Below are positions 1-64,000 of a stretch of DNA of 64,000 nucleotides, in pieces. Every line of letters starts with the position of its first letter. The stretch's first letter is position 1. The DNA comes from a virus. Made by a program: the position numbers and the translations under genes. The notes under the pieces were generated by a model. It did no database searches and was not told the DNA's origin. It saw nothing but the letters and a program-made list of their open reading frames with translations. The stretch lies in the IMG/VR virus record IMGVR_UViG_3300047388_000185, positions 62,001-126,000 of that record; one strand, written 5' to 3'.

Positions 1-595
1 AGAACGCTTCCAGAGCATCAACTGCATCCGGGCGGCTCATTCCAGTCGGACGACCCATAGCCCACGGCTGTTGCGTGTCAGCCATCGAGGCAACCTTCGT
101 CAGCGTTTCCGGACCGAGTTTGAGCAGGGCTTCCAGATCGGCATTGGTGAACTCGCCACTTTGAGCCAGACGGGAAACCGGATCTTCATGGTCTTCACGA
201 CGCTCAGCAACCTTCTCCAGGCTTTCAACACGAGCCGAATAGCCAAGAGCTTGTGTGCGAACGCCTTCCAGTTCAGCTTCCAGAGCTTGCGCTTCCGAAG
301 CCATCTTAGTCAGTGATTCCCACAGTTCTTCTTCGACGGACTTGGCCGGCTGATATGATTCCATTTCGGACAGCTTCACACCAGACTTCTTGACAAGCGA
401 CAGGGCTTCGTCATAGTCGATTCCAGTAGCCGACAGAGTCGACGCAGCAGTCTTTTCCATTTCGCTCTGAGCCACTTCCAGGCGAGCCACGTCTTCAGAG
501 ACGCCAGCTTGCTTGAGCAGATCAACGGCAACGAGGGTCGAAGAGGAAGCGCGGATGGTCGCAGCTTTTTCGAGTAGTTTCTTAGAGAGGGACAT
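1..595 (-). CDS. Truncated virion-type coiled-coil protein (C-terminus outside window)
   Basis: The frame is open from an ATG at 593-595 to the left edge, so only the first 198 residues are visible. The protein starts MSLSKKLLEKAATIR and is rich in Lys, Glu, Ala and Leu, with long helical or coiled-coil stretches. It contains a GIDYDEALSLVKKSG segment that resembles the repeat unit of the protein at 1001-2419, and an LLKQAG segment. I do not recognise a family. Its place beside the maturation protease on the minus-strand late block suggests a structural or scaffold role, which is inference. Its start overlaps the end of the downstream-reading neighbour at 582-959 by 14 nt. Confidence 0.75.
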   Translation of the reverse strand, partial: MSLSKKLLEKAATIRASSSTLVAVDLLKQAGVSEDVARLEVAQSEMEKTAASTLSATGIDYDEALSLVKKSGVKLSEMESYQPAKSVEEELWESLTKMASEAQALEAELEGVRTQALGYSARVESLEKVAERREDHEDPVSRLAQSGEFTNADLEALLKLGPETLTKVASMADTQQPWAMGRPTGMSRPDAVDALEAF

Positions 596-959
596 TTGTT
601 TCTTTCTTATTGTGAAAGCTTTCAAGGGCTTTGTTGATCTTTAATCCTGCGTAGTCAGCTGCAAGGCCCATGCCAGTGCTAATACCAAATACTAGTTTAT
701 TGTTAGGCTTGTTCTTCAAGCCGCTGAGAATACGATGAGAAGCCATACCCGTCAGACCACCAAGACCACCGATCACAGCGGTGTCCTGCAGATCTTTAGC
801 GTGTTCGCTTTTGAACTGAAAGGCCTTCTTGGTCAGATCCGGAAGTTTGGGAACCGGAACGCCTTCCATACCCGGAGTACCAGGAACGGACGAATCTCCA
901 TGGACCCTTTGCAAGGTCAACGTGGAGATTTGAGCAATCTTAGTTAGATACTTGTTCAT
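582..959 (-). CDS. Small NKYL-tagged protein with glycine-rich hydrophobic segment
   Basis: 125 aa starting MNKYLTKIAQIS, the same N-terminal tag seen on the proteins at 5035-5394, 5387-5668, 14263-14877 (internal) and 14874-15152. The middle has a Gly-rich hydrophobic stretch (GGLGGLTGMAS) and a second one further on, so membrane contact is possible. It also carries LTKKAFQF, one of the recurrent hydrophobic-x-K-x-A patterns of this block. No known family is recognised. It lies in the virion-gene operon and is probably a minor virion or internal protein (inference). Confidence 0.7.
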   Translation of the reverse strand: MNKYLTKIAQISTLTLQRVHGDSSVPGTPGMEGVPVPKLPDLTKKAFQFKSEHAKDLQDTAVIGGLGGLTGMASHRILSGLKNKPNNKLVFGISTGMGLAADYAGLKINKALESFHNKKETNVPL

Positions 960-1000
960 AGTAAAAGAAGGGCCGAGTTTCTATTCCCAGCCCGGTCTTC

Positions 1001-2419
1001 TTACTCGCCGAACAGTTCCTTCGACTTGGCTTCGATCAGGGCCGCAGCCTTGATGAAGTCCACGCCGTCAGCGATCAGTTGATCGAAAGCAGCCTTCTTC
1101 TTCATGAACATTTCCTTCTTGTCCATCTTGCCCTTAGCCGGCTTTTCATCCTTCTTGGCTTCCATTGTCTTCTTGGCAGCTTCTTTGACCATGTTGCAGG
1201 CGGTGTCGAAATCCACGCCGGAGGCGATGATTGTGGCCAGCGAAGCCGTCTTGACTTGGTTCGGCACAGCCGCATTACCTGAGCCATCAACTTCCGGGCC
1301 ATCAGCCACGGCCGAGGTAGGCGTACCACCTTGGGCCAGCATGTCAGCGACGATAGCGTTGTAGATGTCGGTCGCAGTACCTTGGTTGTTCATGCCATCA
1401 CCAGTGGGCATCGGCTTGATCGAAGCGTCATGCTCAGCAATCAGAGCAGCATTGTCACGAGCAGGCTTGGTCGGAACACCGTCCGTACCAGTCACGCCGT
1501 CCATCGTGTTGACATCGCCAACACCAGCTTGCTTGATCAGTTCCACGGCTTGATCGAAGTCAACACCGTTAGCAACCATTTCAGCCAGAGCAGCTTGCTT
1601 CGTGTGGCTAATTTCTTCACGGACCAGATCTTCAGCAGCTTGCTTGACCAGATTGGCAGCTTCGTCGAAGTCGATGCCTTCAGCAACCAGGGCTTGAACA
1701 GCAGCCATCTTCTCATGCTGGTCCATCAGATACGCTTCAGCAGCTTTGACATGTTCCAGGGCGGTTTCGAAGTCGGCGCCATCGGCAACCAGGGCTTCAA
1801 TCGCAGCCATCTTTTCAATGTTCGAATAACCAGCAGTCTTGACTTGGTTCGGCACAGCCTTGTTACCAGAGCCGTCCACTTCCGGACCATCAGGGACAGC
1901 AGTCGTCGGGGTTCCGCCTTGGGCGGTCATATCGGCAACGATAGCGTTGTAGATGTCCGTAGCAGTACCTTGATTCTTGATGCCGTCGCCAGTAGGCATC
2001 GGCTTGATCGAAGCGTCAGCTTCGGCAACCATGGCGGCGTTGTCACGCTGCGACTTAACCGGAACGCCACCAGTGCCAGAAGCACCATCAGTAGTCGTAA
2101 CGTCACCAACGCCAGCTTGCTTTTCAGCGGCTTGCTTGGTCAGGGTATCCAGGAGAGCTTGGCCGAGGGCGGTGCCGGCAGCTTGGGCAGGAGTTTGAGC
2201 GGTCATGTTAGAAGCGATTTTTTCCATAATTTCTTGGGCTAGTGCCGCCCCGGCATCCGCTGCTTGCTTGATGAGAGCAGACGGTTCTTGAGTTTGTTCG
2301 GCAGTGGCGTCAACTGCTTGAGCCGGAGCCGTAGCAGAGACTTCCGCAGCCGACTTTTCGATACCATCAGGGTCGAGAGCTGCAAGCAGATCGGCCAGGG
2401 TCTTGGTATTGTGGGTCAT
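1001..2419 (-). CDS. Repeat-built virion-type protein
   Basis: 472 aa made of two kinds of internal repeat. A block of about 95 residues beginning VGDVTTTDGASGTGGVP and ending NQVKTA occurs twice, near residues 103-198 and 297-391. A shorter unit with the pattern LVAxGxDFdxAxxLVKxA occurs five times. The N-terminal 100 residues are Ala/Gln-rich. The repeats show at DNA level too, so the duplications are fairly recent or under homogenisation. Upstream there is an AAGGACC ribosome site. It lies directly downstream of the maturation protease, so a scaffold, decoration or internal head protein is plausible, but no family is recognised. Confidence 0.8.
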   Translation of the reverse strand: MTHNTKTLADLLAALDPDGIEKSAAEVSATAPAQAVDATAEQTQEPSALIKQAADAGAALAQEIMEKIASNMTAQTPAQAAGTALGQALLDTLTKQAAEKQAGVGDVTTTDGASGTGGVPVKSQRDNAAMVAEADASIKPMPTGDGIKNQGTATDIYNAIVADMTAQGGTPTTAVPDGPEVDGSGNKAVPNQVKTAGYSNIEKMAAIEALVADGADFETALEHVKAAEAYLMDQHEKMAAVQALVAEGIDFDEAANLVKQAAEDLVREEISHTKQAALAEMVANGVDFDQAVELIKQAGVGDVNTMDGVTGTDGVPTKPARDNAALIAEHDASIKPMPTGDGMNNQGTATDIYNAIVADMLAQGGTPTSAVADGPEVDGSGNAAVPNQVKTASLATIIASGVDFDTACNMVKEAAKKTMEAKKDEKPAKGKMDKKEMFMKKKAAFDQLIADGVDFIKAAALIEAKSKELFGE

Positions 2420-2451
2420 TTGAGAAAGGTCCTTGGTTTAGTTGTTTGGTG

Positions 2452-3948
2452 TCAGAACTTCAGGTTTCTGAGTAAATCTGCTTTCACTAGCTTTTGAGTA
2501 GTGATCGCTTCAGTTGCTGATTTGACTAGGTTTATTTTAGCTCCCGACTGAGCATTTGCTTGCTGAGATAGGACTTCTTGCATTTTAGCCTCAATCATCT
2601 TGGATAGCAAGAACTTAGCTGCGATAGCTAAACCTGCAACAGTGAAAAGAGTTTTGAGCAGTCCGTGCGATTCTTGGCTCATCGAAGCCTTAAGTTTGCG
2701 ATAGGTATCAGCCGGATCGACTGAGACGTTGGGACCTTGACCAGCATAGCCAACTAGGCCCATCGGGGCTTGTGGCTCATATGCAGAGAGATCGAATGCA
2801 CGTTCCAAAGCCATACCTGGATACAGGGAGGCTTGCTTGGTGAACTTGCTCAGAGCACTTGTGATTTGAACGCGGGGATGGACCGAGGCTGACTTAGACA
2901 TTTCCGAGACATCAGTATTGACTTCAACAGACTCAGGTTCGGCTTTCATCAGGCCTTTAACGAGATGTTCAATTCCAGGAGTATGTTCGCCAGCCATCTT
3001 TTGAGAGATAAGCTTGGCGAAGAATGAAACGGACGGGGAAATACCTAGCTCGGCGAGAGCATGAATAACGTGATGCAGGTCATAGTGAACCAGAAAGTCT
3101 AGAACTTCATCATCTGGATCTTTGATTTTATCTAGGAGGGCGTTGAGGGAATCAGCTGAGCCAGTGATTTCACCTTCGACTTCTTTGATAAGCTCGGAGA
3201 GCTTCTTGATAGAGCTGGACTTCTCTTGAAGTTCTTCAATTTCGGCTTCTTCAGCAGATCCAACAACAGGCGACCCTTGGTCAAAAGCAAGTTTTTGAAG
3301 AACCGAAGAAGTTACGTCAGCTGGTCTGACCACGATGGAAATATCGAAGAAGCTCAGCGGAGCAACGTTTAAGGCTCCGACTTTGCGACCATCGGGTAAG
3401 ATCTTTCCCAGGTCCATGGCGAGATGTTTACAGTACTCAGCTCGGCTATGAGCCTGATGTCCGCAAATACTGCACTGATCATAGGGAGTTCGGCAGGCCA
3501 TAGAGCTAGCAGGGAAATCACCTCGTTCGATACGGGCTACGATATCTTTACCCCGTTCTTTATCTATCCAAGCCACCAATTCTACACGGCGCATGCGTTC
3601 GTTGTAAATCGATAGAACAACTTCCCCCATTGCAATTTCTTTTTGTTTATTCAAATGATGACGAAATACATGGGCCGGATTTGTCTCAAATGTCTTGTGA
3701 GATGCGATGAGATTAGCTTCAGGAAATGCATCTGCGTTTCTGTTAAAACCCCAGTATTCCATAGCCCCCATTGCGACGAAGTGCACGTATATGCGGTTGG
3801 GATGAGGTTGGATATTCTTGGCATAAGCAGCGATCCGATCATCCGTCTCCGCCTGCTTGATAAGACCAGGCATCTTGAAGTCGTCTAGGAGTCGAATTAC
3901 CGGCTCATCTTGAAAGAGAGCCTGGTCGACGCTAATTAATTTGAGCAT
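2452..3948 (-). CDS. Phage capsid maturation (prohead) protease-like protein
   Basis: 498 aa. The N-terminal half resembles a family of phage head maturation proteases that I know: VHFVAMGAMEYWGFNRNADAF near residues 50-72, an FRHHLNK segment near 95, a SSMAC turn near 150, and a Zn-type CSICGHxAxxxxxYCKHL cluster near 158-176. The C-terminal 250 residues are helical and contain FTKQASLYPGM and a hydrophobic segment (TLFTVAGLAIAAKFLLSK), and may be a scaffold-like extension that is removed. It would cut head proteins in the procapsid. A TAAAATC element sits just upstream of its start and overlaps the stop codon of the HNH gene. The family assignment is from motif memory. Confidence 0.7.
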   Translation of the reverse strand: MLKLISVDQALFQDEPVIRLLDDFKMPGLIKQAETDDRIAAYAKNIQPHPNRIYVHFVAMGAMEYWGFNRNADAFPEANLIASHKTFETNPAHVFRHHLNKQKEIAMGEVVLSIYNERMRRVELVAWIDKERGKDIVARIERGDFPASSMACRTPYDQCSICGHQAHSRAEYCKHLAMDLGKILPDGRKVGALNVAPLSFFDISIVVRPADVTSSVLQKLAFDQGSPVVGSAEEAEIEELQEKSSSIKKLSELIKEVEGEITGSADSLNALLDKIKDPDDEVLDFLVHYDLHHVIHALAELGISPSVSFFAKLISQKMAGEHTPGIEHLVKGLMKAEPESVEVNTDVSEMSKSASVHPRVQITSALSKFTKQASLYPGMALERAFDLSAYEPQAPMGLVGYAGQGPNVSVDPADTYRKLKASMSQESHGLLKTLFTVAGLAIAAKFLLSKMIEAKMQEVLSQQANAQSGAKINLVKSATEAITTQKLVKADLLRNLKF

Positions 3949-3953
3949 GTGCT

Positions 3954-3963
3954 GATTTTAGGC
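3954..3963 (-). promoter_or_regulatory. Candidate late-promoter element GCCTAAAATC
   Basis: On the minus strand GCCTAAAATC lies 6 nt before the ATG of the maturation protease and overlaps the TAA stop of the HNH gene. It matches the YTAAAATMG pattern found before other virion-type genes. Confidence 0.3.
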
Positions 3964-4785
3964 TGAGACAGGGATCCAGCCTTTTGTGTGATATTCGGCA
4001 GTCCAATCAATCGCATCCAGTAGATTGTCTAGGTCGAAATGATTGAACTTCTCCATATTTTCCTCCTTAGGAATTACCTGGAGATTACCTTGGACATGTA
4101 AGCCACTGATCTGTTTTCCGTTCAGGGGTACGATATGGTCGACTTGATATGCTTTACCACTTGATCGAGTAAGTTCTCGACATGTCTTATAGATGACCGT
4201 TATCTGTTTCTTATCGGCCCAGGGCGTTGTCCGGCGCCGCTTTCTTATTTTTCTATCTCTACTATTGGCAAGGGCTTTTTCAGGAAATCTACGGTACCAA
4301 TCCTTGGCAAGTTGATTCGTCTTATCAGTTTTCTCGGGCGTGGAATAACGCTCTTCTCGGATTCTAGATAATTCAGCAGCCCAAGTACCTTCGATCATCA
4401 TCTTTTCAACCCGCTGTTGTCCATGCCACTGATTACAGTCTTGGCAATTACCATTAGCGACCCATCTCACTGTGGGATTGTGGCCTCGAGAGCACGATTT
4501 TGCCCCGTAATATCGTCGGACGCCTAAACTTAGAGCTTCTTTCTTATTGGACGCTATTAGCTCTTTCCGGCTCTCTATATAGCCAAGAGCAGTAGGTCTT
4601 TCAGTAGCAGTATGACAGTCTTGACATGTACCATTGGCGAGTATTCTTATAGCCGGAAAATGTCCATAGCAGCAGGCAGCTTCTCCGTAATATCGACGAA
4701 CCCCTAGCCTTTGGGCTTCCGCCGGATTTGATGCGATAAATTCTCCTCGACGGGAGAGGTACTCTTCGTCTCTTCCTTTCGCCAC
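3958..4785 (-). CDS. HNH homing-type endonuclease with duplicated zinc modules
   Basis: 275 aa. The C-terminal part has the HNH signature VDHIVPLNGKQISGLHVQGN followed by LQVIPKEENMEKFNHF. The N-terminal part has two copies of a module with GVRRYYG, a C-x(n)-GH pair and NGxCQDC, probably zinc-binding DNA-recognition units. It is a free-standing selfish endonuclease placed between the maturation protease and a small gene. It shares the VDHxxPLxGxxxxGxHVxxNL core with the genes at 7985-8890 and 21950-22615, so the three are paralogues. It is probably mobile by homing into sites that lack it. Confidence 0.85.
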   Translation of the reverse strand: MAKGRDEEYLSRRGEFIASNPAEAQRLGVRRYYGEAACCYGHFPAIRILANGTCQDCHTATERPTALGYIESRKELIASNKKEALSLGVRRYYGAKSCSRGHNPTVRWVANGNCQDCNQWHGQQRVEKMMIEGTWAAELSRIREERYSTPEKTDKTNQLAKDWYRRFPEKALANSRDRKIRKRRRTTPWADKKQITVIYKTCRELTRSSGKAYQVDHIVPLNGKQISGLHVQGNLQVIPKEENMEKFNHFDLDNLLDAIDWTAEYHTKGWIPVSA

Positions 4786-4788
4786 GGC

Positions 4789-5022
4789 TTAAACACCCTC
4801 ATCCGGCACCGTATGAAAATCCATCGCGGTATACCAGCGATAGTTCTCTTCCCCTAATTGACTAACCGAAGCTACAGCCGAACACCAACTTCCCACTGCC
4901 ATAGTCTGATCAAAGATCACGTTGTTCGGCCCAGGAGAACGACCATCATTTGTTTTGATAATACGAACAGCGCCATCAGATGTGGCGCGTTGAAAGAATA
5001 AACCATTTTCAGAATGAAACAT
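4789..5022 (-). CDS. Small hypothetical protein
   Basis: 77 aa, starting MFHSENGLFFQRATSDG and ending VPDEGV. It looks globular with a beta-rich pattern and no clear motif. It is 3 nt from the HNH gene and 12 nt from the NKYL-tagged gene upstream of it. No function can be assigned. Confidence 0.55.
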   Translation of the reverse strand: MFHSENGLFFQRATSDGAVRIIKTNDGRSPGPNNVIFDQTMAVGSWCSAVASVSQLGEENYRWYTAMDFHTVPDEGV

Positions 5023-5034
5023 AATATGCTTATT

Positions 5035-5394
5035 CTAATTGGTTTCCTGCTGCTTTGCAAGAGCTTCATGTATTTTTCGGAGCGTAGTCAAGCTCTGAGC
5101 TTCAAGATTCTCGCGGTGCCGGTCACCCTTCATCTTCTTATGCCCCTCAACATACCCAACGGTGCCCAATCCAAGTCCAGTAGCACTCATGCCAATCTTG
5201 ACCTTGTCAGTACCATTCAGCGTCTTGGCCCAAGCCTTGACACCTTCCATGACACCAGCTTCTTTACTCAAAGTCGGCAACGGCTTAACAGGATCCTTCA
5301 AGGTAGCCCTAGGAGCCTTCTCGACATTATCCAAACCAGTCCCGCTGGCGGCAATGTCCGACTTGGCGATCTTGGTTAGGTATTTGTTAGTCAT
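5035..5394 (-). CDS. Small NKYL-tagged protein
   Basis: 119 aa beginning MTNKYLTKIAKSD, so it carries the shared N-terminal tag. It also has LSKEAGVMEG and a Gly-rich hydrophobic segment (MSATGLGLGTVGYVEG), then a charged helical tail ending KQQETN. The layout is tag, linker, hydrophobic hairpin, helix, as in the 125-aa protein at 582-959. Its start overlaps the end of the gene at 5387-5668 by 8 nt, so the two are translationally coupled. Probably a virion or internal protein (inference). Confidence 0.7.
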   Translation of the reverse strand: MTNKYLTKIAKSDIAASGTGLDNVEKAPRATLKDPVKPLPTLSKEAGVMEGVKAWAKTLNGTDKVKIGMSATGLGLGTVGYVEGHKKMKGDRHRENLEAQSLTTLRKIHEALAKQQETN

Positions 5395-5668
5395 TGCTCT
5401 TCTTTTTCTTCAATGCCATGGCCATGGTAGCCAAGCCTGCCCCAGCCCCAACGGCGAGGCCAATCTTGCCGGCAGCCTTGCCAACGACCTTCTTGGTCTT
5501 CAGAGACTCGGCTTTACCTAGACGTTCCGAGCGGCGATTCTGAGCCGCCTGGATTTCAGGAGTATAAATCTTCGAGTGCTTGTCTTCCATCGAGCCATGT
5601 ACGTCAACTGCGTGACCATATTGGCCACGGAAGTCTTTGGCTACTTTTTCCAAGTATTTGTTGGACAT
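5387..5668 (-). CDS. Small NKYL-tagged protein with hydrophobic C-terminus
   Basis: 93 aa beginning MSNKYLEKVAKDFRGQYG. The C-terminal third is a Gly/Ala hydrophobic segment (IGLAVGAGAGLATMAMAL) followed by KKKKSND, so it may be a tail-anchored membrane or pore-like peptide. It follows the stop of the gene at 5670-6176 within a TTTAAAATG junction. Tag and context suggest the same targeting as its neighbours. No family is recognised. Confidence 0.7.
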   Translation of the reverse strand: MSNKYLEKVAKDFRGQYGHAVDVHGSMEDKHSKIYTPEIQAAQNRRSERLGKAESLKTKKVVGKAAGKIGLAVGAGAGLATMAMALKKKKSND

Positions 5669-5669
5669 T

Positions 5670-6176
5670 TTAAACGTAGGCCTTTGGCGAGAAGAGTGAG
5701 TTTTTGCGATTATCCGTGTAACGGTTCTCTAGTTCGCTAATAGTCTTGATCGTGGTGATATCAACAGACTCTCCCTGAATAGCATTCACAAGAAGGTGGG
5801 ACAAGACGTTCGGGTCACATACAACGTGTGGAGCAAACTTGTACAGCGTCTCGGCAAAGCTGGCAACACGACCAGGATACTCAGACATAGCGTGACGAAG
5901 CATCTCATTGCCAGATACAGCTGACTGAAGAGCCTGTTTAAACTTGGCATGCATGTTAGTATCAGCCATACCGCTGATAGCCGAAGAGATACCGTGAATG
6001 CCTAGGCCAAGGCCGAGTCCCGCAACACCAGCACCTACCGCCTTAGCTGCCCCAACGCCAACATCACCCCAAAAGGCTTGCTTGACAAATGCTTCTGTAA
6101 AGGCATCGGCTTGGCCCTTGTCCCCGGCACACTTCTCAAGGGCCAGTTCATAAATTTGTTCGTATAGAGTCGTCAT
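5670..6176 (-). CDS. Virion-block protein with glycine-rich hydrophobic segment
   Basis: 168 aa. The N-terminus is helical (MTTLYEQIYELALEKCAG) with FVKQAFWGD. A strongly hydrophobic Gly/Ala stretch (VGAGVAGLGLGLGIHGISS) lies around residues 46-66, followed by a mixed C-terminal domain ending FSPKAYV. It is a possible membrane-interacting virion protein. No recognised family. It sits in an unbroken minus-strand operon. Confidence 0.7.
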   Translation of the reverse strand: MTTLYEQIYELALEKCAGDKGQADAFTEAFVKQAFWGDVGVGAAKAVGAGVAGLGLGLGIHGISSAISGMADTNMHAKFKQALQSAVSGNEMLRHAMSEYPGRVASFAETLYKFAPHVVCDPNVLSHLLVNAIQGESVDITTIKTISELENRYTDNRKNSLFSPKAYV

Positions 6177-6193
6177 ATTCTTCTTTTGGTTGA

Positions 6194-7270
6194 TTAGTTC
6201 AGAGCGTCCCAGACGTCTCCGTTTGTTCCCTTGGTGGCATCGTGATGCGGGCGGAACGAGATTGCATCGAGGCCAGCACCAGCAGCGAGAGTAGTTCCAG
6301 CGATCATGCGCTTGGAATTCTTCATTGTTTGTACGGTCGAAGGTTTCAGGGTCCCAGGTTGAATACCCATTTTCTTCCCAAGGCTAGTCGAAGCAAAGCC
6401 TGACTGAGCCTTCGTAGCTGCTGTGTCAATACCGGCCGAGACTCCGGCGCTTACCTTGTTCGCCGCGAAGCGAAATGGGGCACTAACGATACTCCGAGCT
6501 GCCCTTCCTACACCAGCAGCCATTGTGGTGATCAATCCGGCTTGTTTGTCAAGGCCAGAACGGTGTTCGATTTCAGCAAGCGTATCTTGAGCTTGTTCTA
6601 ATAGCTTCGCAAGCGAAGCGGCCTTTTCAAAAGCAGGCTTCCACTCTCTGTTCATCTTCACATCTTCAACCCAGTCAATCCGCGTTGGAGCGTCTGCGCC
6701 AAAGGTTAGGCGAGCCACCTTGGTGAACTGAGTTCCGTTCGATGCAAGGGACATACCTTCAACGGCAAACGGGGTCTTCTTTAGTTCGGACGCAGCCTTC
6801 TCAAGGTCGAGAACCAGATGGAATGCACGGGCTTGAGCATCTTCCAGGGCGCGCTTATTCTTACTAGCTTCCTTGATCAGGTGCGTCATGGCCGCTTGCT
6901 TAGTCAGCTCGGGCATCTCGAACTCTAAGGCGGCTGAAGCTTGCTTAACCAAGTCATCATCCGTTTCATCAGCGCTTTGAATCGAAACCTTTGGCTCAGT
7001 CGATTGCATATCGTCAGGCATCGAGGCGCACTTCATGATCTCGTCATAATCAGCCAGGGGAAATTCACCTGTGCGATCTGAGCCTTCGACAGACTTCAAA
7101 TAGGCCAATGTATTCGTAGCTTCCACTGCGCGCTTTACTTGGTCGCTATTGAGGTCCCGAGCAGCAGCTTGCTTGGCCAGACCTACGCTAAGCGGGGTGC
7201 CGTGGTTGTAGAAATCGCTTGTGGTTGAGACAGCGATGTCTTGAAGGTCTTGAACTGTTAGGAGGGCCAT
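6194..7270 (-). CDS. Virion-block protein, Lys/Ala-rich
   Basis: 358 aa, helical, with many copies of the hydrophobic-x-K-x-A pattern: LAKQAAARD, LVKQASAA, LTKQAAMT, LIKEASKN, LEKAASEL, FEKAASLA and LDKQAGLI. The C-terminal 120 residues are Ala/Gly/Ser-rich and basic. I do not recognise the family. The repeated pattern may mark cleavage or assembly sites for a head protease. Upstream, a CTTAAAATA element overlaps the stop codon of the preceding gene, and there is no clear Shine-Dalgarno sequence. Confidence 0.75.
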   Translation of the reverse strand: MALLTVQDLQDIAVSTTSDFYNHGTPLSVGLAKQAAARDLNSDQVKRAVEATNTLAYLKSVEGSDRTGEFPLADYDEIMKCASMPDDMQSTEPKVSIQSADETDDDLVKQASAALEFEMPELTKQAAMTHLIKEASKNKRALEDAQARAFHLVLDLEKAASELKKTPFAVEGMSLASNGTQFTKVARLTFGADAPTRIDWVEDVKMNREWKPAFEKAASLAKLLEQAQDTLAEIEHRSGLDKQAGLITTMAAGVGRAARSIVSAPFRFAANKVSAGVSAGIDTAATKAQSGFASTSLGKKMGIQPGTLKPSTVQTMKNSKRMIAGTTLAAGAGLDAISFRPHHDATKGTNGDVWDALN

Positions 7271-7275
7271 GGGGT

Positions 7276-7284
7276 TATTTTAAG
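7276..7284 (-). promoter_or_regulatory. Candidate late-promoter element CTTAAAATA
   Basis: Minus-strand CTTAAAATA lies just upstream of the ATG at 7270 and overlaps a TAA stop. There is no Shine-Dalgarno sequence between it and the start codon. Confidence 0.3.
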
Positions 7285-7975
7285 AGAGGGGATCGAGGTC
7301 GTCGAGGCTATCAAGATTGGCAAATGAACCGAAGTTCGGGGCTATCGATGAAAGAGCCAATTCGATATCTTTTTTAGCTGCGCCACTGTCAAGTAGGTAC
7401 ATCTTCAGGAGTCTAGCTAGGGAAGTAGCACTCGAAGACCATTTGTGTGCCTCTGCGCTAGTAGCAGAACCAGACGACGAGAATGCGGCTTCTTTTGCTT
7501 TGTAAATACTAAGACTAAAGAGCTCTTTTAATCCCTCAATAGGGTTAATACTTACGGTTTCCCCGAGTCTCCACTTTAGAAAAACGGTTCCACTAGCAAG
7601 AGCCCAAACTAGAAGATCTTTCCCCTCAGCGTCGTAGTCTTCGATAAGGGCTAATTTACTAAGTCGATTGAAACCCTTGACATCAAAGAAAAAATCTCGA
7701 TAAACAGAGACAACTTCAGCGGGGATATCAAGGGTCTTTGATACATCATCGACATCATCAGTAGCAATCAAAGCAGCATCGAGGTAATTTCGCTTGACGT
7801 TGGAAAGCCAAAGCATCTTCGCGCCCTCATACTTGCTCGCTGCCATACTTTCGGATCCATCTTCAGTTACGGTCAGCACTGCATCGACCAAGGGGTCGGC
7901 CCCAAAGGTCTTGGATTTAACTAGAAGATGTCTACGCTGAGGAAGGGTCATAAGTTTAAATCCCGAGGGATTCAT
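7280..7975 (-). CDS. Virion-block hypothetical protein
   Basis: 231 aa, starting MNPSGFKLMTLPQRRHLLVKS. Mostly alpha-helical, acidic, ending LDSLDDLDPLS. No motif is recognised. The gene is preceded by CCTTAAAATAGGCCC directly before the ATG, without a normal ribosome site. It shares the operon with the head-type genes, so a head or neck role is possible but unproven. Confidence 0.7.
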   Translation of the reverse strand: MNPSGFKLMTLPQRRHLLVKSKTFGADPLVDAVLTVTEDGSESMAASKYEGAKMLWLSNVKRNYLDAALIATDDVDDVSKTLDIPAEVVSVYRDFFFDVKGFNRLSKLALIEDYDAEGKDLLVWALASGTVFLKWRLGETVSINPIEGLKELFSLSIYKAKEAAFSSSGSATSAEAHKWSSSATSLARLLKMYLLDSGAAKKDIELALSSIAPNFGSFANLDSLDDLDPLS

Positions 7976-7980
7976 GGGCC

Positions 7981-7990
7981 TATTTTAAGG
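7981..7990 (-). promoter_or_regulatory. Candidate late-promoter element CCTTAAAATA
   Basis: Minus-strand CCTTAAAATA lies directly before the start at 7975. It includes the TAA stop of the HNH gene, so part of the match could be forced by the stop codon. Confidence 0.3.
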
Positions 7991-8890
7991 GTTAAACCAA
8001 GTCCAGCCATTTACGTAGTAATCGGCGCCGTACCAGATGCCTTGCTTTTCGGCGTCTTCTTCTGTAAAAGTATTGGATTTAGCCCGATTATCACAAGCAA
8101 ACATAGGTTGGAGATTATATTCTACATGAAACCCACAGACGTCTTCTCCTTGCAATGGAACTGCGTGATCAACTTCTACTTCAGTTCCATACCTTTTTGA
8201 TAGTTGAAAAGCCTCTTTATATACTTGTCGAATGGCTTCTAAGTCCGCCCACTTTGGTGTCCGATCTAATTTCATTGATCTATATTCGGCGTCCTTTGCT
8301 CTATATTTTACAGGGTTCTCTTGACGTCGCGTTTGTCGAAGGACTCTATTGTGTTCTTTTACTTCAGGTAGTCTATTGCGTTCAATGCAGTACTGGATAT
8401 GATTTGCAACTGCTTCTTGATCTTCCCGAAAAAGACGGTAACGTTCTTTTGAGGCTTCCTGAGCTTTGGGAGTTTGACGATAGTCTCGTTTTTGTTGAAG
8501 ACTGGCTTCGTATTTTTCCGGATTTTGTTTTAATCGTTCTAGTTTCAAGCGGGCCGACTCTTTCTCTTGCTCATAAAGAAGAGGATCTGCTTTTATAAGA
8601 CTGTATCGACCTTTATGATAGTTTTGAAAATATTCTTTTGTTTCTGGTTTTTCTCGAGCTTTCTCACGACGAACAGCAGCTTGCTTTTTACTTTCAGGAT
8701 TTTGATGTTTTAAATGCGTGCATTGAACACAACTGCCATCGCATGTGTATCGAAGATTAGGGTAGTGATCAAGCTTACAGGGCCTTCCGGCCCCGTACAT
8801 TGTCAATCCTGTTTCTTTTGCTTTCGCCCTAGTTAGAACTGAAAAGTCAGTTTCGGATTCATCCTTAATTAATAAGGATTTGTACTTCAT
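7985..8890 (-). CDS. HNH homing-type endonuclease
   Basis: 301 aa. The C-terminal HNH core reads VEVDHAVPLQGEDVCGFHV, then YNLQPMFACDNRAKSNTF. The N-terminal region has a C-x(n)-CVQCTH zinc pair and a long charged helical arm rich in Arg, Glu, Gln and Tyr. The gene is clearly more AT-rich than its neighbours, a sign of transfer. It is inserted between two virion genes without breaking either. Paralogue of 3958-4785 and 21950-22615. Confidence 0.85.
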   Translation of the reverse strand: MKYKSLLIKDESETDFSVLTRAKAKETGLTMYGAGRPCKLDHYPNLRYTCDGSCVQCTHLKHQNPESKKQAAVRREKAREKPETKEYFQNYHKGRYSLIKADPLLYEQEKESARLKLERLKQNPEKYEASLQQKRDYRQTPKAQEASKERYRLFREDQEAVANHIQYCIERNRLPEVKEHNRVLRQTRRQENPVKYRAKDAEYRSMKLDRTPKWADLEAIRQVYKEAFQLSKRYGTEVEVDHAVPLQGEDVCGFHVEYNLQPMFACDNRAKSNTFTEEDAEKQGIWYGADYYVNGWTWFNP

Positions 8891-8894
8891 GTTA

Positions 8895-10802
8895 TTAAAT
8901 ACCTACGCCCTTAGGGGTCGATTTATTACGATCAAAGCCGGATCCGGCATTTGCCGTTTCCTCAAGGCGACAGACTGTATCTCCCAATGTTTTATATGTA
9001 GTTTTCACTTTTGCGATTAAGGCAAAAACATTGTCAGAATCCATACCCTCAGCTAGCTGATCGATACGAACTCTTGATAATAGCAAAGTTCTGCCAAGTT
9101 TGTCAACAGCGGCGGACAATTCAGGTAGATATTCTTTGATCATTTCGAACAGATCTGGACTGGCTAGGAGTTGTGAAATCATAGTAGCTTCAACGACTTC
9201 TGCATCACCAAGACTCACTGCATCGTTCATGGCGCCAGTAAAGACACCGCTTTGATTAACTTGGTCAGCTTGATCGTTCAAGACCCGGTCGCCATAATTG
9301 GCAATCTCAGTTTGACCGCTGTCGCCAGCCGAGGCTTTCTTCGACAGAAAGATCTTGACGTACTTGATTTCTTCGGCTTGCTTCAGGAAGTTCTGAGCTG
9401 CTTCCGGGTCAATCTGTTCGTTCTCAACGAGATCCTTGAATGCGTCGATCTTGCTGCCAAGGTAGGATGCGTTCTTCGTAAACGAGATGCCGTCATAGCG
9501 CAAGTCAAGATTAGCACCGAGGAACTGAGCCGTACGAAGATTAAGCTTATCCGAAGCCGAGTTTCCGCTTTGTTCCAGATCGAATGTGACATTCTCACCG
9601 AGGGGCAAAACAATAACATTGTGCTGGACATACATCGTATCACCGATGATTTCCATATCCGTACGCAGATTCTTCGAGCCAATGATTTGCTTAATATTTC
9701 CACTATAGGTCTTGATCGTAACGCCGATGGCACTCAGCACAACTGAGTCAACCGTGAACGGGCCCATGACGGAGCCGTCCGGCAGGAACAACATAACCTT
9801 CTCATTGTTTTCGCAGTCCTTCAGGAGCTTCGGGGGGACGTTGTTAAACAGAGCCTTCATTACACCAAGCTTGGGAACGTCGTCACCGACCTTCATGACA
9901 GGGGCTGCGGCATACGAGCCGTCTTCAAACAGAACAGTGCTGTTCGTCGGGCTGTCACGGTGATAGCTAGGCAGATAACAAGCGTGCGTAGAGCCGTCAC
10001 GGAAAAGAACGTTGACTTCCATGTTGGGGTCAACGCTTGGCTGGGTTTGGCTAACTACGCCAACGGAGTTGTAGGGTTGGTATTGAACTGCGACACGGGA
10101 GAAACCTGAGCCAGGCTTCAGAACGTAGCCGTCGCGCATGAACTGTTGGGCCATTGCTTCGTCAGCCATCGCCTTGACGTCACGGATTGAGGTCACAACA
10201 GACCAAGCTGGGGTGACGGCCATCGGAGAGACGTCGATGGAATTGGAAGCAGCGGCGCCACCGGCAGTAGCAGAACCCTTGAGAGCTGCGAAGATAGCCT
10301 TGAGGCCAAACATGGCGTCGAGGGCAGAATAGGCTGATTGCTCACCTGCCAATTTCGTCATAACAAAAGCCTGTACCTTCAGGGGGCATGCAGCCAAGAA
10401 CTCGGTCAGGCGACTGGCGGACGAATAGACGTACTTGCCAGTACGCGGCGGATTCATTAAAACGGATAGGTCCGGATTTCTGGCGACGCCCTTGGGGATA
10501 TCTTTTGCTCGGCCAGTGTTGGTCGGGGTAGCCATCATCAGACGTTCGATCGTTGTCTTTGTGAGGGGGATAAACCGGGCCTCATCTTCTAGAAAGATAG
10601 AATCTAACGGGAAAATAGTTTCGTCTTTAGCTACGACTGGGATATAGGCTACGCCCATTCCAGTACGCAACAGGAAGAGGCCTACCTGAACTCCCGTGTC
10701 ATCGATTTGATCGGTAACGTCCGAGAAGTTGAGCACGCTCGCACCAAGTTGGGGCGCTGCAGTCAGAAGCTTGGCAAGTGCGAGATCGGCGAATTGGTCC
10801 AT
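8895..10802 (-). CDS. Large virion-block protein
   Basis: 635 aa, the first gene of the minus-strand block. The middle (about residues 200-440) is beta-rich, with two similar turns VLFRDGSTHACYLPSY and VLFEDGSYAAAPVMKV that look like an internal repeat, and a third, related MLFLPDGSVMGP. The C-terminal third is helical with FLKQAEEI and LSKKASAGD. It could be a tail, baseplate or head protein; no family is recognised. A 46-nt leader starts with the CCTTAAAATA element at 10831-10840. Confidence 0.75.
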   Translation of the reverse strand: MDQFADLALAKLLTAAPQLGASVLNFSDVTDQIDDTGVQVGLFLLRTGMGVAYIPVVAKDETIFPLDSIFLEDEARFIPLTKTTIERLMMATPTNTGRAKDIPKGVARNPDLSVLMNPPRTGKYVYSSASRLTEFLAACPLKVQAFVMTKLAGEQSAYSALDAMFGLKAIFAALKGSATAGGAAASNSIDVSPMAVTPAWSVVTSIRDVKAMADEAMAQQFMRDGYVLKPGSGFSRVAVQYQPYNSVGVVSQTQPSVDPNMEVNVLFRDGSTHACYLPSYHRDSPTNSTVLFEDGSYAAAPVMKVGDDVPKLGVMKALFNNVPPKLLKDCENNEKVMLFLPDGSVMGPFTVDSVVLSAIGVTIKTYSGNIKQIIGSKNLRTDMEIIGDTMYVQHNVIVLPLGENVTFDLEQSGNSASDKLNLRTAQFLGANLDLRYDGISFTKNASYLGSKIDAFKDLVENEQIDPEAAQNFLKQAEEIKYVKIFLSKKASAGDSGQTEIANYGDRVLNDQADQVNQSGVFTGAMNDAVSLGDAEVVEATMISQLLASPDLFEMIKEYLPELSAAVDKLGRTLLLSRVRIDQLAEGMDSDNVFALIAKVKTTYKTLGDTVCRLEETANAGSGFDRNKSTPKGVGI

Positions 10803-10830
10803 GATATCCTGTTGATGGAAGTAATGCGTC

Positions 10831-10840
10831 TATTTTAAGG
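10831..10840 (-). promoter_or_regulatory. Candidate late-promoter element CCTTAAAATA
   Basis: Minus-strand CCTTAAAATA lies 28 nt upstream of the first gene of the 1-10.8 kb block. No stop codon overlaps here, so this copy is not a by-product of gene ends. It is the natural place for the block's promoter, as the plus-strand promoter at 10856 faces the other way. Confidence 0.4.
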
Positions 10841-10855
10841 CACCCCACGGATGAA

Positions 10856-10885
10856 GTCAATAACCTGCTTTAGTTATGGTATAAG
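10856..10885 (+). promoter_or_regulatory. Phage promoter P1 (GTCAAT-18-TATAAG)
   Basis: GTCAAT, 18-bp spacer ending ATGG, then TATAAG, giving the extended -10 TGGTATAAG. It drives the plus-strand operon starting at 10938. Confidence 0.8.
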
Positions 10886-10916
10886 AGAGTAACGCTAGAT
10901 ACGTTCTGGCGCATAT

Positions 10917-10931
10917 CAACCTTACCAGGAG
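10917..10931 (+). promoter_or_regulatory. Conserved ribosome-binding leader CAACCTTACCAGGAG
   Basis: CAACCTTACCAGGAG precedes the ATG at 10938. Near-identical leaders occur at 25347, 38501 and 48508, longer than a Shine-Dalgarno sequence needs. Confidence 0.5.
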
Positions 10932-10937
10932 CCCCAA

Positions 10938-11165
10938 ATGAACCAAGCCAGTCGTGGTCAAAATCGTTACGAAGTCGTCGGTGAAACCGTCACCGGAGTC
11001 CAAACGTCTGCCAAGACCGAAGACAAGGAAAGCATGCGTATCATGCTGCCTGGAATGCAAGCTTCGAACGACGTGAAGTCCTTCCGAGTCTTCCAGACCG
11101 GTACGGGAACCGTTTCGCCGGAGCACTTTCAAATGTCAGGTGCGTTTTTCACAAAATGGAAGTGA
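10938..11165 (+). CDS. Small hypothetical protein, first gene of P1 operon
   Basis: 75 aa, starting MNQASRGQNRYEVVGETVTG. It appears to be a single small beta-rich domain with a Thr/Ser-rich middle. It has a strong AGGAG ribosome site and stands first after promoter P1, so it is likely made early and in quantity. Function unknown. Confidence 0.65.
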   Translation: MNQASRGQNRYEVVGETVTGVQTSAKTEDKESMRIMLPGMQASNDVKSFRVFQTGTGTVSPEHFQMSGAFFTKWK

Positions 11166-11166
11166 C

Positions 11167-11562
11167 ATGACTGTCGTTGTTTCTACTTTCGAAGCGGCCC
11201 TCTACCAAGCTATGCGCCGTCGGCGCCTTCAGTTGGAGATGGGTCAACAAGAGTTCTCTAAGAAGGTGGGGTTAAGCCCTCGCTTTTGGTACAAGATCGA
11301 AGCGGGCCAAGTTGGCCTCCTGGTTCCCCGCATCGTCAGGGCAGCAGAAATCCTTGGAGTTGCCGTGTCCACCTTGTTCTACGAAGCCGAACAATTCCTG
11401 GCTTCCGGAGAATTCCCCGAACTTCCGTTGTCTGCGACTGAGCGTAAAAACCTCATTCTCAAGGAGAAAGAAAATGCCGCAATGCTTGACCAACTACGAC
11501 GCCGAGATAATTCGTGGTGTGCTCCGCTTACCTCCAAACTGTGCGAGGCTCACGAAGAGTGA
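11167..11562 (+). CDS. XRE-family helix-turn-helix protein
   Basis: 131 aa from the ATG at 11167, which overlaps the end of the previous gene closely. Residues about 17-65 form a classic HTH: LQLEMGQQEFSKKVGLSPRF, then WYKIEAGQ and ILGVAVSTLF. The C-terminal tail is charged. It is a likely transcription regulator, possibly of its own operon or of host genes. A longer in-frame start at 11140 exists but would run into the upstream gene and lacks a ribosome site. Confidence 0.8.
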   Translation: MTVVVSTFEAALYQAMRRRRLQLEMGQQEFSKKVGLSPRFWYKIEAGQVGLLVPRIVRAAEILGVAVSTLFYEAEQFLASGEFPELPLSATERKNLILKEKENAAMLDQLRRRDNSWCAPLTSKLCEAHEE

Positions 11563-11725
11563 GAAGCGCCAAGTCAAGGAGGCGGCGGTGTCCAACGCAA
11601 CACTCGCTTCATGTCTGCACACGGGTCTGAAGCTGTACCACACCAAGATCGATCTGATCATGCGCAAGGGTAAGCGCCCGAACGTGACGGTCTGGGTCTC
11701 GGTTCCGATTGGAGAACTCCAATGA
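11474..11725 (+). CDS. Small basic hypothetical protein
   Basis: 83 aa from an ATG preceded by AAGGAGAAAGAAA. It overlaps the 3' end of the HTH gene in another frame. The product MPQCLTNYDAEIIRGVLRL is basic, with KSEKRQVKEAA in the middle. The strong ribosome site inside the HTH gene supports it. No family is recognised. Confidence 0.55.
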   Translation: MPQCLTNYDAEIIRGVLRLPPNCARLTKSEKRQVKEAAVSNATLASCLHTGLKLYHTKIDLIMRKGKRPNVTVWVSVPIGELQ

Positions 11726-12039
11726 CTCAAGCCAAGCTTTCCGACATCACCCTCGTTGGCTTCGTCGCATTCATCAAGGCTCAACCTGAGACCCGCAAGA
11801 TCCTGAGAATGGACAGCGGCTTCAAGGACGACGTCTTTGGAGACTACACCCAGTCTCTGCTTGGCAGCAGGACTCTCTGCGACGAGGTCTGGGAGCGGCT
11901 TCATAACGAATCCGTGAAGCTGCTGGTCGGAGACGAAAAGATCTTCCTCCTGGATCGTTTGGGTGACCATGCCGTGCACGGAACGTTCCCCACCTACGGC
12001 GTGCTGCAGATGTGTTTCCCGACCCTCTTCAAGGAGTAG
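11722..12039 (+). CDS. Hypothetical protein, FVAFI family
   Basis: 105 aa. The N-terminus ITLVGFVAFIKAQPETRKI is shared with the gene at 13776-14225 (IAGLVAFINRQPATREM), so the two form a small paralogous family within the operon. ATGA overlap with the upstream gene shows coupling. Function unknown. Confidence 0.65.
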   Translation: MTQAKLSDITLVGFVAFIKAQPETRKILRMDSGFKDDVFGDYTQSLLGSRTLCDEVWERLHNESVKLLVGDEKIFLLDRLGDHAVHGTFPTYGVLQMCFPTLFKE

Positions 12040-12041
12040 TC

Positions 12042-12347
12042 ATGCCATTGACCCGGACTCAGGCTCAGCTGAGAAATCAGCTGGAACTTGTCATTCTCAA
12101 AGCCTTACGGCCGAGGCTAGAGGATTTCATTACCCACACCCTGACGGAGAAGTTGGTCACAGAAGGCTCCGATCACATGGCGAAGTACCGGTATGAGGAT
12201 GGGAACGTCTTCGCCGTTCTCCACAACACCTTGCTGGAATCCGGTGCAACGCTGGACATCTCAGTCAGAGAGAGGGAGTCGCTGCTCATGAGCGTTTCGT
12301 ACCGGCTTCGTGAGGCGTCGGAAGCGTTGCATTTCAAGAAGGAATAA
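12042..12347 (+). CDS. Small helical hypothetical protein
   Basis: 101 aa, starting MPLTRTQAQLRNQLELVIL, mostly helical, ending HFKKE. The start at 12042 follows AAGGAG and replaces a longer upstream frame that overlaps the previous gene. No family is recognised. Confidence 0.6.
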   Translation: MPLTRTQAQLRNQLELVILKALRPRLEDFITHTLTEKLVTEGSDHMAKYRYEDGNVFAVLHNTLLESGATLDISVRERESLLMSVSYRLREASEALHFKKE

Positions 12348-12348
12348 C

Positions 12349-12738
12349 GTGAGGACCGATCCCAATCAAGCCTGCCGAAACGATGAACAACGTTTCTGGT
12401 GGGCCTTTCTCCACGACTTCGTGGCGCATCCGTTGATGGCGGTTGCGTTCTGGTTTAGTTGGTCTTTGAAATTCCATGACTGGACTTCGAGACAAGCTTG
12501 GCCAAGAGCGAATGTCTTCCCACCGGAATTTTCCCACACCTGGATTCCAATCTGGGAGCGAGCTGTGTATCGCCGGTTGTACGGGAACTTCTACGAAGTT
12601 CTACATCCAGCCGTAAACCACTCTTTTCGTTGCCAAGCCGAAAGCGCTGCGGAAGCGTTGGGTAAGGCTCTCGTTCACTTCACAGACCTGGCTCACCGAC
12701 ATGGTGGTCAGTTCGCGTTTCCACCGTTAAAGCCCTGA
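12349..12738 (+). CDS. Hypothetical membrane-associated protein (GTG start)
   Basis: 129 aa from GTG at 12349, after AAGGAATAAC. It has an aromatic, hydrophobic segment (FVAHPLMAVAFWFSWSLKFHDW) typical of a membrane helix, followed by a His/Trp-rich soluble part. This type of small phage protein is known, but I cannot name its function. Confidence 0.6.
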   Translation: MRTDPNQACRNDEQRFWWAFLHDFVAHPLMAVAFWFSWSLKFHDWTSRQAWPRANVFPPEFSHTWIPIWERAVYRRLYGNFYEVLHPAVNHSFRCQAESAAEALGKALVHFTDLAHRHGGQFAFPPLKP

Positions 12739-12756
12739 CGGGCAAGGGAGTTTCAA

Positions 12757-13554
12757 ATGGAAAATATCCAACATCTGAGCGAAGTCAAACATGGCCAAGT
12801 CTTTGCCTTTGGAGGAGAGACGTGGATTGGCTTCGAAGACAAAGAGATGCCGCTGGAAATGAAAGGGATCCCCCGTTGGAGATTCCTTCGAGCGGATGGG
12901 AAGTCTTACGGCAAAACCATACATACTCTTGAAGTCTGGGAGCGATCCCGAGAGTCCGTAGCCCGCGTCGTCGGGTACTGGTACGACGGGGCCGAAAACC
13001 ATCCGAGCCGCTGGGTCAAGGCTGCCGAGGCCGAAACCTTTGAGCTCCTGGGGGTCACCTGGACCCGCTGCAAGAACGACAAGATGCCAGCAGCATTGGC
13101 TGGGCTCAAACGTGGTGAATGGGAGTACTTGACTCAGGAAGGGATCAATCTCGGCAGGCGTGGCTATCCATACGATCCGGCAGATCATCACGCATATTGG
13201 GACGGCCACAACCACGGCATTGTGGCATACCGCATCTCACCCAGGGAAGTCTCCGAGACCAAATCGGAAACCAATCCCTGCAACGAGATGCCGGAGAAAA
13301 AGCCGAAGCACAAGAGCCCCAGCACGCTTCGGACCCAGGCTGCCTACGCCGAGAAAATGGCCAATGCCGCCATGATCAAGGCCGATGGTGAGGCTGAAAC
13401 GCCTGAAGCCAAGAAAGAGCGGCTGATCAACGAGATGGTCGGCAATGGTAACATCTTCGCTCCGCCGAAGCGTGAAACGCATCCCCTGTTCCGGATCACG
13501 CCAATGACGACGACGGGCCGGGTGATGTGGGGCGCGGAACATCACGGGGAGTAG
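12757..13554 (+). CDS. Hypothetical protein with repeated WxGF/WxR modules
   Basis: 265 aa. Two similar segments, FAFGGETWIGFEDKEMPLEM and FELLGVTWTRCKNDKMPAAL, followed by WRFL and WEYLT, indicate an internal duplication of about 80 residues. The C-terminal 100 residues are charged and low in complexity (Lys, Glu, Pro, Ala). No family is recognised. Confidence 0.6.
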   Translation: MENIQHLSEVKHGQVFAFGGETWIGFEDKEMPLEMKGIPRWRFLRADGKSYGKTIHTLEVWERSRESVARVVGYWYDGAENHPSRWVKAAEAETFELLGVTWTRCKNDKMPAALAGLKRGEWEYLTQEGINLGRRGYPYDPADHHAYWDGHNHGIVAYRISPREVSETKSETNPCNEMPEKKPKHKSPSTLRTQAAYAEKMANAAMIKADGEAETPEAKKERLINEMVGNGNIFAPPKRETHPLFRITPMTTTGRVMWGAEHHGE

Positions 13555-13557
13555 TTC

Positions 13558-13779
13558 GTGCGCCTACGTTGTGCCAACTGCCAACGCACCCTACTAACAG
13601 TAGACAATCCCCCGACGTCTCAGCTTTACGGGACGTACGGGGTGATAAGTCTCTGTGGGGAGTGCGCCGAGTATGAGAAAAAGAGGATTGACAAGGCTCA
13701 GACCAATTCGATCCCAGAACTTCTCAAGATCTACATTCACGGAACCGGCCTAATCAAGGCCAAGAAGGAGTTGACATGA
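13558..13779 (+). CDS. Small zinc-ribbon protein (GTG start)
   Basis: 73 aa from GTG. Two Cys pairs, CANC near residue 5 and CGEC near residue 33, fit a small zinc ribbon. The tail is basic. It may bind nucleic acid or another protein. It overlaps the next gene by ATGA. Confidence 0.65.
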   Translation: MRLRCANCQRTLLTVDNPPTSQLYGTYGVISLCGECAEYEKKRIDKAQTNSIPELLKIYIHGTGLIKAKKELT

Positions 13780-14225
13780 GTTTCGAAAAAGCAACAATTG
13801 CTGGCCTCGTGGCATTCATCAATCGGCAGCCGGCGACGCGGGAGATGGATCACAGCACCTGGTGCGGCTGTGCCGTCGGACATTTCGCCGTCGAGGAGTT
13901 GAACGTGGCAACAGATCCAGAAGGGTACTGGGCTTGGGATGTAGCTCAGCAGTTATATTGCGAAGCTGGTACCAATCAGTTCGAGATAAGTGACTGCTTC
14001 AGGAGTCACGGTATTACTGTCCGCTGGAACATGCGGCAGTCAATCATGGACGTTCTCGACGACAAAAAGTTGCACAATGGTGCCACTTATGGCCAGCTGC
14101 GTACGATCATGGCCGAGCGATTCCCGAATCTCGGTTTCGGGCAGAAGCCCCCTACCGTTCTGGGCAAGCCGACTTGGTTCACAGAATGGTCGGAGAAAAA
14201 GTTCGCTGAGCTGGTGGCGGGCTAA
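13776..14225 (+). CDS. Hypothetical protein, FVAFI family with Cys/His N-terminus
   Basis: 149 aa. The N-terminus IAGLVAFINRQPATREM matches the gene at 11722-12039, followed by WCGCAVGHFA. The family resembles small phage proteins of unknown role. Its TAA stop lies inside the TAAAATCGGG element at 14220-14232, then a terminator follows, so it ends the P1 operon. Confidence 0.65.
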   Translation: MSFEKATIAGLVAFINRQPATREMDHSTWCGCAVGHFAVEELNVATDPEGYWAWDVAQQLYCEAGTNQFEISDCFRSHGITVRWNMRQSIMDVLDDKKLHNGATYGQLRTIMAERFPNLGFGQKPPTVLGKPTWFTEWSEKKFAELVAG

Positions 14226-14232
14226 AATCGGG
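14220..14232 (+). promoter_or_regulatory. Candidate late-promoter element GGCTAAAATCGGG
   Basis: GGCTAAAATCGGG is close to the copy at 36294-36307. It lies upstream of the LigD-like phosphoesterase gene but before the terminator hairpin, so it would need readthrough of that hairpin or could be incidental to the TAA stop. Confidence 0.25.
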
Positions 14233-14254
14233 AAGGCTGAAAAGCCTTCTTTTA
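14233..14254 (+). terminator. Intrinsic terminator of P1 operon
   Basis: AAGGCT-GAAA-AGCCTT followed by CTTTTA: a 6-bp stem with a GAAA tetraloop and a T-tract. Confidence 0.75.
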
Positions 14255-14262
14255 GCTTATCA

Positions 14263-14877
14263 ATGGCCATCAATCCCCTACAACACGGAGATAAAGTTCT
14301 CCTCGTCCGACAACGGCATGAAGCCAAGCGGATGGGTTTGCATTGGGACTACCGATTTGTGCTTGGGGATAAGGCTTTTTCCTTTGCTACTAAAAAGCAT
14401 ATGCCCGAACCTGGCAAATCAATCGTGTTTTTTGAGCAACCAGTACACGATGCAGCTTACGCGTTGAGTCAACGAATCGAGATCCCGGATGGGAACTACG
14501 GTGCAGGGGTCACGACCATGGATTGGGCTAAGAAGGCAACGATCGAATCACATGAAGATGGAACGATGGTTATCCACACCGGGGACCAAAGGTTTCTGTT
14601 GAAGAAATTGGACGGCTCTAAATACGGCGCCAAGTCCTGGTTATTTAAGAACTTATCGGATAGTAATATGTCAAACAAATACCTAGAAAAAATCGCTAAG
14701 ATTTCAATCGACCCCAAGAACAAAGGCAAACTTCATAAAGCCATGGGCAAACCTGAAGGCGAGGAATTGTCTACGTCAGACGAGGAAGCCGTCAAAGCTA
14801 AGGCCAAGAAGAGCGGTAATACAAAGCTTGAGCGTGAAGCTCAGTTTGCCATCAACGCGAAAAAGTGGAAGAAGTGA
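14263..14877 (+). CDS. LigD-type 3'-phosphoesterase domain protein with internal NKYL tag
   Basis: 204 aa. Residues about 12-85 resemble the phosphoesterase (PE) domain of bacterial LigD: RHEAKRMGLHWDYRFVLGD has the His-Trp-Asp core, then a Pro-rich segment and IPDGNYGAGVTTMDW. In LigD this domain trims 3'-ribonucleotides and phosphates at DNA breaks before ligation. The C-terminal 70 residues begin MSNKYLEKIAKIS, the tag found at the start of other proteins here, so either two products arise (internal ATG at 14668) or a tag protein was fused on. The gene lies two genes before an ATP-dependent ligase, which supports a split repair pair. Confidence 0.7.
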   Translation: MAINPLQHGDKVLLVRQRHEAKRMGLHWDYRFVLGDKAFSFATKKHMPEPGKSIVFFEQPVHDAAYALSQRIEIPDGNYGAGVTTMDWAKKATIESHEDGTMVIHTGDQRFLLKKLDGSKYGAKSWLFKNLSDSNMSNKYLEKIAKISIDPKNKGKLHKAMGKPEGEELSTSDEEAVKAKAKKSGNTKLEREAQFAINAKKWKK

Positions 14878-15152
14878 ATAAATACCTCGAAAAGATCGCC
14901 AGACTTCGCCACCTCAAAAAGGTCCATAAGAGCGAAGTCCGGGAAATGATCGAGGGAGAACTTAGTGGCCGAGCAGTAGACGCTGCGACCCTTAAAAAGA
15001 AGCATAAGCACCACGAGAAGAAAGCAGTTGCTCTGGCACTTTACCAATGTCCTGTCACGCAGATGAGGCGTTGGTATGTCAATGGTGAAGAAGTCCCAGC
15101 TGGATGGGTTGAAGTTAAGAAGACCTACAAGAAATTCCCGAAGAAAGCCTAA
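14874..15152 (+). CDS. Small NKYL-tagged protein
   Basis: 92 aa from GTG at 14874, overlapping the upstream stop as GTGA. This start gives (M)NKYLEKIARLRHL, matching the tag of the other proteins; a GTG 9 nt upstream would add three residues. The middle is basic (KKKHKHHEKKA), and the end has MRRWYVNGEEVPAGW. It lies between the phosphoesterase and ligase genes. Function unknown; DNA or RNA contact is possible. Confidence 0.65.
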   Translation: MNKYLEKIARLRHLKKVHKSEVREMIEGELSGRAVDAATLKKKHKHHEKKAVALALYQCPVTQMRRWYVNGEEVPAGWVEVKKTYKKFPKKA

Positions 15153-15153
15153 C

Positions 15154-16056
15154 GTGTATCCGCGTCATGCCTATAAGCAAATTTCAGAGTCAGATCTAGT
15201 TCATCACTTAGGTCCGGATACAGTTGCTTCGCTGAAGCATGATGGAGCTTCGTTCTTTTTACAAGTAAATGCTGACGGTTCTTCTAATTGGATTTCACGG
15301 CGTCAGGGTGTTGCTGGTAATTATCCAGATAAGACCGATCGTCTTCCTCACTTGGCTTCGATTAGATTTCCGAAGAAGTATGCTGGGAACGTTATCAACG
15401 TTGAACTCATTCACACGGGCAGCCAAGACGCTGACAAGGATTCACACCGGACTGTTTCTGGAATTCTTAATTCCCTAGGTCCCCGTGCAGCTGAAACTCA
15501 GAGACTTCTCGGTCCCGTACGAGCCAAGATGTTCGACGTTATCTCTCCGTCATTTGGAACATACAAAGAGAAACTTGAGCACATGCGTGGGTTGGAAAAG
15601 GTTATCGGAAAGCCTGAGATCCTATCGACTGTGAAGATCTATGAACCGCACGAGATCGACACTTTGCTTCAGAAGACGAAGGACCAGAAGTTAGAAGGCG
15701 CAGTTTTCACTTCATTGACCAAACCTGAGGAACAAAATCCTCGTCTTAAATTAGTCCACCGAGTCATGCATAACCTGAAGGTGTCCCGTCTCATACAAGA
15801 AATAGACACCAACGGTAACCTAAAGCCTTCTATGGGGGCTGCAGGGGTCGTAGACGCCACTGGAAGAGAAGTTGCAGCCGTAGGTAGCGGGTGGACTAAA
15901 AAAGAGCGGGAAGAGTACTGGAAAGACCCTTCTTTGATTCTCGGAGAATTGATCCAAGTTGAGTCGAGAGGGATTTCAGCTAATCGACTAAGGGCGCCGG
16001 TCTATAACGGGATAGCGGACGGTAGCATCGATACGATCAGCACCCCGCTGGTGTGA
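15154..16056 (+). CDS. ATP-dependent DNA ligase-like nucleotidyltransferase
   Basis: 300 aa from GTG. Nucleotidyltransferase motif I is LKHDGAS (Lys near residue 28, the AMP acceptor). An ELIHTG segment fits motif III/IIIa, LEGAVFTS fits motif IV (near 183) and LKLVHRV fits motif V (near 198). The C-terminal part with GELIQVESRGISANRLRAP fits an OB fold. The size suits a minimal phage or LigD-type ligase. With the phosphoesterase at 14263 it forms a LigD-like pair without the polymerase domain. The last 20 nt overlap the convergent gene at 16037. Confidence 0.7.
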   Translation: MYPRHAYKQISESDLVHHLGPDTVASLKHDGASFFLQVNADGSSNWISRRQGVAGNYPDKTDRLPHLASIRFPKKYAGNVINVELIHTGSQDADKDSHRTVSGILNSLGPRAAETQRLLGPVRAKMFDVISPSFGTYKEKLEHMRGLEKVIGKPEILSTVKIYEPHEIDTLLQKTKDQKLEGAVFTSLTKPEEQNPRLKLVHRVMHNLKVSRLIQEIDTNGNLKPSMGAAGVVDATGREVAAVGSGWTKKEREEYWKDPSLILGELIQVESRGISANRLRAPVYNGIADGSIDTISTPLV

Positions 16057-16843
16057 TCCGTGTTGAGCCTGATCCGTTCGTTCCTGGCTGCGTTGCGGCG
16101 GCTAGTTGCAAGTTTCGTTGAGCTACTTGAAGACTTGTGCCGTTAGCAATAGCATAGGTCTGACCTCCGACGATACTGGAGCTATATGCCACTGGCGTGG
16201 TTCCTAACTGATCCGACCGACCTAAGCCGAGATATGCTCCGATAGCAGCGGAAATGCGAGAGGGGAATGAGTTGTTATTCACGTCTCCTTTAAACATCCA
16301 TCCGTTGGCGCTTGAAGCGGCTGCCTTAAATTTACTTTCGAGTACGACCATTTGAAGTAGCAACGCTTTTTCTAGGTTTGCATCTCCGAGGAAAGTAGCA
16401 ACCAAATCGTCTCCTGGATTCACGCAAAGTGTTGCAGCTAAGTCAGGTCGAGCTGTCTCAATCAAACATCTTCCTGTCTTAGCGGAAGCGCCTCGAACCG
16501 AGTTGAGTCCAAGGCTTTGCCCCAACCCTAACGCCTGAATTCCAACATTAGCATTTGCCTTTTGAGTAGGATTTCCAGTAGCCAAAAGTTTCACTATCGC
16601 TGGGCTACTCAGATAATCTTTGGCCACGCTAGATGAACCTGAAAGTACTGGCCCCAGAGCGTTAACATTTAAACGACTTTCGTAATACGCCTGTGAAATA
16701 AGGATTGAGGTAATATCAGTAACCTGTCCTAACGTCCCGGCAAAATTGCTTTTGACCTGCGAGTCGTATATCTGCCGCATCTTATTGCGCAGAGTAGTCG
16801 TATACCCAGCCTGTGCAACTACTGGCGTTGCGTCGGTAGCCAT
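16037..16843 (-). CDS. Possible lytic transglycosylase-like virion protein
   Basis: 268 aa. SQAYYESRLNVNALGP followed about 60 residues later by GIQALGLGQSLGLN is reminiscent of SLT-type lytic transglycosylases (a catalytic Glu in ESxxN, then GLxQ), though spacing and residues differ. The rest is Ala/Ser/Gly-rich. Its ATG overlaps the stop of the RNAP beta' gene (TAATG), so the two are co-translated. The enzyme assignment is tentative; it may be a plain virion protein. Confidence 0.5.
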   Translation of the reverse strand: MATDATPVVAQAGYTTTLRNKMRQIYDSQVKSNFAGTLGQVTDITSILISQAYYESRLNVNALGPVLSGSSSVAKDYLSSPAIVKLLATGNPTQKANANVGIQALGLGQSLGLNSVRGASAKTGRCLIETARPDLAATLCVNPGDDLVATFLGDANLEKALLLQMVVLESKFKAAASSANGWMFKGDVNNNSFPSRISAAIGAYLGLGRSDQLGTTPVAYSSSIVGGQTYAIANGTSLQVAQRNLQLAAATQPGTNGSGSTRITPAGC

Positions 16844-18669
16844 TAGTACTTACCTTCTTTGCCTTCACCAAACTCATGACCCAGGACATACGATGTAATA
16901 GGACTGACCGAGTGAACATCGGACTCCGCCCCGACAGCAGCACTCTCTTTTAGCGTGTCACGTAGACGAGAGAAGGATAGCTTAGAGACCCAATCTCTGT
17001 CAAGCATCTTGGCGCTTTGCAAGCCCGGAACAATAGGGCGAACCTTGAGACCACTATTCGAGACAGAGACAGTCTTGACGCCGTCATCCTTAAGCTGCTG
17101 AATATGATTGGCATCCAGCAACGTTCCCGGAGTCAGGGAAAAGACACCCTTGGCTAGAACTTTTCCTTCGGCACGGTCAACAGGGAGCTCACTAGATTTA
17201 GTCTCAAGATACTTACGGACTTGATTGACGTCTACTTTTTCCCCAGGCAGGAAAGCAGTTTGACCTGGATCAACGATTTCTACATACTTGATTAGGTTCT
17301 TGGCAATCAACTCGAAGTGACGAGGATCCAAGCCACCCCCATAGATGTCACGCAGCTCTTTAGCCATATACTCTCGGCCAGCACCGATGCCACGCAGACC
17401 AACAAGGGTGCGAGGATTCAAGGTACCAGTTGAAAGTGGTTGACCAATTTGAACGTGATCCCCAACCTTCACTTTCAGATTCTGGTCAATGGGAACGAAG
17501 TGCATCTTCTCGTTGACATAAACGTGATTGTCGCCAAGGGCCGTTGGTCGGATAGCTGTGACTTCTCCGTTCAAGGTTGAAAGAGTGGCTTCATTTGTGA
17601 AGTTCTCAGAGGGGTTCGACAGCAAGTTATTTGCCTGCTCGTACGCATTACCCTTACGCTCGCCCACGGTTGCCTTATGCTTGGTTGAAAGCATAGCCTG
17701 GGTTAGAACTTCGGAAACGGACTGGGCTGCAATAACTCCAACGTTTGTTCCAATTTCTGGAAGAACTCGGTTGGCCATCAATCCAAAGCAACGTTGGCAA
17801 ACTCCATCTTTCGCCTCGCAGGTCATCACACTTCTAACGCCTACTTTCTTTACTCCATTTAGCTCTAGAGATTTCAGCTCATCATCATCAATCATGGTAG
17901 AGGTTCCGCGTAAGAATCTACCGAGCAAGCTCTTTTTATCTGTGATGGGAACTGAAATACCATTCTTCGTGCCGCAATCCACGATTGTCACGACCTCGTG
18001 AAACACAGTGGGACTAAGTTTCTTGAACAAGGCTCCGGGAAGGGCCGTTGAAAGCTGGGATAGCACAGTAGAGCTTCGACCCATGTAGGAAAGGGCGATC
18101 ATTTCTGCCGGGGTCATACCCTGGGCAAAAGAGTGTTTGATTACAACCGGAATCAGTTCACCCTTAACGTTCAAGGACATTAACGGCGTAGAAGTTCCTG
18201 AAGCCAATTGCTCCGGTTTACCACGAGCCCCAGAGCTGGCCATCATAGCCGCTGTTGAGCCCTTACCCAGAAGGAATGAAAGATTCTGGTCTGAGATCTT
18301 GGTGTTGTAGGAGCCAGTTAGATCAGTGAGTTTCTGGTTCTTAACTTGTTTTGTATCAGGCCCATTCAAGAGCAGATGGACTTTTGTATCGTATTCTTTA
18401 ATCAAGGCATCTCGCTCATCAGAATCGTTGATGTAGTCGCTGAGAGGAGTGCTTGCACCAATTTCCGTCGCGCGTCCAAAGAAGGTCTTGGCCAGAGAAT
18501 TGACATGCTCCATAGCCCCAGGTCCGCCGTGCTTTACAAGGGTGCGAACAAGTTCAGCCATGGCTGGCTTATCCAGTGGGCGATAAAGCTCAAACGCGTC
18601 CTTGCTAGCCTGCGTCGGCATTTCGCTCTTCAGTTTGATTGCACCGGGGGTCGTGAACTCATTTGCCAT
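16843..18669 (-). CDS. Phage RNA polymerase beta' subunit, C-terminal part
   Basis: 608 aa from ATG at 18669 (an ATG 60 nt upstream is possible). The homologous segments run in RpoC order: SSGARGKPEQLASG near residue 165, the IKHSFAQGMTPAEM region, VDCGTKNGI, the zinc-type CEAKDGVCQRCFG near 283-295, then the trigger-loop region GTNVGVIAAQSVSEVLTQAM near 307-326 with STKHKA. It supplies the trigger loop, jaw and C-terminal clamp parts of a polymerase whose beta' N-terminal half lies at 29394-30539. It lacks the catalytic DFDGD loop, so it cannot work alone. The neighbouring genes are phage genes, so this is a phage polymerase, not a host fragment. Confidence 0.9.
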   Translation of the reverse strand: MANEFTTPGAIKLKSEMPTQASKDAFELYRPLDKPAMAELVRTLVKHGGPGAMEHVNSLAKTFFGRATEIGASTPLSDYINDSDERDALIKEYDTKVHLLLNGPDTKQVKNQKLTDLTGSYNTKISDQNLSFLLGKGSTAAMMASSGARGKPEQLASGTSTPLMSLNVKGELIPVVIKHSFAQGMTPAEMIALSYMGRSSTVLSQLSTALPGALFKKLSPTVFHEVVTIVDCGTKNGISVPITDKKSLLGRFLRGTSTMIDDDELKSLELNGVKKVGVRSVMTCEAKDGVCQRCFGLMANRVLPEIGTNVGVIAAQSVSEVLTQAMLSTKHKATVGERKGNAYEQANNLLSNPSENFTNEATLSTLNGEVTAIRPTALGDNHVYVNEKMHFVPIDQNLKVKVGDHVQIGQPLSTGTLNPRTLVGLRGIGAGREYMAKELRDIYGGGLDPRHFELIAKNLIKYVEIVDPGQTAFLPGEKVDVNQVRKYLETKSSELPVDRAEGKVLAKGVFSLTPGTLLDANHIQQLKDDGVKTVSVSNSGLKVRPIVPGLQSAKMLDRDWVSKLSFSRLRDTLKESAAVGAESDVHSVSPITSYVLGHEFGEGKEGKY

Positions 18670-18697
18670 AAGCCATAGTTTAGCGGAATAGAGCTGT

Positions 18698-18726
18698 TTA
18701 CACAATTGTAATAATTCTGGTATAAG
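18698..18726 (+). promoter_or_regulatory. Phage promoter P2 (TTACAC-17-TATAAG)
   Basis: TTACAC, 17-bp spacer ending TCTGG, then TATAAG. The -10 keeps the TGGTATAAG form, while the -35 differs from the main set. It reads into the 521-aa gene and is divergent from the beta' gene. Confidence 0.7.
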
Positions 18727-18754
18727 CAATTATCGAAGACTTTAAGAGGCCATC

Positions 18755-20320
18755 ATGGTTGACTCCAGTAATAGAAACAATCCGCATGGACGCTTTCAGG
18801 CACCTATTCCCCGGCCGATGTCGAATAGTAGGGTAGGATCTTCCTTAGTAGCCTCCTTAGTCGACAGAAGCAAGATTCTAATTCCACCAAAGCCTTCTAA
18901 ATTCAAAATGCCTAAAGCTGCTAAAGTTCCCAGCCCAAAAGCGGACACAATGACTGAAGAGACTAAAGAGGCTATCCACCCGTTCATCCTCGAACATCGT
19001 GTCGGGACGACCGAACGCGTCACCTCTATGGACCCGATGAGCGAAGGGTTCATCCGATCGTTGCGTATTCCCTATAAAGGGAAGTATTCGAATAAGGCCG
19101 TCCCGTCGACGGAACAGATCCCAGCCGGCATTCTCACTGCTTTGATCCAGACCAAGATTTCTACGTTAATGCAGGAGGCGGTTCCTGGGACTGCATATAT
19201 CACGGCCCTGCCACTGACTGATCTCGGGCGCCCTTGGAAGGCTGATGGCTGGATCGATCCCTCTTTTCGAATATCAACTGCTTGCGTTTTGAATCGACCG
19301 GGTAGAACCGTAGCGTTTTCAGCCTCAAAGGTCTTGATGGAATGCTGGAGGTATCGTGAGCCTGACTTTGTTTGTTCGATAGATGTCAGTGGACGGCCCG
19401 TCCGAGCGACCCTTGTCAATAAGTTCGAAGCAGTCACAGAGAAATTGATCTGCTATTCGTTCATCATGAAATATGATGCCGAGAAAGACGACGTGGTAGG
19501 GGGGATGCAAGACCTAGTCCATGTCTGGGTTAACGCTACCTACTCTGCCAACTCCGGTCGAAGTCTACCGATGTATTTCGAAGAGGCAGGGGCTTACTCG
19601 TTCATCCTGAACGCAGTCACAGCCTGCCTGGGTTTGGAAATTGATGCGACGGGTGACGTTGCGTTACTTGCTGAGGGAAAAGTCGGCGTTCGAAGGACGG
19701 CTCTGAATAAGAATCAATGTTCGACACTACAAGCTCTCAATGTCCTGGTAGACTTTGGAAAGGTAGTGAACTCAGGAATTCCTCCTGCTTGGGGTGCCAT
19801 GTCCAATGTAGACTGGCAAGGTATTGGGTTCGAACTTCAGCCTGGAGGCGTAGTCTGGAATGCGAGTGTGCAAACTTCTCATCTCCCCTGGCAAGTTCAA
19901 GCACATAGGGTGAAGTCCAACGGAGTATTTCCAGCTTCGATTAGACGCACTTTCGGAGTAGTAGGGGGAAGTCTCGGCGGAGCCAGGGCTTTATTTGAGC
20001 TGTCTCCATCAGCTCGAAAGCCTGTGATCTCCAAGTCAGTCGGGCAGTTGTTTTGGAATAATCTTAAAACCAATGACGATATTGATTCGTTTGATTCGGC
20101 AATCCGGGAATTGCGTACGGAGTACTTGACAGACGAGCTGATAGACGAGATGAAGAAGCTGGACGAAACCGTATCTGCAACAGAGCTCTTCGATGCGACT
20201 TATAACAGCTCGGATAAGCTGGGACGATTCGTATTCGAGAGAAGTCTTCCGGGGTACGTGAAACCGGTTGCTGTCGAGGCGAGAGTCGAGACTGTGGAAG
20301 CTCGAGAAACTTCTGATTGA
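18755..20320 (+). CDS. Hypothetical protein of 521 residues
   Basis: First gene after promoter P2, with AAGAGG before the ATG. The N-terminal 75 residues are Pro/Ser/Lys-rich and look disordered. The core (about 80-440) is a mixed alpha/beta globular domain with no motif I can place. The C-terminal 80 residues are acidic and helical. Length and promoter strength suggest a substantial early or middle protein. I do not recognise it. Confidence 0.7.
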   Translation: MVDSSNRNNPHGRFQAPIPRPMSNSRVGSSLVASLVDRSKILIPPKPSKFKMPKAAKVPSPKADTMTEETKEAIHPFILEHRVGTTERVTSMDPMSEGFIRSLRIPYKGKYSNKAVPSTEQIPAGILTALIQTKISTLMQEAVPGTAYITALPLTDLGRPWKADGWIDPSFRISTACVLNRPGRTVAFSASKVLMECWRYREPDFVCSIDVSGRPVRATLVNKFEAVTEKLICYSFIMKYDAEKDDVVGGMQDLVHVWVNATYSANSGRSLPMYFEEAGAYSFILNAVTACLGLEIDATGDVALLAEGKVGVRRTALNKNQCSTLQALNVLVDFGKVVNSGIPPAWGAMSNVDWQGIGFELQPGGVVWNASVQTSHLPWQVQAHRVKSNGVFPASIRRTFGVVGGSLGGARALFELSPSARKPVISKSVGQLFWNNLKTNDDIDSFDSAIRELRTEYLTDELIDEMKKLDETVSATELFDATYNSSDKLGRFVFERSLPGYVKPVAVEARVETVEARETSD

Positions 20321-20336
20321 CTGAGAGTGCGGGGAA

Positions 20337-20349
20337 GACTAAAATCCGG
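20337..20349 (+). promoter_or_regulatory. Candidate late-promoter element GACTAAAATCCGG
   Basis: GACTAAAATCCGG lies directly before the ATG of the SNF2-type helicase gene and is not part of a stop codon, so it is an independent copy of the YTAAAATMG pattern on the plus strand. Confidence 0.35.
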
Positions 20350-20351
20350 CC

Positions 20352-21926
20352 ATGGCCTGTGATTCTAAGTCTTTTCCCGCACCTTCTTTTTTAGGCAACG
20401 TGTACCTAACCAAGGCAGCGGCAATTCTGGCTGAGAAGGGTAAGGCTACGGTGAGCCGGATGGCGGCCGAGGTTGCGCCGGAAGCGGTCAAGCAGAGGAA
20501 CACGAAAGGTGAGGGTTTGCAGCCTCATCAGGAAGAGGCTCTGAAGAGACTCGAAAGTTCTGGCGGATTGATTTTGCACCATTCGACGGGGTCCGGTAAG
20601 ACTAAGACGTTCCTCACGGCCATCCAACGTTCAATGGAAGCGGACAAGAAGAAGCGTGCTCTCGTTGTAGCCCCTGCTAGTCTTGTCATGAACATTGACA
20701 AAGAGCTTGAAAAGCATAAAATCAAATTGGATCGTAATCGCTTGGACGTGTACTCGTACGAGAAAGCCACGCGCATGGCGGATGAGCTCGGTAAGAATAA
20801 GTATTCAATCGCCGTAGCTGATGAAGCCCAGCGGCTCCGCAATCCCGGGACTCAACGAGTTAAGGCTTTATCCGACCTGATGCGTAGCGCTGACAGGCGT
20901 CTGTTAGCCACTGCTACGGCACAGTACAATCAGCCTGGTGACCTTGCCCCGCTGATTAACATCGCAGCCGATGACGACCTCATGCCGGAAGATAAGAAGG
21001 CATTCGAGAACCGCTATCTGAAAAAGGTCCTCAAGAGCCGCACCATGTTGCAGGTTCTAATGCGCAAGGCTCCGGAAGAGTCCATCGAGTTGAAGAACAA
21101 AGACGAGATGCGAGACATCTTCGATGAATACGTTCATCACTATGATGCCAAGGATGATCCTGCTGCCAAGGATAAATTCCCAACTGTCACAGATGAAGTA
21201 ATTGAAGCTCCTATGGACGCTGAGCAACGTAAAGCTTATGCGTTCATGGAAGGCCGCATGCCCTGGTGGATTAAGCAAAAAATACGCTTTAATATGCCGA
21301 TGGATAAGAAAGAGAAATCTCAACTCAATAGCTTCTCTTCCGGCGTTAGACAAGTATCTACAGGATATCGACATTATAATCAAGATCCGAATTCTGTTGC
21401 ATATACCCCGAAGATTGAAATGGCCGTAGCTAATCTAGAGAAGAAGATGCATGAAACCAAGGATTTTCGAGGTCTAGTATACTCTGGCTTCTTAGATGCC
21501 GGTGTCAACGAATATTCACGGAGGCTAAAAGAAAGAGGGATAAATCATGCTACATTTACTGGTGCCTTATCCGCCGAACAGAAGGATGCCCTAGTCAAAG
21601 ACTATAATGCAGGTAAAAATCCCGTTCTAGTTGTTTCTAAAAGCGGGGCGGAGGGTCTTGATCTAAAGGGAACGAGACTCACCCAGGTGCTTGATCCATT
21701 CTTCAATGGATCGCTTACGGAACAGGTTGTAGGTCGAGGAGCTCGCTATGAGTCTCACAGCCATCTTCCGAAAGAAGATCGAAATATGCATATTGAATAT
21801 TATCGTACCGTACACCCCAAACATCTTCTAGGCCGAACCCCGACCTCTATCGATCAGTACCTTGCGGATAATTCCGATGACAAAGCGCAAATTTTCGATA
21901 AGGTCAAAAAACTAATGGACAATTAG
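20352..21926 (+). CDS. SNF2-type superfamily 2 helicase
   Basis: 524 aa. Walker A is HSTGSGKT near residue 76; motif Ia is VVAPASLVMN; motif II is ADEAQRLRNPG near 156; motif III is ATATAQ; in the second RecA domain SKSGAEGLDL is motif V and EQVVGRGARYES is motif VI near 460. It is a DNA-translocating ATPase of the SNF2 branch. The N-terminus has NVYLTKAAAILAEKG, close to the NKYLTKIA tag, and a late-type element lies just before the ATG, so it may be packaged or made late (inference). Confidence 0.85.
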   Translation: MACDSKSFPAPSFLGNVYLTKAAAILAEKGKATVSRMAAEVAPEAVKQRNTKGEGLQPHQEEALKRLESSGGLILHHSTGSGKTKTFLTAIQRSMEADKKKRALVVAPASLVMNIDKELEKHKIKLDRNRLDVYSYEKATRMADELGKNKYSIAVADEAQRLRNPGTQRVKALSDLMRSADRRLLATATAQYNQPGDLAPLINIAADDDLMPEDKKAFENRYLKKVLKSRTMLQVLMRKAPEESIELKNKDEMRDIFDEYVHHYDAKDDPAAKDKFPTVTDEVIEAPMDAEQRKAYAFMEGRMPWWIKQKIRFNMPMDKKEKSQLNSFSSGVRQVSTGYRHYNQDPNSVAYTPKIEMAVANLEKKMHETKDFRGLVYSGFLDAGVNEYSRRLKERGINHATFTGALSAEQKDALVKDYNAGKNPVLVVSKSGAEGLDLKGTRLTQVLDPFFNGSLTEQVVGRGARYESHSHLPKEDRNMHIEYYRTVHPKHLLGRTPTSIDQYLADNSDDKAQIFDKVKKLMDN

Positions 21927-21949
21927 TTAAATTTAGAATAGAATTAATT

Positions 21950-22615
21950 ATGGAAGATTTAGTAGCTAAGGCAGAAAAAGCTAAAAGAACAAGGCGAGCT
22001 AATCAAGCATTTAATGAATCTAGAAGAAGTGAATTGGAGTCACCGGAATTCCAGTCCCGAATAAAAAGATGCACCGGATGTAAAATCTTAAAGACTTATG
22101 CTAATTTTAGATTTGAATTTATAAAAATCGATGGGCATGAATCTCGCTGTAAACAGTGTTGTTCCACAAAAGAAGCTGAGTTTAGAAAAGTAAATCTAGG
22201 GGCTCAAAAGAAGAATAATGAACGCTGCAAAAAACACCGTGAACAAAACCCAGAATATTATAAAGAAAATTCTAGAAATTATAGATTAGCTAATCCTGAG
22301 AAAACAAAATCTTATAAGAAAAATTGGGTAGATATTAATCGAGGAAAAGTATATGCAGATAACGCTGCAAGACTAGACTATATTGATGCGGTAACCCCCT
22401 CATGGGCTGATCAAGTAGCGATAGAAGCTGTCTACATATATGCTCAACTATGGAGCATTTTGACTAAAGTCAAACAAAGTGTTGATCATGAAATCCCCCT
22501 TAGAGGAAAAGAAGTTTGTGGTCTTCATGTCCAAAATAACTTAAGAATTATGCCGTTAATTCCCAACATCTCCAAAAACAACAAGTTCGATCCCGACACC
22601 TTCATCGGCCCTTGA
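21950..22615 (+). CDS. HNH homing-type endonuclease
   Basis: 221 aa, AT-rich. The HNH core is VDHEIPLRGKEVCGLHVQNN with LRIMP after it. A zinc pair CTGCKILK and CKQCC lies in the N-terminal 75 residues, followed by a basic helical arm. It follows the helicase gene by 23 nt and is the third member of the family in this window. Its codon use and base composition differ from the neighbouring genes. Confidence 0.85.
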   Translation: MEDLVAKAEKAKRTRRANQAFNESRRSELESPEFQSRIKRCTGCKILKTYANFRFEFIKIDGHESRCKQCCSTKEAEFRKVNLGAQKKNNERCKKHREQNPEYYKENSRNYRLANPEKTKSYKKNWVDINRGKVYADNAARLDYIDAVTPSWADQVAIEAVYIYAQLWSILTKVKQSVDHEIPLRGKEVCGLHVQNNLRIMPLIPNISKNNKFDPDTFIGP

Positions 22616-22621
22616 TCTAAA

Positions 22622-22650
22622 TTACATAATAATGCATTTCCTGGTATAAG
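22622..22650 (+). promoter_or_regulatory. Phage promoter P3 (TTACAT-17-TATAAG)
   Basis: TTACAT, 17-bp spacer ending CCTGG, TATAAG. It reads into the gene at 22686, directly after the HNH gene. Confidence 0.7.
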
Positions 22651-22685
22651 ACATTACAACCAAGTACATCATAGAGTAACCGGGG

Positions 22686-22952
22686 ATGATCATGATTACT
22701 ACTCAAACACTGAGAGACTTCGAGCGTCTTTGGGCTCGGCGTGGAACGTTCCATGTAGACCTGTCGTATGGACAAGCTTTGGCCCAGTACACCCTGTGTA
22801 CCAAAGACGATCCCGATTACTTGTTTTTAGTAACTGCTAAGTACCAGCCTGTCTCGGTCTGGATTCAGGAAAAGATCGATGCCAATACGAAAAACCAAGC
22901 GCAAGCCTCTGATCATTCCGGCAACCAGGCCGCACACAAGAACACCCATTAA
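22686..22952 (+). CDS. Small hypothetical protein
   Basis: 88 aa, starting MIMITTQTLRDFERLWARRG, with a compact globular first 65 residues and a polar tail rich in Gln, Asn and His. First gene after promoter P3. No family is recognised. Confidence 0.6.
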   Translation: MIMITTQTLRDFERLWARRGTFHVDLSYGQALAQYTLCTKDDPDYLFLVTAKYQPVSVWIQEKIDANTKNQAQASDHSGNQAAHKNTH

Positions 22953-23052
22953 GCCCGTCAGTCGTCATAAAGACGACAAGAACGATTACGTCCGGGCTCC
23001 TAAGCATCGGAAGAAACCTGAACCAGACTGCTCTCGCAGTCTTTTGTTTTAG
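22879..23052 (+). CDS. Small basic protein overlapping the previous gene
   Basis: A 57-codon frame starts at ATG 22879 after CAGGAAAAG. It encodes a very basic peptide (MPIRKTKRKPLIIP...) and runs into the terminator hairpin, which encodes its last residues. The ribosome site and charge support it, but the overlap with another frame and the short length leave doubt. Confidence 0.4.
   Translation: MPIRKTKRKPLIIPATRPHTRTPIKPVSRHKDDKNDYVRAPKHRKKPEPDCSRSLLF
23026..23051 (+). terminator. Intrinsic terminator
   Basis: GACTGC-TCTC-GCAGTC followed by TTTTGTTTTA. Confidence 0.75.
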
Positions 23053-23064
23053 TAGGAGAGAGAA

Positions 23065-23541
23065 GTGTATATTGCCGTAGAGGGTCAAGACCCGTTAGAC
23101 CAGAACATTCAAACTGTTGTGCTCATAACGTTGGACGAAGCTGCTGACTTGTATGAAGAGTTGGGTAAGATCTTCGGACCCAGAGAAACTGTCATTGCTC
23201 CGAAAGACGTGGCCACTCCGATGCCCCCGTTCCCAAAGATCGACGTGCCGCCGTTGAAGAATGAACCAGTGCCGGGAACGGAAAAACAGAAGACATTGGC
23301 GGACTTCATCAAGGAGATGGAGGAGCGAAAGAAAAGCGAACCTTACAAACCGTTCGAAAATCCCCGTTGGCCGACGTGGGATCCGAAGTCACCGCTGAAT
23401 CCGACGTGCTTCACGAGGTGGCCCACTCTCCCGGGCGGATCTTATGACCCCAAGTTCACCGCAGCTGCCGTAGTTGACTGGACCAAAGTCAATCAGAACA
23501 ACTTCCCCGCCTCCTCCGATCACTACCTCACCCCTCTGTAA
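23065..23541 (+). CDS. Hypothetical protein with Pro-rich middle (GTG start)
   Basis: 158 aa from GTG after AGGAGAGAGAA. The first 65 residues form a small alpha/beta domain (MYIAVEGQDPLDQNIQTVVL). The rest is Pro/Lys/Trp-rich and probably extended. It lies 12 nt before the AAA+ gene and may act with it. No family is recognised. Confidence 0.6.
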   Translation: MYIAVEGQDPLDQNIQTVVLITLDEAADLYEELGKIFGPRETVIAPKDVATPMPPFPKIDVPPLKNEPVPGTEKQKTLADFIKEMEERKKSEPYKPFENPRWPTWDPKSPLNPTCFTRWPTLPGGSYDPKFTAAAVVDWTKVNQNNFPASSDHYLTPL

Positions 23542-23553
23542 GAAAGGCCATCA

Positions 23554-24918
23554 ATGAGCTCGCACCATCACCCTGGCGTCGTCCACCAATCCAAAGACCT
23601 CTTCATCCCCGGCTCGCCGAACACGTCGGTTGAACACAAGAAGCTGCCAGTCGGCACGTACCTCGTTGGTATCAGCCCACAAGGCTACTACTGCGAGCGC
23701 GTCGACAACATGACGTTGCCGAAGAAGCTGTATGGCTCGATCATCCCGGCTGCAGCTCGAATCGTCAATACATTCAAGACTCGCAAGGGCAACACCGGTA
23801 CCCTCCTGTCGGGCTTGAAGGGCTCTGGCAAGACGTTGCTGGTTAAGGCAGTTTCCCTCCTTCTGCTGGATGAAGGCATCCCGACGATTATCATCAATCA
23901 GCCCTTCAGCGGCGATGCTTTCTCCCAATTCCTTGCGGCGCTGAACACTCCGTTCGTGGCTCTGCTGGACGAGTTCGAGAAGGTCTACGACGCCGATGAT
24001 CAAGAAAAGCTCCTGACCCTTCTGGATGGCGTTCATCAAGGTAAGGGCCTGTTCATGCTGACTTGTAACAAGCAACACAAGGTCGACGAGAACTTCATCA
24101 ATCGGCCGTCGCGGATCTTCTACAACCGCCATTACAAGGGTATGGAGATCGATGCGATTCGTGAACTGGCGCTCGACACGCTCAACGACAAGAAGCGCGT
24201 GGATGAAATCGCCAAGCTCTCCTCCCTATTCAATGACGAGATGAACTTCGACATGGTTCAGTCGGCCATCGAAGAAGTCAATCGTTATCCCGAGCAGAAG
24301 ATGTCCGAGCTGATGGAGATGATGAATCTTCGTCCGGCTGGAATCGATCAGCGCTATCGATATACGGCTATCTTGCAAGTAGCGGGCAAGACGTACTCGG
24401 ACGAAGGCGTGTTCCCTCGGGAGGCGGCGATCTCTATCTTCTCCTTCGCCAATTTCCGTTTCCTCGTCCGTGACGGTTTCTCCGACGAAGAGCGTGAAGC
24501 GGGTGCTGGTACGGATATCAAGGCAAAGGCTTCGATCCAAGCTGTTCCCGCCCAGGAAGTCGCAATCGGCGGTATGCAGATGGATACAGAGCAGATTTCC
24601 AAGGCTATTAAGAGGGCCAAGAAAGCCCTTAAGAAAGCCTCGGAACTGGATCCTGATGATGACGAAGTCAAGTACGATCAGAATCGGGCCAAGCTCGGTG
24701 ACGATTACGATGACGTCTGGGAAACCTGGGGGCACGACTTCCGCCACTACGGCAAGAAGCGCAACGTCAAGGAATTCACTTTTTCACATCGTCAGATGAA
24801 GGGAAGCGATCCCAAGAAGGGTACGTACACGTTCGTCTCCGACGGCGGCGCAGTACTGATTCTGACCCGAGTCGTAGAAGCTGGGATGAGAACCTCGGAC
24901 TACTACGATCTCCTGTGA
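23554..24918 (+). CDS. AAA+ ATPase
   Basis: 454 aa. Walker A is GLKGSGKT near residue 87-94, Walker B is VALLDEFEKVYD near 133-144, sensor 1 is MLTCNK near 168, and an arginine-rich segment NRPSRIFYNR follows. The fold fits a phage AAA+ ATPase of the type found next to DNA-metabolism or tail genes. The C-terminal 150 residues hold a Lys/Ala-rich helix, an acidic stretch and a beta-rich end. It may be an unfoldase or remodelling motor; its substrate is unknown. Confidence 0.8.
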   Translation: MSSHHHPGVVHQSKDLFIPGSPNTSVEHKKLPVGTYLVGISPQGYYCERVDNMTLPKKLYGSIIPAAARIVNTFKTRKGNTGTLLSGLKGSGKTLLVKAVSLLLLDEGIPTIIINQPFSGDAFSQFLAALNTPFVALLDEFEKVYDADDQEKLLTLLDGVHQGKGLFMLTCNKQHKVDENFINRPSRIFYNRHYKGMEIDAIRELALDTLNDKKRVDEIAKLSSLFNDEMNFDMVQSAIEEVNRYPEQKMSELMEMMNLRPAGIDQRYRYTAILQVAGKTYSDEGVFPREAAISIFSFANFRFLVRDGFSDEEREAGAGTDIKAKASIQAVPAQEVAIGGMQMDTEQISKAIKRAKKALKKASELDPDDDEVKYDQNRAKLGDDYDDVWETWGHDFRHYGKKRNVKEFTFSHRQMKGSDPKKGTYTFVSDGGAVLILTRVVEAGMRTSDYYDLL

Positions 24919-24939
24919 TGTAAGCTGGCCAGTGTCAGG

Positions 24940-24980
24940 ACGGGCTACTCGAAAGGGTGGCCCGTTTCACATTTCTTTGC
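24940..24980 (+). terminator. Probable intrinsic terminator
   Basis: ACGGGC ... GCCCGT stem around an imperfect inner helix with a CGAAAG loop, then a T-rich run. Confidence 0.55.
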
Positions 24981-25022
24981 TACTAGAAAACTACAACTCT
25001 CGGCACAGCCGAGCTCAATGCC

Positions 25023-25238
25023 ATGGCTATTTCCTCTCACCCCTATTTCTGGACCCAAGAGCAGATTGACTTGCTCGAACAGTGCTACACTTCAGGCGGT
25101 GGCCTATACGAAGCACAGCAAGTGATTCCAGAAAAACAACGTACTACTATTGCGGCTCAAGCTAGCCGACGTGGTCTAACGAAGCCTCGGCCTCGACTGA
25201 ATCACGGACAAGACGATCATAACGAAGCGGACTATTAA
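25023..25238 (+). CDS. Small HTH/SANT-like DNA-binding protein
   Basis: 71 aa. WTQEQIDLLEQCYTSGGG, then a helix ending RTTIAAQASRRGL, follows the pattern of small Myb/SANT- or GcrA-like phage DNA-binding proteins (Trp start, three helices, basic end). It stands alone between two terminators and may be a regulator. Confidence 0.6.
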   Translation: MAISSHPYFWTQEQIDLLEQCYTSGGGLYEAQQVIPEKQRTTIAAQASRRGLTKPRPRLNHGQDDHNEADY

Positions 25239-25252
25239 GGTCTGTGTGAAGG

Positions 25253-25273
25253 AAAGGGAAACCCTTTCTTTTA
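25253..25273 (+). terminator. Intrinsic terminator
   Basis: AAAGGG-AAA-CCCTTT followed by CTTTTA. Promoter P4 starts 10 bp downstream. Confidence 0.75.
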
Positions 25274-25282
25274 GCTCTACTG

Positions 25283-25312
25283 TTCAATAACGAAAGGTAT
25301 TTATGGTACAAG
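25283..25312 (+). promoter_or_regulatory. Phage promoter P4 (TTCAAT-18-TACAAG)
   Basis: TTCAAT and an 18-bp spacer ending ATGG as in the others, but the -10 is TACAAG. This explains the in-frame ATG at 25303, which is part of the promoter and not a start codon. Confidence 0.7.
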
Positions 25313-25346
25313 AAGATAAGGACAACTGTGTTGCTCCGACGCCCGT

Positions 25347-25361
25347 AAACCCTTACCAGGA
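25347..25361 (+). promoter_or_regulatory. Conserved ribosome-binding leader AAACCCTTACCAGGA
   Basis: Matches the CAACCTTACCAGGAG leader at 10917 and fixes the start of the next gene at 25369. Confidence 0.5.
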
Positions 25362-25368
25362 AAATACC

Positions 25369-26226
25369 ATGAACGCAAAAGCTGTTGCTGTCCCCGCCAA
25401 GTCGAAGAAGGCTCACACTCGTTCGACCCTGCGTCTCAGCGACGAAGAATACAACCAAATCGCAATCGGCCTTCGCAAGTCGAAGTTGAGTGTGAGTCCG
25501 ATCAACGTGGTCGTAATTGGTGCTCCCATCCTCAACCGCAAGTTCCCGATCTCGGAAGTCACCGATAAGCGCATCTCCAAGCTCAACGAGATCATCCGTG
25601 ACATGGATGCTGCCCATGAATCCCATGCCAAGGCTCAACTCACCGGCACCATCCCGGGTGTCAAGAAGGGTGAGACCGCCGATCTGCTGATCAAGTCCAT
25701 CGTGACGGCTGCCGTCGAAGCGGCAACGGTCAAGAACTTGGAAGGCACGCGCAAGCTGCTGCTGGCTCAAGAGGCACGATTCCAGAAGCAGATGAGCCAA
25801 GTCACGGATATCTTGGTCAAGATGTGCAGTGACTGGGGGATCGCTGTCCCCGAACTCGAAGCCCCGATGGCCATGCCGATGATCGAGGCCACAGGCCAAG
25901 TCGTCCGAGTGCCGCGTATCCTCGTCTACGGCATGCAGGCTAACCAGAAGCAACCGCTGTACGACCATGTCCGTGAGTGGGGGCTGCAAGGTTTCGCTGA
26001 CATCGACATCGCCTACAGCACGGATGCCGTCTCTACGGTCAAGCGGGGCTACGACGCGGTGATCGTCAACCGCCACTGGGTCAACGTGGACACCGCCCGA
26101 GAACTTCGCAGTCACGGCCTCAAGTACAGCGAAGTTGCCGGCTCGGCCTCGGCAGTGGAACGTCAACTGAAACTCGAACTCTTGGACTTGGCGATCTCTG
26201 CCAAACAAAGGGAAGGTCGGGCATGA
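25369..26226 (+). CDS. Hypothetical protein of 285 residues
   Basis: The start at 25369 is chosen because promoter P4 and the conserved leader lie before it; a longer frame from 25303 would start in the promoter itself. The N-terminal 30 residues are basic. A helical centre follows, then an alpha/beta domain (VPRILVYGMQANQKQ ... YDAVIVNRHWV) that resembles a nucleotide-fold sheet, ending in a helical tail. A phage regulator or DNA-associated protein is possible. I do not recognise a family. Confidence 0.65.
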   Translation: MNAKAVAVPAKSKKAHTRSTLRLSDEEYNQIAIGLRKSKLSVSPINVVVIGAPILNRKFPISEVTDKRISKLNEIIRDMDAAHESHAKAQLTGTIPGVKKGETADLLIKSIVTAAVEAATVKNLEGTRKLLLAQEARFQKQMSQVTDILVKMCSDWGIAVPELEAPMAMPMIEATGQVVRVPRILVYGMQANQKQPLYDHVREWGLQGFADIDIAYSTDAVSTVKRGYDAVIVNRHWVNVDTARELRSHGLKYSEVAGSASAVERQLKLELLDLAISAKQREGRA

Positions 26227-26714
26227 GCACGGCCGAGGTGATACCAATCGCCTCGGCCAATGCGAATCCTTCTCTTTGCACGCCGTGCGGGGGGAAGTGT
26301 TGTTCGCATATGCCCGGAACGATGTTTCCTCTCGAACTGTCGAAAACTCTTGACCGCGAAGAGATCTTCATCAAGGTTCATGACCTTCTTTTGACGGGGA
26401 GATGGGCCATTGATTGGTGGGAGGGTGACCCGGAAATAGAGAGTCATTGGGATGGTGTCCCTGCCTATTATCTCCGTCCGGCAACGAAGCGGATGCAGGG
26501 CTACTGGGCTGATGCAAGCTACGGCGGAGACTGTACCTTCCATGCTGCAACTGGCTGTGAATTGTCCGAAGTAGAACGGCCGACGGACTGCAAGACACTG
26601 ATTCCACATGAGACAAATTGCCATCAACCGGAGAGCTGGAGCAAATTCTCTGGTATAATGGCATGGTACCCATTTCGCTCGGTCCTCCGAGCCATGCTTC
26701 AATACGAACCTTAG
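26223..26714 (+). CDS. Cysteine-cluster protein (YkgJ-like metal-binding)
   Basis: 163 aa. CTPCGGKCCSHMPG near residues 17-30 matches the CxxCxxxCC cluster of small zinc/iron-chelating proteins (YkgJ type). Later cysteines (DCTFHAATGC, DC) would complete a metal site. It is coupled to the upstream gene by ATGA overlap. Role in the phage is unknown. Confidence 0.6.
   Translation: MSTAEVIPIASANANPSLCTPCGGKCCSHMPGTMFPLELSKTLDREEIFIKVHDLLLTGRWAIDWWEGDPEIESHWDGVPAYYLRPATKRMQGYWADASYGGDCTFHAATGCELSEVERPTDCKTLIPHETNCHQPESWSKFSGIMAWYPFRSVLRAMLQYEP
26652..26659 (+). promoter_or_regulatory. Possible extended -10 promoter inside gene
   Basis: GGTATAAT with TG upstream (TGGTATAAT) lies 65 nt before the next gene, but no TTCAAY -35 element is present at 18 bp, so this may be weaker or host-type. 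Confidence 0.4.
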
Positions 26715-26723
26715 GGATATAAC

Positions 26724-27566
26724 ATGAAAAAGCTCTTCGTTCTTCTGTTGCTCGCCTTCGCTTCGGCATTGGCAAGTGCAGCCGAACCCATCTGTAACTG
26801 GGATCGTCCCGGTTTCAACAAGTACCAAGGTAAGCCGGTCGACGCTTTGCGGGACTATACTTTGAACTACCAAGTTCGAGCAGTCCTTCAGGTCAAGATA
26901 CGAAATCAGATGTATGATGACGTTGTCGAGATCCGTCGTGATGGAATCAAAGGCTCAACTGGCACTTTCAGCAATTTAAGAGGAATGCATTATGGTCAAG
27001 GATCGTATTGTCCCGGCAGTGTCGACACGGGAAACTGGACTGAGACACAAGTGGAGCGTGCCTTGGTCTACTGTGTCGCTGAGGTTTGTGTTGCTGTGCC
27101 CACGATATGCAACAACGTCTCTCTCATTGACCGAGACACGCCGATCGGTATCTCACCTTCGGCAGGGAGTTCCCCAACGGGTGGAGCTCCGCAGTCTAGC
27201 ATCAATCCGAGCCCGGAACAACCTGGATCTGAACTTGGAGCGGCCGTATCTCAAGAAGTTTCGAGATCGGATTCGCTCGTGGAACAGCCCGCTGAAGAAG
27301 GACCGGGATCCGAACTATCTCCAGACGTGGTTCCCGGCGGATTCGGAGGCTCGGGAGGTGGCTACGCAGGCGGAGGTGACTTCGGAGGTGGCGGCGTCGT
27401 GCTACCAGGACGTTCAACGTCTCCCCCCATCTGTCCCGGACTTAATTGCGGATTGAATCCTCCAGTGATCACGCCAATCCCAGCTGTCCCAGAAATTCCC
27501 GAATGGATTTTGATCGTTGCGGGACTGATTTGCTTTGCATGGCGGATGAGTACGAGGCAAAAGTGA
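26724..27566 (+). CDS. Secreted MHFG/PEP-CTERM-like protein
   Basis: 280 aa. Residues 1-20 form a signal peptide (MKKLFVLLLLAFASALASAA). The mature part starts EPICNWDRPGFNKY, continues with VRAVLQVKIRNQMYDDVVEIRR and SNLRGMHYGQGSYC, and resembles the MHFG family of PEP-CTERM proteins that I know from Burkholderiales. A Gly/Ser/Pro-rich linker follows, then a C-terminal VPEIPEWILIVAGLICFAWR with basic RQK, which is a PEP-CTERM-like sorting tail (PE motif, one helix, Arg/Lys end). The tail suggests processing by a host exosortase and display at the cell surface. Recognition is from memory, not a search. Confidence 0.7.
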   Translation: MKKLFVLLLLAFASALASAAEPICNWDRPGFNKYQGKPVDALRDYTLNYQVRAVLQVKIRNQMYDDVVEIRRDGIKGSTGTFSNLRGMHYGQGSYCPGSVDTGNWTETQVERALVYCVAEVCVAVPTICNNVSLIDRDTPIGISPSAGSSPTGGAPQSSINPSPEQPGSELGAAVSQEVSRSDSLVEQPAEEGPGSELSPDVVPGGFGGSGGGYAGGGDFGGGGVVLPGRSTSPPICPGLNCGLNPPVITPIPAVPEIPEWILIVAGLICFAWRMSTRQK

Positions 27567-27568
27567 GC

Positions 27569-27597
27569 AAACGGGGCCCTAAACCCCGTTTCTTTTT
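27569..27597 (+). terminator. Intrinsic terminator
   Basis: AAACGGGG-CCCTAAA-CCCCGTTT followed by CTTTTT. Confidence 0.75.
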
Positions 27598-27615
27598 GAA
27601 TACAAAGGAGTCAAC

Positions 27616-28518
27616 ATGCGAAGTGATGTGAATAAGGTTTTGACGGAGTGCTACAAGGAAGGCACTGGCCGACATTACCAATTCCCCCGTCAAACAATGG
27701 ACAAGCTCTTCGATGAGACAGGCGGTAAGATTGGTATGCGTCAGGTGCATGTCAAAACCCCAAAGCATGGGACTAAATCCTTTGGAGAGAACCTTGCTTA
27801 TCTTCCTAGGTTTTTGGCTGCCAACGTCGGCCGTAAGTGGGATGATATCTACTCCGAGATCGCTGCGACTTTCGATAAGCGCAGCACGGTCAACGCTCAC
27901 ATCTTCCAGCATCTGTTCGACTACTTCGTGCCGGCCCACGAGGTGATCTTCATTAGAAACCGGCCACACGCAATACACATCTATTCGCGTCAGGCCTATC
28001 CAATCTATTCCGGGGGATATCGAGGTCTTTACGTAGATCCTCGCAGCGGCATCCTGAAAGAGGGGATGAAGGAGTCGAATAAATCTAAACAAACCAAGGC
28101 CCAAGTAGCGGCCAAGAGTCTTCTGGAATTCAAGCGCATCTTATCTCCTCTTGTTGAGCTACACAAATTGGATGATGGGATGTGGTACGTTTTCGAACTG
28201 AAGAAGATCCCGTCCGAACGCATCGTCGAGTATGTCTACGCCCCGCCTTTCCCTAAAGATTTCGACAGTCAACAGGAATGGTATAAGGGAAAGAAGGAGT
28301 TCGATCTGTCGTCGAAAGAGGTCAAGACTGCTCTAGGTCGGCGTGTGGAAAAGGCGGTGGAGTTCAAGACGTTCAACAACAAGATCGAATCGAATCGTCA
28401 GTCTCAGCTTGTCAATCGCCCATACAATCGAGACACCCGTAGTTATGGTGTCGCCACCCATTACTACGCCTCCATGCGCAGCGCTTCCAAGAAGGAATTG
28501 CGGACAGTGGGGCTTTAA
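27616..28518 (+). CDS. Hypothetical protein of 300 residues
   Basis: ATG after AAAGGAGTCAAC. Predicted mixed alpha/beta with GRKWDDIYSEIAATFDKRS and a Tyr-rich loop (YSRQAYPIYSGGYRGLYVDP). The C-terminal third is basic and helical. I do not recognise a family. It lies upstream of the RNA ligase in the same operon. Confidence 0.65.
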   Translation: MRSDVNKVLTECYKEGTGRHYQFPRQTMDKLFDETGGKIGMRQVHVKTPKHGTKSFGENLAYLPRFLAANVGRKWDDIYSEIAATFDKRSTVNAHIFQHLFDYFVPAHEVIFIRNRPHAIHIYSRQAYPIYSGGYRGLYVDPRSGILKEGMKESNKSKQTKAQVAAKSLLEFKRILSPLVELHKLDDGMWYVFELKKIPSERIVEYVYAPPFPKDFDSQQEWYKGKKEFDLSSKEVKTALGRRVEKAVEFKTFNNKIESNRQSQLVNRPYNRDTRSYGVATHYYASMRSASKKELRTVGL

Positions 28519-28526
28519 GGATTTCA

Positions 28527-29093
28527 ATGAAAAAGATCATGTCACTGTTTCAGCGCAACTACGAAGGCAACCGCAAAGTTCGTGACCAAGTCACTCCTGG
28601 CGCCGAATGGGTTACCGCCGGAGAGGGAGTCGCCACCCGAAAGTGGGATGGCTTGGCCATCCTCATCAAGGATGGGGCCATTTTCAAGCGATACGATGCC
28701 AAGACGGGTCGTACCCCTCCGGCTGGATTCGTGCCTGCTCAGAACCTGCCGGACCCGGTCAGCGGGCATTGGCCTGGCTGGGTTCCTACGGATGGGCCGG
28801 ACTCGAAGTTGATCCGAGAAACTGTTGCTGCGCATCCCGGAGAAGTCACGGATGGAACCTACGAAGTTTGCGGGCCGAAGATTGGCACTCGTCACGGCCC
28901 CAATCCAGAAGGCTTGTCGCAGCATATCATCGTGCCACACGGTAAAGACCTTCTCGAAGACTGTCCTCGGACCTACCCGGAGCTGATGGCCTATCTGAAG
29001 GACCTGGGCATCGAAGGAATCGTCTGGCACCATGAAGACGGTCGTCGGGTGAAGATCAAGAAGGTAGACTTTCCATACCAGGAGAAAGCATGA
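28527..29093 (+). CDS. RNA ligase-like nucleotidyltransferase
   Basis: 188 aa. Motif I is ATRKWDG (Lys near residue 39 would carry AMP); a YEVCGPKIG segment fits motif III; EGIVWHH fits motif IV near 162; VKIKKVDF fits motif V. The short length suits the core nucleotidyltransferase domain of phage RNA ligases, which repair tRNAs or RNA nicks after host defence cleavage. No separate kinase-phosphatase gene is visible in the window. It is coupled to the next gene by ATGA overlap. Confidence 0.75.
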   Translation: MKKIMSLFQRNYEGNRKVRDQVTPGAEWVTAGEGVATRKWDGLAILIKDGAIFKRYDAKTGRTPPAGFVPAQNLPDPVSGHWPGWVPTDGPDSKLIRETVAAHPGEVTDGTYEVCGPKIGTRHGPNPEGLSQHIIVPHGKDLLEDCPRTYPELMAYLKDLGIEGIVWHHEDGRRVKIKKVDFPYQEKA

Positions 29094-29413
29094 CACACAT
29101 TCGAACAATCGGCGAGAAGCTGGCCAAGAAGGGTTTCAAGTTGATCCTCCTCCAGCAAGGTCCAAATACTCAGCTTGATCTTGGCTATGACAAAACGCTA
29201 GCCACCGGAGAACTACTTCAACTAGAGCTTAAGCAGGCTTCAACGTTCTATCATTCGACGGTCACTTGTACGGCCGAGATGTCAAAGTGGTTTGGCCGCG
29301 AAAAGAGGAGTGTCAGGATCGAACTCATTGGAGCTGACGTAGAGGAGAGAACCGTGCTGATGTTAGAAGACCGTCTTCGTCCCCTATGGGTTGTTATTGC
29401 TGCCGAAGCTTGA
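29090..29413 (+). CDS. Small hypothetical protein
   Basis: 107 aa, starting MTHIRTIGEKLAKKGFKLI. Alpha/beta pattern, no known motif. Its 3' end overlaps the convergent RNAP beta' gene by 20 nt. Confidence 0.6.
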   Translation: MTHIRTIGEKLAKKGFKLILLQQGPNTQLDLGYDKTLATGELLQLELKQASTFYHSTVTCTAEMSKWFGREKRSVRIELIGADVEERTVLMLEDRLRPLWVVIAAEA

Positions 29414-30539
29414 TTGGCGTATTGACCGTCACAGTTCCAGCTTCCAGAGCTTTCAGCACGTCAGCTTCAGAGTCAAACTCTTGCACTTCCTGTTTCATAT
29501 CAGGGTCCGTTAGGTTCATGGAGCCAATAATGGCTTCATGTCCTGGCGCAACCAAAGAAGCTCCTAAGCCCTTACGGTAGTCGAACGCATGTTGTTCGGG
29601 AAGGAGTTTCTTTTTAGCTTCTTCAATCGCTTCTGGGGTAATAGGGGTATGAATGGTCATAGCATCACCGTCGAAGTCACCTGCATAGAGTGGCAAGTGT
29701 AGGGGGTTAACGCCAAGCGTCTTACCTTGAATCGGTACTGGAAAATGCGCGGTGATATTTGATTGCATCAGCGTTGGGGCACGATTGGCAATGATCGGAA
29801 TAGTCTTGATCAACTTGTTAAAACTAGTCTGGGCAGCGGGAGTCCGAGCTTCTACTGCTTTCTTTGCATCTGGATAGGAATAGCCATTACGAGCTAAATC
29901 ACGAATGATGTGGAACTTGTACATGGTCCAAATCATGTCGATGGGTACGGCCATTTCATTGAAGCCGAGATTAGGCTCAGCGTAGATCGTGGCACGAGCC
30001 GAGAAGTCTTGTTTCTTCTTCAAAATCTTGGCTTGAAAGAACCCACCTTTAGGACCCTTCTCTCCGGCAATCTGCTGTAGAAAACCCTTCAACTGAGCTC
30101 CCCGAGCTGTACCCTTCAAAGCTGTACCAAGACCGAAGATGGCCTTGACGCCGTTATATGCACCAGCACGCTCATCTTTGACGTCATCATTTTCAGCTCC
30201 TTCTTCGAGAAGACCCTGAAGCCCCTGATTAACCAGGATGTGATTCTGATATAGGACGTTGACGTCAGGGTATTCAATGCGATTGCCAGCCTGAGTGATA
30301 GGCGGCCGAGCCATCGGAGGAATCACTGGAATATTGTGTAGTATGAAGGAGTCAGCAGGAGTCTCCCCGTTCTTCTTCAGTCCAGCCAAGTACTTAATCT
30401 GCTTGACCATCGTATCCCGCTTGGAGATAGACTTCGTAGCCAAGATATCTTTCTTCAAGTGCATTAGTTGCTGATCAATGTCAACAGCATCTAAAAGTTC
30501 TTGGAAGGCATGGCCTGAGGTCTTCAGTTCTGTGGTCAC
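29394..30539 (-). CDS. Phage RNA polymerase beta' subunit, N-terminal part
   Basis: 381 aa from GTG, directly after the beta stop (GTGACC). It carries the RpoC core: a rudder/bridge-like KGPKGGFFQAKILKKKQDF, then IIANRAPTLMQSNITAHFPV, and the catalytic loop PLYAGDFDGDAM near residues 281-292 with three Asp that hold Mg2+. It ends shortly after the DFDGD loop. The trigger loop, zinc and jaw parts are encoded at 16843-18669. The N-terminal clamp zinc finger of bacterial beta' is absent or lost. It is a phage polymerase subunit in the portal operon. Confidence 0.9.
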   Translation of the reverse strand: MTTELKTSGHAFQELLDAVDIDQQLMHLKKDILATKSISKRDTMVKQIKYLAGLKKNGETPADSFILHNIPVIPPMARPPITQAGNRIEYPDVNVLYQNHILVNQGLQGLLEEGAENDDVKDERAGAYNGVKAIFGLGTALKGTARGAQLKGFLQQIAGEKGPKGGFFQAKILKKKQDFSARATIYAEPNLGFNEMAVPIDMIWTMYKFHIIRDLARNGYSYPDAKKAVEARTPAAQTSFNKLIKTIPIIANRAPTLMQSNITAHFPVPIQGKTLGVNPLHLPLYAGDFDGDAMTIHTPITPEAIEEAKKKLLPEQHAFDYRKGLGASLVAPGHEAIIGSMNLTDPDMKQEVQEFDSEADVLKALEAGTVTVNTPIKLRQQ

Positions 30540-33500
30540 TTAATTATCCTTGTCAAACACGTCGTCTTCGATTTCTTCATCTTCTGGTTCATCCGCAATA
30601 TCGGGACGATTCTTGAATTCATTTACTTTGAAACTACGAATCTTGGTCCCGGTCGTGATGTCATGAAGATGGAATGTGTCACCTTCTTTTTTAACTCCGA
30701 CAGAGCCAGTTGCAATACCCTCGTACTCTTTAGTTGAAAGACCAAGTACAGACTTTATTGGCTTCTCGAAAACTGGATTAGCGACGGGCTCAGCTAAGTG
30801 GTAATGGGTCCAGTTAGTTCCACGTAGACCACCAGTTGTAATGGTATCAAATAAGCCACCTTTATCCGGCTCCAAGTTACGGGCATTGATCATCTCGCCG
30901 TTGCGAATTCTACCATGAGATTGACTAAGAATATCTGAATCAGTCATAGGAGAAGCTGTGAGTTTCCCATCACGCAAAGTCGTCTTGATGCCAGACGCGG
31001 TCAAGTAATCGATGAACTTATTCGTAGCAAAGGTTGTCTTGGGCTTGGGTAAAGGTTCACCGCGTTGGAACTTCGCCCAGAAGTCTTCATTGGACTCCGA
31101 CTTAGTCGTGGCAATTTCTTTTAAGTTCTTACGGGCATTAGAGCCAAGCAAACCTAAGAATTCCATGTAACCGATACTCTTTGAGCCTTCTTCACCACCC
31201 TTAGTCGGCTGATTGACATTGTCATATCCACCAGTATTACGGGCAGACCAGTTCTGGTCGGAGGTCTTGTAGAGCTTGATGAAGTATTGCGGTCCCGCCA
31301 GGACTTGACCCAGTGTCTTCTTGGTCGTCGGATCTACGAGCTCATCTGTATCTGAAATCCCATGCTTAGCCAATTCTGCCTTCAATTCAACAACGTTCGA
31401 GCCCTTGTCGAAGTTATGAACTAAGTACGGCGAACCTTTAACCTGAGCAATCTTGGCCGCAGCAGTTTCCATCAGTTGCCCGAGATTCACTCGAGATGTG
31501 ACAGAGGCGGGATTAAGCAGAATATCTACAGGTTTGCCAGTCTCTTTCTTATAGGGCATGGATGTATCCGGAAGAATCAAAGACACGATCCCCTTGTTGC
31601 CATGCAGACCAGTCAGCTTATCTCCGACTTCAAGTGGCTTGACTGAGCGTAGAATGAAACGAACTTGGCGAGTAGCAGTGTGCGCGTCAACGACCTTGCC
31701 ATCTTCATCGTGTTGCCACAGACCAACGACCTTCTTCCAGGGACGAATCAGAGTTTTGTGCATACGACCAAGAGCCTTATCTTCTGCAGTTGGCTCTTTC
31801 TTCTCGAGCACAGCGTAGCAGGGATCTCCGTGATGCAGGACTGAGCCTACCTTGGCATAGCCATTGTCGTCCAATTTATCTAGTTGTTCTTTGGTGAATT
31901 CACCTGGGAACCAACGGGCAAATAGTGCTTTCTTGGCCGTCGTGATATCCGTCACGTCGTAGTCAATCTTATATGCGTGATGTGAGGATAGGGATTCTGC
32001 ACAAGATTGGGATAGGACTAATCCGTCCTCGTGGTTATATCCCTTCCACGGGATGTAAGCCACTTCCAGGTTTTTGCCCAAAGCCAAGACTCCGTCCTTT
32101 GTGTAATTGGACTCGAACAACTGGTGTCCCGGGGTAACATGGTCGCCGACCTTAACCAATGGGGTCTCATCGTCATGGAATCCTTTCATGTTAAAGGGTA
32201 GATTTTTCACAGCTTTGACTAGCACAGCTTTGCCTCCGCCCGTGGGTTGAATGGTCACGCCATTACGGTCAGCCTTAATAACTTCCCCGTCTATCGGGGC
32301 AACTGTTCCTGTAACGCCGGCAAGTTGCTTGACGAAGGGGATACCTTGAGCATTCGTAGTCTGAACGAGAGGGACTTCTCGGTTCACCAAAGACAGGGCC
32401 TGGGGGATGGCCTTGCCAGCCATAGTCAAACGGCCTGGATGGTTCGAGTTTAAGAAGGGCACGAGATTAGTCGTGACCGTATACATGTCAGTCGAATCAT
32501 AGAGCCAGTAGTCAACCTTGTCCCGAGCGATCTGACCGAGTTCCCCTTTGATCTGAGCCTGAACGGGATCTTCCCCGTCTTGGTTCGGAAAACCGACGAT
32601 CTTGGTCATCATCTCGTGGACGGAGATGTTTCTGACTTTGCCAGCCTTATCCTTTACTCTGGCGTAGAGATTTCCCTCAGCGTCTCGACTAGCTGATACA
32701 GTAAAGCGCTGGTCGATACCAGCATGCCCAGATTCAGGTGTCCGACTAGGATCGATAATGCCAAGATGGCTAGGATCGATGTCTCGAGCTCCCATGGGTA
32801 CGCCGCGATCTGACGCGATACCGCCTTCGCCTTGTCCAAGCACAGTAACTTTAGCAACATTTTCGATAGACTCCAGAGGATTGGTTTCAGACGGGGTTGT
32901 GACCAAGTTCGAGGCCACGATGTAATTAGAATAGAACTTAGAGAAAGGCTTGGTCGACAGATTACCCTTGAGCTTGGGATCTGTCTGCGGAATCCGGTCA
33001 AGCTCCCGACCCAAACGGTTCTTAATCAGCTTGACAACTTGGTGCTCCTTGGCAAAACGGGTCGTCAAGAAGTCAGGTAGATTCTGGACTCGCTTGAACT
33101 GCAGGCTATCTCGGTTATCTTCCTGACGTTCATGCCGACGGGTCTGAATCAGATTGCGCATGGCAAGCAGGATCGCGTCCTTCGTCACGGTAGCGATAGG
33201 CTGACCGAGAGTAGACGCAGTTGTGCGAGTATTCAGCTTCGAGCTCTCAAGGCGTTCCTTTAGCTGATGCGCCATAACTTCCGGTGAAGCTCCGACGACC
33301 CGCTCACGGGAATCAACAAGCTTCAAGTACATATCCTTGAGGTACTTGTCTTCTTTCCCAGTAACAGCTTTTTGATTGGCTTCCCAAACATCTGCTGGGA
33401 TATAAGAAGAGATCTCTTTACCACTTACTCCGAAAACCTTTGTCAGCAAAGCACCAATAGGAATTTGAGACGTGCTGTTACCCGGAATCAAGTAGAACAT

Positions 33501-34043
33501 GTACGTTTCGGGATCGAGCGTCAAGTGTAAAGATGCACCGGAGCCAGTATTGAAGTGGGTCTCGAGTTCGCCTGTCTCCTTGGTACGGGTATATACGCCG
33601 GGGAGCAATTGGAGTTGATTGGCTGCAGCGTAGTTGTTTCCCTTATACAGCAGGGTATGCTTTCCGGTAATGTGAAAAGAATCCATCAAAGAGAAGCCTG
33701 GTTGTTCATCTACAACTTGGCCCGTAGTCTTATCGATCAGCTTCAAGTCAGCCTTGATCGGATAAGTCAAACTACGACTTTCCAGGATGGCCTTCTTTTC
33801 ATCTTCGTGGGTGTAGTCCTTGCGCTCAGCACGGAAGTTCTCAGCGGTCAGAATGTAGTTGCGGCCTTCGACTGGAAACTGGGTGGCTAGACCAGAGATC
33901 AACGCGGCATCAACCTTGTTATTCATGTCTGCAGGGGACGAGAAGATACGGGTCAACTTAGGACGGGTTACTGCATCGCCTACTGCAGGAATAGCAGCCT
34001 GAGAAACGGCTACGGTTTCATCAGCTCGCTTAGTAAACTTCAT
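30540..34043 (-). CDS. Phage RNA polymerase beta subunit, full length in one gene
   Basis: 1167 aa from ATG at 34043, overlapping the upstream stop (ATGA). A longer frame from 34136 exists but overlaps the upstream gene fully. RpoB landmarks in order: GYNHEDGLVLSQSC near residue 669, GDKLTGLHGNKG near 805-816, and MPYKKETGKPVDILLNPASV then RVNLGQLMETAAA near 830-860. In bacterial beta the last parts hold DNA and the active site. The N-terminal half is weakly conserved. Beta is intact here, while beta' is split. The N-terminus MKFTKRADE fits the hydrophobic-x-K-x-A pattern. Confidence 0.9.
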   Translation of the reverse strand: MKFTKRADETVAVSQAAIPAVGDAVTRPKLTRIFSSPADMNNKVDAALISGLATQFPVEGRNYILTAENFRAERKDYTHEDEKKAILESRSLTYPIKADLKLIDKTTGQVVDEQPGFSLMDSFHITGKHTLLYKGNNYAAANQLQLLPGVYTRTKETGELETHFNTGSGASLHLTLDPETYMFYLIPGNSTSQIPIGALLTKVFGVSGKEISSYIPADVWEANQKAVTGKEDKYLKDMYLKLVDSRERVVGASPEVMAHQLKERLESSKLNTRTTASTLGQPIATVTKDAILLAMRNLIQTRRHERQEDNRDSLQFKRVQNLPDFLTTRFAKEHQVVKLIKNRLGRELDRIPQTDPKLKGNLSTKPFSKFYSNYIVASNLVTTPSETNPLESIENVAKVTVLGQGEGGIASDRGVPMGARDIDPSHLGIIDPSRTPESGHAGIDQRFTVSASRDAEGNLYARVKDKAGKVRNISVHEMMTKIVGFPNQDGEDPVQAQIKGELGQIARDKVDYWLYDSTDMYTVTTNLVPFLNSNHPGRLTMAGKAIPQALSLVNREVPLVQTTNAQGIPFVKQLAGVTGTVAPIDGEVIKADRNGVTIQPTGGGKAVLVKAVKNLPFNMKGFHDDETPLVKVGDHVTPGHQLFESNYTKDGVLALGKNLEVAYIPWKGYNHEDGLVLSQSCAESLSSHHAYKIDYDVTDITTAKKALFARWFPGEFTKEQLDKLDDNGYAKVGSVLHHGDPCYAVLEKKEPTAEDKALGRMHKTLIRPWKKVVGLWQHDEDGKVVDAHTATRQVRFILRSVKPLEVGDKLTGLHGNKGIVSLILPDTSMPYKKETGKPVDILLNPASVTSRVNLGQLMETAAAKIAQVKGSPYLVHNFDKGSNVVELKAELAKHGISDTDELVDPTTKKTLGQVLAGPQYFIKLYKTSDQNWSARNTGGYDNVNQPTKGGEEGSKSIGYMEFLGLLGSNARKNLKEIATTKSESNEDFWAKFQRGEPLPKPKTTFATNKFIDYLTASGIKTTLRDGKLTASPMTDSDILSQSHGRIRNGEMINARNLEPDKGGLFDTITTGGLRGTNWTHYHLAEPVANPVFEKPIKSVLGLSTKEYEGIATGSVGVKKEGDTFHLHDITTGTKIRSFKVNEFKNRPDIADEPEDEEIEDDVFDKDN

Positions 34044-34342
34044 TCTGCATCCTCGATGAACTTGATAAGATAATACATAGTTTCCAAGAAGACATAGTTC
34101 TTTTCCTCGATCAGGTATACGCCTTCTCCACGCCAAGCCTTGGTTTGAATACGTTCCAGCTCGGACATGTCCACTGGATCGTTCATGTTGAACTTTTGGA
34201 AGCGTACCCGCTGCTTAGCCGGATCGATGATCGTAGCCTTCGGGCGGGTCATGCCTGGAAGTGGATTATCTTTGGTGATAGTAGACGTAGATGCAGCTCG
34301 AAGAGACGAGCCGTCTAAATTTCCAATTGGAGTAGTTGCCAT
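34040..34342 (-). CDS. Small protein between portal and RNAP beta
   Basis: 100 aa. The first 45 residues are Thr/Ser/Pro-rich and probably extended; the rest forms a small helical domain ending LIKFIEDAE. It is translationally coupled to the beta gene. No family is recognised. Confidence 0.65.
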   Translation of the reverse strand: MATTPIGNLDGSSLRAASTSTITKDNPLPGMTRPKATIIDPAKQRVRFQKFNMNDPVDMSELERIQTKAWRGEGVYLIEEKNYVFLETMYYLIKFIEDAE

Positions 34343-34359
34343 TTGTTTAGTTTATCTTT

Positions 34360-36243
34360 TTACTTCTTAGGTTCAGACTTAGATCCGGCATCAGACTTGG
34401 CTGGTTTAGCTGGTTGTTTACTGGAACTTCCACCGGAAGCAACCATTGGACCCTTTTCTTTCTTCTCAGGCTTCTTATCGGACGAAGCAGGAGCAGCGTT
34501 GGGATCCTCTTCCTCCTGGGGGATCGGATTTCCTTCTTGGTCAGTTTGGCCGGTGGCAACCATTTGCTCTTCCATAAGATGGGAGATCAATGCGTATTGA
34601 CCGTAGTCTACGCGTTTGATCTGGGCCATGTGAGCCTGCTGTTCATCGGGGGCCATCGTTAGCAATTCTTGAACAGCAACGTTAGCTTTTTGTAAAGCTT
34701 GGAGATAATCGTCCGTCTTCTCTGATTCTTTAGCGATTGCTACGCCTTCAAGATACGTGGCCCGTTCAATTTCAAACTTGGTACGTACAGCATTACGGGC
34801 ATTGGACTTGGCCTCTTCCAACATACGGGATTGCTCTTCGTCATAGGAACGACCAAGAGATTCAAACAACGTGGTCATAGAGACTTTGCCTTCAGGAGCC
34901 AGAGTCAGGAGGAGTTGCTTAAGGTTGTCATCATCCGTCAACTGGAAGGGAACAAGTCCAATATGGCATTCCGGGACTTGAAGATATACGCCAATCTTAC
35001 GGGAAGCCCAAACCAAGAGTTCCAAGATCTGACCGACATACGAATCGAGCGTATTCTTCAACATGCGAAGACCAACCGTAGAACTAGTCCAGTTAGTCGT
35101 ACCAGTCAACAACTCCCGGGAAACACCCATACTAAGCAGAAGCGAATCTTCAGCTTGTTCGATTTCTGCTGCAACAAGGAGGGTCTTGCCTTCACCGGAA
35201 ATAGCTTGATATCCAATGGGGACGGGAGCAATCAGAACTGAGTTGTTATCCCGCTTATGCTCCACCATTGCCTGTTCCATCTTCGAGGCGAAGTTGCGTA
35301 GAGACATGGTTACTACCGGATCTCCGTTACCAGTCTGAGCCGTAGGATACAGGACACGAAGCGGGGTCATAAAGTCTGTCGCAATGCTTTCATTGGCACG
35401 ACGGAGAGTTGCCTGATAAAACACAAGATTAAAGTGAGAGACTAACGGGGGGACCGAGAATCCATTGGCAGAACCACTGGTGTCCAGATTTTTCAGATGG
35501 TAAATCGTTCCCGGAGCAAACTCAAAGTCTTTATTTTGTTTAACAGCTTCAATCAATCCCCATTCAAGAGTGCTGATGAAGAGCATGTTTCCATCTCGGA
35601 TCTGCTTCTTAATATCCCCAGGTACGGTGTAGTAATACTTAGATTTGCCAGAGATGGGATTATGGTTGATGCCGATATGAAGAGGATCCCAGACGATCAT
35701 TTCCATATCTTCTGTATTCATCGACTTGGTGTCGACGTGACGAAACTTGGTTTTATTGCTGCACTTGAGGCAGACACCTTCGAACTCGAAAGCTTTGAAA
35801 CGAATGAATTCGGCATTGGCAGAGTTAAACCCCTCGTTACACTGATTGCAATACAGCATCCGAACGAAGGGGAGGTAAAGCGATACGAAGACATTCCCGA
35901 GGGTGTGATAGTCAAAGCCGATCTTGTGAAGTTTGTACTTCAATCCAATGTTCTTAGAGATCTCTTGGTACTTATCTTGGACCGATTCATCATCGGAACT
36001 GTACGTAAACGATGTAATCGGAAAGGTTGCCAACTTTCTCAAAACCTCGGACGTAACCGGGCTTTGAGCAGTAATGTACTTCGACCAACGAATAACATCC
36101 TTGAGATTTCGAGGGAGATACTGATTGGCGATTGTGTACTGAGGATTACGACCTTGAGCATAATTTCCAGTACCCTGCCCTCCGATGGCAGCATTGGAGT
36201 AGCCTGGGATTAGCGGGGGTTGATACGGATCTTGGTATGCCAT
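34360..36243 (-). CDS. Phage portal protein
   Basis: 627 aa. It follows the portal pattern of large myophages: an N-terminal arm, a core with DLKDVIRWSKYI-type and MSLRNFASKMEQAM segments, a clip/stem region with EIEQAEDSLLLSMGVSRELL, and a long helical C-terminal crown. A zinc-like insertion (CNQC near 131, CLKC near 159) is unusual. The last 60 residues are Lys/Ser/Pro-rich and disordered. A portal forms the DNA entry ring at one head vertex. A 60-nt leader begins with the CCTTAAAATCGGGG element. The assignment is by pattern. Confidence 0.65.
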   Translation of the reverse strand: MAYQDPYQPPLIPGYSNAAIGGQGTGNYAQGRNPQYTIANQYLPRNLKDVIRWSKYITAQSPVTSEVLRKLATFPITSFTYSSDDESVQDKYQEISKNIGLKYKLHKIGFDYHTLGNVFVSLYLPFVRMLYCNQCNEGFNSANAEFIRFKAFEFEGVCLKCSNKTKFRHVDTKSMNTEDMEMIVWDPLHIGINHNPISGKSKYYYTVPGDIKKQIRDGNMLFISTLEWGLIEAVKQNKDFEFAPGTIYHLKNLDTSGSANGFSVPPLVSHFNLVFYQATLRRANESIATDFMTPLRVLYPTAQTGNGDPVVTMSLRNFASKMEQAMVEHKRDNNSVLIAPVPIGYQAISGEGKTLLVAAEIEQAEDSLLLSMGVSRELLTGTTNWTSSTVGLRMLKNTLDSYVGQILELLVWASRKIGVYLQVPECHIGLVPFQLTDDDNLKQLLLTLAPEGKVSMTTLFESLGRSYDEEQSRMLEEAKSNARNAVRTKFEIERATYLEGVAIAKESEKTDDYLQALQKANVAVQELLTMAPDEQQAHMAQIKRVDYGQYALISHLMEEQMVATGQTDQEGNPIPQEEEDPNAAPASSDKKPEKKEKGPMVASGGSSSKQPAKPAKSDAGSKSEPKK

Positions 36244-36293
36244 GTGGTTAAAAGTTGAAGAAGCGAAAGCTCAATTCACTTGACTCGAGTGTA

Positions 36294-36307
36294 CCCCGAT
36301 TTTAAGG
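36294..36307 (-). promoter_or_regulatory. Candidate late-promoter element CCTTAAAATCGGGG
   Basis: Minus strand, 50 nt upstream of the portal ATG, not tied to any stop codon. It matches GGCTAAAATCGGG at 14220 and CCTTAAAATA at 10831. A good candidate for the promoter of the portal-RNAP operon. Confidence 0.4.
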
Positions 36308-36558
36308 CTGGGTCAAGGTTTTTCTAAGGCTAAATACCAGAGATCGATTTATAGGTGATTTAAGACGTTTTTAAATCTTGTGGCTAGGTGGGTATCAACT
36401 TGGCTCACAAATCGATTCTAGCCCTATTTAAATCGATCGGAGGGGTATCAAAGAGGCGCCATGACTCTGTCGATTCCAGATCAATTCGGATACCGAGTTA
36501 GACTAGGGGTTAACCCTAATCTCGTGCCTCATTTTTAGGCAGTTCCGATGTTTTTGAC

Positions 36559-36702
36559 TGAGTTCCGAAAAAAGGTTGGAACTTTCTGAAATTATTTTTT
36601 AGAAAGTAGAACCGAAATATTGTTATAAATCAACGACTTAGGTGCTAAGTTCCGAAAATCTGACGTTTTTCCGGAAATATATAAGAGACTATTTTTTCGC
36701 CA
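36559..36702 (+). repeat. Left arm of perfect 144-bp inverted repeat
   Basis: Matches the reverse complement of 36869-37012 at every base I checked, including all homopolymer runs. Begins TGAGTTCCG and ends TTTTTTCGCCA. Confidence 0.95.
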
Positions 36703-36868
36703 CAGAACAGGAGGCTTGGGTAGGCCCCCTAATAATAATAATGTCTTCTCTAAACAGTATATATATATATAGGGTTTCAGTCCCAAAACATCGGAACTGT
36801 GGTAGCTAAGCAACAAAATCTGTCCCGCTGACTTTTGTCCCAACCCTTTTCCGTTTTTTATTTTTCTT

Positions 36869-37012
36869 TGGCGAAAAAATAGTCTCTTATATATTTCCGG
36901 AAAAACGTCAGATTTTCGGAACTTAGCACCTAAGTCGTTGATTTATAACAATATTTCGGTTCTACTTTCTAAAAAATAATTTCAGAAAGTTCCAACCTTT
37001 TTTCGGAACTCA
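36869..37012 (-). repeat. Right arm of perfect 144-bp inverted repeat
   Basis: Begins TGGCGAAAAAATAG and ends TTTTCGGAACTCA. Separated from the left arm by 166 bp that contain AATAATAATAATG and a TA-repeat. Confidence 0.95.
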
Positions 37013-37103
37013 CCTAAAAAGATCGGAACTTGGGTCCAAAAAGTAGAAAACCACCCGAAGGTGGTCTTAGATTGGTATTATGTATCAGGGTTAACCCTAT
37101 GTC

Positions 37104-37823
37104 TTATCGATAGGCCTTTAGGATGGCCTTGACGATCGGGCTTCGCAAGCAATCGTCCTCATCGAACTCGATCACGGCAACACCCTCGACATACTCAATT
37201 CGATCAATTGCATCCTCGAGACCGCATTCCCCTCTTAGATCGCACTGCTCGACGTCCCCATTGATAATCATCGTACAGTTCTCTCCGATTCGAGTCAGAA
37301 GCATCTTCATCTCAGCTGGCGTGATATTTTGAGCCTCATCTACGATCACAACGCAATTCTTAAAAGTTGAGCCTCTCATATAGCCGAGGGGTTGAGGAGA
37401 GATGCGTTCATTCTTCAAAGCCATCTCATAAGCACCCTTACCCATGCGATCAATCAGATATTCCCGTACTGGCATAAGGTAAGGAGCATACTTCTCCTCG
37501 AGAGTGCCGGGTAGCAGTCCAAGAGTTGCCCCGGATTCAATGGCAGGCCGAACAAGGATAATATCTCGACCACGTTCTAATAATTCTCCCGCAGCGAAAT
37601 CAGCAGCAAGTAGGGTTTTACCAGTACCAGCGGGACCCGCGCCGATAGTAATATTCGAAGTACGCATTGCATTTGCGTATTCAATTTGATGTTTATTCTT
37701 AGGAGTAACTGGGGGCTTTACAGCTTTCTTTGGTTCGTAAAATGTTTGAGCATTGACAGCCTCGTCAAGAATTTCGTATTCACGATTACGACGACTAGGC
37801 TTGTGGGTACGCTTGGCAGACAA
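37104..37823 (-). CDS. phoH: PhoH-like ATPase (TTG start)
   Basis: 239 aa. Walker A is GAGPAGTGKT near residues 57-66, then a TLEEKYAPYLMPVREYL block, Walker B VIVDEAQNITP near 157-167 and the final GDVEQCDL. These are the PhoH family signatures. PhoH is common in large phages; its role (RNA remodelling, phosphate stress) is unclear. The start is TTG at 37823, after AAAGGAAACTCTC. A minus-strand hairpin terminator stands upstream. Confidence 0.85.
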   Translation of the reverse strand: MSAKRTHKPSRRNREYEILDEAVNAQTFYEPKKAVKPPVTPKNKHQIEYANAMRTSNITIGAGPAGTGKTLLAADFAAGELLERGRDIILVRPAIESGATLGLLPGTLEEKYAPYLMPVREYLIDRMGKGAYEMALKNERISPQPLGYMRGSTFKNCVVIVDEAQNITPAEMKMLLTRIGENCTMIINGDVEQCDLRGECGLEDAIDRIEYVEGVAVIEFDEDDCLRSPIVKAILKAYR

Positions 37824-37854
37824 GAGAGTTTCCTTTAGGTTGTTAGGAATTACA

Positions 37855-37892
37855 AAGAGAAAAGCCCACCTGCTAAGCGAAGCATGGTGGGC
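37855..37892 (-). terminator. Minus-strand hairpin terminator or attenuator upstream of phoH
   Basis: GCCCACC ... GGTGGGC with an inner TGCT/AGCA helix; read on the minus strand it is followed by TTTTCTCTTT. It sits between the phoH start and the divergent P5 promoter, so it could attenuate phoH transcription. Confidence 0.6.
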
Positions 37893-37947
37893 TCATGGGA
37901 TGAATCGGGGACTCGTTCATTTCTCAACCTCATCTTAACCCCTAGCT

Positions 37948-37977
37948 TTCAACAACGCAACTGTAAAATGGTATAAG
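37948..37977 (+). promoter_or_regulatory. Phage promoter P5 (TTCAAC-18-TATAAG)
   Basis: TTCAAC, 18 bp, TATAAG, for the plus-strand gene at 38041; divergent from phoH. Confidence 0.85.
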
Positions 37978-38040
37978 GTATTGAGAGAGGAAGATAACGA
38001 TTTCCCCATAATCCACACAACTTATCTGAGGGTAAACTAA

Positions 38041-38439
38041 ATGTCGACTCATGAAGAAAGATGGGGTATTTTCGTAGACTTTGCTGCAATAGTTCATGAC
38101 CTCCTGACGGAAGCTCAAGCTGAAATGGCAGAGGCAACTCTACTCGACCCCGTTACCCCTGCACATCTAGAGCAGCTTGAAACCCTTTGGCACAAGCTCA
38201 CCATTGCTCTGAGTGCGTTTACTAGATCGAGCATTCTGATACTTCATTCAGTTCAGCTAAAGCCAGAAGAAGAATTGATGGCTAACCGGCTAGTAGAGAA
38301 GATAAACGAAGCCGCCGGCGCAGCAGACGAACATCTTCGCTTGTTTTTCCAAAAAACCGGGTTAGCTGCGTCCATGCCAAGTCGAGAAGAATCTGGAGAG
38401 GGGTTACACCCCCACACGTCTCCTGGGAAGTTTCAATAA
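38041..38439 (+). CDS. Helical hypothetical protein
   Basis: 132 aa, starting MSTHEERWGIFVDFAAIVHD. Nearly all helix, with a Leu/Ala/Glu pattern and an acidic character, and a short polar tail. Its own promoter P5 and the following promoter P6 make it a single-gene unit. No family is recognised. Confidence 0.65.
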   Translation: MSTHEERWGIFVDFAAIVHDLLTEAQAEMAEATLLDPVTPAHLEQLETLWHKLTIALSAFTRSSILILHSVQLKPEEELMANRLVEKINEAAGAADEHLRLFFQKTGLAASMPSREESGEGLHPHTSPGKFQ

Positions 38440-38461
38440 TCGTAATTAGAATTGGTATAAG
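38432..38461 (+). promoter_or_regulatory. Phage promoter P6 (TTCAAT-18-TATAAG)
   Basis: TTCAAT, 18 bp, TATAAG; the -35 overlaps the stop codon of the previous gene. Confidence 0.85.
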
Positions 38462-38500
38462 AATATACAGCGGAAAACTACCGTACTCTGCTGCCTCACC

Positions 38501-38515
38501 CAACCTTACCAGGAG
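38501..38515 (+). promoter_or_regulatory. Conserved ribosome-binding leader CAACCTTACCAGGAG
   Basis: Identical 15-mer to 10917-10931, preceding the ATG at 38522. Confidence 0.5.
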
Positions 38516-38521
38516 ATTTAC

Positions 38522-38824
38522 ATGAACCAAGAAAACATCATCGACGGTCAGCCCGTCTCGAAGCTGAAGAAGCTGTGGGCCAACCCGAACGTCAAGTTGG
38601 CGGCCTCGGTCGGCATCACGCTGTTGGAAGTCGTCGGCGCCGCCATCATCGGCTACAAGCTCGGACAGAGCAAGGGCAAGAAGCAAGGTGAAGTCGTCGG
38701 CTATGCCAGCGCCCTGGGCGATATCGGCGTGACTCCGGCCGAAGTTCCGACGTTGGCCTCGGCCTGGCAAGAAAGCCGCGCTGCGGCCAACGAAGCCCTG
38801 GCGGAAGCGCAAGTCGCTGCCTGA
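38522..38824 (+). CDS. Small single-pass membrane protein
   Basis: 100 aa. A hydrophobic helix (VGITLLEVVGAAIIGYKLG) near residues 30-48 follows a basic N-terminal part, then KGKKQGEVVGYASALG and an Ala-rich helix. The layout (helix, then G-x-K/R-rich linker) recurs in the genes at 38932 and 39549, so the three look like a functional set. GC-rich. Function unknown. Confidence 0.65.
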   Translation: MNQENIIDGQPVSKLKKLWANPNVKLAASVGITLLEVVGAAIIGYKLGQSKGKKQGEVVGYASALGDIGVTPAEVPTLASAWQESRAAANEALAEAQVAA

Positions 38825-38845
38825 CCGTCCGACCGCAAGGTCAAA

Positions 38846-38880
38846 CCAACTTGAGCCTAACCGCTTGAGTTGGTCCTCGT
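38846..38880 (+). terminator. Possible terminator hairpin
   Basis: ACCAACT ... AGTTGGT stem with an imperfect middle, then CCTCGTTCTTTC. Weak T-tract. Confidence 0.4.
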
Positions 38881-38931
38881 TCTTTCGAAGTATCCGAAGA
38901 CTTTACCCTAACCCTCCATAGGAGAATTACC

Positions 38932-39414
38932 GTGAATCTGCAACAAGCGCAAGCCCGTACTCTCGAACTGCGTGCCAAGCTCCACAACGGCGAAACCCTG
39001 AACGCCGACGAGCAGACTGAACTGGCGACTGCCAACGGCATCATCGCTGGCGCGGCCGAACAGATGAGCCAAACCCGGCCCACCATGGAACAGGCCAAGA
39101 AGTACCTCGAAGGCAAGGGCGTCCTCTCGAGCTCGTCGATCTTCTCCAACCCGACCGTCGTCCTCGCCGGCAAGGTCATCGGCGTGCTGGCCATCGCGGG
39201 CCTTTCGGCCTTCGGCGGCATGAAGTACGAGCAGCGTCGTCAAAGTCGCGGCCGCAGCTCGAGCCGTTCGACCGACATGCTGAGCATCGAGCACAGCAAC
39301 AGCCCGCAGTCGCATCCCGCGACGAGTTCGGACGATGGCCGTCTGGCTGCCAACCGCGCGGACAATGTCGTCGCCCATCCGACGGCCTCCCGCCGTGCCG
39401 CAGCTTCGGCCTGA
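38932..39414 (+). CDS. Small single-pass membrane protein (GTG start)
   Basis: 160 aa from GTG after AGGAGAATTACC. The first 70 residues are helical and hydrophilic, a hydrophobic helix (VVLAGKVIGVLAIAGLSAFGG) lies near 75-95, and KYEQRRQSRGRSSSRS follows, then a low-complexity Ser/Ala/Arg tail. Probably a membrane protein with the basic part in the cytoplasm. Same layout as 38522 and 39549. Confidence 0.6.
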   Translation: MNLQQAQARTLELRAKLHNGETLNADEQTELATANGIIAGAAEQMSQTRPTMEQAKKYLEGKGVLSSSSIFSNPTVVLAGKVIGVLAIAGLSAFGGMKYEQRRQSRGRSSSRSTDMLSIEHSNSPQSHPATSSDDGRLAANRADNVVAHPTASRRAAASA

Positions 39415-39427
39415 GTAGGAGCCGGCG

Positions 39428-39697
39428 ATGTGGCCACCCTACTATGATGAGTGGTGGGTGACCCATTACTCGTTCTACCGAGAAGTCGCGCACTGCTGGG
39501 AAGCACTGCGCTCTTCATTGTCCAACCGCGTCCTGAGGAGAATATTCCATGAGCAAGTTCGCAGATTGGTACAACGGGCTCAGTCCCACGCAGCACCTCA
39601 TGCTGCAGGTGGTTGCAACCTTGACCATCGCCACCCTTTCCGCTTTCGCGCATCAGCGAATCGGATACAGGCGCGGCTACAAGCAAGGTGCGATTGA
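39428..39697 (+). CDS. Possible small aromatic protein overlapping 39549
   Basis: 89 aa, starting MWPPYYDEWWVTHYSFYREV, after AGGAGCCGGCG. The ribosome site supports it, but its second half overlaps the better supported gene at 39549 in another frame, and its composition there is poor. Low confidence. Confidence 0.3.
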   Translation: MWPPYYDEWWVTHYSFYREVAHCWEALRSSLSNRVLRRIFHEQVRRLVQRAQSHAAPHAAGGCNLDHRHPFRFRASANRIQARLQARCD

Positions 39698-39923
39698 CGC
39701 ACAAAATCCTGTGAGTCAAGCACAGTTGGAAGCCGAGAACGCCCGGGGACACCGTAAGGGATACCTGGCCGGAGTCTGGGCAAACGAAGACGCCATCATG
39801 GCCAAGCAGATGTACACCCAGGGAATCCTGGATGGCTCTCAAGCCTGGATGGACGCAGGGTTGCGTACGCAAGACATCATCCGTCAAGCGTCACAGACCA
39901 GCGCAAGCCTGAGCGGGGCTTAA
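39549..39923 (+). CDS. Small single-pass membrane protein
   Basis: 124 aa from ATG after CTGAGGAGAATATTCC. A hydrophobic helix (LMLQVVATLTIATLSAFAH) near residues 16-34 is followed by RIGYRRGYKQGAIDAQ, like its two neighbours. The rest is helical and hydrophilic. Probably an inner-membrane protein of unknown role. Confidence 0.65.
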   Translation: MSKFADWYNGLSPTQHLMLQVVATLTIATLSAFAHQRIGYRRGYKQGAIDAQNPVSQAQLEAENARGHRKGYLAGVWANEDAIMAKQMYTQGILDGSQAWMDAGLRTQDIIRQASQTSASLSGA

Positions 39924-39963
39924 ACCCGTTCCACCCCCCAGTACCCGACGGGGTACCAGGGCC

Positions 39964-39984
39964 GCCAATTTAAGTTGGCTTTTT
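39964..39984 (+). terminator. Intrinsic terminator
   Basis: GCCAA-TTTAAG-TTGGC followed by TTTTT. Confidence 0.65.
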
Positions 39985-40006
39985 CCCGGCCGAGGAGAAG
40001 TGTGTA

Positions 40007-40612
40007 ATGACAATAAGGTCGCCCAAAGACTGGAAAGAACAGTTGGGGCAAGCTAAGAAAACACAAAGAGAGAGAGCGAGGGAAGAGGCGGATGCGGCTT
40101 TCGGAGAGCCAATTCCAATTCAAGGACTGTTTGTCCACGGCCCGCAAGCAAATGATGATGAGTCCGGTGATACAAACCCAGCTTATCAGGAAGAAGAGTC
40201 TGTCATGACACCATCGGTACCCGTCGTAGTTCAGCCGGCACCGCCGATAGTGGCACAGGCGTCAGGACAAAACGTGATGGTATCTTCAACGATACCTATC
40301 GCGGATCCGGTCAATCAGCAATTCCGCCCTCGGGCGCCGATGGATGACCGAAGAAGCCAAGCTCCGAAAGTGGACAATAGTGGGTGCATCCCTGTACCCC
40401 CAGTTCCACTCAACCATGAGCAGCAGGAAATGGTCGCAATGATCTACATCGCAGAGCAGTACTACGCTGCGATGGAACGTCGGAGAGAGCGTCGATTGAT
40501 GTTCTTCAATCAATGGGCGACTTTGATAATCAGCGTGTTGGGTATCGTCGGTGGTGGCCTTGCCATTCGAAACGGCCTGAATGCTGCAACAGAACGAGAT
40601 GTACGTCGTTGA
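40007..40612 (+). CDS. Tail-anchored Pro-rich protein
   Basis: 201 aa. A charged N-terminal helix, then a long Pro/Val/Gln-rich disordered middle (residues about 65-130), a helical region (EQQEMVAMIYIAEQYYAAMERRRERR), and a C-terminal membrane helix (FNQWATLIISVLGIVGGGLAI). The preceding basic cluster places the N-terminus in the cytoplasm. ATG after GGAGAAGTGTGTA. Function unknown. Confidence 0.6.
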   Translation: MTIRSPKDWKEQLGQAKKTQRERAREEADAAFGEPIPIQGLFVHGPQANDDESGDTNPAYQEEESVMTPSVPVVVQPAPPIVAQASGQNVMVSSTIPIADPVNQQFRPRAPMDDRRSQAPKVDNSGCIPVPPVPLNHEQQEMVAMIYIAEQYYAAMERRRERRLMFFNQWATLIISVLGIVGGGLAIRNGLNAATERDVRR

Positions 40613-40633
40613 ATGATTGACCGGAGAAATAAG

Positions 40634-40662
40634 TTGCATAGTGTCTGTGGTAGGACTATACT
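40634..40662 (+). promoter_or_regulatory. Sigma70-like promoter (TTGCAT-17-TATACT)
   Basis: TTGCAT, 17-bp spacer, TATACT, ahead of the AT-rich operon 40716-43721. It differs from the TTCAAY/TGGTATAAG set and looks like a host-type promoter. Confidence 0.55.
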
Positions 40663-40715
40663 GTGCATACTTGTTTCTCCGTTCATCTGTATTCTACTTT
40701 ATCCTTTAAAGCCAT

Positions 40716-41060
40716 ATGTCTGCTCTTGATTTAACTTTAGCCAATCCTAAAATCAAAGCCTTTTTCGAAGGCACGAGCAAGCATAAGCCGATTGCAGAGT
40801 TCATGTACGTGCACACACACCCTAAAACAACGAACTTCATGTCTCAAATCGAAGTTCTAATAAATACCACAGCGCAGTATATTCAGGAAAATCCCAAGAA
40901 GGTCGGAGCTGCTCATAAACTCTTGGCTCTTGCAGAACAATACTCTGAACAGATCTCAGATGTCAATGAACAGTCTGCAGCAAAGATGCTAGATGTTCTC
41001 AAAGACATTTATGATGTTTGTATGCGCTATAAAACCACCCATACCCTTGAAACGAAATGA
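40716..41060 (+). CDS. Helical hypothetical protein
   Basis: 114 aa, starting MSALDLTLANPKIKAFFEG. Helical, acidic, AT-rich gene. First gene of the helicase operon. ATGA overlap with the next gene. No family is recognised. Confidence 0.6.
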   Translation: MSALDLTLANPKIKAFFEGTSKHKPIAEFMYVHTHPKTTNFMSQIEVLINTTAQYIQENPKKVGAAHKLLALAEQYSEQISDVNEQSAAKMLDVLKDIYDVCMRYKTTHTLETK

Positions 41061-41554
41061 AATTCAAGTATAAAAACGATACTATTGAAGTTAATATCCG
41101 GCTCTGGATCCTAGCGGCACTTTTCCGTATCATCGATACTCCAATATATCATAGTGTGAACTATGAATACGATTTCTTTAGCTTTTCATCTTATTGGCAA
41201 GAAGTTGGTAAACGTAACGCCTTAGTCCAATTCATCACCAGTAGAGTACCTGGTAAGTATGGCCCCAAGTATTACACCTTAGATGAAGTGGTTCAGCGCA
41301 TCGCCAAGTTGGACCTCGGTGAGAATCCTGGAGTTGTTATTTCAAACATTGACCAATCTAAGATCAACAGATTGATGCACATGTTTGCCGGGGTTCTACC
41401 TCACGTATTTCTACGCGGAGAAATCATCGTATTCCCGGCGACCAATAAGGAAGCGGCGTATAAGTTAACTCAAGCTATCCCACACTCTATTGCAGATGTC
41501 GTCGCTTTTGCAGATGGACACGTGTACTGTAACAATCAAAACAATGAGGCTTAA
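41057..41554 (+). CDS. Hypothetical protein
   Basis: 165 aa, starting MKFKYKNDTIEVNIRLWIL. An alpha/beta globular protein, Tyr- and Asn-rich, with a long middle that looks like a nucleotide-fold or adaptor domain. Second gene of the helicase operon. No family is recognised. Confidence 0.6.
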   Translation: MKFKYKNDTIEVNIRLWILAALFRIIDTPIYHSVNYEYDFFSFSSYWQEVGKRNALVQFITSRVPGKYGPKYYTLDEVVQRIAKLDLGENPGVVISNIDQSKINRLMHMFAGVLPHVFLRGEIIVFPATNKEAAYKLTQAIPHSIADVVAFADGHVYCNNQNNEA

Positions 41555-41558
41555 TCAT

Positions 41559-41954
41559 ATGCACGGTTTTTTGATTCACACCACTGATAATACATTGTTA
41601 GTTCGAAACTACGAATATCTAAAGTACGATAACCCAGGTTGGTGGCAAGATAACATCAATGTCGTTTCTTCGTTTTGGGAATTCGATAGTGATAAGCCAA
41701 ATTTAATGCGAGCTATTTTCGAATCCCTTGCCCGCATTAGTAAGTCCGGGATGCTATCAGTTAAAGAGGTCAAACTATTTTGCGAATCGATTGGGTACGA
41801 TCTTGACAAGTTCATGAAAGATAATGCCACGGAAGAGGCTCGTTTTTCTAAGGTATCCAAGCAGAACTGGGACACAGGCTCGAAAGCTGCTACAGGTGGC
41901 TTTGCATCAGAGACTAGCTTCAACCCTCATAACTCTAAGTCCAGCGGAGACTGA
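41559..41954 (+). CDS. Hypothetical protein upstream of the SNF2 helicase
   Basis: 131 aa from ATG at 41559 (an ATG at 41544 overlapping the previous stop is an alternative). MHGFLIHTTDNTLLVRNYEY, then a helical region and a Ser/Asn-rich tail. Its stop abuts the helicase GTG start, so they are co-expressed. Possible helicase partner (inference from position). Confidence 0.6.
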   Translation: MHGFLIHTTDNTLLVRNYEYLKYDNPGWWQDNINVVSSFWEFDSDKPNLMRAIFESLARISKSGMLSVKEVKLFCESIGYDLDKFMKDNATEEARFSKVSKQNWDTGSKAATGGFASETSFNPHNSKSSGD

Positions 41955-43721
41955 GTGAGGATTTGCTTTTCACAGGACAAGAAGTACCTTGTGTTTGCGC
42001 ACGAGGATATCTTCGAATACCAAGCTCTAGGCCGATTTCCGGCCTTTATAAAACAAAGCGGGTACCATGTATGCCCAGCTGTCCTTTCTATTGCATATTC
42101 GGTTGCATCTCGCATTCAAGAGAAATTCAAGAAGAAGATCCGTGTGGACCAAGATGTGGCCGTATGGCTAGAATCGGATTTCAAACTTAAAGAACTTCCT
42201 GCAGACTATCACTGGCATACGACTCCGAAGGATTTCCAAGTTATCGCGTTACGCTATCTCTATACGCTAGGTTCTGGTGGCTTGGCGCTTGATCCTGGGA
42301 TGGGAAAAAGCAAGGTAGCCTTGGAGTATATCTACCTTATGAAGTTCAAGCGTTCAGTTGTGGTTTGCCCTGTACCCCTTCTTTTTGTCTGGGAAGATGA
42401 GATCAAAATCCATCGTCCAGAGTTGTCATTCCACGTTGTATCTTCAACAGACTGGGGTGTGGAAGTAGCCGCAGGTATGTTAACCAAGGATGTCATTATT
42501 GTCAACTACACCAAGGTTGCTTTGATGAAATACCGATTTAAAGAAACGCCAATAGATTTCTTATATTTGGATGAATGCTTGATCAAGGATATCACGACCG
42601 ATCGTACCAAGACCATGCTTGAGATTGGCGCAGCCATTCCGTATAAGTCTTGGGGTTCCGGCACAATCATTAACAACACTCCGTTGGATTTGTACTGTCC
42701 GACTCGTTTCGTTCAACCTAGTCTAGTTGGAACAAACTATACCCACTTCAAAGATACTTATACGGTTCAAGTCCCGATGAAGGATGAACGAGGCCAGCCG
42801 ACTAAACGCATGTCGATCGTGGCGTTTAAGGGTCAAAAAGAGATGAAGTCGATTCTTGAGTCTGCATCTATCGTAATGACTAAGGACGTCTGGCTTAAGC
42901 TTCCGTCCAAGACATTCCATGACATCCAGGTTCAGATGAGCCCGGTTCAGAAGACAGCCTATTATGAACTCCAGCGAAATCTCTACACAAACATAGACGG
43001 CTTCGAAGTTCAAGTCGATAATCCTCTCGTCCGCGCTGCCAAACTATACCAGATTTCTAATGGGTTTGTATACACCTACCCTGAAGATGAAGAAGAAGTC
43101 ACTGCGTCGCTACTTTCTTTGGATTACAAGCCTAAGAAGAAGAACCTAAAAGATAGAACGACGTACTACTTCAAGGATCAACCGAAGCTAGATGCCCTCG
43201 AACGAATCCTTACGGAACGTATTTCTGGTCGTAAGGCAATGATCTGGTTCAATATGGGTGCAGAACGTCAGTTGATTACGGATCGCTTAGATAAGCTTGG
43301 TCAGACTTATTTGACAATTGAGGGTGGCGATAAGAAGATTGGGGAGAAGGTCCGCCAATTTAATCGAGATCCAAACATTCGTTTCTTAGTCTGTCAGAGC
43401 AAGTCCGTGAATTATGGCATTACTATCCTTGGCAGCAAGAAGAAAGACCTAGAAGAAGCAGGTATAGAAATAATGCCTGGGATAGACCCGTCGGTTCACA
43501 TTCAGATCTTCTACGCTCTTAGTTATAGCCTCGAAGTGTACCTACAAATGCAAGATAGAATCCACCGATTGGGTCAGGAACATCCGTGTGAATACTTTCG
43601 TTTGTATTCCAACTCTCCGATCGAGAAGCGCATTCTTCAAGTCCTAGATGATAAACAGTATATAAAAACTTCTATGATGGTTGATGTAGCTGAAACTTTA
43701 CTCGGCGAGATAGTTGACTAA
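41955..43721 (+). CDS. SNF2-type superfamily 2 helicase
   Basis: 588 aa from GTG. Walker A is LALDPGMGKSK near residue 112, motif Ia VVCPVPLLFVW, motif II is LDECLIKD near 205 (Asp-Glu-Cys in place of the usual DEAH/DEAD), TIINNTPL is motif III-like, SKSVNYGIT is motif V and QMQDRIHRLGQ is motif VI near 532. RIHRLGQ is typical of the SNF2 family. An ATP-driven DNA translocase. It is the second SNF2-type enzyme here and is only remotely similar to that at 20352. Confidence 0.85.
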   Translation: MRICFSQDKKYLVFAHEDIFEYQALGRFPAFIKQSGYHVCPAVLSIAYSVASRIQEKFKKKIRVDQDVAVWLESDFKLKELPADYHWHTTPKDFQVIALRYLYTLGSGGLALDPGMGKSKVALEYIYLMKFKRSVVVCPVPLLFVWEDEIKIHRPELSFHVVSSTDWGVEVAAGMLTKDVIIVNYTKVALMKYRFKETPIDFLYLDECLIKDITTDRTKTMLEIGAAIPYKSWGSGTIINNTPLDLYCPTRFVQPSLVGTNYTHFKDTYTVQVPMKDERGQPTKRMSIVAFKGQKEMKSILESASIVMTKDVWLKLPSKTFHDIQVQMSPVQKTAYYELQRNLYTNIDGFEVQVDNPLVRAAKLYQISNGFVYTYPEDEEEVTASLLSLDYKPKKKNLKDRTTYYFKDQPKLDALERILTERISGRKAMIWFNMGAERQLITDRLDKLGQTYLTIEGGDKKIGEKVRQFNRDPNIRFLVCQSKSVNYGITILGSKKKDLEEAGIEIMPGIDPSVHIQIFYALSYSLEVYLQMQDRIHRLGQEHPCEYFRLYSNSPIEKRILQVLDDKQYIKTSMMVDVAETLLGEIVD

Positions 43722-43725
43722 ACAA

Positions 43726-43755
43726 TTCAATAATTGCAATACTAAATGGTATAAG
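43726..43755 (+). promoter_or_regulatory. Phage promoter P7 (TTCAAT-18-TATAAG)
   Basis: TTCAAT, 18 bp, TATAAG. It drives a long leader and the VWA/TerC module. Confidence 0.85.
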
Positions 43756-44102
43756 AATGTGCGAAGGAATAGAACAATTCCCTAGCTGGGACAATGAAAT
43801 GCTTAACAGAACCTGAGAGATTCTGGCTGGCAAATCAATCCCGAACCGCTCCCCTCTGGATTCCCAACCTAGAGGGCTGCCACTTTCGAAAGGGGATCTC
43901 ATGCTCGAGATCAACGCCCCCGTAGACTGTACATTAGAACAACTCGCTCTTTGTTTGAGATTGAAACCAATGCTATAGGCACCACAAAAAGCATTGGCCC
44001 GGCTTCGAGCCGGCCTGCTTTAGCCCTACTCTCGCAAATCCAGTTTCTCGCGTAAGTCGACAGCGCTATTTGTCGACATTTTCTCTTACGGAAAGTGCAT
44101 CC
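43756..44102 (+). other. 347-nt leader before the VWA gene
   Basis: No full gene. A 25-codon frame (43901-43978, MLEINAPVDCTLEQLALCL...) follows AAAGGGGATCTC. A CCCTCT/AGAGGG hairpin precedes it, a CCGGC-TTCGA-GCCGG hairpin (43999-44013) follows it, and a GTCGACA/TGTCGAC hairpin (44057-44079) ends just before the VWA ribosome site. This layout fits an attenuator or RNA switch. I do not see a yybP-ykoY manganese riboswitch. Confidence 0.4.
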
Positions 44103-44780
44103 ATGAACACCGAAACGAACGATCCCATCAACACCGCGATCACCCCCACGGCCCTGGCCAAGACGCCTCTGCAACTGGCCATCGCCAAGCTCATCGGCTT
44201 CGACATCATCATGGTCGTCGACGCCTCGGGCTCGATGGGCGGCGCCAACAAGGAAGGCTCCTCCGTCACGCGCTGGGACTACATGCAGGAAACGGCCATC
44301 GCCTTCGCCCGTGACGCCGCCGCCATCGACGAGGACGGCTTCGGCTTGGTGGTCTTCTCGGGCAACGGCATTACCTCGCACGACAACTGCAAGGTCGACG
44401 ACGTCACCAAGATCTTCAAGGAACGCACCCCGCGCGGCACCACGCCGCTGGCCGAAGCCCTGACCGCTGCCCTCAAGCTCGGCGAGGCCTCGACCAAGAA
44501 GAAGATGATCGTGGTCTACACCGACGGCGTGCCTGACGACGACAAGGCGGCGGCCAAGGTCATCATCGACCAGGCCAACAAGCAGGCCACGGACGAAGAA
44601 CTGACGTTCCTGTTCGTCCAGGTCGGCACCGACACGGGCGCCACGGCCTACCTGAAGTCGCTCGACGACGACCTGACCAAGGCCGGCGCCAAGTTCGACA
44701 TCGTCGACACCAAGACGATCGAAGAAGCCGACAAGTTCAACAGCACCGTCGAACTCCTGGCCAACGCCATCGACGACTGA
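44103..44780 (+). CDS. von Willebrand factor A (VWA) domain protein, TerY-like
   Basis: 225 aa from ATG at 44103 (a TTG 33 nt upstream is less likely). The metal-ion-dependent adhesion site is complete: DASGSMGG near residue 40, the Thr in GTTPL near 112 and the Asp in YTDGVPDDD near 140. VWA proteins of this size act as metal-dependent protein binders in Ter (tellurite/stress) clusters. GC-rich, unlike the helicase operon before it. It is followed by a terminator, then TerC, so the two are neighbours but may be regulated separately. Confidence 0.8.
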   Translation: MNTETNDPINTAITPTALAKTPLQLAIAKLIGFDIIMVVDASGSMGGANKEGSSVTRWDYMQETAIAFARDAAAIDEDGFGLVVFSGNGITSHDNCKVDDVTKIFKERTPRGTTPLAEALTAALKLGEASTKKKMIVVYTDGVPDDDKAAAKVIIDQANKQATDEELTFLFVQVGTDTGATAYLKSLDDDLTKAGAKFDIVDTKTIEEADKFNSTVELLANAIDD

Positions 44781-44795
44781 TCTCTCGACGCCGGC

Positions 44796-44833
44796 CGCGC
44801 TACCTGCTGACCTTCGGGTTGGCGGTAGTGAGC
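44796..44833 (+). other. Imperfect UUCG hairpin after VWA gene
   Basis: CTACC-TG-CTGACC-TTCG-GGTTGG-C-GGTAG, a two-part stem with a stable TTCG loop, just upstream of the terminator. It could protect the VWA mRNA end. Confidence 0.4.
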
Positions 44834-44841
44834 CATGAACT

Positions 44842-44867
44842 GGGGGCCTAAAAAGCCCCCTTTTCTT
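44842..44867 (+). terminator. Intrinsic terminator between VWA and TerC genes
   Basis: GGGGGC-CTAAAAA-GCCCCC followed by TTTTCTT. Confidence 0.75.
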
Positions 44868-44896
44868 ATCTAACTACAACTCCAATGGACTAACCC

Positions 44897-45571
44897 ATGC
44901 TAGCCCTCTTTCTCCATATTCTGCAAGTCATCGGCATCGACATCTTGCTGAGCGGTGACAATGCTGTCGTCATCGCCCTCGCCTGTCGAGGCCTCCCCGA
45001 AGCCCAGCGCAAACGCGGCGTCCTCTACGGGGCGAGCGGAGCGGTGGCACTCCGAATTCTTTTGGTCACGATCTCTGTATGGGTCTTGGCCATCCCCGGC
45101 CTCAAACTTTTTGCCGGCTTTCTCCTGATGTACATCGCCTATAAGCTCATTTCAGAGACGGATGATGGCACTCAAGAAGACAACGTCAAGGCTTCGGACA
45201 AGCTTTGGACCGCAGTCAAGACTGTCATCGTCGCCGACTTAGCCATGAGCATCGATAATGTTGCAGCTGTCGCTGGTGTTGCCGAGTCCTCGGGCCCATG
45301 GCACTTCCCTGTCATGGCCATTGGCTTGCTAGTCTCCATTCCCTGCGTCATCTGGGGCAGTCAACTCGTGATGAAGCTGATGGACAAGTTTCCTTGGATC
45401 ATCTCACTTGGCGGCATCATGCTTGGCTGGGTAGCGGGAGGAATGATCGCGGATGATCGATTTGTATCCCCCGAGTCGACACCCCCTTCACATTACCTGG
45501 CAATCCTCGGGGCCGTGGTCATCACAAGCAATGTTCTATTTCGTAAGCTTCAGCGAGACGCTGGGGTTTAA
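44897..45571 (+). CDS. TerC/YjbE-family integral membrane protein
   Basis: 224 aa with about seven membrane helices. The family marks are LSGDNAVVIALACRGLP near residue 18-34 and, in the second half, TVIVADLAMSIDNVAAVAGV near 108-127, with the acidic residues inside helices that bind metal. TerC proteins export Mn2+ or take part in tellurite resistance. The loop near residue 85 is acidic. A TerC gene in a phage is uncommon. It lies downstream of a VWA gene and upstream of a YfaP-like gene. Confidence 0.85.
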   Translation: MLALFLHILQVIGIDILLSGDNAVVIALACRGLPEAQRKRGVLYGASGAVALRILLVTISVWVLAIPGLKLFAGFLLMYIAYKLISETDDGTQEDNVKASDKLWTAVKTVIVADLAMSIDNVAAVAGVAESSGPWHFPVMAIGLLVSIPCVIWGSQLVMKLMDKFPWIISLGGIMLGWVAGGMIADDRFVSPESTPPSHYLAILGAVVITSNVLFRKLQRDAGV

Positions 45572-45596
45572 ACCAACTTCTGAAAGAAGGTTTCTA

Positions 45597-47723
45597 ATGG
45601 AATTCAAACACCTCCGCGACGCTGTCAATGTTCAGCTCTCTCGCCTGCTCAAGAACTCCGTCTTCAAGGTCGCCTTCCCCACGGGCCCGGATGGCGCGCA
45701 TCTTGACCAGCTCTACAACTTGTACCTGGACAGCTTCCCGCCCGGCACCAACGAGGTCTATCGCAAGGCACGGGAATACGAGTGCTCCTGCTGCCGCAGC
45801 TTCATCCGTGCAGTGGGTGGCATGGTTGCTGTCATCGACGGCAAGCTGGAAACCGTCTGGGACGTCCGGATCCCGAAGGAGAAGAACTTCGAACCGGTGG
45901 CGGACGCCATGTCAGCCTACATCCGTTCGCTTCCGATCGACAACGTCTTCACGCACTTTCAGGCGGCCGTTGGCCAAGAGAAGAGCTTCGAGACGGTCAT
46001 CGACGGTGACAAGAAGGACGTCCGTCAATGGAACCACTTCTCGGCCATGCTGCCGACCTCGCTGGTCATGAAGGAGGCTGGCCCGTACTTGTCTGACAAG
46101 CGTGCGACCCACGACGTGTTCCTGCGTGGGATGAACGAGATCACCTTGGAGGCCATTGACGAAGTAGGGGATCTGATCGCCACCAAGGGCATCTACAAGC
46201 ACGCTGAGACCAAGGGGCCACTGGAGCTGTATCGCAAGGAGAAGGTGGCGTTTAGCGCATTGACAACCCCGCTTCAGCAAGATCTCTTCGCCTGGACTCG
46301 TTCCCAGACCCTGAGCCCGGCAATTTCGCGCCTCGGCAACACCTCGTTCGGCGAACTGCTCTACGCCCTGTCCGAAGGCAAGGACCTGGACGTGGCCGTC
46401 AAGGCTTACGAGAAGATGGTGGCACCGGAGAACTACAAGCGTACCACCGCCCTCGTGACTCCGAAGCAGATCACTGCCGCCAAGGAGAAGGTTGCTGAGC
46501 TGAACTTGACCTCAGCTCTCAGCCGGCGCTTCGCCACGCTCCAAGACATCACCATCAACAACATCTTGTTCGTGGATCGTTCGGCCAAACCGAAACTGGC
46601 CGAGGCCAATCCCTTCGACGATCTGGCTGCGACCGTTTCTTCGAAGGTCAAGGTCTCCGACAAGATCGACGAGGTGACCATCGAGCACTTCATCGCCGAA
46701 GTCTTGCCGCGAGTCGAGTCATTGGAGGTCTTGGTCGAGAATCGCCATGCCAATAACTTCGTGAGCCTCATCGCTCCTGACGACGCCACGGCAGGAGATC
46801 TCTTCAAGTGGCCGAACAAGTTCAGCTGGTCCTATGCAGGGGACTTGGCTGACTCGTCCATGCGTGCGACAGTACAGGCTCGTGGAGGCCGTGTTGACGG
46901 AGTCTTCCGTTTCACCCATCAGTGGAACTACGACAAGCGCAACGCTTCCCTCATGGACTTGCATGTGTTCATGCCGGGCAACACGTCCATCTCGTCCGAG
47001 AACTTCGGCCCCAACCGGCACTACGGCAATAATGAGCGAGTCGGCTGGAACAACCGGAACCACAAGGCTTCGGGCGGCGTCCAGGATGTGGACTACACGA
47101 ATGAAGCACCCGAAGGCTACGTGCCGGTCGAAAACATCACGTTTCCATCCCTAGCCCGCATGCCTGAAGGCCACTACATCTGCAAGATCCACAACTGGAA
47201 CTTCCGGGCGCCAACGGAAGGCGGCTTCAAGGCTGAAATCGAATTCGAGAACACCGTTTTCGAGTACGAGTATGCCAAGCCCGTGAAGCAGGACGAATGG
47301 GTTACCGTCGCCGAAGTCACCCTGAAGAAGGGTAAGTTCGACATCAAGCATCACCTCCCGACCGGTGCAGCTGTCGCAACGAACTGGGGCCTGCCGAGCC
47401 AGACCTTCCACAAGGTCAACGTGCTCATACTGTCCCCGAACCACTGGGACGACAAGGCCATCGGAAACAAGCACTTCTTCTTCATGCTGCAAGGCGCCGT
47501 CAACGATGGCAAGGCTCGTGGGTTCTACAACGAGTTCTTGCGCGAAGACCTGAACGAGCATCGCAAGGTGTTCGAGATGGTCGGCTCGAAGATGCGTTTC
47601 GACGGTGCCGAAGCCCATGAGCAGTTGAGCGGCCTCGGCTTCTCCTCAACCCAGAAGAACTCCGTCACGCTCCGTGTCAAGGGGCAATTCACCCGGACCC
47701 TCAAGGTCAACTTCAACGCCTGA
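45597..47723 (+). CDS. Large conserved phage protein with YfaP/DUF2135-like domain
   Basis: 708 aa from ATG at 45597, after GAAAGAAGG. The N-terminus has a Cys cluster ECSCCRSFIR near residues 60-69. The centre is helical. The C-terminal third has an MDLHVFMPGNTSI strand near 460, then GGVQDVDYTNEAP and MPEGHYICKIHNW, which resembles the beta-sandwich of YfaP-like proteins (DLDLHV, LDVD, GxYxVxV). The end (GFSSTQKNSVTLRVKGQFTR) is well structured. I recall proteins of this overall design from other large phages next to the next gene. Function unknown. Confidence 0.7.
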   Translation: MEFKHLRDAVNVQLSRLLKNSVFKVAFPTGPDGAHLDQLYNLYLDSFPPGTNEVYRKAREYECSCCRSFIRAVGGMVAVIDGKLETVWDVRIPKEKNFEPVADAMSAYIRSLPIDNVFTHFQAAVGQEKSFETVIDGDKKDVRQWNHFSAMLPTSLVMKEAGPYLSDKRATHDVFLRGMNEITLEAIDEVGDLIATKGIYKHAETKGPLELYRKEKVAFSALTTPLQQDLFAWTRSQTLSPAISRLGNTSFGELLYALSEGKDLDVAVKAYEKMVAPENYKRTTALVTPKQITAAKEKVAELNLTSALSRRFATLQDITINNILFVDRSAKPKLAEANPFDDLAATVSSKVKVSDKIDEVTIEHFIAEVLPRVESLEVLVENRHANNFVSLIAPDDATAGDLFKWPNKFSWSYAGDLADSSMRATVQARGGRVDGVFRFTHQWNYDKRNASLMDLHVFMPGNTSISSENFGPNRHYGNNERVGWNNRNHKASGGVQDVDYTNEAPEGYVPVENITFPSLARMPEGHYICKIHNWNFRAPTEGGFKAEIEFENTVFEYEYAKPVKQDEWVTVAEVTLKKGKFDIKHHLPTGAAVATNWGLPSQTFHKVNVLILSPNHWDDKAIGNKHFFFMLQGAVNDGKARGFYNEFLREDLNEHRKVFEMVGSKMRFDGAEAHEQLSGLGFSSTQKNSVTLRVKGQFTRTLKVNFNA

Positions 47724-47747
47724 ACTCAGGCAAATCAAGGAAAGAAA

Positions 47748-48167
47748 ATGGAAATCAATCTGTTCGAAATCGCCACCCGTCGCCACCTGAAGTTCCCGTC
47801 GCCGGCAGGCCTCCTGTCGACCGAGGACCTGTGGACGCTTCCGCTCGTCGCGTCGAAGGTGAACGTTCCCAATCTGAACGTCATCGCCCAATCGATCAAC
47901 GCCGAGCTGAAGAAGACCGACGGCGAAGTCGACTTCGTCAATCCCGGCTCCAGCAAAGGCTCGACCCGTGCGGCCGAACTGGGCTTGATGCTGGATGTGG
48001 TCAAGCACATCATCAGCGTGATGGTGGCCGAGCAACAACTGGCCAAGACGGCGCTGGACCGCAAGGAGCAGAAGGCTAAGATCATGGCGCTGATCGACAA
48101 GAAGCGAGAAGAGAGCCTGTCGAGCAAGTCCGAAGAAGAGCTGACCAAGCTCCTCCAAGATCTGTAA
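47748..48167 (+). CDS. Conserved small phage protein (DLWTLPL type)
   Basis: 139 aa. The start MEINLFEIATRRHLKFPSPAG followed by TEDLWTLPL is a pattern I know from many phages, usually beside the YfaP-like gene just upstream. The second half is a charged helix (AKTALDRKEQKAKIMALIDKK) with an acidic end. Likely a binding partner of its neighbour; function unknown. Confidence 0.7.
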   Translation: MEINLFEIATRRHLKFPSPAGLLSTEDLWTLPLVASKVNVPNLNVIAQSINAELKKTDGEVDFVNPGSSKGSTRAAELGLMLDVVKHIISVMVAEQQLAKTALDRKEQKAKIMALIDKKREESLSSKSEEELTKLLQDL

Positions 48168-48175
48168 AGTGGCGA

Positions 48176-48204
48176 AACGCTACGCTGTGGCTAAGCGTAG
48201 CGTT
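48176..48204 (+). terminator. Hairpin, first half of double terminator
   Basis: AACGCTACGCT-GTGGCTA-AGCGTAGCGTT, an 11-bp perfect stem without its own T-run; a second hairpin follows. Confidence 0.6.
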
Positions 48205-48206
48205 GG

Positions 48207-48237
48207 AAAGACTGGATTAATCCCCAGTCTTTTTTTG
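48207..48237 (+). terminator. Intrinsic terminator
   Basis: AAAGACTGG-ATTAATCC-CCAGTCTTT, with seven T in the run. Confidence 0.8.
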
Positions 48238-48247
48238 CTTTTAGCCA

Positions 48248-48277
48248 TTCAACAATCGTAATAAACCTTGGTATAAG
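48248..48277 (+). promoter_or_regulatory. Phage promoter P8 (TTCAAC-18-TATAAG)
   Basis: TTCAAC, 18 bp, TATAAG, 10 bp after a double terminator. Confidence 0.85.
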
Positions 48278-48298
48278 AAAGTAACAAAGAGATAACTT

Positions 48299-48481
48299 AT
48301 GTGGACTCTAATCATAACAATTCTATGGTATCATGCTCCGGCTGTCGCCACACTTCCAGGCTTTCAGACGTACGAAGCTTGCAATTTGGCAGCCAAAGTA
48401 GAACGAGACGCATTGGCCGTCAGATACAAGGACGCGTACGATCCCCCAACTGCAACCTACGTCTGCATCAAGCAGAACTGA
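48299..48481 (+). CDS. Small exported or membrane protein
   Basis: 60 aa with a hydrophobic start MWTLIITILWYHAPAVATLP that could be a signal or anchor, followed by a small domain with two Cys (near 29 and 57). First gene after P8. No family is recognised. Confidence 0.55.
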   Translation: MWTLIITILWYHAPAVATLPGFQTYEACNLAAKVERDALAVRYKDAYDPPTATYVCIKQN

Positions 48482-48507
48482 TTCCCCCAGGCCTTGAGCC
48501 TATTTCC

Positions 48508-48522
48508 CTAACCTTACCAGGA
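48508..48522 (+). promoter_or_regulatory. Conserved ribosome-binding leader CTAACCTTACCAGGA
   Basis: Shares AACCTTACCAGGA with 10917 and 38501, directly before the ATG at 48530. Confidence 0.5.
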
Positions 48523-48529
48523 ATGACAA

Positions 48530-49102
48530 ATGACCCAAATGCATGAACAGCGCTACGCAACCTCGTCGGTCCGCAATGCGGAGAACTTCCTGGCCCGAGG
48601 AGGCCGAGTCCGAATCAATTCCGGTGGTACCCTGGCTTCCGACGTGAACTACCCTCATTTCGCCGGCATGGAGATGGATGATCTGAAACACCATGTCGGC
48701 CTGCGCAAGAACGACAGCAAGTTCGACGGTGAGCTCAGCGCCTGGCTCGGCAAGGTCAAGGACCACGCCACGAAAGCTGGGATTGCGGCCAAGAGCCGCA
48801 AGAAAATCGCCCCGACGGTTGTGTCGGAACTACAGGAAGGTCAGACGATTCTCGACCTGACCGACGCCGTCGATACCAAGCCTCAAGTCGTCGCCGAGCC
48901 GCGCCCCAAAAAGTTTGACGAAGTCTACATGGAAGCCCACGGTTCGGCCGAGAAGAAGATCAATCCGAAGAAGGCCGAACGCCAAGCCGCAGCCTCGGAC
49001 GCCGGTCCGGTCAAGAAGATCAACGCTGACACGGCGCGGGCCGAAGCGATGGCCGGCAAGGCCAAGCGTACGCCGCGCATCATGGCGAAGACTTCGCACT
49101 GA
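48530..49102 (+). CDS. Hypothetical protein with basic low-complexity tail
   Basis: 190 aa. The first 110 residues appear globular (NAENFLARGGRVRINSGGTL). The last 70 are Lys/Ala/Pro-rich and likely disordered. The next gene's start follows the stop by 1 nt. No family is recognised. Confidence 0.6.
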   Translation: MTQMHEQRYATSSVRNAENFLARGGRVRINSGGTLASDVNYPHFAGMEMDDLKHHVGLRKNDSKFDGELSAWLGKVKDHATKAGIAAKSRKKIAPTVVSELQEGQTILDLTDAVDTKPQVVAEPRPKKFDEVYMEAHGSAEKKINPKKAERQAAASDAGPVKKINADTARAEAMAGKAKRTPRIMAKTSH

Positions 49103-49103
49103 G

Positions 49104-49553
49104 ATGACCTACGACCCCCGGCATGGCGTCCCAGCTTGCTGGGGAGGTCATGTGATTTCGTCGGCCCCTCAGAGTGTTGACTTGGAACTACCTTTCTTCC
49201 CAGAGAAGGTAGAGGTGGTTAACATTCCAGGACTGACACATCGGGCACTTCAGCACGAAGCGATGACGATCTTACCAGTTACCAGTGCAGCCGAGTTCGT
49301 GGCGGCAGTCAAGTATCTGGTCGAATCGGCGTTCGAGCCCTGGAGTAAGGCTCAACTTCTCTTGACCCACGGTATCCCCTACGATATCGCGGCCGAATAC
49401 CACAAGTATATGGCCGATCGTGGGATCATCTGGTTGAGAGAGGATCGTAATGACCCTGCTCAGTGGATTAAAGAGTCGATGGATGCCTGGATTGTTCGCC
49501 GGGAAAAGTCCTGGAAGAACTTGGAGGCATTCATGAACAAACCAAGTTTGTGA
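49104..49553 (+). CDS. Hypothetical protein
   Basis: 149 aa from ATG at 49104 (the frame is open upstream but overlaps the previous gene). MTYDPRHGVPACWGGHVISS, then an alpha/beta domain, and a Trp-rich C-terminus (WIVRREKSWKNLEAF). No family is recognised. Confidence 0.6.
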   Translation: MTYDPRHGVPACWGGHVISSAPQSVDLELPFFPEKVEVVNIPGLTHRALQHEAMTILPVTSAAEFVAAVKYLVESAFEPWSKAQLLLTHGIPYDIAAEYHKYMADRGIIWLREDRNDPAQWIKESMDAWIVRREKSWKNLEAFMNKPSL

Positions 49554-49586
49554 ACCTGGATGAAGGCGCAGCACTAAAGGACCCCT

Positions 49587-49838
49587 ATGGAAGACCCTGA
49601 GGCGAAAGAGAAAAAGCTTAAGCCCCATGCCCGGCTTCGAGTGATGAACTACTCAGAACCCATTCGCTGCAACGCTTGCAAAAACTGTGAGATTACGGAG
49701 CACAAGGCTGGCCGGGTGATTCGAATCGATCACTACTGCTTGATGGCAGAGACTCTGGTGTCCTTCCGAGGGACGTGTGACATGGCCGAGCCAAAGGTTG
49801 ACTCCAAGACTCAAATGATTGCCGCACATAACCGATAG
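49587..49838 (+). CDS. Small Cys-rich protein
   Basis: 83 aa. RCNACKNCE near residues 27-35 and two later Cys (HYC, GTC) suit a zinc site. Located just before a terminator. Function unknown. Confidence 0.6.
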   Translation: MEDPEAKEKKLKPHARLRVMNYSEPIRCNACKNCEITEHKAGRVIRIDHYCLMAETLVSFRGTCDMAEPKVDSKTQMIAAHNR

Positions 49839-49853
49839 GCGATTGTCTCCTCA

Positions 49854-49878
49854 GGAAAGCTTAACCACTTTCCTTTTA
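49854..49878 (+). terminator. Intrinsic terminator
   Basis: GGAAAG-CTTAACCA-CTTTCC followed by TTTTA. Confidence 0.7.
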
Positions 49879-49908
49879 GTTTTAGTCAACGACACGAAAA
49901 ACAACAAG

Positions 49909-50310
49909 ATGTCAACAATCTACTTACACCAACCCTACGTAGCCTCTACGAGGTTTGATACTGCCGGTCAACGGCAAGTGACTTTGGCCGATAACACGAC
50001 ACCTGGCTATTACGGCGAACAGCTCAACGTTGTCCCCCTTGCTTCTGGACCCGATACTCAGTATCAACTTAACTTGTTGAAAACAGAGATAGATTCATTA
50101 AGAAACATGGTTCAATCCCTTCAGATTCAAGTTTTCAGCTATAAGCCCAAGACTCCACTTACCCAACAACAAGTAGAGGCTATTACTGACGAAGCTTATC
50201 GAGCTCAGACCAAATCAGCCTCGGAAGCACACGGCCAACAAATCTCCATCTTTGATGGGATTGAGTCTCACGTAGTCCGGGCAACAGAGCGTGCTCACGG
50301 AATTCAATAG
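49909..50310 (+). CDS. Hypothetical protein with central coiled coil
   Basis: 133 aa from ATG at 49909. A beta-rich first 60 residues is followed by LLKTEIDSLRNMVQSLQIQV, a short coiled coil, and a helical tail. The end overlaps the -35 of promoter P9. No family is recognised. Confidence 0.6.
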   Translation: MSTIYLHQPYVASTRFDTAGQRQVTLADNTTPGYYGEQLNVVPLASGPDTQYQLNLLKTEIDSLRNMVQSLQIQVFSYKPKTPLTQQQVEAITDEAYRAQTKSASEAHGQQISIFDGIESHVVRATERAHGIQ

Positions 50311-50332
50311 CGTCACATTCTTGTGGTATAAG
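50303..50332 (+). promoter_or_regulatory. Phage promoter P9 (TTCAAT-18-TATAAG)
   Basis: TTCAAT, 18 bp, TATAAG; its -35 overlaps the end of the previous gene. Confidence 0.85.
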
Positions 50333-50354
50333 AAGATATTGCAAAGGAATCCAT

Positions 50355-50648
50355 ATGCAAGTTGAGGCAGACGAGACGATCAATATCTATACAACTTGGC
50401 CACCCAAGATCACAGCGCTAGCGTATCTTCTCAGCTTACGGCCTGCATTACCGTTAAGCGCAGAGAAGACCCCTGGGGAATTTGAGCCCGGAGAGATAAA
50501 CCCCAGCAATGGCGAAGTCCGTCGTTGGCTAAAGAATAAAGCCGTTTTGATTAACGGCAGAGCTCCTGATGAAAAGGGGTTCATTGATTTGCCGGTTACA
50601 TCTTTAGTCTTCTTTCCAAAAGGGAAGAGACGGACAACGTTAATTTAA
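50355..50648 (+). CDS. Small hypothetical protein
   Basis: 97 aa, starting MQVEADETINIYTTWPPKI. Middle contains VRRWLKNKAVLINGRAPDEK, a small RNA- or DNA-binding-like (S4-like) segment, though too short to be sure. First gene after P9. Confidence 0.55.
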   Translation: MQVEADETINIYTTWPPKITALAYLLSLRPALPLSAEKTPGEFEPGEINPSNGEVRRWLKNKAVLINGRAPDEKGFIDLPVTSLVFFPKGKRRTTLI

Positions 50649-50661
50649 ACGCGAAATAATC

Positions 50662-51345
50662 ATGAAATCCATCCTCGATATCATTTCCCCGATTCATCTC
50701 TGCCACGGCCACAATCCCAATACAGCTCTGACCGGCGTGGGTTGCCTGCTTGATATCTGCTCGTACCTGAACGGAGACGAAGTCATCACTGACAAGACCA
50801 AGTGCGTCGATGAAGTCATCCGCCCGATGGCCGCAATGGTCAATGACCATATCATGGGCGGTATTAAGCGAGATGAGTTGATCAAGTTCATTCCTCGCCT
50901 GATGGCAAGTGCGGAGACGGCTGAGCAAGAGCGTGCCGGTCGCCTCGTGGTACTGGACATGTTCCGCAGTTCCCAAGAAGCCATGATCTGCCGTGTTCGA
51001 GACATAGTCGGGCTACGTTACGCCCCGTGGCACTATGCCGAATATCTGAAGGCCAAAAGGATGGTACTTCTATCGAACCTGCCCGCAGATATGTACCCCA
51101 TGCACACTCAGACGGCAATCCAGTATTCGCTGGCAATTCGCTATCTAAACCAAGCAGAAATCGAAGCGGATCAGATCTTTCACAAAGATTTATTTCAAGC
51201 TGTCAGCACTCAACTTCGAGAGAAGGCCGTGAAGTGCTTGGATGCATTGCTGGGACAAGAAGTTCTCATCGAAACTCCGACCCATCTCGATCGAGCCCGG
51301 GGTCTTCTGGACATCGCCAGTCGACCATTCAGTCAGTGTAAATAG
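50662..51345 (+). CDS. Hypothetical helical protein
   Basis: 227 aa, starting MKSILDIISPIHLCHGHNPN. All-helical pattern with regular Leu/Ala spacing. No catalytic motif is seen. It lies 10 nt before the phosphoesterase gene. Function unknown. Confidence 0.65.
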   Translation: MKSILDIISPIHLCHGHNPNTALTGVGCLLDICSYLNGDEVITDKTKCVDEVIRPMAAMVNDHIMGGIKRDELIKFIPRLMASAETAEQERAGRLVVLDMFRSSQEAMICRVRDIVGLRYAPWHYAEYLKAKRMVLLSNLPADMYPMHTQTAIQYSLAIRYLNQAEIEADQIFHKDLFQAVSTQLREKAVKCLDALLGQEVLIETPTHLDRARGLLDIASRPFSQCK

Positions 51346-51355
51346 GGAGCATGCA

Positions 51356-52162
51356 ATGGTTTTTCGAGTCGTCAGCGACACGCACTTCGAGCATTGGCTT
51401 CCTAACCCGGGAGCTGATACGAAAACGTTCCTCTACCAAGTCCTCCCGTGGCATGACTCGGATCCCCACTCCACGCTGATCTTGGCAGGGGATATTTCCT
51501 CTCATCCGGTTCAGCGCAGGGACATGTTGAACGAGGCTTCGGCGCGCTTCAAAGAGATCATCTACGTAGCCGGTAATCATGAGCACTACGGTGGCCGGCT
51601 GGATACGTGGAATGAAGAGGCGACCGCACTAGAAGCCCAGTTCAACAATGTTCACATCTCTCGACAAAACGAAGCCATGAGCTTCGAGCCTGATGATTTG
51701 CAGGTACTCTATGCGACCATGTGGGCTCCGTACGGGAAGACCGATCCTCTGAGAGAAATGAAACTGAACAATACGTCCGACTGTCACTGGATTCAAAAAG
51801 ATGTGTGGTCCAGACGGTCGTGTGCCAAAGACTACCAGGAGATGTACACGAAGGAACTGGACAGTCTCCGCGAACTGTGCAAGATCTCTCACAGCATCAA
51901 TCAGAAGTGCGCGGTCGTTACCCATCACGTTCCAAGCCTGAAGATGCGGCATCCCAGGTTTCCAGAAGACGTGAGTGACGATATGTTCATGGCCCCGGAA
52001 GCCGAGGCGTTCATGTACGAAGACTGGGCTCCTAAATTCTGGTTCTTCGGCCATACTCACAAGGCTTGGGACATCCAAATCGGTAATACTCGGTGCATCT
52101 CGAATCCGTACGGATATCCGAATGAACAATATCAAGGCTGGGTTTCAGCCAAGATTGTATAG
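51356..52162 (+). CDS. Calcineurin-like metallophosphoesterase
   Basis: 268 aa from ATG at 51356. All metal-binding motifs are present: SDTHFEH near residue 7, LAGD near 44, GNHEH near 73, THHVP near 190 and FGHTH near 232. A two-metal phosphoesterase acting on nucleotides, nucleic acid ends or proteins. The second such enzyme lies at 54516. GGGAGCATGCA ribosome site upstream. Confidence 0.85.
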   Translation: MVFRVVSDTHFEHWLPNPGADTKTFLYQVLPWHDSDPHSTLILAGDISSHPVQRRDMLNEASARFKEIIYVAGNHEHYGGRLDTWNEEATALEAQFNNVHISRQNEAMSFEPDDLQVLYATMWAPYGKTDPLREMKLNNTSDCHWIQKDVWSRRSCAKDYQEMYTKELDSLRELCKISHSINQKCAVVTHHVPSLKMRHPRFPEDVSDDMFMAPEAEAFMYEDWAPKFWFFGHTHKAWDIQIGNTRCISNPYGYPNEQYQGWVSAKIV

Positions 52163-52170
52163 GAAAAATC

Positions 52171-52467
52171 ATGAAGGCAGTCTCACCTCCGAAAATCAAA
52201 GTCCTTGACAGAGCTATTGAAACGGTCGAAAAAGCGTGGGGCTATTTGCGTTTCTCTTGTAACGCAATAGTGAATTCTCTACCCGACAACGTAGCTTCTT
52301 CAACGAGTCGACGCTACCAGGATCAATACAAGACTTTCATTAAGACTCAAAATGGAGGTCGCCTGCCGTGGTGGTGGAATAACCGAAAGCCATGTAAAAA
52401 AGCTCGTATTGATGCTTTGACTCGTTTTCGTCAAGCCTGCATCGACGCAGCAAAGGATAAACAATGA
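52171..52467 (+). CDS. WWN-family small protein, copy 1
   Basis: 98 aa. Family pattern: VLDRAIETVEKAW, a Cys near residue 30, QDQYKTFIKTQNGGRLPWWW, and RIDALTRFRQACIDAA. Two further copies lie at 52464 and 56128. Small, basic, alpha-helical. It overlaps the next gene by 4 nt. Function unknown. Confidence 0.7.
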   Translation: MKAVSPPKIKVLDRAIETVEKAWGYLRFSCNAIVNSLPDNVASSTSRRYQDQYKTFIKTQNGGRLPWWWNNRKPCKKARIDALTRFRQACIDAAKDKQ

Positions 52468-52751
52468 AAGCAGCCCGTCGCCCAAGTCTAAATGTGATCG
52501 ACAAGGCGATCCAAAAGATAAAGAAATCGGAATGGACGTTCACGTGTATTGCGTTGGAGTTTTCCGTTTCTAGCAACGCATCGGTCGAGACTCTTAATCT
52601 GTACTCGGATCAATGGAAAGCGTTCGTTCTCAGCCAAAATCGTGGTCGTAAACCAATTTGGTGGAATAGCTCGTTTCCCTACAAGGAAGCTCGAATCGCC
52701 GCTCTCAAAGGTTTTCGTAAAGCCTGCATCGATGCGGCGAAGAGGGGTTAG
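52464..52751 (+). CDS. WWN-family small protein, copy 2
   Basis: 95 aa. VIDKAIQKIKKSEWTFTCIA, then LSQNRGRKPIWWN, then RIAALKGFRKACIDAAKRG. About 35-40% identical to copy 1 by eye. A tandem duplicate. Confidence 0.7.
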   Translation: MKAARRPSLNVIDKAIQKIKKSEWTFTCIALEFSVSSNASVETLNLYSDQWKAFVLSQNRGRKPIWWNSSFPYKEARIAALKGFRKACIDAAKRG

Positions 52752-52753
52752 AT

Positions 52754-53062
52754 ATGGCCTCCCCTATGACAACCATTTTCGACTACGGCAATCACATCTT
52801 CATGATAGCAGTCGAGGGGTTGCCGACGACTGAGAACATCAATCAAGCGTTGGATCTGCTTGTCCTACCGACCCGAAAGGAACTCGACGTCTTAGTCCTT
52901 TCATTCTGGGGTGCAATCGTACCTCTAACCGAGGTCAGAAAGGAATTGAGTGGGTTAGGAGTTAGTGTAGTCATGGGGGAAGCCAGTACTGATGCTGTCA
53001 CCCGAGCTATTTCATATCGAACCCGGTTGTTGACAATTGCCAATCAATCTCCTCTTATCTAG
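52754..53062 (+). CDS. Small alpha/beta hypothetical protein
   Basis: 102 aa, starting MASPMTTIFDYGNHIFMIAV. Alpha/beta pattern with VVMGEASTDAVTRAISY. No family is recognised. Sits before the deoxyribosyltransferase-like gene. Confidence 0.6.
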   Translation: MASPMTTIFDYGNHIFMIAVEGLPTTENINQALDLLVLPTRKELDVLVLSFWGAIVPLTEVRKELSGLGVSVVMGEASTDAVTRAISYRTRLLTIANQSPLI

Positions 53063-53070
53063 GAAATGAA

Positions 53071-53553
53071 ATGACCAAAACCATCTATCTTTGCGGCCCC
53101 ATCAATGGTCGCACCACTGCCGATGCCACTGGTTGGCGAGAAATGGTCAAGCAGAACTGGCCTCACCAGACGCTGGACCCCATGCGCCGTGACTACCGTG
53201 GCCGTGAACTTGAGCCAGGCATCGCCGCTAGAATTGTTGCCGGCGACATTGAGGACATTCAAAACTCAGATGCTATCCTTGTCTTCTTCGACAAGCCTTC
53301 AGTTGGCACGGCCATGGAAGTGTTCTACGCCAAGCACACCCTTAAGAAGCCAGTCGTGGTTGTCAATGCAAGTGATAAACCGCTCAGTCCCTGGATGATC
53401 CATCACTCGGACTTTGTCGTTGATAATGTGACGGGAGCGTTGCAGTGGTTGGAGCATAAGATTCCGGATCGGGTCGACGGTGGAATCTGCGAGTACTGCG
53501 GTGGGCCGAATATGGGCCACATGGGCGGAGACTGTCGCAACTACGGGCTATAA
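53071..53553 (+). CDS. Nucleoside 2-deoxyribosyltransferase-like protein with zinc knuckle
   Basis: 160 aa. IYLCGPING near residues 5-13, GDIEDIQNSDAILVFFD near 53-69 and VGTAMEV near 74-80 match the nucleoside deoxyribosyltransferase fold (substrate loop, catalytic-acid region, glycine-rich turn). It could recycle or modify nucleosides. The C-terminal CEYCGGPNMGHMGGDC has a small zinc knuckle that is not typical of the family. Confidence 0.7.
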   Translation: MTKTIYLCGPINGRTTADATGWREMVKQNWPHQTLDPMRRDYRGRELEPGIAARIVAGDIEDIQNSDAILVFFDKPSVGTAMEVFYAKHTLKKPVVVVNASDKPLSPWMIHHSDFVVDNVTGALQWLEHKIPDRVDGGICEYCGGPNMGHMGGDCRNYGL

Positions 53554-53555
53554 AG

Positions 53556-53585
53556 TTCAATATTTGGCCTCAAAAATGGTATAAG
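53556..53585 (+). promoter_or_regulatory. Phage promoter P10 (TTCAAT-18-TATAAG)
   Basis: TTCAAT, 18 bp, TATAAG, right after the previous stop. Confidence 0.85.
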
Positions 53586-53662
53586 AAAGTATGGAAGAAA
53601 CATTAGTTTCATCCGCCTCACAGAGCTACGCTCTGGTTCATTCAACCATTAAGGAGTCCAAC

Positions 53663-54442
53663 ATGAACCGCTTTCTGTCCTCCGCCGCAGTCGCGGCTTT
53701 CCTGTCCTTCTCCCTCGCTGCCTGTGGTGGCGGGGGTGGAGGTGATTCCACCCAAGCTTCAACCACGCCCCCTCCGGCCACGACCGGCGTTGGTGCTGGC
53801 GGCACGGGTTCGACCACGTCAACTCCCGTCTCCGGTGGCACGGGCACCAAGGTCACGGTCGGTGACCCCAGCGCACCCAGCGATCCGTGGGTCAATCCCA
53901 ATCCGATCCCGAACTGCACCCCGAAGCCTGTGATGATCGCCCTTCAAGGCGACACCATCATGACCGACTACTTCAACACGGGGCGTCTGCAAGCCCTGAT
54001 GGACGCGCAGTATGGCCCGGGCTCAACCAGCGTGTTGAACTACGCACTGGGCGGCAACGACTCGGGAAGTTACCTGTACATCACGGGCGATATCGTCGTG
54101 GCCAACTTCGGTGTGTGGGACATGATGGACCGCATTCCGGTGGCTCAATACCTGCACAACATGACGGCCATCGCTCCGACGCTCGTCGTGCTCCAGACCC
54201 CGGTTGACACCCGTCAAAACGTGGATCCGGTTCCGTTCATGGACGCAGCCAAGAGCTTGGGCGTGCCGGTGGCGGATGCGTACAGCTACGTCAACAGCTT
54301 GATCACGGACCAAACTCCGCTGAACACCTTGTTGAGCGACGGTCGTCATCCGACGGCGGACGTGGACAAGCTGATCATCGAGAACGTGATTGCTCCGGCC
54401 GTGGCCAAGCAAGTTGCGCCGATGCGGTGCGTTCAGCTGTAA
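53663..54442 (+). CDS. Lipoprotein of SGNH/GDSL-hydrolase type
   Basis: 259 aa from ATG at 53663, after AAGGAGTCCAAC. The signal peptide ends in the lipobox LAAC near residue 17-20, followed by a poly-Gly stretch and a Thr/Ser/Gly linker. The domain from residue about 90 has IALQGDTIM (GDS-like, but Thr in place of the nucleophilic Ser), a GGNDSGSY turn, VVANFGVWDM and DGRHPTADV (the His of block V). This fits an SGNH fold; the Ser-to-Thr change would affect catalysis. A phage-encoded surface lipoprotein may alter the envelope or block other phages (inference). Confidence 0.65.
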   Translation: MNRFLSSAAVAAFLSFSLAACGGGGGGDSTQASTTPPPATTGVGAGGTGSTTSTPVSGGTGTKVTVGDPSAPSDPWVNPNPIPNCTPKPVMIALQGDTIMTDYFNTGRLQALMDAQYGPGSTSVLNYALGGNDSGSYLYITGDIVVANFGVWDMMDRIPVAQYLHNMTAIAPTLVVLQTPVDTRQNVDPVPFMDAAKSLGVPVADAYSYVNSLITDQTPLNTLLSDGRHPTADVDKLIIENVIAPAVAKQVAPMRCVQL

Positions 54443-54460
54443 GAATAGAACCTATCTGAG

Positions 54461-54469
54461 TAAAATCTG
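54461..54469 (+). promoter_or_regulatory. TAAAATCTG element before terminator
   Basis: TAAAATCTG matches the late-type pattern loosely, but it lies before a terminator and within a CCTATCTG/CAGATAGG inverted pair (54451 and 54502), so it may only be part of that hairpin. Confidence 0.15.
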
Positions 54470-54478
54470 ATGGGTTCA

Positions 54479-54500
54479 GCCCATATAAAATGGGCTTTTA
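54479..54500 (+). terminator. Intrinsic terminator
   Basis: GCCCAT-ATAAA-ATGGGC followed by TTTTA. Confidence 0.75.
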
Positions 54501-54515
54501 GCCAGATAGGTTTAT

Positions 54516-55196
54516 ATGAAACAGACACAAGAAACTCTAAGAACACTGTACCTCCAAGACCTTCAGTTGCCCGACACCTTTCATGGTCGGACAGCTCCGA
54601 AAGTTAGAAATCTAAATGCGTGGAAAGCTATTGAATCCGTAGTAGCCCCGATGCCAAAAGACCAGCAACCGACTGGCGACACTTGGGTTTGGAGCGATAA
54701 CCACTTTGGACACAAAAATATCATCAAGTACGCCGATGGATTTCGGCCGTATGAGTCCGTCGAAGAGATGAATGCAGTGATGATCACCAACTGCCTGAAA
54801 GTTGTCAAGCCGAACGATACTCTGATCTTCGGGGGTGATGTCGCCTTCATGGCTGCGGTTGATATGAATGAGATTCCCCGGCAACTCCCAGGATATAAGA
54901 TCCAAATTGTCGGAAACCACGACATGGATCGAAGTGGAAAGCTGACCAACTTCCACATGCATGAACGGCATCTCTGCATGATTCGAGACATCTCGGACAC
55001 GAAGTTCCAACTTCTATTCACGCACTATCCGATGGATAACGTCCCGAAGAACTGCGTGAACGTACACGGCCATATTCATCAGAACTTGGCTTACGACCAT
55101 AACATCAATATCTGTGTTGAGCACACTGGATGTGCGCCAATCAATATCAAGGTGATTGAGGCACGGGCAATCCAATACTTGACCGAGGAAAACTAG
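54516..55196 (+). CDS. Calcineurin-like metallophosphoesterase
   Basis: 226 aa. Motifs: WSDNHFGH near residue 59, FGGD near 106, GNHD near 132, FTHYP near 167 and HGHIH near 184. The spacing suits a small phage phosphoesterase. Its WSDNHFGHKNIIKYA start is different from the 51356 gene, so the two are separate family branches. Confidence 0.8.
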   Translation: MKQTQETLRTLYLQDLQLPDTFHGRTAPKVRNLNAWKAIESVVAPMPKDQQPTGDTWVWSDNHFGHKNIIKYADGFRPYESVEEMNAVMITNCLKVVKPNDTLIFGGDVAFMAAVDMNEIPRQLPGYKIQIVGNHDMDRSGKLTNFHMHERHLCMIRDISDTKFQLLFTHYPMDNVPKNCVNVHGHIHQNLAYDHNINICVEHTGCAPINIKVIEARAIQYLTEEN

Positions 55197-55197
55197 A

Positions 55198-55434
55198 ATG
55201 AACGCTGTCGTTTACGAATTCATTTCAGGGTCGGTGAGCAGGCCTGAAAAGAACTGGCTAGGGTATCACACGCTTGAGCAGGCGACCCTGCACGCTGCTT
55301 ACATGAACTCCGCCCGTGACACCTACGAGAGTGGTAAAGGCTGGAACTACGAGTCGTGGCCAACGAAGCCCGCGCCGTGGATTGCCAAGCAAAATCCAGA
55401 ATACGTTGCCGTGGCTGTTGAAGCTAGGGTATAA
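55198..55434 (+). CDS. Small hypothetical protein before tRNA cluster
   Basis: 78 aa, starting MNAVVYEFISGSVSRPEKNW. Compact, Trp/Tyr-rich, no motif. The last codons contain the promoter of the tRNA cluster. Confidence 0.55.
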   Translation: MNAVVYEFISGSVSRPEKNWLGYHTLEQATLHAAYMNSARDTYESGKGWNYESWPTKPAPWIAKQNPEYVAVAVEARV

Positions 55435-55435
55435 T
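55406..55435 (+). promoter_or_regulatory. Sigma70-like promoter of tRNA cluster (TTGCCG-18-TATAAT)
   Basis: TTGCCG, 18-bp spacer, TATAAT, 9 bp before tRNA-Arg. It resembles a host consensus promoter. Confidence 0.6.
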
Positions 55436-55443
55436 AAGAACTT

Positions 55444-55521
55444 CGGTCGGTAGCTCAGCTGGACTAGAGCAACTCCCTTCTAAGGAGTAGGCCGGATGTT
55501 CGAATCATCCCCGATCGGCCA
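55444..55521 (+). tRNA. tRNA-Arg (TCT)
   Basis: Cloverleaf with acceptor CGGTCGG/CCGATCG, anticodon loop CTTCTAA and encoded CCA. Reads AGA, usually rare in GC-rich hosts. Confidence 0.9.
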
Positions 55522-55526
55522 TATTT

Positions 55527-55603
<77 letters not shown>

Positions 55604-55608
55604 ATTTC

Positions 55609-55684
55609 GGATCCTTAGCTCAGTTGGTAGAGCGCCTCCCTTACACGGAGAATGTCGGCGGTTCGAGCCCGTCAGGATCCACCA
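55609..55684 (+). tRNA. tRNA-Val (TAC)
   Basis: Acceptor GGATCCT/AGGATCC, anticodon loop CTTACAC, encoded CCA. One C-A mismatch at the base of the anticodon stem. Confidence 0.85.
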
Positions 55685-55702
55685 TTCTTTTCTAAAGCTA
55701 AA

Positions 55703-56131
55703 ATGACTTTGTTTCTGTTGTATTTGTGGTTGAAGTTGGACACGTTCTCAACAATTTCAATCATATCAGCAATCGCACTTTTCGTTGGACCCGGCGTTCT
55801 ATGGTTCTATAATGCAGATGCGTCGACCGATGGTTTTCGAGCAGAAACATCAAAAGCTGTGTTTCGAGCTGCTGCAGATAAGTGGCGACTTTTGTTTCGA
55901 AAAACCGTTTGGTTTTCGTTCTTCTTCGCTTTTGTCGCGGTAGTAATTCCCACGCAACGCCAAGGCGCCTATCTCATCGCCGGCTACGCCGGCCTCAAGT
56001 TGGCTGAGACGCCGGAGATGAGCAAGCTGGCCGAGCTGGTTCGACTCAAGGTGGGCAACTACTTGGACGACGAGCTGAAGAGCGCCCAGGCGGAAGCCCA
56101 GGCGGCGATTGCATCGGCGGTGTCAAAGTGA
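55703..56131 (+). CDS. Small two-helix membrane protein
   Basis: 142 aa from ATG at 55703 after the tRNA. Two hydrophobic segments (FSTISIISAIALFVGPGVLW and TVWFSFFFAFVAVVIPT), an Arg-rich loop between them, and a charged helical tail (DDELKSAQAEAQAAIASA). A holin- or spanin-like role is possible but not supported by a known motif. Confidence 0.6.
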   Translation: MTLFLLYLWLKLDTFSTISIISAIALFVGPGVLWFYNADASTDGFRAETSKAVFRAAADKWRLLFRKTVWFSFFFAFVAVVIPTQRQGAYLIAGYAGLKLAETPEMSKLAELVRLKVGNYLDDELKSAQAEAQAAIASAVSK

Positions 56132-56382
56132 ACCGAGCAGTCATCGACCGAGCCATCGAACTTCTTCGCGCAGGCAGGGTTCGTCACAGCTGTACCGCTC
56201 TCAACAAGGTCTTGAACTCCGAAGAGTTCCGGGATGAGCCTGCCAAGGGCTTGTATCACTACCGGTACCTGGTATATACCAGGACTCAGAACTCGGGTCG
56301 AGCGCCGGACTGGTGGAATGCCAATGGGTATTTCCCAGAAGAACGAATCAAGGCTTTGGAAGCGTTTAAGCAGAGCATTTAG
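56128..56382 (+). CDS. WWN-family small protein, copy 3
   Basis: 84 aa. VIDRAIELLRAGR, SCTALNKVL, YTRTQNSGRAPDWWN and RIKALEAFKQSI match the tandem copies at 52171-52751, 4 kb away. GTGA coupling with the upstream gene. Confidence 0.7.
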   Translation: MNRAVIDRAIELLRAGRVRHSCTALNKVLNSEEFRDEPAKGLYHYRYLVYTRTQNSGRAPDWWNANGYFPEERIKALEAFKQSI

Positions 56383-56395
56383 AGTCGTAAAGTAC

Positions 56396-56471
56396 GGGTT
56401 GGTAACTCAGTTGGTAGAGTAGCGGACTTTTAATCCGCAAGTCATGGGTTCGACCCCCATCCAACCCACCA
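56396..56471 (+). tRNA. tRNA-Lys (TTT)
   Basis: Acceptor GGGTTGG/CCAACCC, anticodon loop CTTTTAA, encoded CCA. Confidence 0.9.
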
Positions 56472-56491
56472 TTCATTCACAGGAGATTTTC

Positions 56492-56707
56492 ATGACCACC
56501 TATCATTTGCAATACCCGGAACAGTGGCCTGCTCGAGAATCCGGCGCTGTTGTACAGACTCGGTCCGAAGACACTGGTTTGAATATTTACGACAACATCA
56601 CCCAAGCCTGTTCGGCGGCTATTCTGGACCTCTCAATCTGGAAAATCTCCTATAGGGGTGAAGATGGGGTAAACTATCGGATGGTGTGTTTCAACACCGC
56701 CCGTTAG
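56492..56707 (+). CDS. Small hypothetical protein
   Basis: 71 aa from ATG at 56492 after AGGAGATTTT. MTTYHLQYPEQWPARESGAV, a compact mixed fold, no motif. Confidence 0.55.
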   Translation: MTTYHLQYPEQWPARESGAVVQTRSEDTGLNIYDNITQACSAAILDLSIWKISYRGEDGVNYRMVCFNTAR

Positions 56708-56752
56708 TTCACTCATCAACCGATCGATCTAAAAGAAGCAAAGGAAAACACC

Positions 56753-57074
56753 ATGTCGAGGATCCTGTAATCTAAAAAAGACCACCTCCCGAATATGGGG
56801 CGTAGTCAGCAAAGACGGCAATCGTCTGCACCGACTCACCTATTCGGAGGATGTGGCTGAACTCTGTGCATCGTACGGCGACTACGCTGTCAAACGGTTC
56901 AGGCTCAGGCGGGGTGTCCCGCTAGAACCTGGACAAGAGTCGTCAACTGGTATCTATGTTGTATGCACACTGGCTTGCGCCAGTCCGTTGCGGGCCACGT
57001 TGATCAAGGGTATTGCGCAAACGCACTACGACGAGCACAGTCGAGTTATCTATGAAGGTCATTTGGAGCCCTAG
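56753..57074 (+). CDS. Gene with an apparent +1 frameshift near its start
   Basis: ATG at 56753 has a good ribosome site (AAGGAAAACACC) but the frame stops after five codons: ATG TCG AGG ATC CTG TAA. The +1 frame is then open to 57074, and gives NLKKTTSRIWGVVSKDGNRL and a further 80 residues. AGG ATC CTG TAA resembles the prfB site (SD-like bases, 3 nt, slippery codon, stop). Alternatives: a base-call error, or a separate GTG start at 56853 giving 73 aa with the mini-frame as leader. Its end overlaps the 5' end of tRNA-Arg (CCT). Confidence 0.4.
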
Positions 57075-57137
57075 CTCAGTGGCAGAGCAATCGATCTCCT
57101 AATCGATAGGTCCCGAGTTCGATCCTCGGGGGCTTCA
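57065..57137 (+). tRNA. tRNA-Arg (CCT), unusual anticodon loop
   Basis: Acceptor GGAGCCC/GGGCTTC (one G-T pair), D arm GCTC/GAGC, T arm CCGAG/CTCGG with TTCGATC. Stem ATCGA/TCGAT leaves an 8-nt loop TCTCCTAA (or a 6-nt loop on a 6-bp stem) instead of 7. No CCA is encoded directly after the discriminator. Reads AGG if functional. Confidence 0.7.
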
Positions 57138-57154
57138 CACCAAGTAGGCACACT

Positions 57155-57553
57155 GTGAAAATTCGTCAGCTGAAACATAGATACAATCGCTACGAGTCGC
57201 CTTGGCATCCCGACGCGCATTACAAGAAGATAAGGAGAGTTGCTGGTCGACTCGCCCTCCGAAAAGGGATGATCATCGAAACATGTGGCTGTGATGTTGC
57301 TCGAATTACGCATGTAAGCGTGACAGGGGACGATGTACAGTACAAATCGATGACGTATCCAGAGAGATGGTCAGGATCTTGCAGTATAATCAACTGCTGT
57401 CCGGTGAAACTCACTCGAGAAGAAGCAGAACGTCGCATTGAGTTGTTTAGACAAGGTGGGAGAACAGCGTTAACTCGTCGATATTATCGGGAAGACTGTA
57501 AAATGTCTGAAGAAGATATTGACAAAATGATGGCTGAATGGCATAGTGAATAA
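57155..57553 (+). CDS. Hypothetical Cys-containing protein (GTG start)
   Basis: 132 aa from GTG. MKIRQLKHRYNRYESPWHPD, then TCGCDVARITHVSV, then GSCSIINCCPVKLT; the Cys positions suggest a metal site. The C-terminal third is helical and charged. No family is recognised. Confidence 0.55.
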   Translation: MKIRQLKHRYNRYESPWHPDAHYKKIRRVAGRLALRKGMIIETCGCDVARITHVSVTGDDVQYKSMTYPERWSGSCSIINCCPVKLTREEAERRIELFRQGGRTALTRRYYREDCKMSEEDIDKMMAEWHSE

Positions 57554-57562
57554 AGGAACATC

Positions 57563-57802
57563 ATGAAAACCCTTTTCTGGAAACCTCTTTCGTGGCTGTT
57601 GTACCTGGTCGCAATCCTTGTCAAGTCTGTGTTCGACTGGATTGATCGACAGCAGCAGATCTACGAAACCTATCAATCCGACGTGGAGAAAGACGCGCGT
57701 CATCTGATCGTTTCGTACTTTTTCATAATGAAACAGGTAGAAATGGATCTGGCCTACAAGGCTTGGTTGGGTAAGAAAGAACAGAAAGCCGGACTGAAAT
57801 AA
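57563..57802 (+). CDS. Small membrane-anchored protein
   Basis: 79 aa with an N-terminal hydrophobic helix (PLSWLLYLVAILVKSVFDWI), then a charged helical tail. Located between tRNA genes. No family is recognised. Confidence 0.55.
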   Translation: MKTLFWKPLSWLLYLVAILVKSVFDWIDRQQQIYETYQSDVEKDARHLIVSYFFIMKQVEMDLAYKAWLGKKEQKAGLK

Positions 57803-57807
57803 GTCCA

Positions 57808-57895
57808 ACGGGGATTGGCGAAATTGGTAGACGCAGCAGGTTTAGGTCCTGCCGGGCTCACGCCCGTGGAGATTCGAGTTCTCTATCCCCGACCA
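57808..57895 (+). tRNA. tRNA-Leu (TAG)
   Basis: 88 nt with a long variable arm, acceptor CGGGGAT/ATCCCCG, anticodon loop TTTAGGT, encoded CCA. Reads CUA. Confidence 0.9.
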
Positions 57896-57910
57896 ATTTA
57901 GAAAGTATAT

Positions 57911-58138
57911 ATGTCCATATCCATTGAGAAGTTGCCCGACCGAATGGATGAAACTTCCATTCCAAAAACGGGAGAGCAGTGGAATAAGTACGCAAGAGGT
58001 TGGAATGATTGTCTAGCTGAGATTCAACGTCTTCAGAAGCTTCAAGGTAGTGACTGGAAGTGCTTCGACGGTCAAACTTGCCCCAGCCAGTTTCAATGTA
58101 TGGAATTTGATTTCTGTGGAAGAGGTCCTCAGAAGTAA
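57911..58138 (+). CDS. Small Cys-containing hypothetical protein
   Basis: 75 aa, starting MSISIEKLPDRMDETSIPKT. Four Cys in the second half (WKCFDGQTCPSQFQCMEFDFC) look like a metal-binding or disulfide motif. No family is recognised. Confidence 0.55.
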   Translation: MSISIEKLPDRMDETSIPKTGEQWNKYARGWNDCLAEIQRLQKLQGSDWKCFDGQTCPSQFQCMEFDFCGRGPQK

Positions 58139-58145
58139 TCTCTAA

Positions 58146-58221
58146 GGGCCGTTAGCTCAGCGGTTAGAGCAGGGTACTCATAATGCCTTGGTCGCTTGTT
58201 CAACTCAAGCACGGCCTACCA
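58146..58221 (+). tRNA. tRNA-Met or tRNA-Ile2 (CAT)
   Basis: Acceptor GGGCCGT/ACGGCCT, anticodon loop CTCATAA, encoded CCA. CAT decodes AUG, or AUA if the host TilS modifies it. First pair is G-T, which fits neither a host initiator nor a standard elongator clearly. Confidence 0.85.
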
Positions 58222-58240
58222 CTCACCTCGAGGAGTACCC

Positions 58241-58414
58241 ATGTTCGTCTTTCATTGGCTCTGCTTCCTCGCAGCCCTCATCAGCTTTGGCGCCTTTTCC
58301 GGCAATACCTGGGCTGCGTATGGTTGTCGGCACACCGATGAACGAGCAGAGAATGCCGTTGTGAAATTCGGGGTGATGACTCTGATCTTCGTTCTCGCAT
58401 TTCTTTTCACTTAG
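58241..58414 (+). CDS. Small two-helix membrane protein
   Basis: 57 aa from ATG at 58241 after GAGGAGTACCC. Two hydrophobic segments (FVFHWLCFLAALISFGAF and VVKFGVMTLIFVLAFLF) form a hairpin. Function unknown. Confidence 0.55.
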   Translation: MFVFHWLCFLAALISFGAFSGNTWAAYGCRHTDERAENAVVKFGVMTLIFVLAFLFT

Positions 58415-58421
58415 GACCCTC

Positions 58422-58697
58422 ATGCTCGCCCTAGTCCCGACCTCGACCCTCGAAGCCGCAGCCAGTTTAGAAGCTACCTGTGTCTCGACCGCTCCCACCC
58501 TCGTCGAACTCCAGGCCAAAGCCGCCCGCTACGACTGGCTCGTCAGCGGCCAGCGCATTCGCCAGGGTAAGGTCGTATCCAACTTCGGCTCTCGTTCGAT
58601 CGACAAAAACGCAGACCAGTCCTTGATGACATTCACGTACTGGTGCTCCGAAGAACAACTCGCTACGGCTATCGACGCCGAAATCGCAAAGGAATAG
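58422..58697 (+). CDS. Hypothetical protein
   Basis: 91 aa, starting MLALVPTSTLEAAASLEAT. Includes LQAKAARYDWLVSGQRIRQG and WCSEEQLATAIDAEIAKE, a pattern that recalls small phage proteins with a paired-helix fold. Function unknown. Confidence 0.55.
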   Translation: MLALVPTSTLEAAASLEATCVSTAPTLVELQAKAARYDWLVSGQRIRQGKVVSNFGSRSIDKNADQSLMTFTYWCSEEQLATAIDAEIAKE

Positions 58698-58699
58698 TC

Positions 58700-59002
58700 A
58701 TGGCTCGCCTCAATCCCGCCGCACAAGCTGAAGCCGATCGTCCCCGCAGCGAAGCGGAGATCTTGGCAGTCTTCACCTCGAAGCCCGAGCTCAACTTCAA
58801 CAAGGAAGTCTCCGAAAGCACTCGTCAAGCGTTCGAGGACGACTTGATCAAAGCCTATCTTCCAATCGGCTTACCCGAAGAAGAACTTCGAGAACAGTAT
58901 CTTCTTCGAAACCCACACTTTCCCGACGATTATCTCGATCCGCATGTCGCTCTGGAGTGGACCGGCTGGAAGAATGGCGTCATGTATGGATATCAGATCT
59001 AG
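58700..59002 (+). CDS. Small W..W..G protein, first of three in a row
   Basis: 100 aa from ATG at 58700. Acidic, helical, ending ALEWTGWKNGVMYGYQI. It shares the C-terminal W-x-x-W...G-x-x-x-G ending with the next two genes, so the three arose by duplication. Confidence 0.6.
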   Translation: MARLNPAAQAEADRPRSEAEILAVFTSKPELNFNKEVSESTRQAFEDDLIKAYLPIGLPEEELREQYLLRNPHFPDDYLDPHVALEWTGWKNGVMYGYQI

Positions 59003-59013
59003 GGGAAGAAGCT

Positions 59014-59256
59014 ATGATGCCCTATGACGAAGAACACTCCCGGCTGAAGTTCGAGGAATTCATCGCTCTGAAGTTTTGGAACGGTCTTTTCCCGGAATAT
59101 AGGCGCGGGACATTCGAGCAGAACCTTGAGTACATCAAGGAAAATTTCCCCCGGGACGAGGGCAAGTACAAGGTCACGAGCATTTCGTTCCGGGACATCA
59201 ATCACCAATGGGAGCTGTGGCAAGCCGCAGTTGAAGTTGGGTATCAACTGGGGTAA
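59014..59256 (+). CDS. Small W..W..G protein, second of three
   Basis: 80 aa from ATG at 59014. KFEEFIALKFWNGLFPEYRR, ending HQWELWQAAVEVGYQLG. Related to its neighbours. Confidence 0.6.
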   Translation: MMPYDEEHSRLKFEEFIALKFWNGLFPEYRRGTFEQNLEYIKENFPRDEGKYKVTSISFRDINHQWELWQAAVEVGYQLG

Positions 59257-59259
59257 GCG

Positions 59260-59535
59260 ATGGGCACGAATACTGAACTAGAAGAAGCCCTTGAGACATC
59301 CAGAGAAGACTTCGAAATCCACATCGCCAGGGCACGTTGGAATAAACTCCAAGCACTTTGTATCTGGACCAATCGAAGTTTTGAAGACGATCTGCCGGAA
59401 TTGCGAGCGGCCATGGTTTGGGATGTAGTGCAGAAGTTCTACTGTCCCAGCTTGCATTCTGAATGGTTGAAAAACCTTCAGAAGGACTGGGAGACCTGGA
59501 AAACAGGATTCGAAGCCGGCTGGGAGGCTAGGTAA
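59260..59535 (+). CDS. Small W..W..G protein, third of three
   Basis: 91 aa from ATG at 59260. Ends KDWETWKTGFEAGWEAR. Related to its neighbours. A TAAAATC sequence spans its stop and precedes the next ATG. Confidence 0.6.
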   Translation: MGTNTELEEALETSREDFEIHIARARWNKLQALCIWTNRSFEDDLPELRAAMVWDVVQKFYCPSLHSEWLKNLQKDWETWKTGFEAGWEAR

Positions 59536-59539
59536 AATC

Positions 59540-60058
59540 ATGGGCATGACCTATAGCGGCGGCAGCGGAGACTACGAAGACGGCCCGTCAGTCTTCCACC
59601 AAGAGACGTTGAAAGCAAAGCTTTCACATAGATGTACCGAGTGTCGGGGGATCATCGAAGCCGGGCAACACTACGAGCGTAGCTCCGGTATCTGGGATGG
59701 ACGCTGGTCTACGTACCGTAAGTGCAAGTTCTGCATGGACTTCGAGTCGGCCTTCGACGCGCAGTTCAAGGGCTTCATGCACTCCAGCGCATTCGGGGAA
59801 ATGCTCAGCGATTCTCAGCACGAGATGTATCGCCTCTACTCCGTCGATCATCCCGGTCGGTGGTTTGGCGTGGCTCGGAAGTATGTGGCGATCAAGAGGA
59901 ACTATTACTCTCAGCTCAAGCGCGGGATAGTAGACAAGGCCGGGCGTGGCAACGTCCCTACTCGAGGCCCTTTCGGGTACAGTATCAAGAAAGAGCGTGA
60001 AATTTTCAAACAGATGAAGGAACAGAATGAAGCCAGAACTGAAGAAGCGTTGGGTTGA
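59540..60058 (+). CDS. Small zinc-finger type hypothetical protein
   Basis: 172 aa. HRCTECRGIIEAGQHYERSS and RKCKFCMDFESAFD give a four-Cys (plus His) zinc site near residues 32-60. The rest is helical, with a basic C-terminus. It overlaps the start of the next gene by 32 nt. Known as a small phage family of unknown function. Confidence 0.65.
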   Translation: MGMTYSGGSGDYEDGPSVFHQETLKAKLSHRCTECRGIIEAGQHYERSSGIWDGRWSTYRKCKFCMDFESAFDAQFKGFMHSSAFGEMLSDSQHEMYRLYSVDHPGRWFGVARKYVAIKRNYYSQLKRGIVDKAGRGNVPTRGPFGYSIKKEREIFKQMKEQNEARTEEALG

Positions 60059-60395
60059 TGCCCTACGCAGCGGTAAGTACCAGCAAACCGATTCCGCCCT
60101 AGAAGATGCCAATGGCCATTGCTGCCTCGGAGTGGCTTGTAGTCTCTTCGCTGACGAAATGGGCCTGAGCATCTCCGAGTATGGCCCGAATCAGGAATAC
60201 TCCAAATTCGACGGACGTCATGACTATTTGCCAGATCGAGCCCAAAAGTTCTTGGAACTTACCGAGACTGGGATTTTACCAAAGACGGTCGCAGATCCGA
60301 AAACGGGCTATATCTACGCAAGCCTCGCCTCGCTCAATGATGATGCCAACTACACCTTTCGTCAAATCGCCGACGTTATTGACGAGCAATTCTAA
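60027..60395 (+). CDS. Conserved phage protein (CCLGVACSL type)
   Basis: 122 aa. ELKKRWVDALRSGKYQQTDS, DANGHCCLGVACSLFADE and ASLNDDANYTFRQIADVID match a small protein that I know from many phages and prophages, whose function is not established. Start within the end of the previous gene. Confidence 0.7.
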   Translation: MKPELKKRWVDALRSGKYQQTDSALEDANGHCCLGVACSLFADEMGLSISEYGPNQEYSKFDGRHDYLPDRAQKFLELTETGILPKTVADPKTGYIYASLASLNDDANYTFRQIADVIDEQF

Positions 60396-60613
60396 TGACT
60401 GCACCGACAAGCGTTTGGACCATCCTTGCCAAAGATCGAGCAGAAAAGCCACGTGGCTTCGAAAAGGGTGACGGATACTACTACATGTGCGAAGACGACG
60501 CCAAGGCATCGCTTTCGGACGAAGACGAAAACTACCAGCAGGTTCACGTCGTCGTAGAGTGCGTCATCATGTCCAAAGAAAACTACGACGAACTCGTAGA
60601 GAAAAGGGCTTAA
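60395..60613 (+). CDS. Small hypothetical protein
   Basis: 72 aa, starting MTAPTSVWTILAKDRAEKPRG. Acidic and helical. Its TAA stop lies in the terminator hairpin that follows. No family is recognised. Confidence 0.55.
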   Translation: MTAPTSVWTILAKDRAEKPRGFEKGDGYYYMCEDDAKASLSDEDENYQQVHVVVECVIMSKENYDELVEKRA

Positions 60614-60626
60614 TCCTTTTCTTTAG
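60601..60626 (+). terminator. Intrinsic terminator
   Basis: GAAAAGG-GCTTAAT-CCTTTTC followed by TTTAGTTT, 1-2 bp before the -35 of P11. Confidence 0.7.
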
Positions 60627-60627
60627 T

Positions 60628-60657
60628 TTCAACAATGGAAGTAAAATACGGTATAAG
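60628..60657 (+). promoter_or_regulatory. Phage promoter P11 (TTCAAC-18-TATAAG)
   Basis: TTCAAC, 18 bp, TATAAG, abutting a terminator. Confidence 0.85.
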
Positions 60658-60742
60658 AATGTGTAGCGCATTTAACCCCTTACACTTCGAGGGCTGTCGT
60701 GCTACTGATACTGAACTTTAACTTATCAAAAGGAAATATCAA

Positions 60743-61153
60743 ATGTTGAAGATCCTCCTCCTGGCATCCCTCGTGGCTCTGTCATCTCTGTTCGCCACGA
60801 CGACCGCTCAAGCCGGGACAATCACGCTCGACGCCGACGCCTGTTCGGACAATCGCTTCTGCTACAGCGTCCCCAATGACGGTGGCTACACCGATCTGCT
60901 CCTGTACGCCAATGCATCCGGCTCGGGCGTGGTCGAAGTCCAGTTCGCTGACGGTACGATCTGGCTGGGCACCGGTCCCGTCGGCACGACGATCAGCAGC
61001 TACCCCGTCTATCGTCAGCCCAACAAGGACGCCGTGATGTACGTGACGGCCAACTGGATGACCTGGACGACCAAGGGCAGCTGTTCCGGTCGCGGCGGCT
61101 GCGCCAGTCACACGCATTGGTCGCTGCTGTCGGGCTCGCTCCTGACCCAGTAA
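60743..61153 (+). CDS. Secreted small protein with two disulfide-type Cys pairs
   Basis: 136 aa. Signal peptide MLKILLLASLVALSSLFATTTAQA, then a beta-rich domain with CSDNRFC and CSGRGGC and a Gly/Thr/Ser-rich core. It has its own promoter and terminator. Likely placed in the periplasm or outside the cell; function unknown. Confidence 0.65.
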   Translation: MLKILLLASLVALSSLFATTTAQAGTITLDADACSDNRFCYSVPNDGGYTDLLLYANASGSGVVEVQFADGTIWLGTGPVGTTISSYPVYRQPNKDAVMYVTANWMTWTTKGSCSGRGGCASHTHWSLLSGSLLTQ

Positions 61154-61173
61154 CTGAACACCTGAGACACTGA

Positions 61174-61209
61174 GAGGGGTTGGGATCCGTCCTAGCCCCT
61201 CTTTCTTTA
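61174..61209 (+). terminator. Intrinsic terminator
   Basis: AGAGGGG ... CCCCTCT around an inner imperfect loop, then TTTCTTTA. Confidence 0.6.
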
Positions 61210-61223
61210 TTAGAATAATAACA

Positions 61224-61439
61224 ATGACTGAACTACCTCCCCTCTCCGAAAACGCAGTCCTTCACAACCTCGACCAAGCTCGGACCGATTGCTACCGCGC
61301 CGGGGAGAAAAGCGACAAGGCTTTGTGGATAGCCTTCGCCGAACGTCTTCGAATCCAATGGAACTGCATGCTTCCAACCGAGAATAACAATGAAAATCAC
61401 CTGGAACAAAAATCCGCTTCTGACGACGATCGAGCTTGA
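61224..61439 (+). CDS. Small hypothetical protein
   Basis: 71 aa, starting MTELPPLSENAVLHNLDQAR. Acidic and helical. It overlaps the next gene by 50 nt. No family is recognised. Confidence 0.5.
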   Translation: MTELPPLSENAVLHNLDQARTDCYRAGEKSDKALWIAFAERLRIQWNCMLPTENNNENHLEQKSASDDDRA

Positions 61440-62025
61440 TGACGCCGAGAAAGAACTCCTTCGCTGGAAGATCAAGGCCGAAGAGCTTACGGACCTGATC
61501 GAAGAAGCCAAGTATGATTTGAAGCAAGTAGATCGGCCTCCGAAGAATAGAACGGCTGAAGAATGTATCTCTGCGGCAACTAACGCCTTGAAGAGCTACG
61601 ACTTGTATGCCGGGATAACTGGGGAAGGTAGCCTAGATAAGCGGGTCGACGAAGTTCTCGGCTACTATATTGAGGCACTCGGAGAGTCCCACTGTGGAGA
61701 CTGCGTTTGCGTAGCATGTTCCTGCACTAAATGTCACGCTGAGGTTCTCCTGCGCGTAGACACTATGCCGGGCCTGGGAAAGCACGCTGCTAGTAAGATT
61801 GGCACTGCTTTTGGCAAGGACAACGAGCTCTCAATTGAAGAGGCTATCGCCTCTCTTGAGAACTACAAATTAACTCCCCCGACCAAGCAATCGGAGCTGG
61901 ATGGTTGGGCTAAATGCGGCGGCTGGGATCAACATGTCCCTCGCTGGACGAAAGAAGCTGCTGATGCGGCTACTTGGTTGAAACAATATCGGGACAAGCA
62001 TTTTCCAATCCCACCGAAGGAGTAG
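61390..62025 (+). CDS. Hypothetical protein with Cys-rich centre
   Basis: 211 aa from ATG after an AACCGAGAATAAC context. Helical N-terminal 90 residues, then CGDCVCVACSCTKC near residues 98-111, a likely metal cluster site, then a mixed C-terminal domain. No family is recognised. Confidence 0.6.
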   Translation: MKITWNKNPLLTTIELDDAEKELLRWKIKAEELTDLIEEAKYDLKQVDRPPKNRTAEECISAATNALKSYDLYAGITGEGSLDKRVDEVLGYYIEALGESHCGDCVCVACSCTKCHAEVLLRVDTMPGLGKHAASKIGTAFGKDNELSIEEAIASLENYKLTPPTKQSELDGWAKCGGWDQHVPRWTKEAADAATWLKQYRDKHFPIPPKE

Positions 62026-62028
62026 CGC

Positions 62029-62256
62029 ATGGCCTGCGTAATGACCAAGAAGCCTCACGATCTCAAAGAGATTGATCGCCATTCCTCGGGGTTTCCTGGC
62101 ATCTTCCGAGTCGTACGCTGGTGCTGCAACTGCGGGTCGGTTGTGATCGATAATGACATCGACGGTAAGGTTGCACCAGGAGACTGGAAGGCCATGCAGT
62201 TTCCGAGAATTGCGTTGGATAAGGCTGAACAGATGAAACCGAAGGAAGAGAAATGA
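62029..62256 (+). CDS. Small Cys-containing hypothetical protein
   Basis: 75 aa, starting MACVMTKKPHDLKEIDRHSS. VVRWCCNCGSVVID suggests a small zinc site. ATGA overlap with the next gene. Confidence 0.55.
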   Translation: MACVMTKKPHDLKEIDRHSSGFPGIFRVVRWCCNCGSVVIDNDIDGKVAPGDWKAMQFPRIALDKAEQMKPKEEK

Positions 62257-62453
62257 CCAAGAACTCCTTTGTTCCGCCCGACGCCGAAATCAAAGTCCTG
62301 GATTGGCCTAAGCTTGGAAAACCTAAGCCGGCTCAAAACCACGCTCAGCGCAAAGCTTCACGCATTGCGGAGGGGCAAGCCCAAGAGCAAGCCGAAGCTG
62401 AAATAGCCCGGAAGAACGAAGCCGACCGTCACGAAGACGATACTGATAACTAG
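62253..62453 (+). CDS. Small charged hypothetical protein
   Basis: 66 aa, Lys/Glu/Ala-rich, mostly a long charged helix (GQAQEQAEAEIARKNEADRH). No family is recognised. Confidence 0.5.
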   Translation: MTKNSFVPPDAEIKVLDWPKLGKPKPAQNHAQRKASRIAEGQAQEQAEAEIARKNEADRHEDDTDN

Positions 62454-62469
62454 TGGTAAAGGAATAATC

Positions 62470-62691
62470 ATGGAAAATCTAGGACTTTATCTGCAAGGCC
62501 TCGGCGCAGCCATTCTATTTTGCTGCTATGTTGGATGTAGTAAAGTGGAAGCCGGCCAAGAATTTACCCATACCCCCATCATATTTGAAGACCCCTTGAC
62601 GGGCTGTCAGTATCTAACTAACTCATCTGGTAATGCTGCCCTCACGCCTAGGCTCGACCGGGACATGAAACAGATTTGTAAGGGGAAATGA
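62470..62691 (+). CDS. Small protein with hydrophobic N-terminus
   Basis: 73 aa. An N-terminal hydrophobic segment (LGLYLQGLGAAILFCCYVGC) could be an anchor or lipobox-like signal, then EDPLTGCQYLTNSSGNAAL and LTPRLDRDMK. The second half resembles a small phage domain with TGxxYL and LTPxLD. Function unknown. Confidence 0.5.
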   Translation: MENLGLYLQGLGAAILFCCYVGCSKVEAGQEFTHTPIIFEDPLTGCQYLTNSSGNAALTPRLDRDMKQICKGK

Positions 62692-62692
62692 C

Positions 62693-62908
62693 ATGAGTCC
62701 TCGAGATCAAATCCTATTCGATTACGGCTTTCTTCGCGGCATCGAAGCCCACGTCCCGGAAGATCGCCGCGATGTCCTCAGAGCTATCGCCGAGCGCATT
62801 CGCGGTCGAATCCCGATCAGACCAAGTATGAATTTGTCGGAACTCTCGAAACACTTCGAAGATGGGCCAGACGAAGTTGACTGTTGTGGAAAGAACACTA
62901 AAACATGA
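62693..62908 (+). CDS. Small hypothetical protein
   Basis: 71 aa, starting MSPRDQILFDYGFLRGIEAHV. Mostly helical, two Cys at the end. It overlaps the next start by ATGA. Confidence 0.5.
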   Translation: MSPRDQILFDYGFLRGIEAHVPEDRRDVLRAIAERIRGRIPIRPSMNLSELSKHFEDGPDEVDCCGKNTKT

Positions 62909-63117
62909 GATATAATCCGACTCTACCACTCGTGATTCTGATTGCAGTCCCCTCGTTCTTTCAAGCAGTCGGCCGTATTATGGCGCCAAGTCGGTCACCT
63001 TCAACTCCGACTCTTTCCACTTCGATTCGTTATGAAATCAAACCCTGTCCAAAAGGTGGGGAATGGATTCGGAATCAGACGAGCGAAGACGGATGGAGAC
63101 TACAATGCAACCAGTAG
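62905..63117 (+). CDS. Small exported or anchored protein
   Basis: 70 aa. Hydrophobic start MRYNPTLPLVILIAVPSFFQAV, a Ser/Pro/Thr linker, then IKPCPKGGEWIRNQ. No family is recognised. Confidence 0.5.
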   Translation: MRYNPTLPLVILIAVPSFFQAVGRIMAPSRSPSTPTLSTSIRYEIKPCPKGGEWIRNQTSEDGWRLQCNQ

Positions 63118-63392
63118 TCCTTAGCGAAATCGACCAACTCAAGGCTGAAATTGTTGCCCTGAAAAAGGACAAGAAAGACCTGGCAAATGAGCTCCGTCAA
63201 GCCAATGTCCGGCATGAAGGAGCTCACGACTGGGCAATGAACAACGCTAAGACGTTGCATAGTCACTTGTGCGTTTGTCGACACGATGACGTGAAAGAGT
63301 TGGAGAAACAACTAGCCGAAGCGACAGCTCCGAAGCCGAGGACGTCGCTGTCGGTCCTTGGAATGCTAGTTGGAAAGAAGCTCTTGCGTTAG
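63105..63392 (+). CDS. Small coiled-coil protein
   Basis: 95 aa from ATG at 63105. LKAEIVALKKDKKDLANELR and VKELEKQLAEA form coiled coils with an HSHLCVCRHD segment between them, which could bind metal. It ends the operon before promoter P12. Confidence 0.6.
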   Translation: MQPVVLSEIDQLKAEIVALKKDKKDLANELRQANVRHEGAHDWAMNNAKTLHSHLCVCRHDDVKELEKQLAEATAPKPRTSLSVLGMLVGKKLLR

Positions 63393-63393
63393 G

Positions 63394-63423
63394 TTCAATA
63401 AGACGTTACAATTGTGGTATAAG
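63394..63423 (+). promoter_or_regulatory. Phage promoter P12 (TTCAAT-18-TATAAG)
   Basis: TTCAAT, 18 bp, TATAAG, about 40 bp before tRNA-Gly. Here the phage promoter drives tRNA genes, unlike the first tRNA cluster. Confidence 0.85.
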
Positions 63424-63463
63424 AAGTTACAGAGGGAGATATAATCTTCTTCAATTCACATAT

Positions 63464-63538
63464 GCGGGGTTCGTCCAATGGTTAGGGCCTCAGTTTTCCA
63501 AACTGAAGATAAGAGTTCAATCCTCTTACCCCGCTCCA
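63464..63538 (+). tRNA. tRNA-Gly (TCC)
   Basis: Acceptor GCGGGGT/ACCCCGC, anticodon loop TTTCCAA, encoded CCA. Confidence 0.9.
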
Positions 63539-63539
63539 C

Positions 63540-63616
63540 GGCCAGTTGTACCGAATTGGTTAGGTAACGGATTGCAAATCCGTGTTATGCTGGTTCAAGT
63601 CCAGTACTGGTCTCCA
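63540..63616 (+). tRNA. tRNA-Cys (GCA)
   Basis: Acceptor GGCCAGT/ACTGGTC, anticodon loop TTGCAAA, encoded CCA. Confidence 0.85.
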
Positions 63617-63856
63617 GTTTCCTTTAAAAGAGTTCTGTATCCTCGCCTGATCACAACGTTTTTTCCGAGCAATATCCCAAGAAGAGTTCTCCTAACAATC
63701 TTGGTACCTCGGCTCCCGCCCTGGTCTGATGTTGCTGGCTGTCTCGAGCATGGGTTCTTCCTGGTAAGGTGGCCCGGCAGTCTCTCCACGGAAAGAATGG
63801 CAAAAGTGATAAGTCTACGTGCCCCTGAGAAGGGACGTTGATGGTGTAGGATACAG
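63617..63856. other. 240-bp stretch without a supported gene
   Basis: Between tRNA-Cys and the tRNA-like element. An 89-codon frame covers 63572-63841 but overlaps tRNA-Cys and has no ribosome site, so I do not call it. No further tRNA or clear hairpin is seen. Confidence 0.5.
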
Positions 63857-63933
63857 CGGGGATGGTCGTCTAAACCTAGGACGCCTGGCCTTCAGCCAGT
63901 GAAATGCTGGGAGAATCCCCCAGCCCATCCCCG
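63857..63933 (+). ncRNA. tRNA-like element, possibly degenerate tRNA-Glu (TTC)
   Basis: Acceptor-type CGGGGAT/ATCCCCG enclose 63 nt with a D-arm-like GTC...GAC, a CTGGC-CTTCA-GCCAG hairpin (5-nt loop with TTC), and a GCTGGG/CCCAGC hairpin with loop AGAATCC. The T loop lacks TTCGA, the anticodon loop is short and no CCA follows. Either a degenerate tRNA or another structured RNA. Confidence 0.4.
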
Positions 63934-64000
63934 TTAGATTATGGGTCTGTCGACTAACAAGAACTAAGTCACCCTCGACAAGAGGATACGGATGCAGTTG
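63934..64000. other. Right edge, no gene assigned
   Basis: 67 bp. A TCGAC repeat (GTCGACTAACAAG and CCTCGACAAGAGG) is visible but no start of a gene can be supported before the edge. Confidence 0.4.

Follow-up and report, generated by a model that had tools for sequence, protein, structure and literature searches.

Phage-encoded multisubunit RNA polymerases (RNAPs) often occur in several pieces, and it is debated whether a whole enzyme broke up to give them or whether they are primitive many-piece relics (PMC7598289, PMC7824862). Weinheimer and Aylward (2020) described the mReC clade, whose published text is silent on fused chains, split sites and sigma (PMC7481178). Like the enzyme analysed here, mReC RNAPs form a deep-branching phage clade beside bacteria, and their beta and beta' are recognisable by cellular models. 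Our phage RNAP clade is likewise distinct from and beside cellular RNAPs; a search for the mReC capsid family PF07068 gave no match in 19 records, with the control silent too, and the same outcome, silent control included, was obtained with PF00940. RNAPs of the Arash/D69 type are annotated merely as "RNA polymerase subunit beta" or as hypothetical. The openly available literature searched yielded no phage RNAP of this type with beta and beta' fused, and the words "fused" and "single-chain" are absent from a 2026 jumbo-phage review.

We analysed a 64,000-nucleotide stretch of viral DNA (IMG/VR record IMGVR_UViG_3300047388_000185, positions 62,001 to 126,000; hereafter the window). It is likely to encode an alpha-less bacterial-type RNAP core of three chains, presumed active, that derives from a fused beta-beta' enzyme.

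Polymerase genes, catalytic core and relatives

The three RNAP genes lie on the minus strand. Chain 1 (30540-34043; 1167 aa) comprises beta (residues 1 to ~1025) and an N-terminal clamp segment of beta' (~1026-1130), as assigned by Pfam (Rpb2_6, 4e-54), a tail match and Foldseek, in which the matches of the predicted model were bacterial beta chains. Chain 2 (beta'N; 29394-30539; 381 aa) is the middle part of beta', with the sigma-binding coiled-coil region and the DPBB with the catalytic loop; it was assigned by Pfam (Rpb1_2, 6e-18; Rpb1_1, 1e-9) and by alignment to relatives. Chain 3 (beta'C; 16843-18669; 608 aa from ATG or 628 aa from TTG) is the C-terminal part, with the bridge region, a four-Cys zinc site, the trigger loop with its His, and the C-terminal end (Pfam Rpb1_5, 7e-16; alignment; motif table). 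A plus-strand gene block (18755-29413) encoding a SNF2-type helicase, an AAA ATPase, an RNA ligase and others splits beta'N from beta'C, which are spaced 10,664 bp apart. The beta/beta'N boundary (30537-30551, minus strand) consists of one in-frame TAA (30542-30540) followed immediately by the GTG start of beta'N (30539-30537), with AAGGA (30551-30547) 7 nt 5' of the GTG. Upstream of the RNAP genes are a small ORF from the ORF list (34040-34342, minus strand), which overlaps the beta start by 4 nt and had no family match in the PHROG search, and the portal protein gene (34360-36243, minus strand; PHROG 2739, 1.6e-10). The portal gene adjoins the RNAP genes in relatives too (tblastn).

The sequence-only reading had placed beta in one gene, beta'N and beta'C at distant loci, and the portal gene upstream of beta and beta'N. 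These positions were borne out, the last by the PHROG match, and the DFDGD motif, trigger-loop His and zinc cysteines also lie in the chains to which it had assigned them. Its description of a whole beta with beta' in two is right as to the two beta' genes; beta' is actually in three pieces, because "beta" ends in the N-terminal segment of beta'.

The catalytic DFDGD of beta'N (29664-29678, minus strand) was kept in at least 123 of the 125 phage rows covering the site. The two active-site lysines of beta were K in all covering rows, the trigger-loop His was kept in 113/113, and the zinc cysteines, four of which are present in the window beta'C, were conserved. Judged from these residues, the enzyme is a phage-encoded bacterial-type RNAP with an intact active site. 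Rpb2_6 genes occurred once per record in 28/28 records, including the 192,737-bp record of the window; thus, no second copy replaces the window's polymerase. The reading had named mutated catalytic Asp residues in relatives and extra polymerase genes elsewhere as grounds for doubt; the Asp residues proved conserved, and no second multisubunit polymerase was present. It had also seen neither sigma nor alpha. For alpha this stood (PF01193 homologues in 0/21 records, control positive); for sigma it holds only within the window, and the gene lies outside it. The three pieces could reasonably assemble without alpha, through interfaces that would have been retained from their evolution within one polypeptide.

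Among ~110 contig groups compared, the RNAP was one-chain (beta-beta', ~2010-2870 aa) in 60, two-chain (beta-beta'N plus beta'C) in 23 and three-chain in 26, the window included. The undivided protein of ~2000 residues belongs to phages less closely related to the window. In the closest relatives (Salmonella phage Arash, Vibrio phage D69 and IMG/VR contigs), beta and beta'N form one ORF of 1510-1532 aa, and the ORF runs uninterrupted across the window's break point in Arash, D69, L013, L017 and others. L014 was considered as a different three-chain form with a broken beta and was rejected: a group I intron and its HNH endonuclease account for the interruption, so L014 is a two-chain enzyme. 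Vibrio phage D181 has the same intron layout. The idea that mobile introns or inteins directly produced the breaks seen in the window was not supported: large inserts turn up repeatedly in these RNAPs, at the catalytic loop among other motifs, but neither break position has one.

Sigma factor, promoters and virion packaging

A stated rule is that RNAP-encoding jumbo phages have no recognisable sigma, whereas RNAP-less ones do. The window phage departs from it, as it encodes a sigma70 factor in addition to a bacterial-type core. The sigma70-family gene (G000:150595-151359, minus strand, outside the window; PF04542, 2e-8; PF04545, 3e-11) encodes Sigma70 regions 1.2, 2 and 4. Such a gene was present in 20/21 window/Arash-clade records but only scattered among the one-chain and deep two-chain records (9/33 above cut-off), indicating that enzymes of this type do not depend on it.

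The putative phage promoter pattern is TTCAAY / 17-18 bp / TGGTATAAG. One promoter-like motif, TCAAC-N16-GGTATAA, lies at 37949-37976 (plus strand), and further window motifs start at about 10857, 38433, 43727, 48249, 50304, 53557, 60629 and 63395. Genome-wide, 24 bipartite motifs were found on the plus strand and 0 on the minus strand, against 0.0 expected from shuffles; in 18/23 cases the motif was at most 100 nt from an SD-linked ATG. The motif is conserved in the window/Arash clade. The RNAP, portal and structural genes are on the other strand, and a search there for a late promoter found no motif.

The alignment shows that beta' still has its sigma-binding coiled-coil region, through which the phage sigma may bind the phage core and read the opposite-strand promoters. 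The host core could also be a target of this sigma, in addition to the phage core or in its place. That sigma and promoters serve the host core only, with the phage polymerase using another specificity factor for the structural strand, is a plausible reading that we do not favour: it would fit the location of all 24 promoters and the many one-chain phages that have the polymerase and no sigma, but the window/Arash clade conserves sigma, motif and split RNAP together, and the coiled-coil region is still present.

Packaging of the polymerase in the virion, with transcription of early genes after injection, is possible but somewhat doubtful. The RNAP genes follow the portal gene throughout the window/Arash clade and in some one-chain phages, and the phiKZ vRNAP is a precedent. 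However, packaging is deduced here from gene position alone, and the more natural role of a phage sigma would be to redirect a polymerase that is produced inside the cell.

The fusion scar and the proposed order of breaks

Chain 1 ends in ~105 residues (30654-30968, minus strand; SHGRIRNGEMINARNLEPDKGGLF in the window) that show homology to the start of bacterial beta' by hhalign, Pfam and a PDB match; we term this segment the fusion scar. It matched the bacterial beta' N-terminus over 78 columns (hhalign, E 6.8e-6), is without the N-terminal zinc-binding domain of beta', and is preceded by a part that aligns to the extreme end of bacterial beta (hhalign). In fused relatives the scar segment matched Pfam Rpb1_1, starting at profile position 5 or 11, and B. 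subtilis beta' residues 18-53 (PDB); the Foldseek matches of the beta' part of fused L017 were whole beta' N-halves. In the beta+beta' profile, whose boundary positions were taken from five bacterial outgroups and several further phyla, bacterial beta ends at ~1005-1021 and beta' starts at ~1008-1018, and window chain 1 reaches 1125. A split at the true beta/beta' border was therefore rejected, as chain 1 runs past the border into beta'. The scar and the beta' break are common to the Arash/D69-type RNAP lineage.

With an archaeal outgroup, the phage RNAP clade was placed beside bacteria (SH-aLRT 100). Arash/D69-type sequences were monophyletic (SH 1.0, SH-aLRT 100). Two- and three-chain forms made up one clade (SH 1.0 in FastTree, SH-aLRT 100 in IQ-TREE), with the window-type three-chain clade inside the two-chain forms (support 99-100), and one change on the tree suffices for the beta' split. 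A constraint grouping all one-chain forms together was not rejected (p-AU 0.40 and 0.70); AU tests do not fix the position of the root within the phage clade, and one-chain forms were not taken as proven basal. The one-chain-first order would follow by parsimony rather than from the tree alone, because cells and one-chain phages alike have an undivided beta' and the fusion is shared. The evidence strongly suggests that an ancestral phage fused beta to beta', that a first break just past the double-psi barrel of beta' would have given two chains, and that in the window lineage a second break, within beta' and not at the beta/beta' border, would have given three.

The opposite order, with separate pieces primitive and fused chains later, was put forward by Iyer et al. 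(2021; PMC7824862) with regard to group 1 jumbo phages, and the unsettled root speaks for it; for the window enzyme it is very unlikely. The beta' N-terminus on the beta chain is sensible only after a beta-beta' fusion, three-chain forms are nested within two-chain forms, beta' is whole in cells, and no three-chain relative lacking the scar was seen at the clade base among the contig groups compared. Membership in, or derivation from, the phiKZ/AR9-type split polymerases (virion or non-virion) is most improbable and was rejected. These enzymes are of the same kind, PHROG families of jumbo-phage RNAP subunits match the window chains, and their beta' breaks in the same linker region (PMC7598289). 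However, the beta'N of the AR9 nvRNAP has its own beta' N-terminus and its beta-C ends normally, without a scar; Yersinia phage YerA41 and Cobetia phage Carin-5 also lack the scar. The window phage has one RNAP rather than two, carries a sigma70 gene, and shares only short stretches of identity with AR9. It is scarcely credible that a sequencing error, assembly fault or stop-codon read-through separates what is truly one protein, as the single TAA might suggest and as the reading had allowed for with a frameshift or assembly gap in beta: separate ORFs occur in 26 contig groups, several with 2-8 kb gaps or overlapping frames, a good Shine-Dalgarno precedes the GTG, and three-chain forms are one clade.

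We consider it reasonably probable that a widespread lineage of tailed phages fused bacterial-type beta and beta' into an alpha-free chain of ~2000 residues, which then broke stepwise, and that one branch gained sigma and a promoter code. If true, this would be a resolved case in which the splitting of a fused enzyme produced a multi-chain viral RNAP, and did so independently of phiKZ/AR9. The break-up would be readable here, as intermediate states exist and the final state retains the scar. The one-chain forms would be natural alpha-free beta-beta' polymerases, expressible from one gene.

Comparison with other split polymerases

The RNAPs of phiKZ and AR9 resemble the window enzyme in lacking alpha, in the break of beta' after the DPBB and in their bacterial-type catalytic residues. 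They differ in that each phage has two RNAPs of four to five chains with beta split too, whereas in the window beta is whole and carries the beta' N-terminus; they also have other promoter-recognition subunits (PMC7598289). The sequence-only reading was correct that the arrangement differs from theirs. A whole beta with a split beta' is, however, not unusual: YerA41, as annotated, has a whole beta and beta' in two genes. In YerA41 and Carin-5, the N-terminus of beta', zinc-binding domain included, is still on beta' itself, and gene order and sequence differ. The window enzyme is set apart by the fusion scar, not by a whole beta with a split beta'. The rpoC1-rpoC2 genes of cyanobacteria and plastids split beta' in the same general region; there is no beta fusion, and the phage middle piece, as aligned, stops ~65-70 residues short of where the cyanobacterial gamma chain ends. 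The closest isolated relatives are Arash and Vibrio phages D69, D148 and D181, which share 46-54% identity with the window over all three chains and have the same portal-small ORF-RNAP order; Arash and D69, like the window phage, carry sigma genes. They differ in that beta and beta'N remain one chain of 1525-1527 residues.

Polymerase genes in the window

The virus record holding the window (G000:62001-126000) is 192,737 bp long. The three RNA polymerase (RNAP) ORFs lie where the sequence-only reading had placed them and match RNA polymerase families. On the minus strand, the gene order is portal (36243-34360), a 100-aa ORF, beta (chain 1, 34043-30540) and beta'N (chain 2, 30539-29394); a block of plus-strand genes separates beta'N from beta'C (chain 3, 18669-16843, minus strand), at a distance of 10,664 bp. 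TAA closes the beta frame, and an in-frame GTG of beta'N is the very next codon (AAGGATAATTAAGTG). Relatives have one ORF across the same stretch, of 1525 aa in Salmonella phage Arash, 1527 aa in Vibrio phage D69 and 1510-1532 aa in L013, L016 and L017 from IMG/VR; the window phage is therefore broken exactly at a place that is continuous in these relatives.

Gene types that often accompany phage RNAPs were present in the window: an ATP-dependent DNA ligase-like gene (15076-16056), an RNA ligase (28527-29093; PHROG 14301, 3e-81) and two SNF2-type helicases (20352-21926 and 41955-43721). Nine tRNA genes were found at 55444-63616; the anticodon call of that at 57065-57138 was undetermined (two bases).

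Beta' segment on the beta chain and catalytic residues

Phage and bacterial sequences together gave a beta+beta' profile, on which bacterial beta ended at position ~1005-1021 and bacterial beta' started at ~1008-1018 (borders from Salmonella, Acinetobacter, two Firmicutes-type contigs and several other phyla). Window chain 1 reaches position 1125, where chain 2 begins; the extra ~105 residues of chain 1 (the scar) are the beta' N-terminus. When 35 three-chain tails were aligned by hhalign with the N-termini of five bacterial beta' chains, E was 6.8e-6 (78 columns, 31% identity), and the stretch just ahead of the beta'-like tail aligned with the extreme C-terminal residues of bacterial beta. 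Pfam Rpb1_1 matched residues 995-1210 of a one-chain relative (L082; from profile position 5) and residues 1022-1260 of the Arash fusion (from profile position 11). In B. subtilis beta', a phage profile found matches at residues 18-53 and 117-539. The predicted structure of the beta' part of fused L017 (pLDDT 81) aligned with bacterial beta' chains along 534-602 columns; its domains packed loosely (rmsd ~15), which is not surprising in a chain removed from its complex. The beta' N-terminal zinc-binding domain is absent. The profile borders, hhalign, Pfam and structure-model matches together indicate that the break giving three chains fell ~105-150 residues inside beta', and that the beta gene still carries the beta' head.

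Loss of the catalytic Asp residues in relatives and replacement by extra polymerase genes, both considered earlier, were not observed. Among covering phage rows, the first triad Asp was present in 125/125 and the second and third each in 123/125, the two beta lysines in 132/132 and the trigger-loop His in 113/113; the zinc cysteines were kept nearly always. Each of 28/28 records had one RNAP. The predicted structure of window beta (pLDDT 74) matched bacterial beta chains (E ~1e-62). Judging from sequence and structure models, the enzyme is probably active. As the sequence-only reading had noted, alpha was missing (0/21 records; search control positive). Alpha is the assembly platform of bacterial RNAP, and a one-chain ancestor would explain dispensing with it. 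In the rifampicin-pocket region of chain 1 (34043-30540), N and T were read by eye at the equivalents of E. coli beta H526/S531, which suggests natural rifampicin tolerance.

Chain forms, phylogeny and sigma factor

Five viral-contig scans and ORF-level profile searches gathered 60 contig groups with one-chain beta-beta', 23 with two chains (beta-beta'N, beta'C) and 26, window included, with beta and beta'N on separate ORFs (three chains). The two-chain count includes L242, cut by the contig end, and L014, whose extra beta break is a group I intron. Four contigs (L104-L108) have an additional break within beta; in L190 and L239, only the N-half of beta is broken.

The L014 intron (7181-8093; Rfam RF00028, 1.2e-28), with an HNH homing endonuclease, lies at the conserved FFNS|NHPGRLTMAGK site of beta. 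Vibrio phage D181 (L278) has a homing endonuclease within its beta gene; D69 has none. Intein-like inserts recur at the catalytic DFDGD of one-chain phage RNAPs in six contig groups, with Intein_splicing and LAGLIDADG Pfam matches in L107 (6740-14230) and L175 (9932-17527) and similarly sized inserts in L169, L176, L191 and L192 at the corresponding site. Divergent one-chain beta-beta' ORFs (1789-1893 aa) from bacterial assemblies (L277:2101-7779, a Methylobacter psychrophilus contig; L273; L275) form a separate single-chain RNAP family and possibly represent a prophage or another mobile element.

In the FastTree analysis (134 taxa x 2014 columns, rooted with five bacterial rpoB+rpoC sets), the two- and three-chain forms all grouped together as one clade (SH 1.0), with the window type as one clade nested therein (SH 1.0). 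IQ-TREE with 51 taxa gave the same two clades (support 100 and 99), and one change on that tree explained the beta' split. When extra bacteria and three archaea were added, phages formed one group beside bacteria (SH-aLRT 100) and the nesting was unchanged. In AU tests, a clade uniting every one-chain form was not rejected (p 0.40, 0.70), and the trees therefore allow more than one root within the phages. The simplest order is still fusion of beta to beta', a break of beta', and a second break yielding three chains: every phage form has the scar, and both cells and one-chain phages have beta' in one piece.

The sequence-only reading saw no sigma gene; one of the sigma70 family (255 residues; region 1.2, 2 and 4 matches) lies beyond the window, at 150595-151359 (minus strand) of the genome record. 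A sigma region-2 match was found in 20/21 records of the window/Arash clade and in only 9/33 deeper or one-chain records. A strong upstream-region motif consisted of TTCAAY, a 17-18 bp spacer and TGGTATAAG, often followed by AARGTA. The genome has 24 copies of this bipartite motif on the plus strand and 0 on the minus strand (shuffles expect 0.0); 18/23 copies were ≤100 nt from an SD-linked ATG. In eleven sampled loci of the same clade, GGTATAA lay mostly on the strand that does not carry the RNAP genes (9 vs 62), D69 alone being without this bias; deeper lineages showed no comparable GGTATAA strand pattern. The motif has a sigma70-style layout and a non-host -10 (TATAAG); it is a candidate promoter for phage core, host core or both. 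According to a 2020 review, RNAP-encoding jumbo phages are without recognisable initiation factors (PMC7598289); the combination of RNAP and sigma in the window phage is therefore notable. It is not unique, to judge from Carin-5, in which a sigma factor is annotated beside RNAP; Sigma70_r2 gave no match there.

Comparison with known phage polymerases

The arrangement had been considered unusual relative to phiKZ and AR9. The difference from these phages stands, in the form of the scar; however, YerA41 also has whole beta with split beta', and this feature alone is therefore not new. Assignment to the phiKZ/AR9 type was rejected. In AR9, the beta' N-terminus (ENHEFSDDGIYSERIFG) stands at the head of the non-virion beta'N exon itself, and the beta C-fragment has a normal end without scar; YerA41 and Carin-5 likewise retain the beta' N-terminus on beta', unlike the window lineage. 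It follows from these differences that the scar is private to the window and its relatives, and that beta' splitting after DPBB arose more than once.

No description of one-chain beta-beta' RNAPs of this type was found in open-access literature. Single-chain RNAPs of the crAss-like, YonO-like and P23-45 kinds are, by their published descriptions, different and highly diverged enzymes. The window group resembles mReC of Weinheimer & Aylward 2020, whose text does not describe fusion or splitting in mReC. The evolutionary and anatomical finding is real and well supported, and the function is inferred. The polymerase is a variant of an already known kind of phage polymerase.

Follow-up and report, generated by a model that had tools for sequence, protein, structure and literature searches.

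A gene at positions 26724-27566 (+) of the window, a 64,000-nucleotide stretch of viral DNA (bases 62001-126000 of a 192,737-base, or 192.7-kb, virus record), was found to encode a 280-residue PEP-CTERM-like protein of the MHFG family. The family is a known one, of which this gene is a divergent member; its setting appears not to have been reported before. The explanation that we favor as a whole, giving it somewhat better than an even chance, is that this is a phage accessory gene whose product is exported and, by the exosortase route or as a periplasm-facing anchor, modifies the host envelope.

The gene, its product and its phage

The open reading frame begins with ATG and ends with TGA, exactly where an earlier sequence-only reading had placed it, and the features named in that reading are present in the sequence. 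Membership in the MHFG family had also been proposed there, and a search with NCBIfam NF038119, an 'equivalog' model for the MHFG family PEP-CTERM protein, bore this out: residues 22-278 aligned to model positions 2-259/260 with E 3.5e-45 and 155.3 bits. Given the curated cut-off of 100 bits, this match is not a chance one. Searches of Pfam and PHROGs gave no family for the protein.

The N-terminus reads as a Sec-type signal peptide, MKKLFVLLLLAFASALASA (26724..26780, +), followed by AE; it has a KK pair (two lysines within residues 1-12), a long hydrophobic core and an ASA-A end. Sequence inspection, a hydropathy of 3.24 across 10 residues and a helix predicted by AlphaFold at residues 2-17 agree with the signal peptide of the sequence-only reading, and export of the protein to the host envelope is likely. 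The other landmarks of that reading were found as well, namely the start EPICNWDRPGFN at residues 21-32, the MHYG motif at residues 88-91 and a Gly-rich run at about residues 205-225. The MHFG domain, delimited by alignments, AlphaFold and the cysteine count, comprises residues 24-138 (26793..27137, +) and contains MHYG and all five conserved cysteines (24, 96, 117, 122 and 129). In the AlphaFold model of the whole protein, residues 22-138 reached a pLDDT near 95, and after them come a linker predicted to be disordered and, at 260-279, a helix. The linker, residues 139-255 (27138..27488, +), is rich in Pro and Gly, is not conserved and has a pLDDT mostly below 55. The domain modeled alone with 76 sequences gave a pLDDT of 94.6 and a pTM of 0.87, with two helices in a mostly beta fold.

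Fold searches in the PDB with the whole model and with the MHFG domain alone, and in BFVD with the whole model, returned no significant match. A resemblance to SH3/KOW-like barrels was set aside, as the alignments were weak with Z below 3. No solved or viral structure matched convincingly, and none pointed to a biochemical function. Exactly five cysteines were present in 105/106 MHFG domains, the single exception being that of the sister phage G383, from which C117 and C122 are both absent. In the model these two residues flank a tight beta turn, as judged from secondary structure only. Their joint loss in this one case and the layout of the strands make a C117-C122 disulfide likely.

The MHFG gene resides in a phage, as the sequence-only reading had held: the record has a Terminase_6N match, and a portal gene, a phage RNA polymerase, an ATPase and an RNA ligase are among the neighbors. 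The gene is part of a six-gene insertion (25303..29413, +), flanked on one side by the RNA polymerase gene and on the other by a 71-aa gene and an ATPase gene (phrog_2376, 23554..24918, +, E 3.9e-81); its limits were set by comparison with phages Arash and D69 and by running window genes in tblastn against L131 and L153. In sister phages the 71-aa gene and the ATPase directly adjoin the RNA polymerase gene, and the insertion is absent there. A Cys-rich 163-aa ORF with no family match (26223..26714, +) ends 9 bp upstream of the MHFG gene. Downstream are a 300-aa gene (27616..28518, +), whose product has relatives near the MHFG genes in phage loci L105, L111 and L101 (33%, 32% and 26% identity, respectively), and an RNA ligase gene (phrog_14301, 28527..29093, +, E 3.4e-81). 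Family matches and the comparison with Arash and D69 identified the phage RNA polymerase beta/beta-prime N-terminal part as two ORFs (29394..34136, -), which abut in frame as TAA-GTG, and the portal protein, a phage hallmark (34360..36243, -). Elsewhere in the window, ARAGORN gave a tRNA gene at 57065-57138 an irregular anticodon of two bases ('cc'), with Rfam also detecting a tRNA there, and the proteins encoded at 3958-4401 and 7985-8890 both match one 181-aa protein of phage contigs L104/L109.

A hairpin resembling an intrinsic terminator, followed by CTTTTT, lies directly after the MHFG stop codon (27569..27591, +); terminator-like sites in the window overall are no more frequent than in shuffles. 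In Proteobacteria, a sigma-54 promoter or Prs box is usual upstream of the genes for PEP-CTERM/exosortase substrates. By eye, no TTTACA-type (Prs) box was seen upstream of the MHFG gene. A sigma-54-like -24/-12 element with 2 mismatches occupies 26664-26679, within the preceding ORF and 45 bp before the gene; such sites are not commoner in the window than in shuffles, and this one may be due to chance. Base composition gave no signal of a recent capture, the GC content of the gene being 0.537 against a mean of 0.516, a difference of 0.4 SD.

The window phage is related to Salmonella phage Arash (181 kb; 54% identity in the RNA polymerase) and Vibrio phages D69, D181 and D148 (187 kb; 49%), and the portal and helicase agree. 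It differs from these phages in that they lack the MHFG gene, and Arash and D69 carry beta and beta-prime as one fused ORF of about 1525 aa. Among 26 IMG/VR relatives recognized by their RNA polymerase protein, only the sister phages G383 (72 kb, RNA polymerase 69% identical) and G405 (170 kb, 68%) have an MHFG gene; Arash, D69 and every relative whose RNA polymerase falls below 68% identity lack it, many of these records being fragments. The MHFG genes of G383 and G405 are located about 24 and 33 kb away from that RNA polymerase site, and their proteins are only 32-35% identical to that of the window. Given the variable insertion, the distant positions in the sister phages and this low identity, the behavior of the MHFG gene is that of a mobile accessory gene.

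The MHFG family in bacteria and in other viruses

In bacteria, 120 genome places matched the family and 80 loci were kept, of which all that could be named (by titles and tree labels) belong to Burkholderiales or other beta-proteobacteria. At about 49/80 of these the MHFG gene is flanked by uvrA and a SWIB-type gene, both named from sequence motifs. That so many loci share one chromosomal neighborhood led us to reject the idea that the bacterial copies are mainly prophage genes; the neighborhood itself is an ordinary chromosomal one and offers no functional clue. The window protein is like the products of chromosomal NF038119 genes (in Roseateles, Pelomonas, Paucibacter, Mitsuaria, Rubrivivax, Massilia and Janthinobacterium) in domain, length, linker and tail position, with 36-48% identity between the MHFG domains, and unlike them in its phage location, its PEIP in place of PEP, its long branch and its lack of SWIB/UvrA neighbors.

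Exosortase was detected in 55/60 carrier genomes (21/22 and 34/38 in two sets), the five negative ones all being metagenome-assembled, compared with 115/300 genomes of the order Burkholderiales at large. A Fisher test gave p ~3e-15, a value that the kinship of the carriers makes too optimistic, though the direction is clear. NF038119 scored above its cut-off in only 1/300 genomes of the order, which is the center genome of that set. The sequence-only reading had linked the gene to exosortase-bearing Burkholderiales. This link holds for the family; for the host of the window phage it was not borne out by any convincing DNA match, since a search for CRISPR spacers or shared DNA between 399 Burkholderiales genomes and 19.9 kb of phage returned only short, low-score matches.

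Single-sequence scans of phages, plasmids and IMG/VR with the window MHFG protein gave no matches, and the family came to light with a degenerate DNA pattern for the C..C..VPT.C.N region and then with an alignment. These pattern and alignment searches disposed of the idea that the gene is unique to this phage: it is present in at least 25 other IMG/VR records, 23 found by alignment plus the two sister phages. Terminase_6N was present in 9/23 tested MHFG virus records, including the window record and those of 297, 342, 350 and 369 kb; with terminase genes present, the 297-369 kb records are phages and not stray chromosome. The sorting-signal model TIGR02595 scored above its cut-off in 19/23 MHFG virus records versus 0/14 control genomes. 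In the set of 29 records related by RNA polymerase, the only matches came from the two with an MHFG gene whose product has a canonical tail.

Besides the MHFG protein, several phages have a second PEP-CTERM protein, to which it is not related. The gene for this second protein lies directly beside MHFG at 9311-9967 of L105 (a 350-kb record) and beside MHFG at 9402-9974 of L116, and another is found at 17685-18491 of L103; non-MHFG PEP-CTERM proteins also occur in the record of L101 and in L128. By eye, the L105 pair (9311-9967 and 9995-10816) is situated between nicotinamide-phosphoribosyltransferase-like and NAD-kinase-like genes, and ClpX-like, HSP20-like and ClpS-like genes surround MHFG at 6737-13304 of L119 (a 369-kb phage record). 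No exosortase (PF09721) was found in the 23 viral records, so that the host must supply the enzyme. That phages encode several PEP-tagged proteins but no exosortase is a wider pattern, and one of greater interest than the window copy alone.

Recognizable signal peptides are missing from at least five phage homologs (L099, L100, L108, L118 and G405) and probably from L117; the start of L108 is unsure, as its contig ends close to the MHFG gene. These homologs start within a few residues of the MHFG domain, and mostly their start codon overlaps the preceding gene. Starts of signal-less phage copies lie at 9989 in L099, L100 and L117, at 1897 in L118 and at 9051 (-) in L162. In the family tree, which is built on few columns and has long branches, the window copy among them, all five cysteines and nearly all key residues are retained on the long phage branches.

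The altered tail and the probable route to the envelope

The C-terminal end of the window protein (27489..27563, +) consists of PE at residues 256-257, a hydrophobic helix at 260-279 and the basic end WRMSTRQK, and it aligns with the PEP tails of the homologs. Its motif is P-E-I-P-E-W, with P-E-I-P at 256-259, instead of PEP[ST]. The definition of a PEP-CTERM signal (PMC1569441) asks for a Pro-Glu-Pro that is nearly invariant, along with a helix and a basic end; the window tail has the last two and lacks the Pro-Glu-Pro. Thus, the PE-helix-Arg tail described in the sequence-only reading is there, whereas PEIP was not matched by the PEP-CTERM model TIGR02595. The tail alone gave only 17 bits against the tail part of NF038119, a model that the protein as a whole still passes well.

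Displacement of the second proline is not confined to the window copy: it was also found in phage L111 (PELP), phage L100 (PDIP) and bacterial L019 and L023 (PEAP), and four of these five copies (window, L111, L019 and L023) cluster in the tree, with weak support. Three exosortase matches are present in the genome of L019 and one in that of L023, which indicates that the P-[ED]-x-P variant is kept where exosortases exist. A PEIP-type tail may therefore still be processed, and exosortase processing of the window copy is plausible. A host-wide PExP tag in other proteins was rejected, as the pattern occurs at chance level in five host genomes; when its matches there were read out, only MHFG genes carried it in a true tail.

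If PEIP is no longer a sorting signal, the product would be a plain periplasmic protein anchored in the inner membrane that needs no exosortase and acts there, with the timing of lysis or the exclusion of superinfecting phages at DNA entry as examples of its possible task. That TIGR02595 is blind to the window tail, whereas sister phages G383 and G405 have canonical PEP tails, speaks for such an anchor, as do the retained helix and basic end; but the P-[ED]-x-P copies of L111, L100, L019 and L023, the last two in genomes with exosortase, and the conservation of the remainder of the tail argue against it, and we consider it possible but rather doubtful. Loss of the near-invariant PEP with all its surroundings retained would also be expected of a decoy, an altered tag that binds the host exosortase uncut and blocks the sorting of host surface proteins during infection. 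However, PEP is retained in most phage homologs (19/23 records) and a decoy would have no need of a conserved MHFG domain, which makes this reading far-fetched.

The gene could also be a passenger copied from a host and without a role for the phage, given its changing genome position, its location in a variable insertion and the low identity even among sister phages. This seems improbable to us, because the five cysteines and nearly all key residues have been retained along long phage branches and the family recurs in many unrelated phages.

Under the favored explanation, the gene is of the accessory, 'moron' type and belongs to a lytic-type tailed phage of the 190-kb class; the host Sec system would export its product by means of a cleavable signal peptide, and the compact 115-residue MHFG domain would fold outside the cytoplasm. 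The C-terminal helix would first hold the protein in the inner membrane with its basic end inside. In MHFG relatives, bacterial and viral, the PEP-CTERM tail is expected to be recognized and cut by the host exosortase; once released, the MHFG domain with its flexible linker would reach the outer surface or the exopolysaccharide layer. We think that the phage protein follows this route or else, its tag having been altered to PEIP, remains in the membrane as an anchor facing the periplasm. By either route the envelope of the infected cell would be modified, and the likeliest use to the phage would be a change in the adsorption or entry of competing phages or in the extracellular matrix. The sequence-only reading had also conjectured that the protein may coat or shield the infected cell, a suggestion on which the findings do not bear either way. 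Counted against the favored explanation are the failure of TIGR02595 to match PEIP, the signal-less phage homologs, the lack of a convincing DNA match to a host, the lack of a fold match indicating function and the uninformative chromosomal neighborhood of the bacterial genes.

Phages are known to encode envelope-acting accessory proteins, such as superinfection-exclusion membrane proteins. The window protein is like these in coming from an accessory gene and in being putatively exported or attached to the membrane, and unlike them in that no sequence or fold match to any of them was found. With the substrates of the PEP-CTERM/exosortase (EpsH) system (Haft et al. 2006, PMC1569441) it shares the signal peptide, the C-terminal Pro/Glu motif, the hydrophobic helix and the basic end. 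It differs from them in lacking the near-invariant PEP, in belonging to a phage with no exosortase and in being encoded in a phage operon, not by a lone gene that forms its own operon behind a large intergenic region.

Significance for phages and for the MHFG family

Full-text searches of non-subscription papers found no report of phage-encoded PEP-CTERM/exosortase substrates. We give about even chances to the broader proposal that PEP-CTERM-tagged proteins are encoded in sets by several lineages of large Burkholderiales phages and are displayed on the infected cell via the host exosortase, with MHFG as the commonest cargo. If true, viruses would here be making use of a bacterial machine that sorts proteins to the surface by their C-terminus. 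In the literature, PEP-CTERM proteins are tied to floc and matrix formation, which makes a matrix or surface role the natural guess. Phages that use the exosortase route could reshape the surface or the matrix of Burkholderiales that form matrix and flocs, and the PEP tag would then serve as a host-assignment clue for metagenomic phages. A family conserved between phages and bacteria also provides a handle on the role of the MHFG domain.
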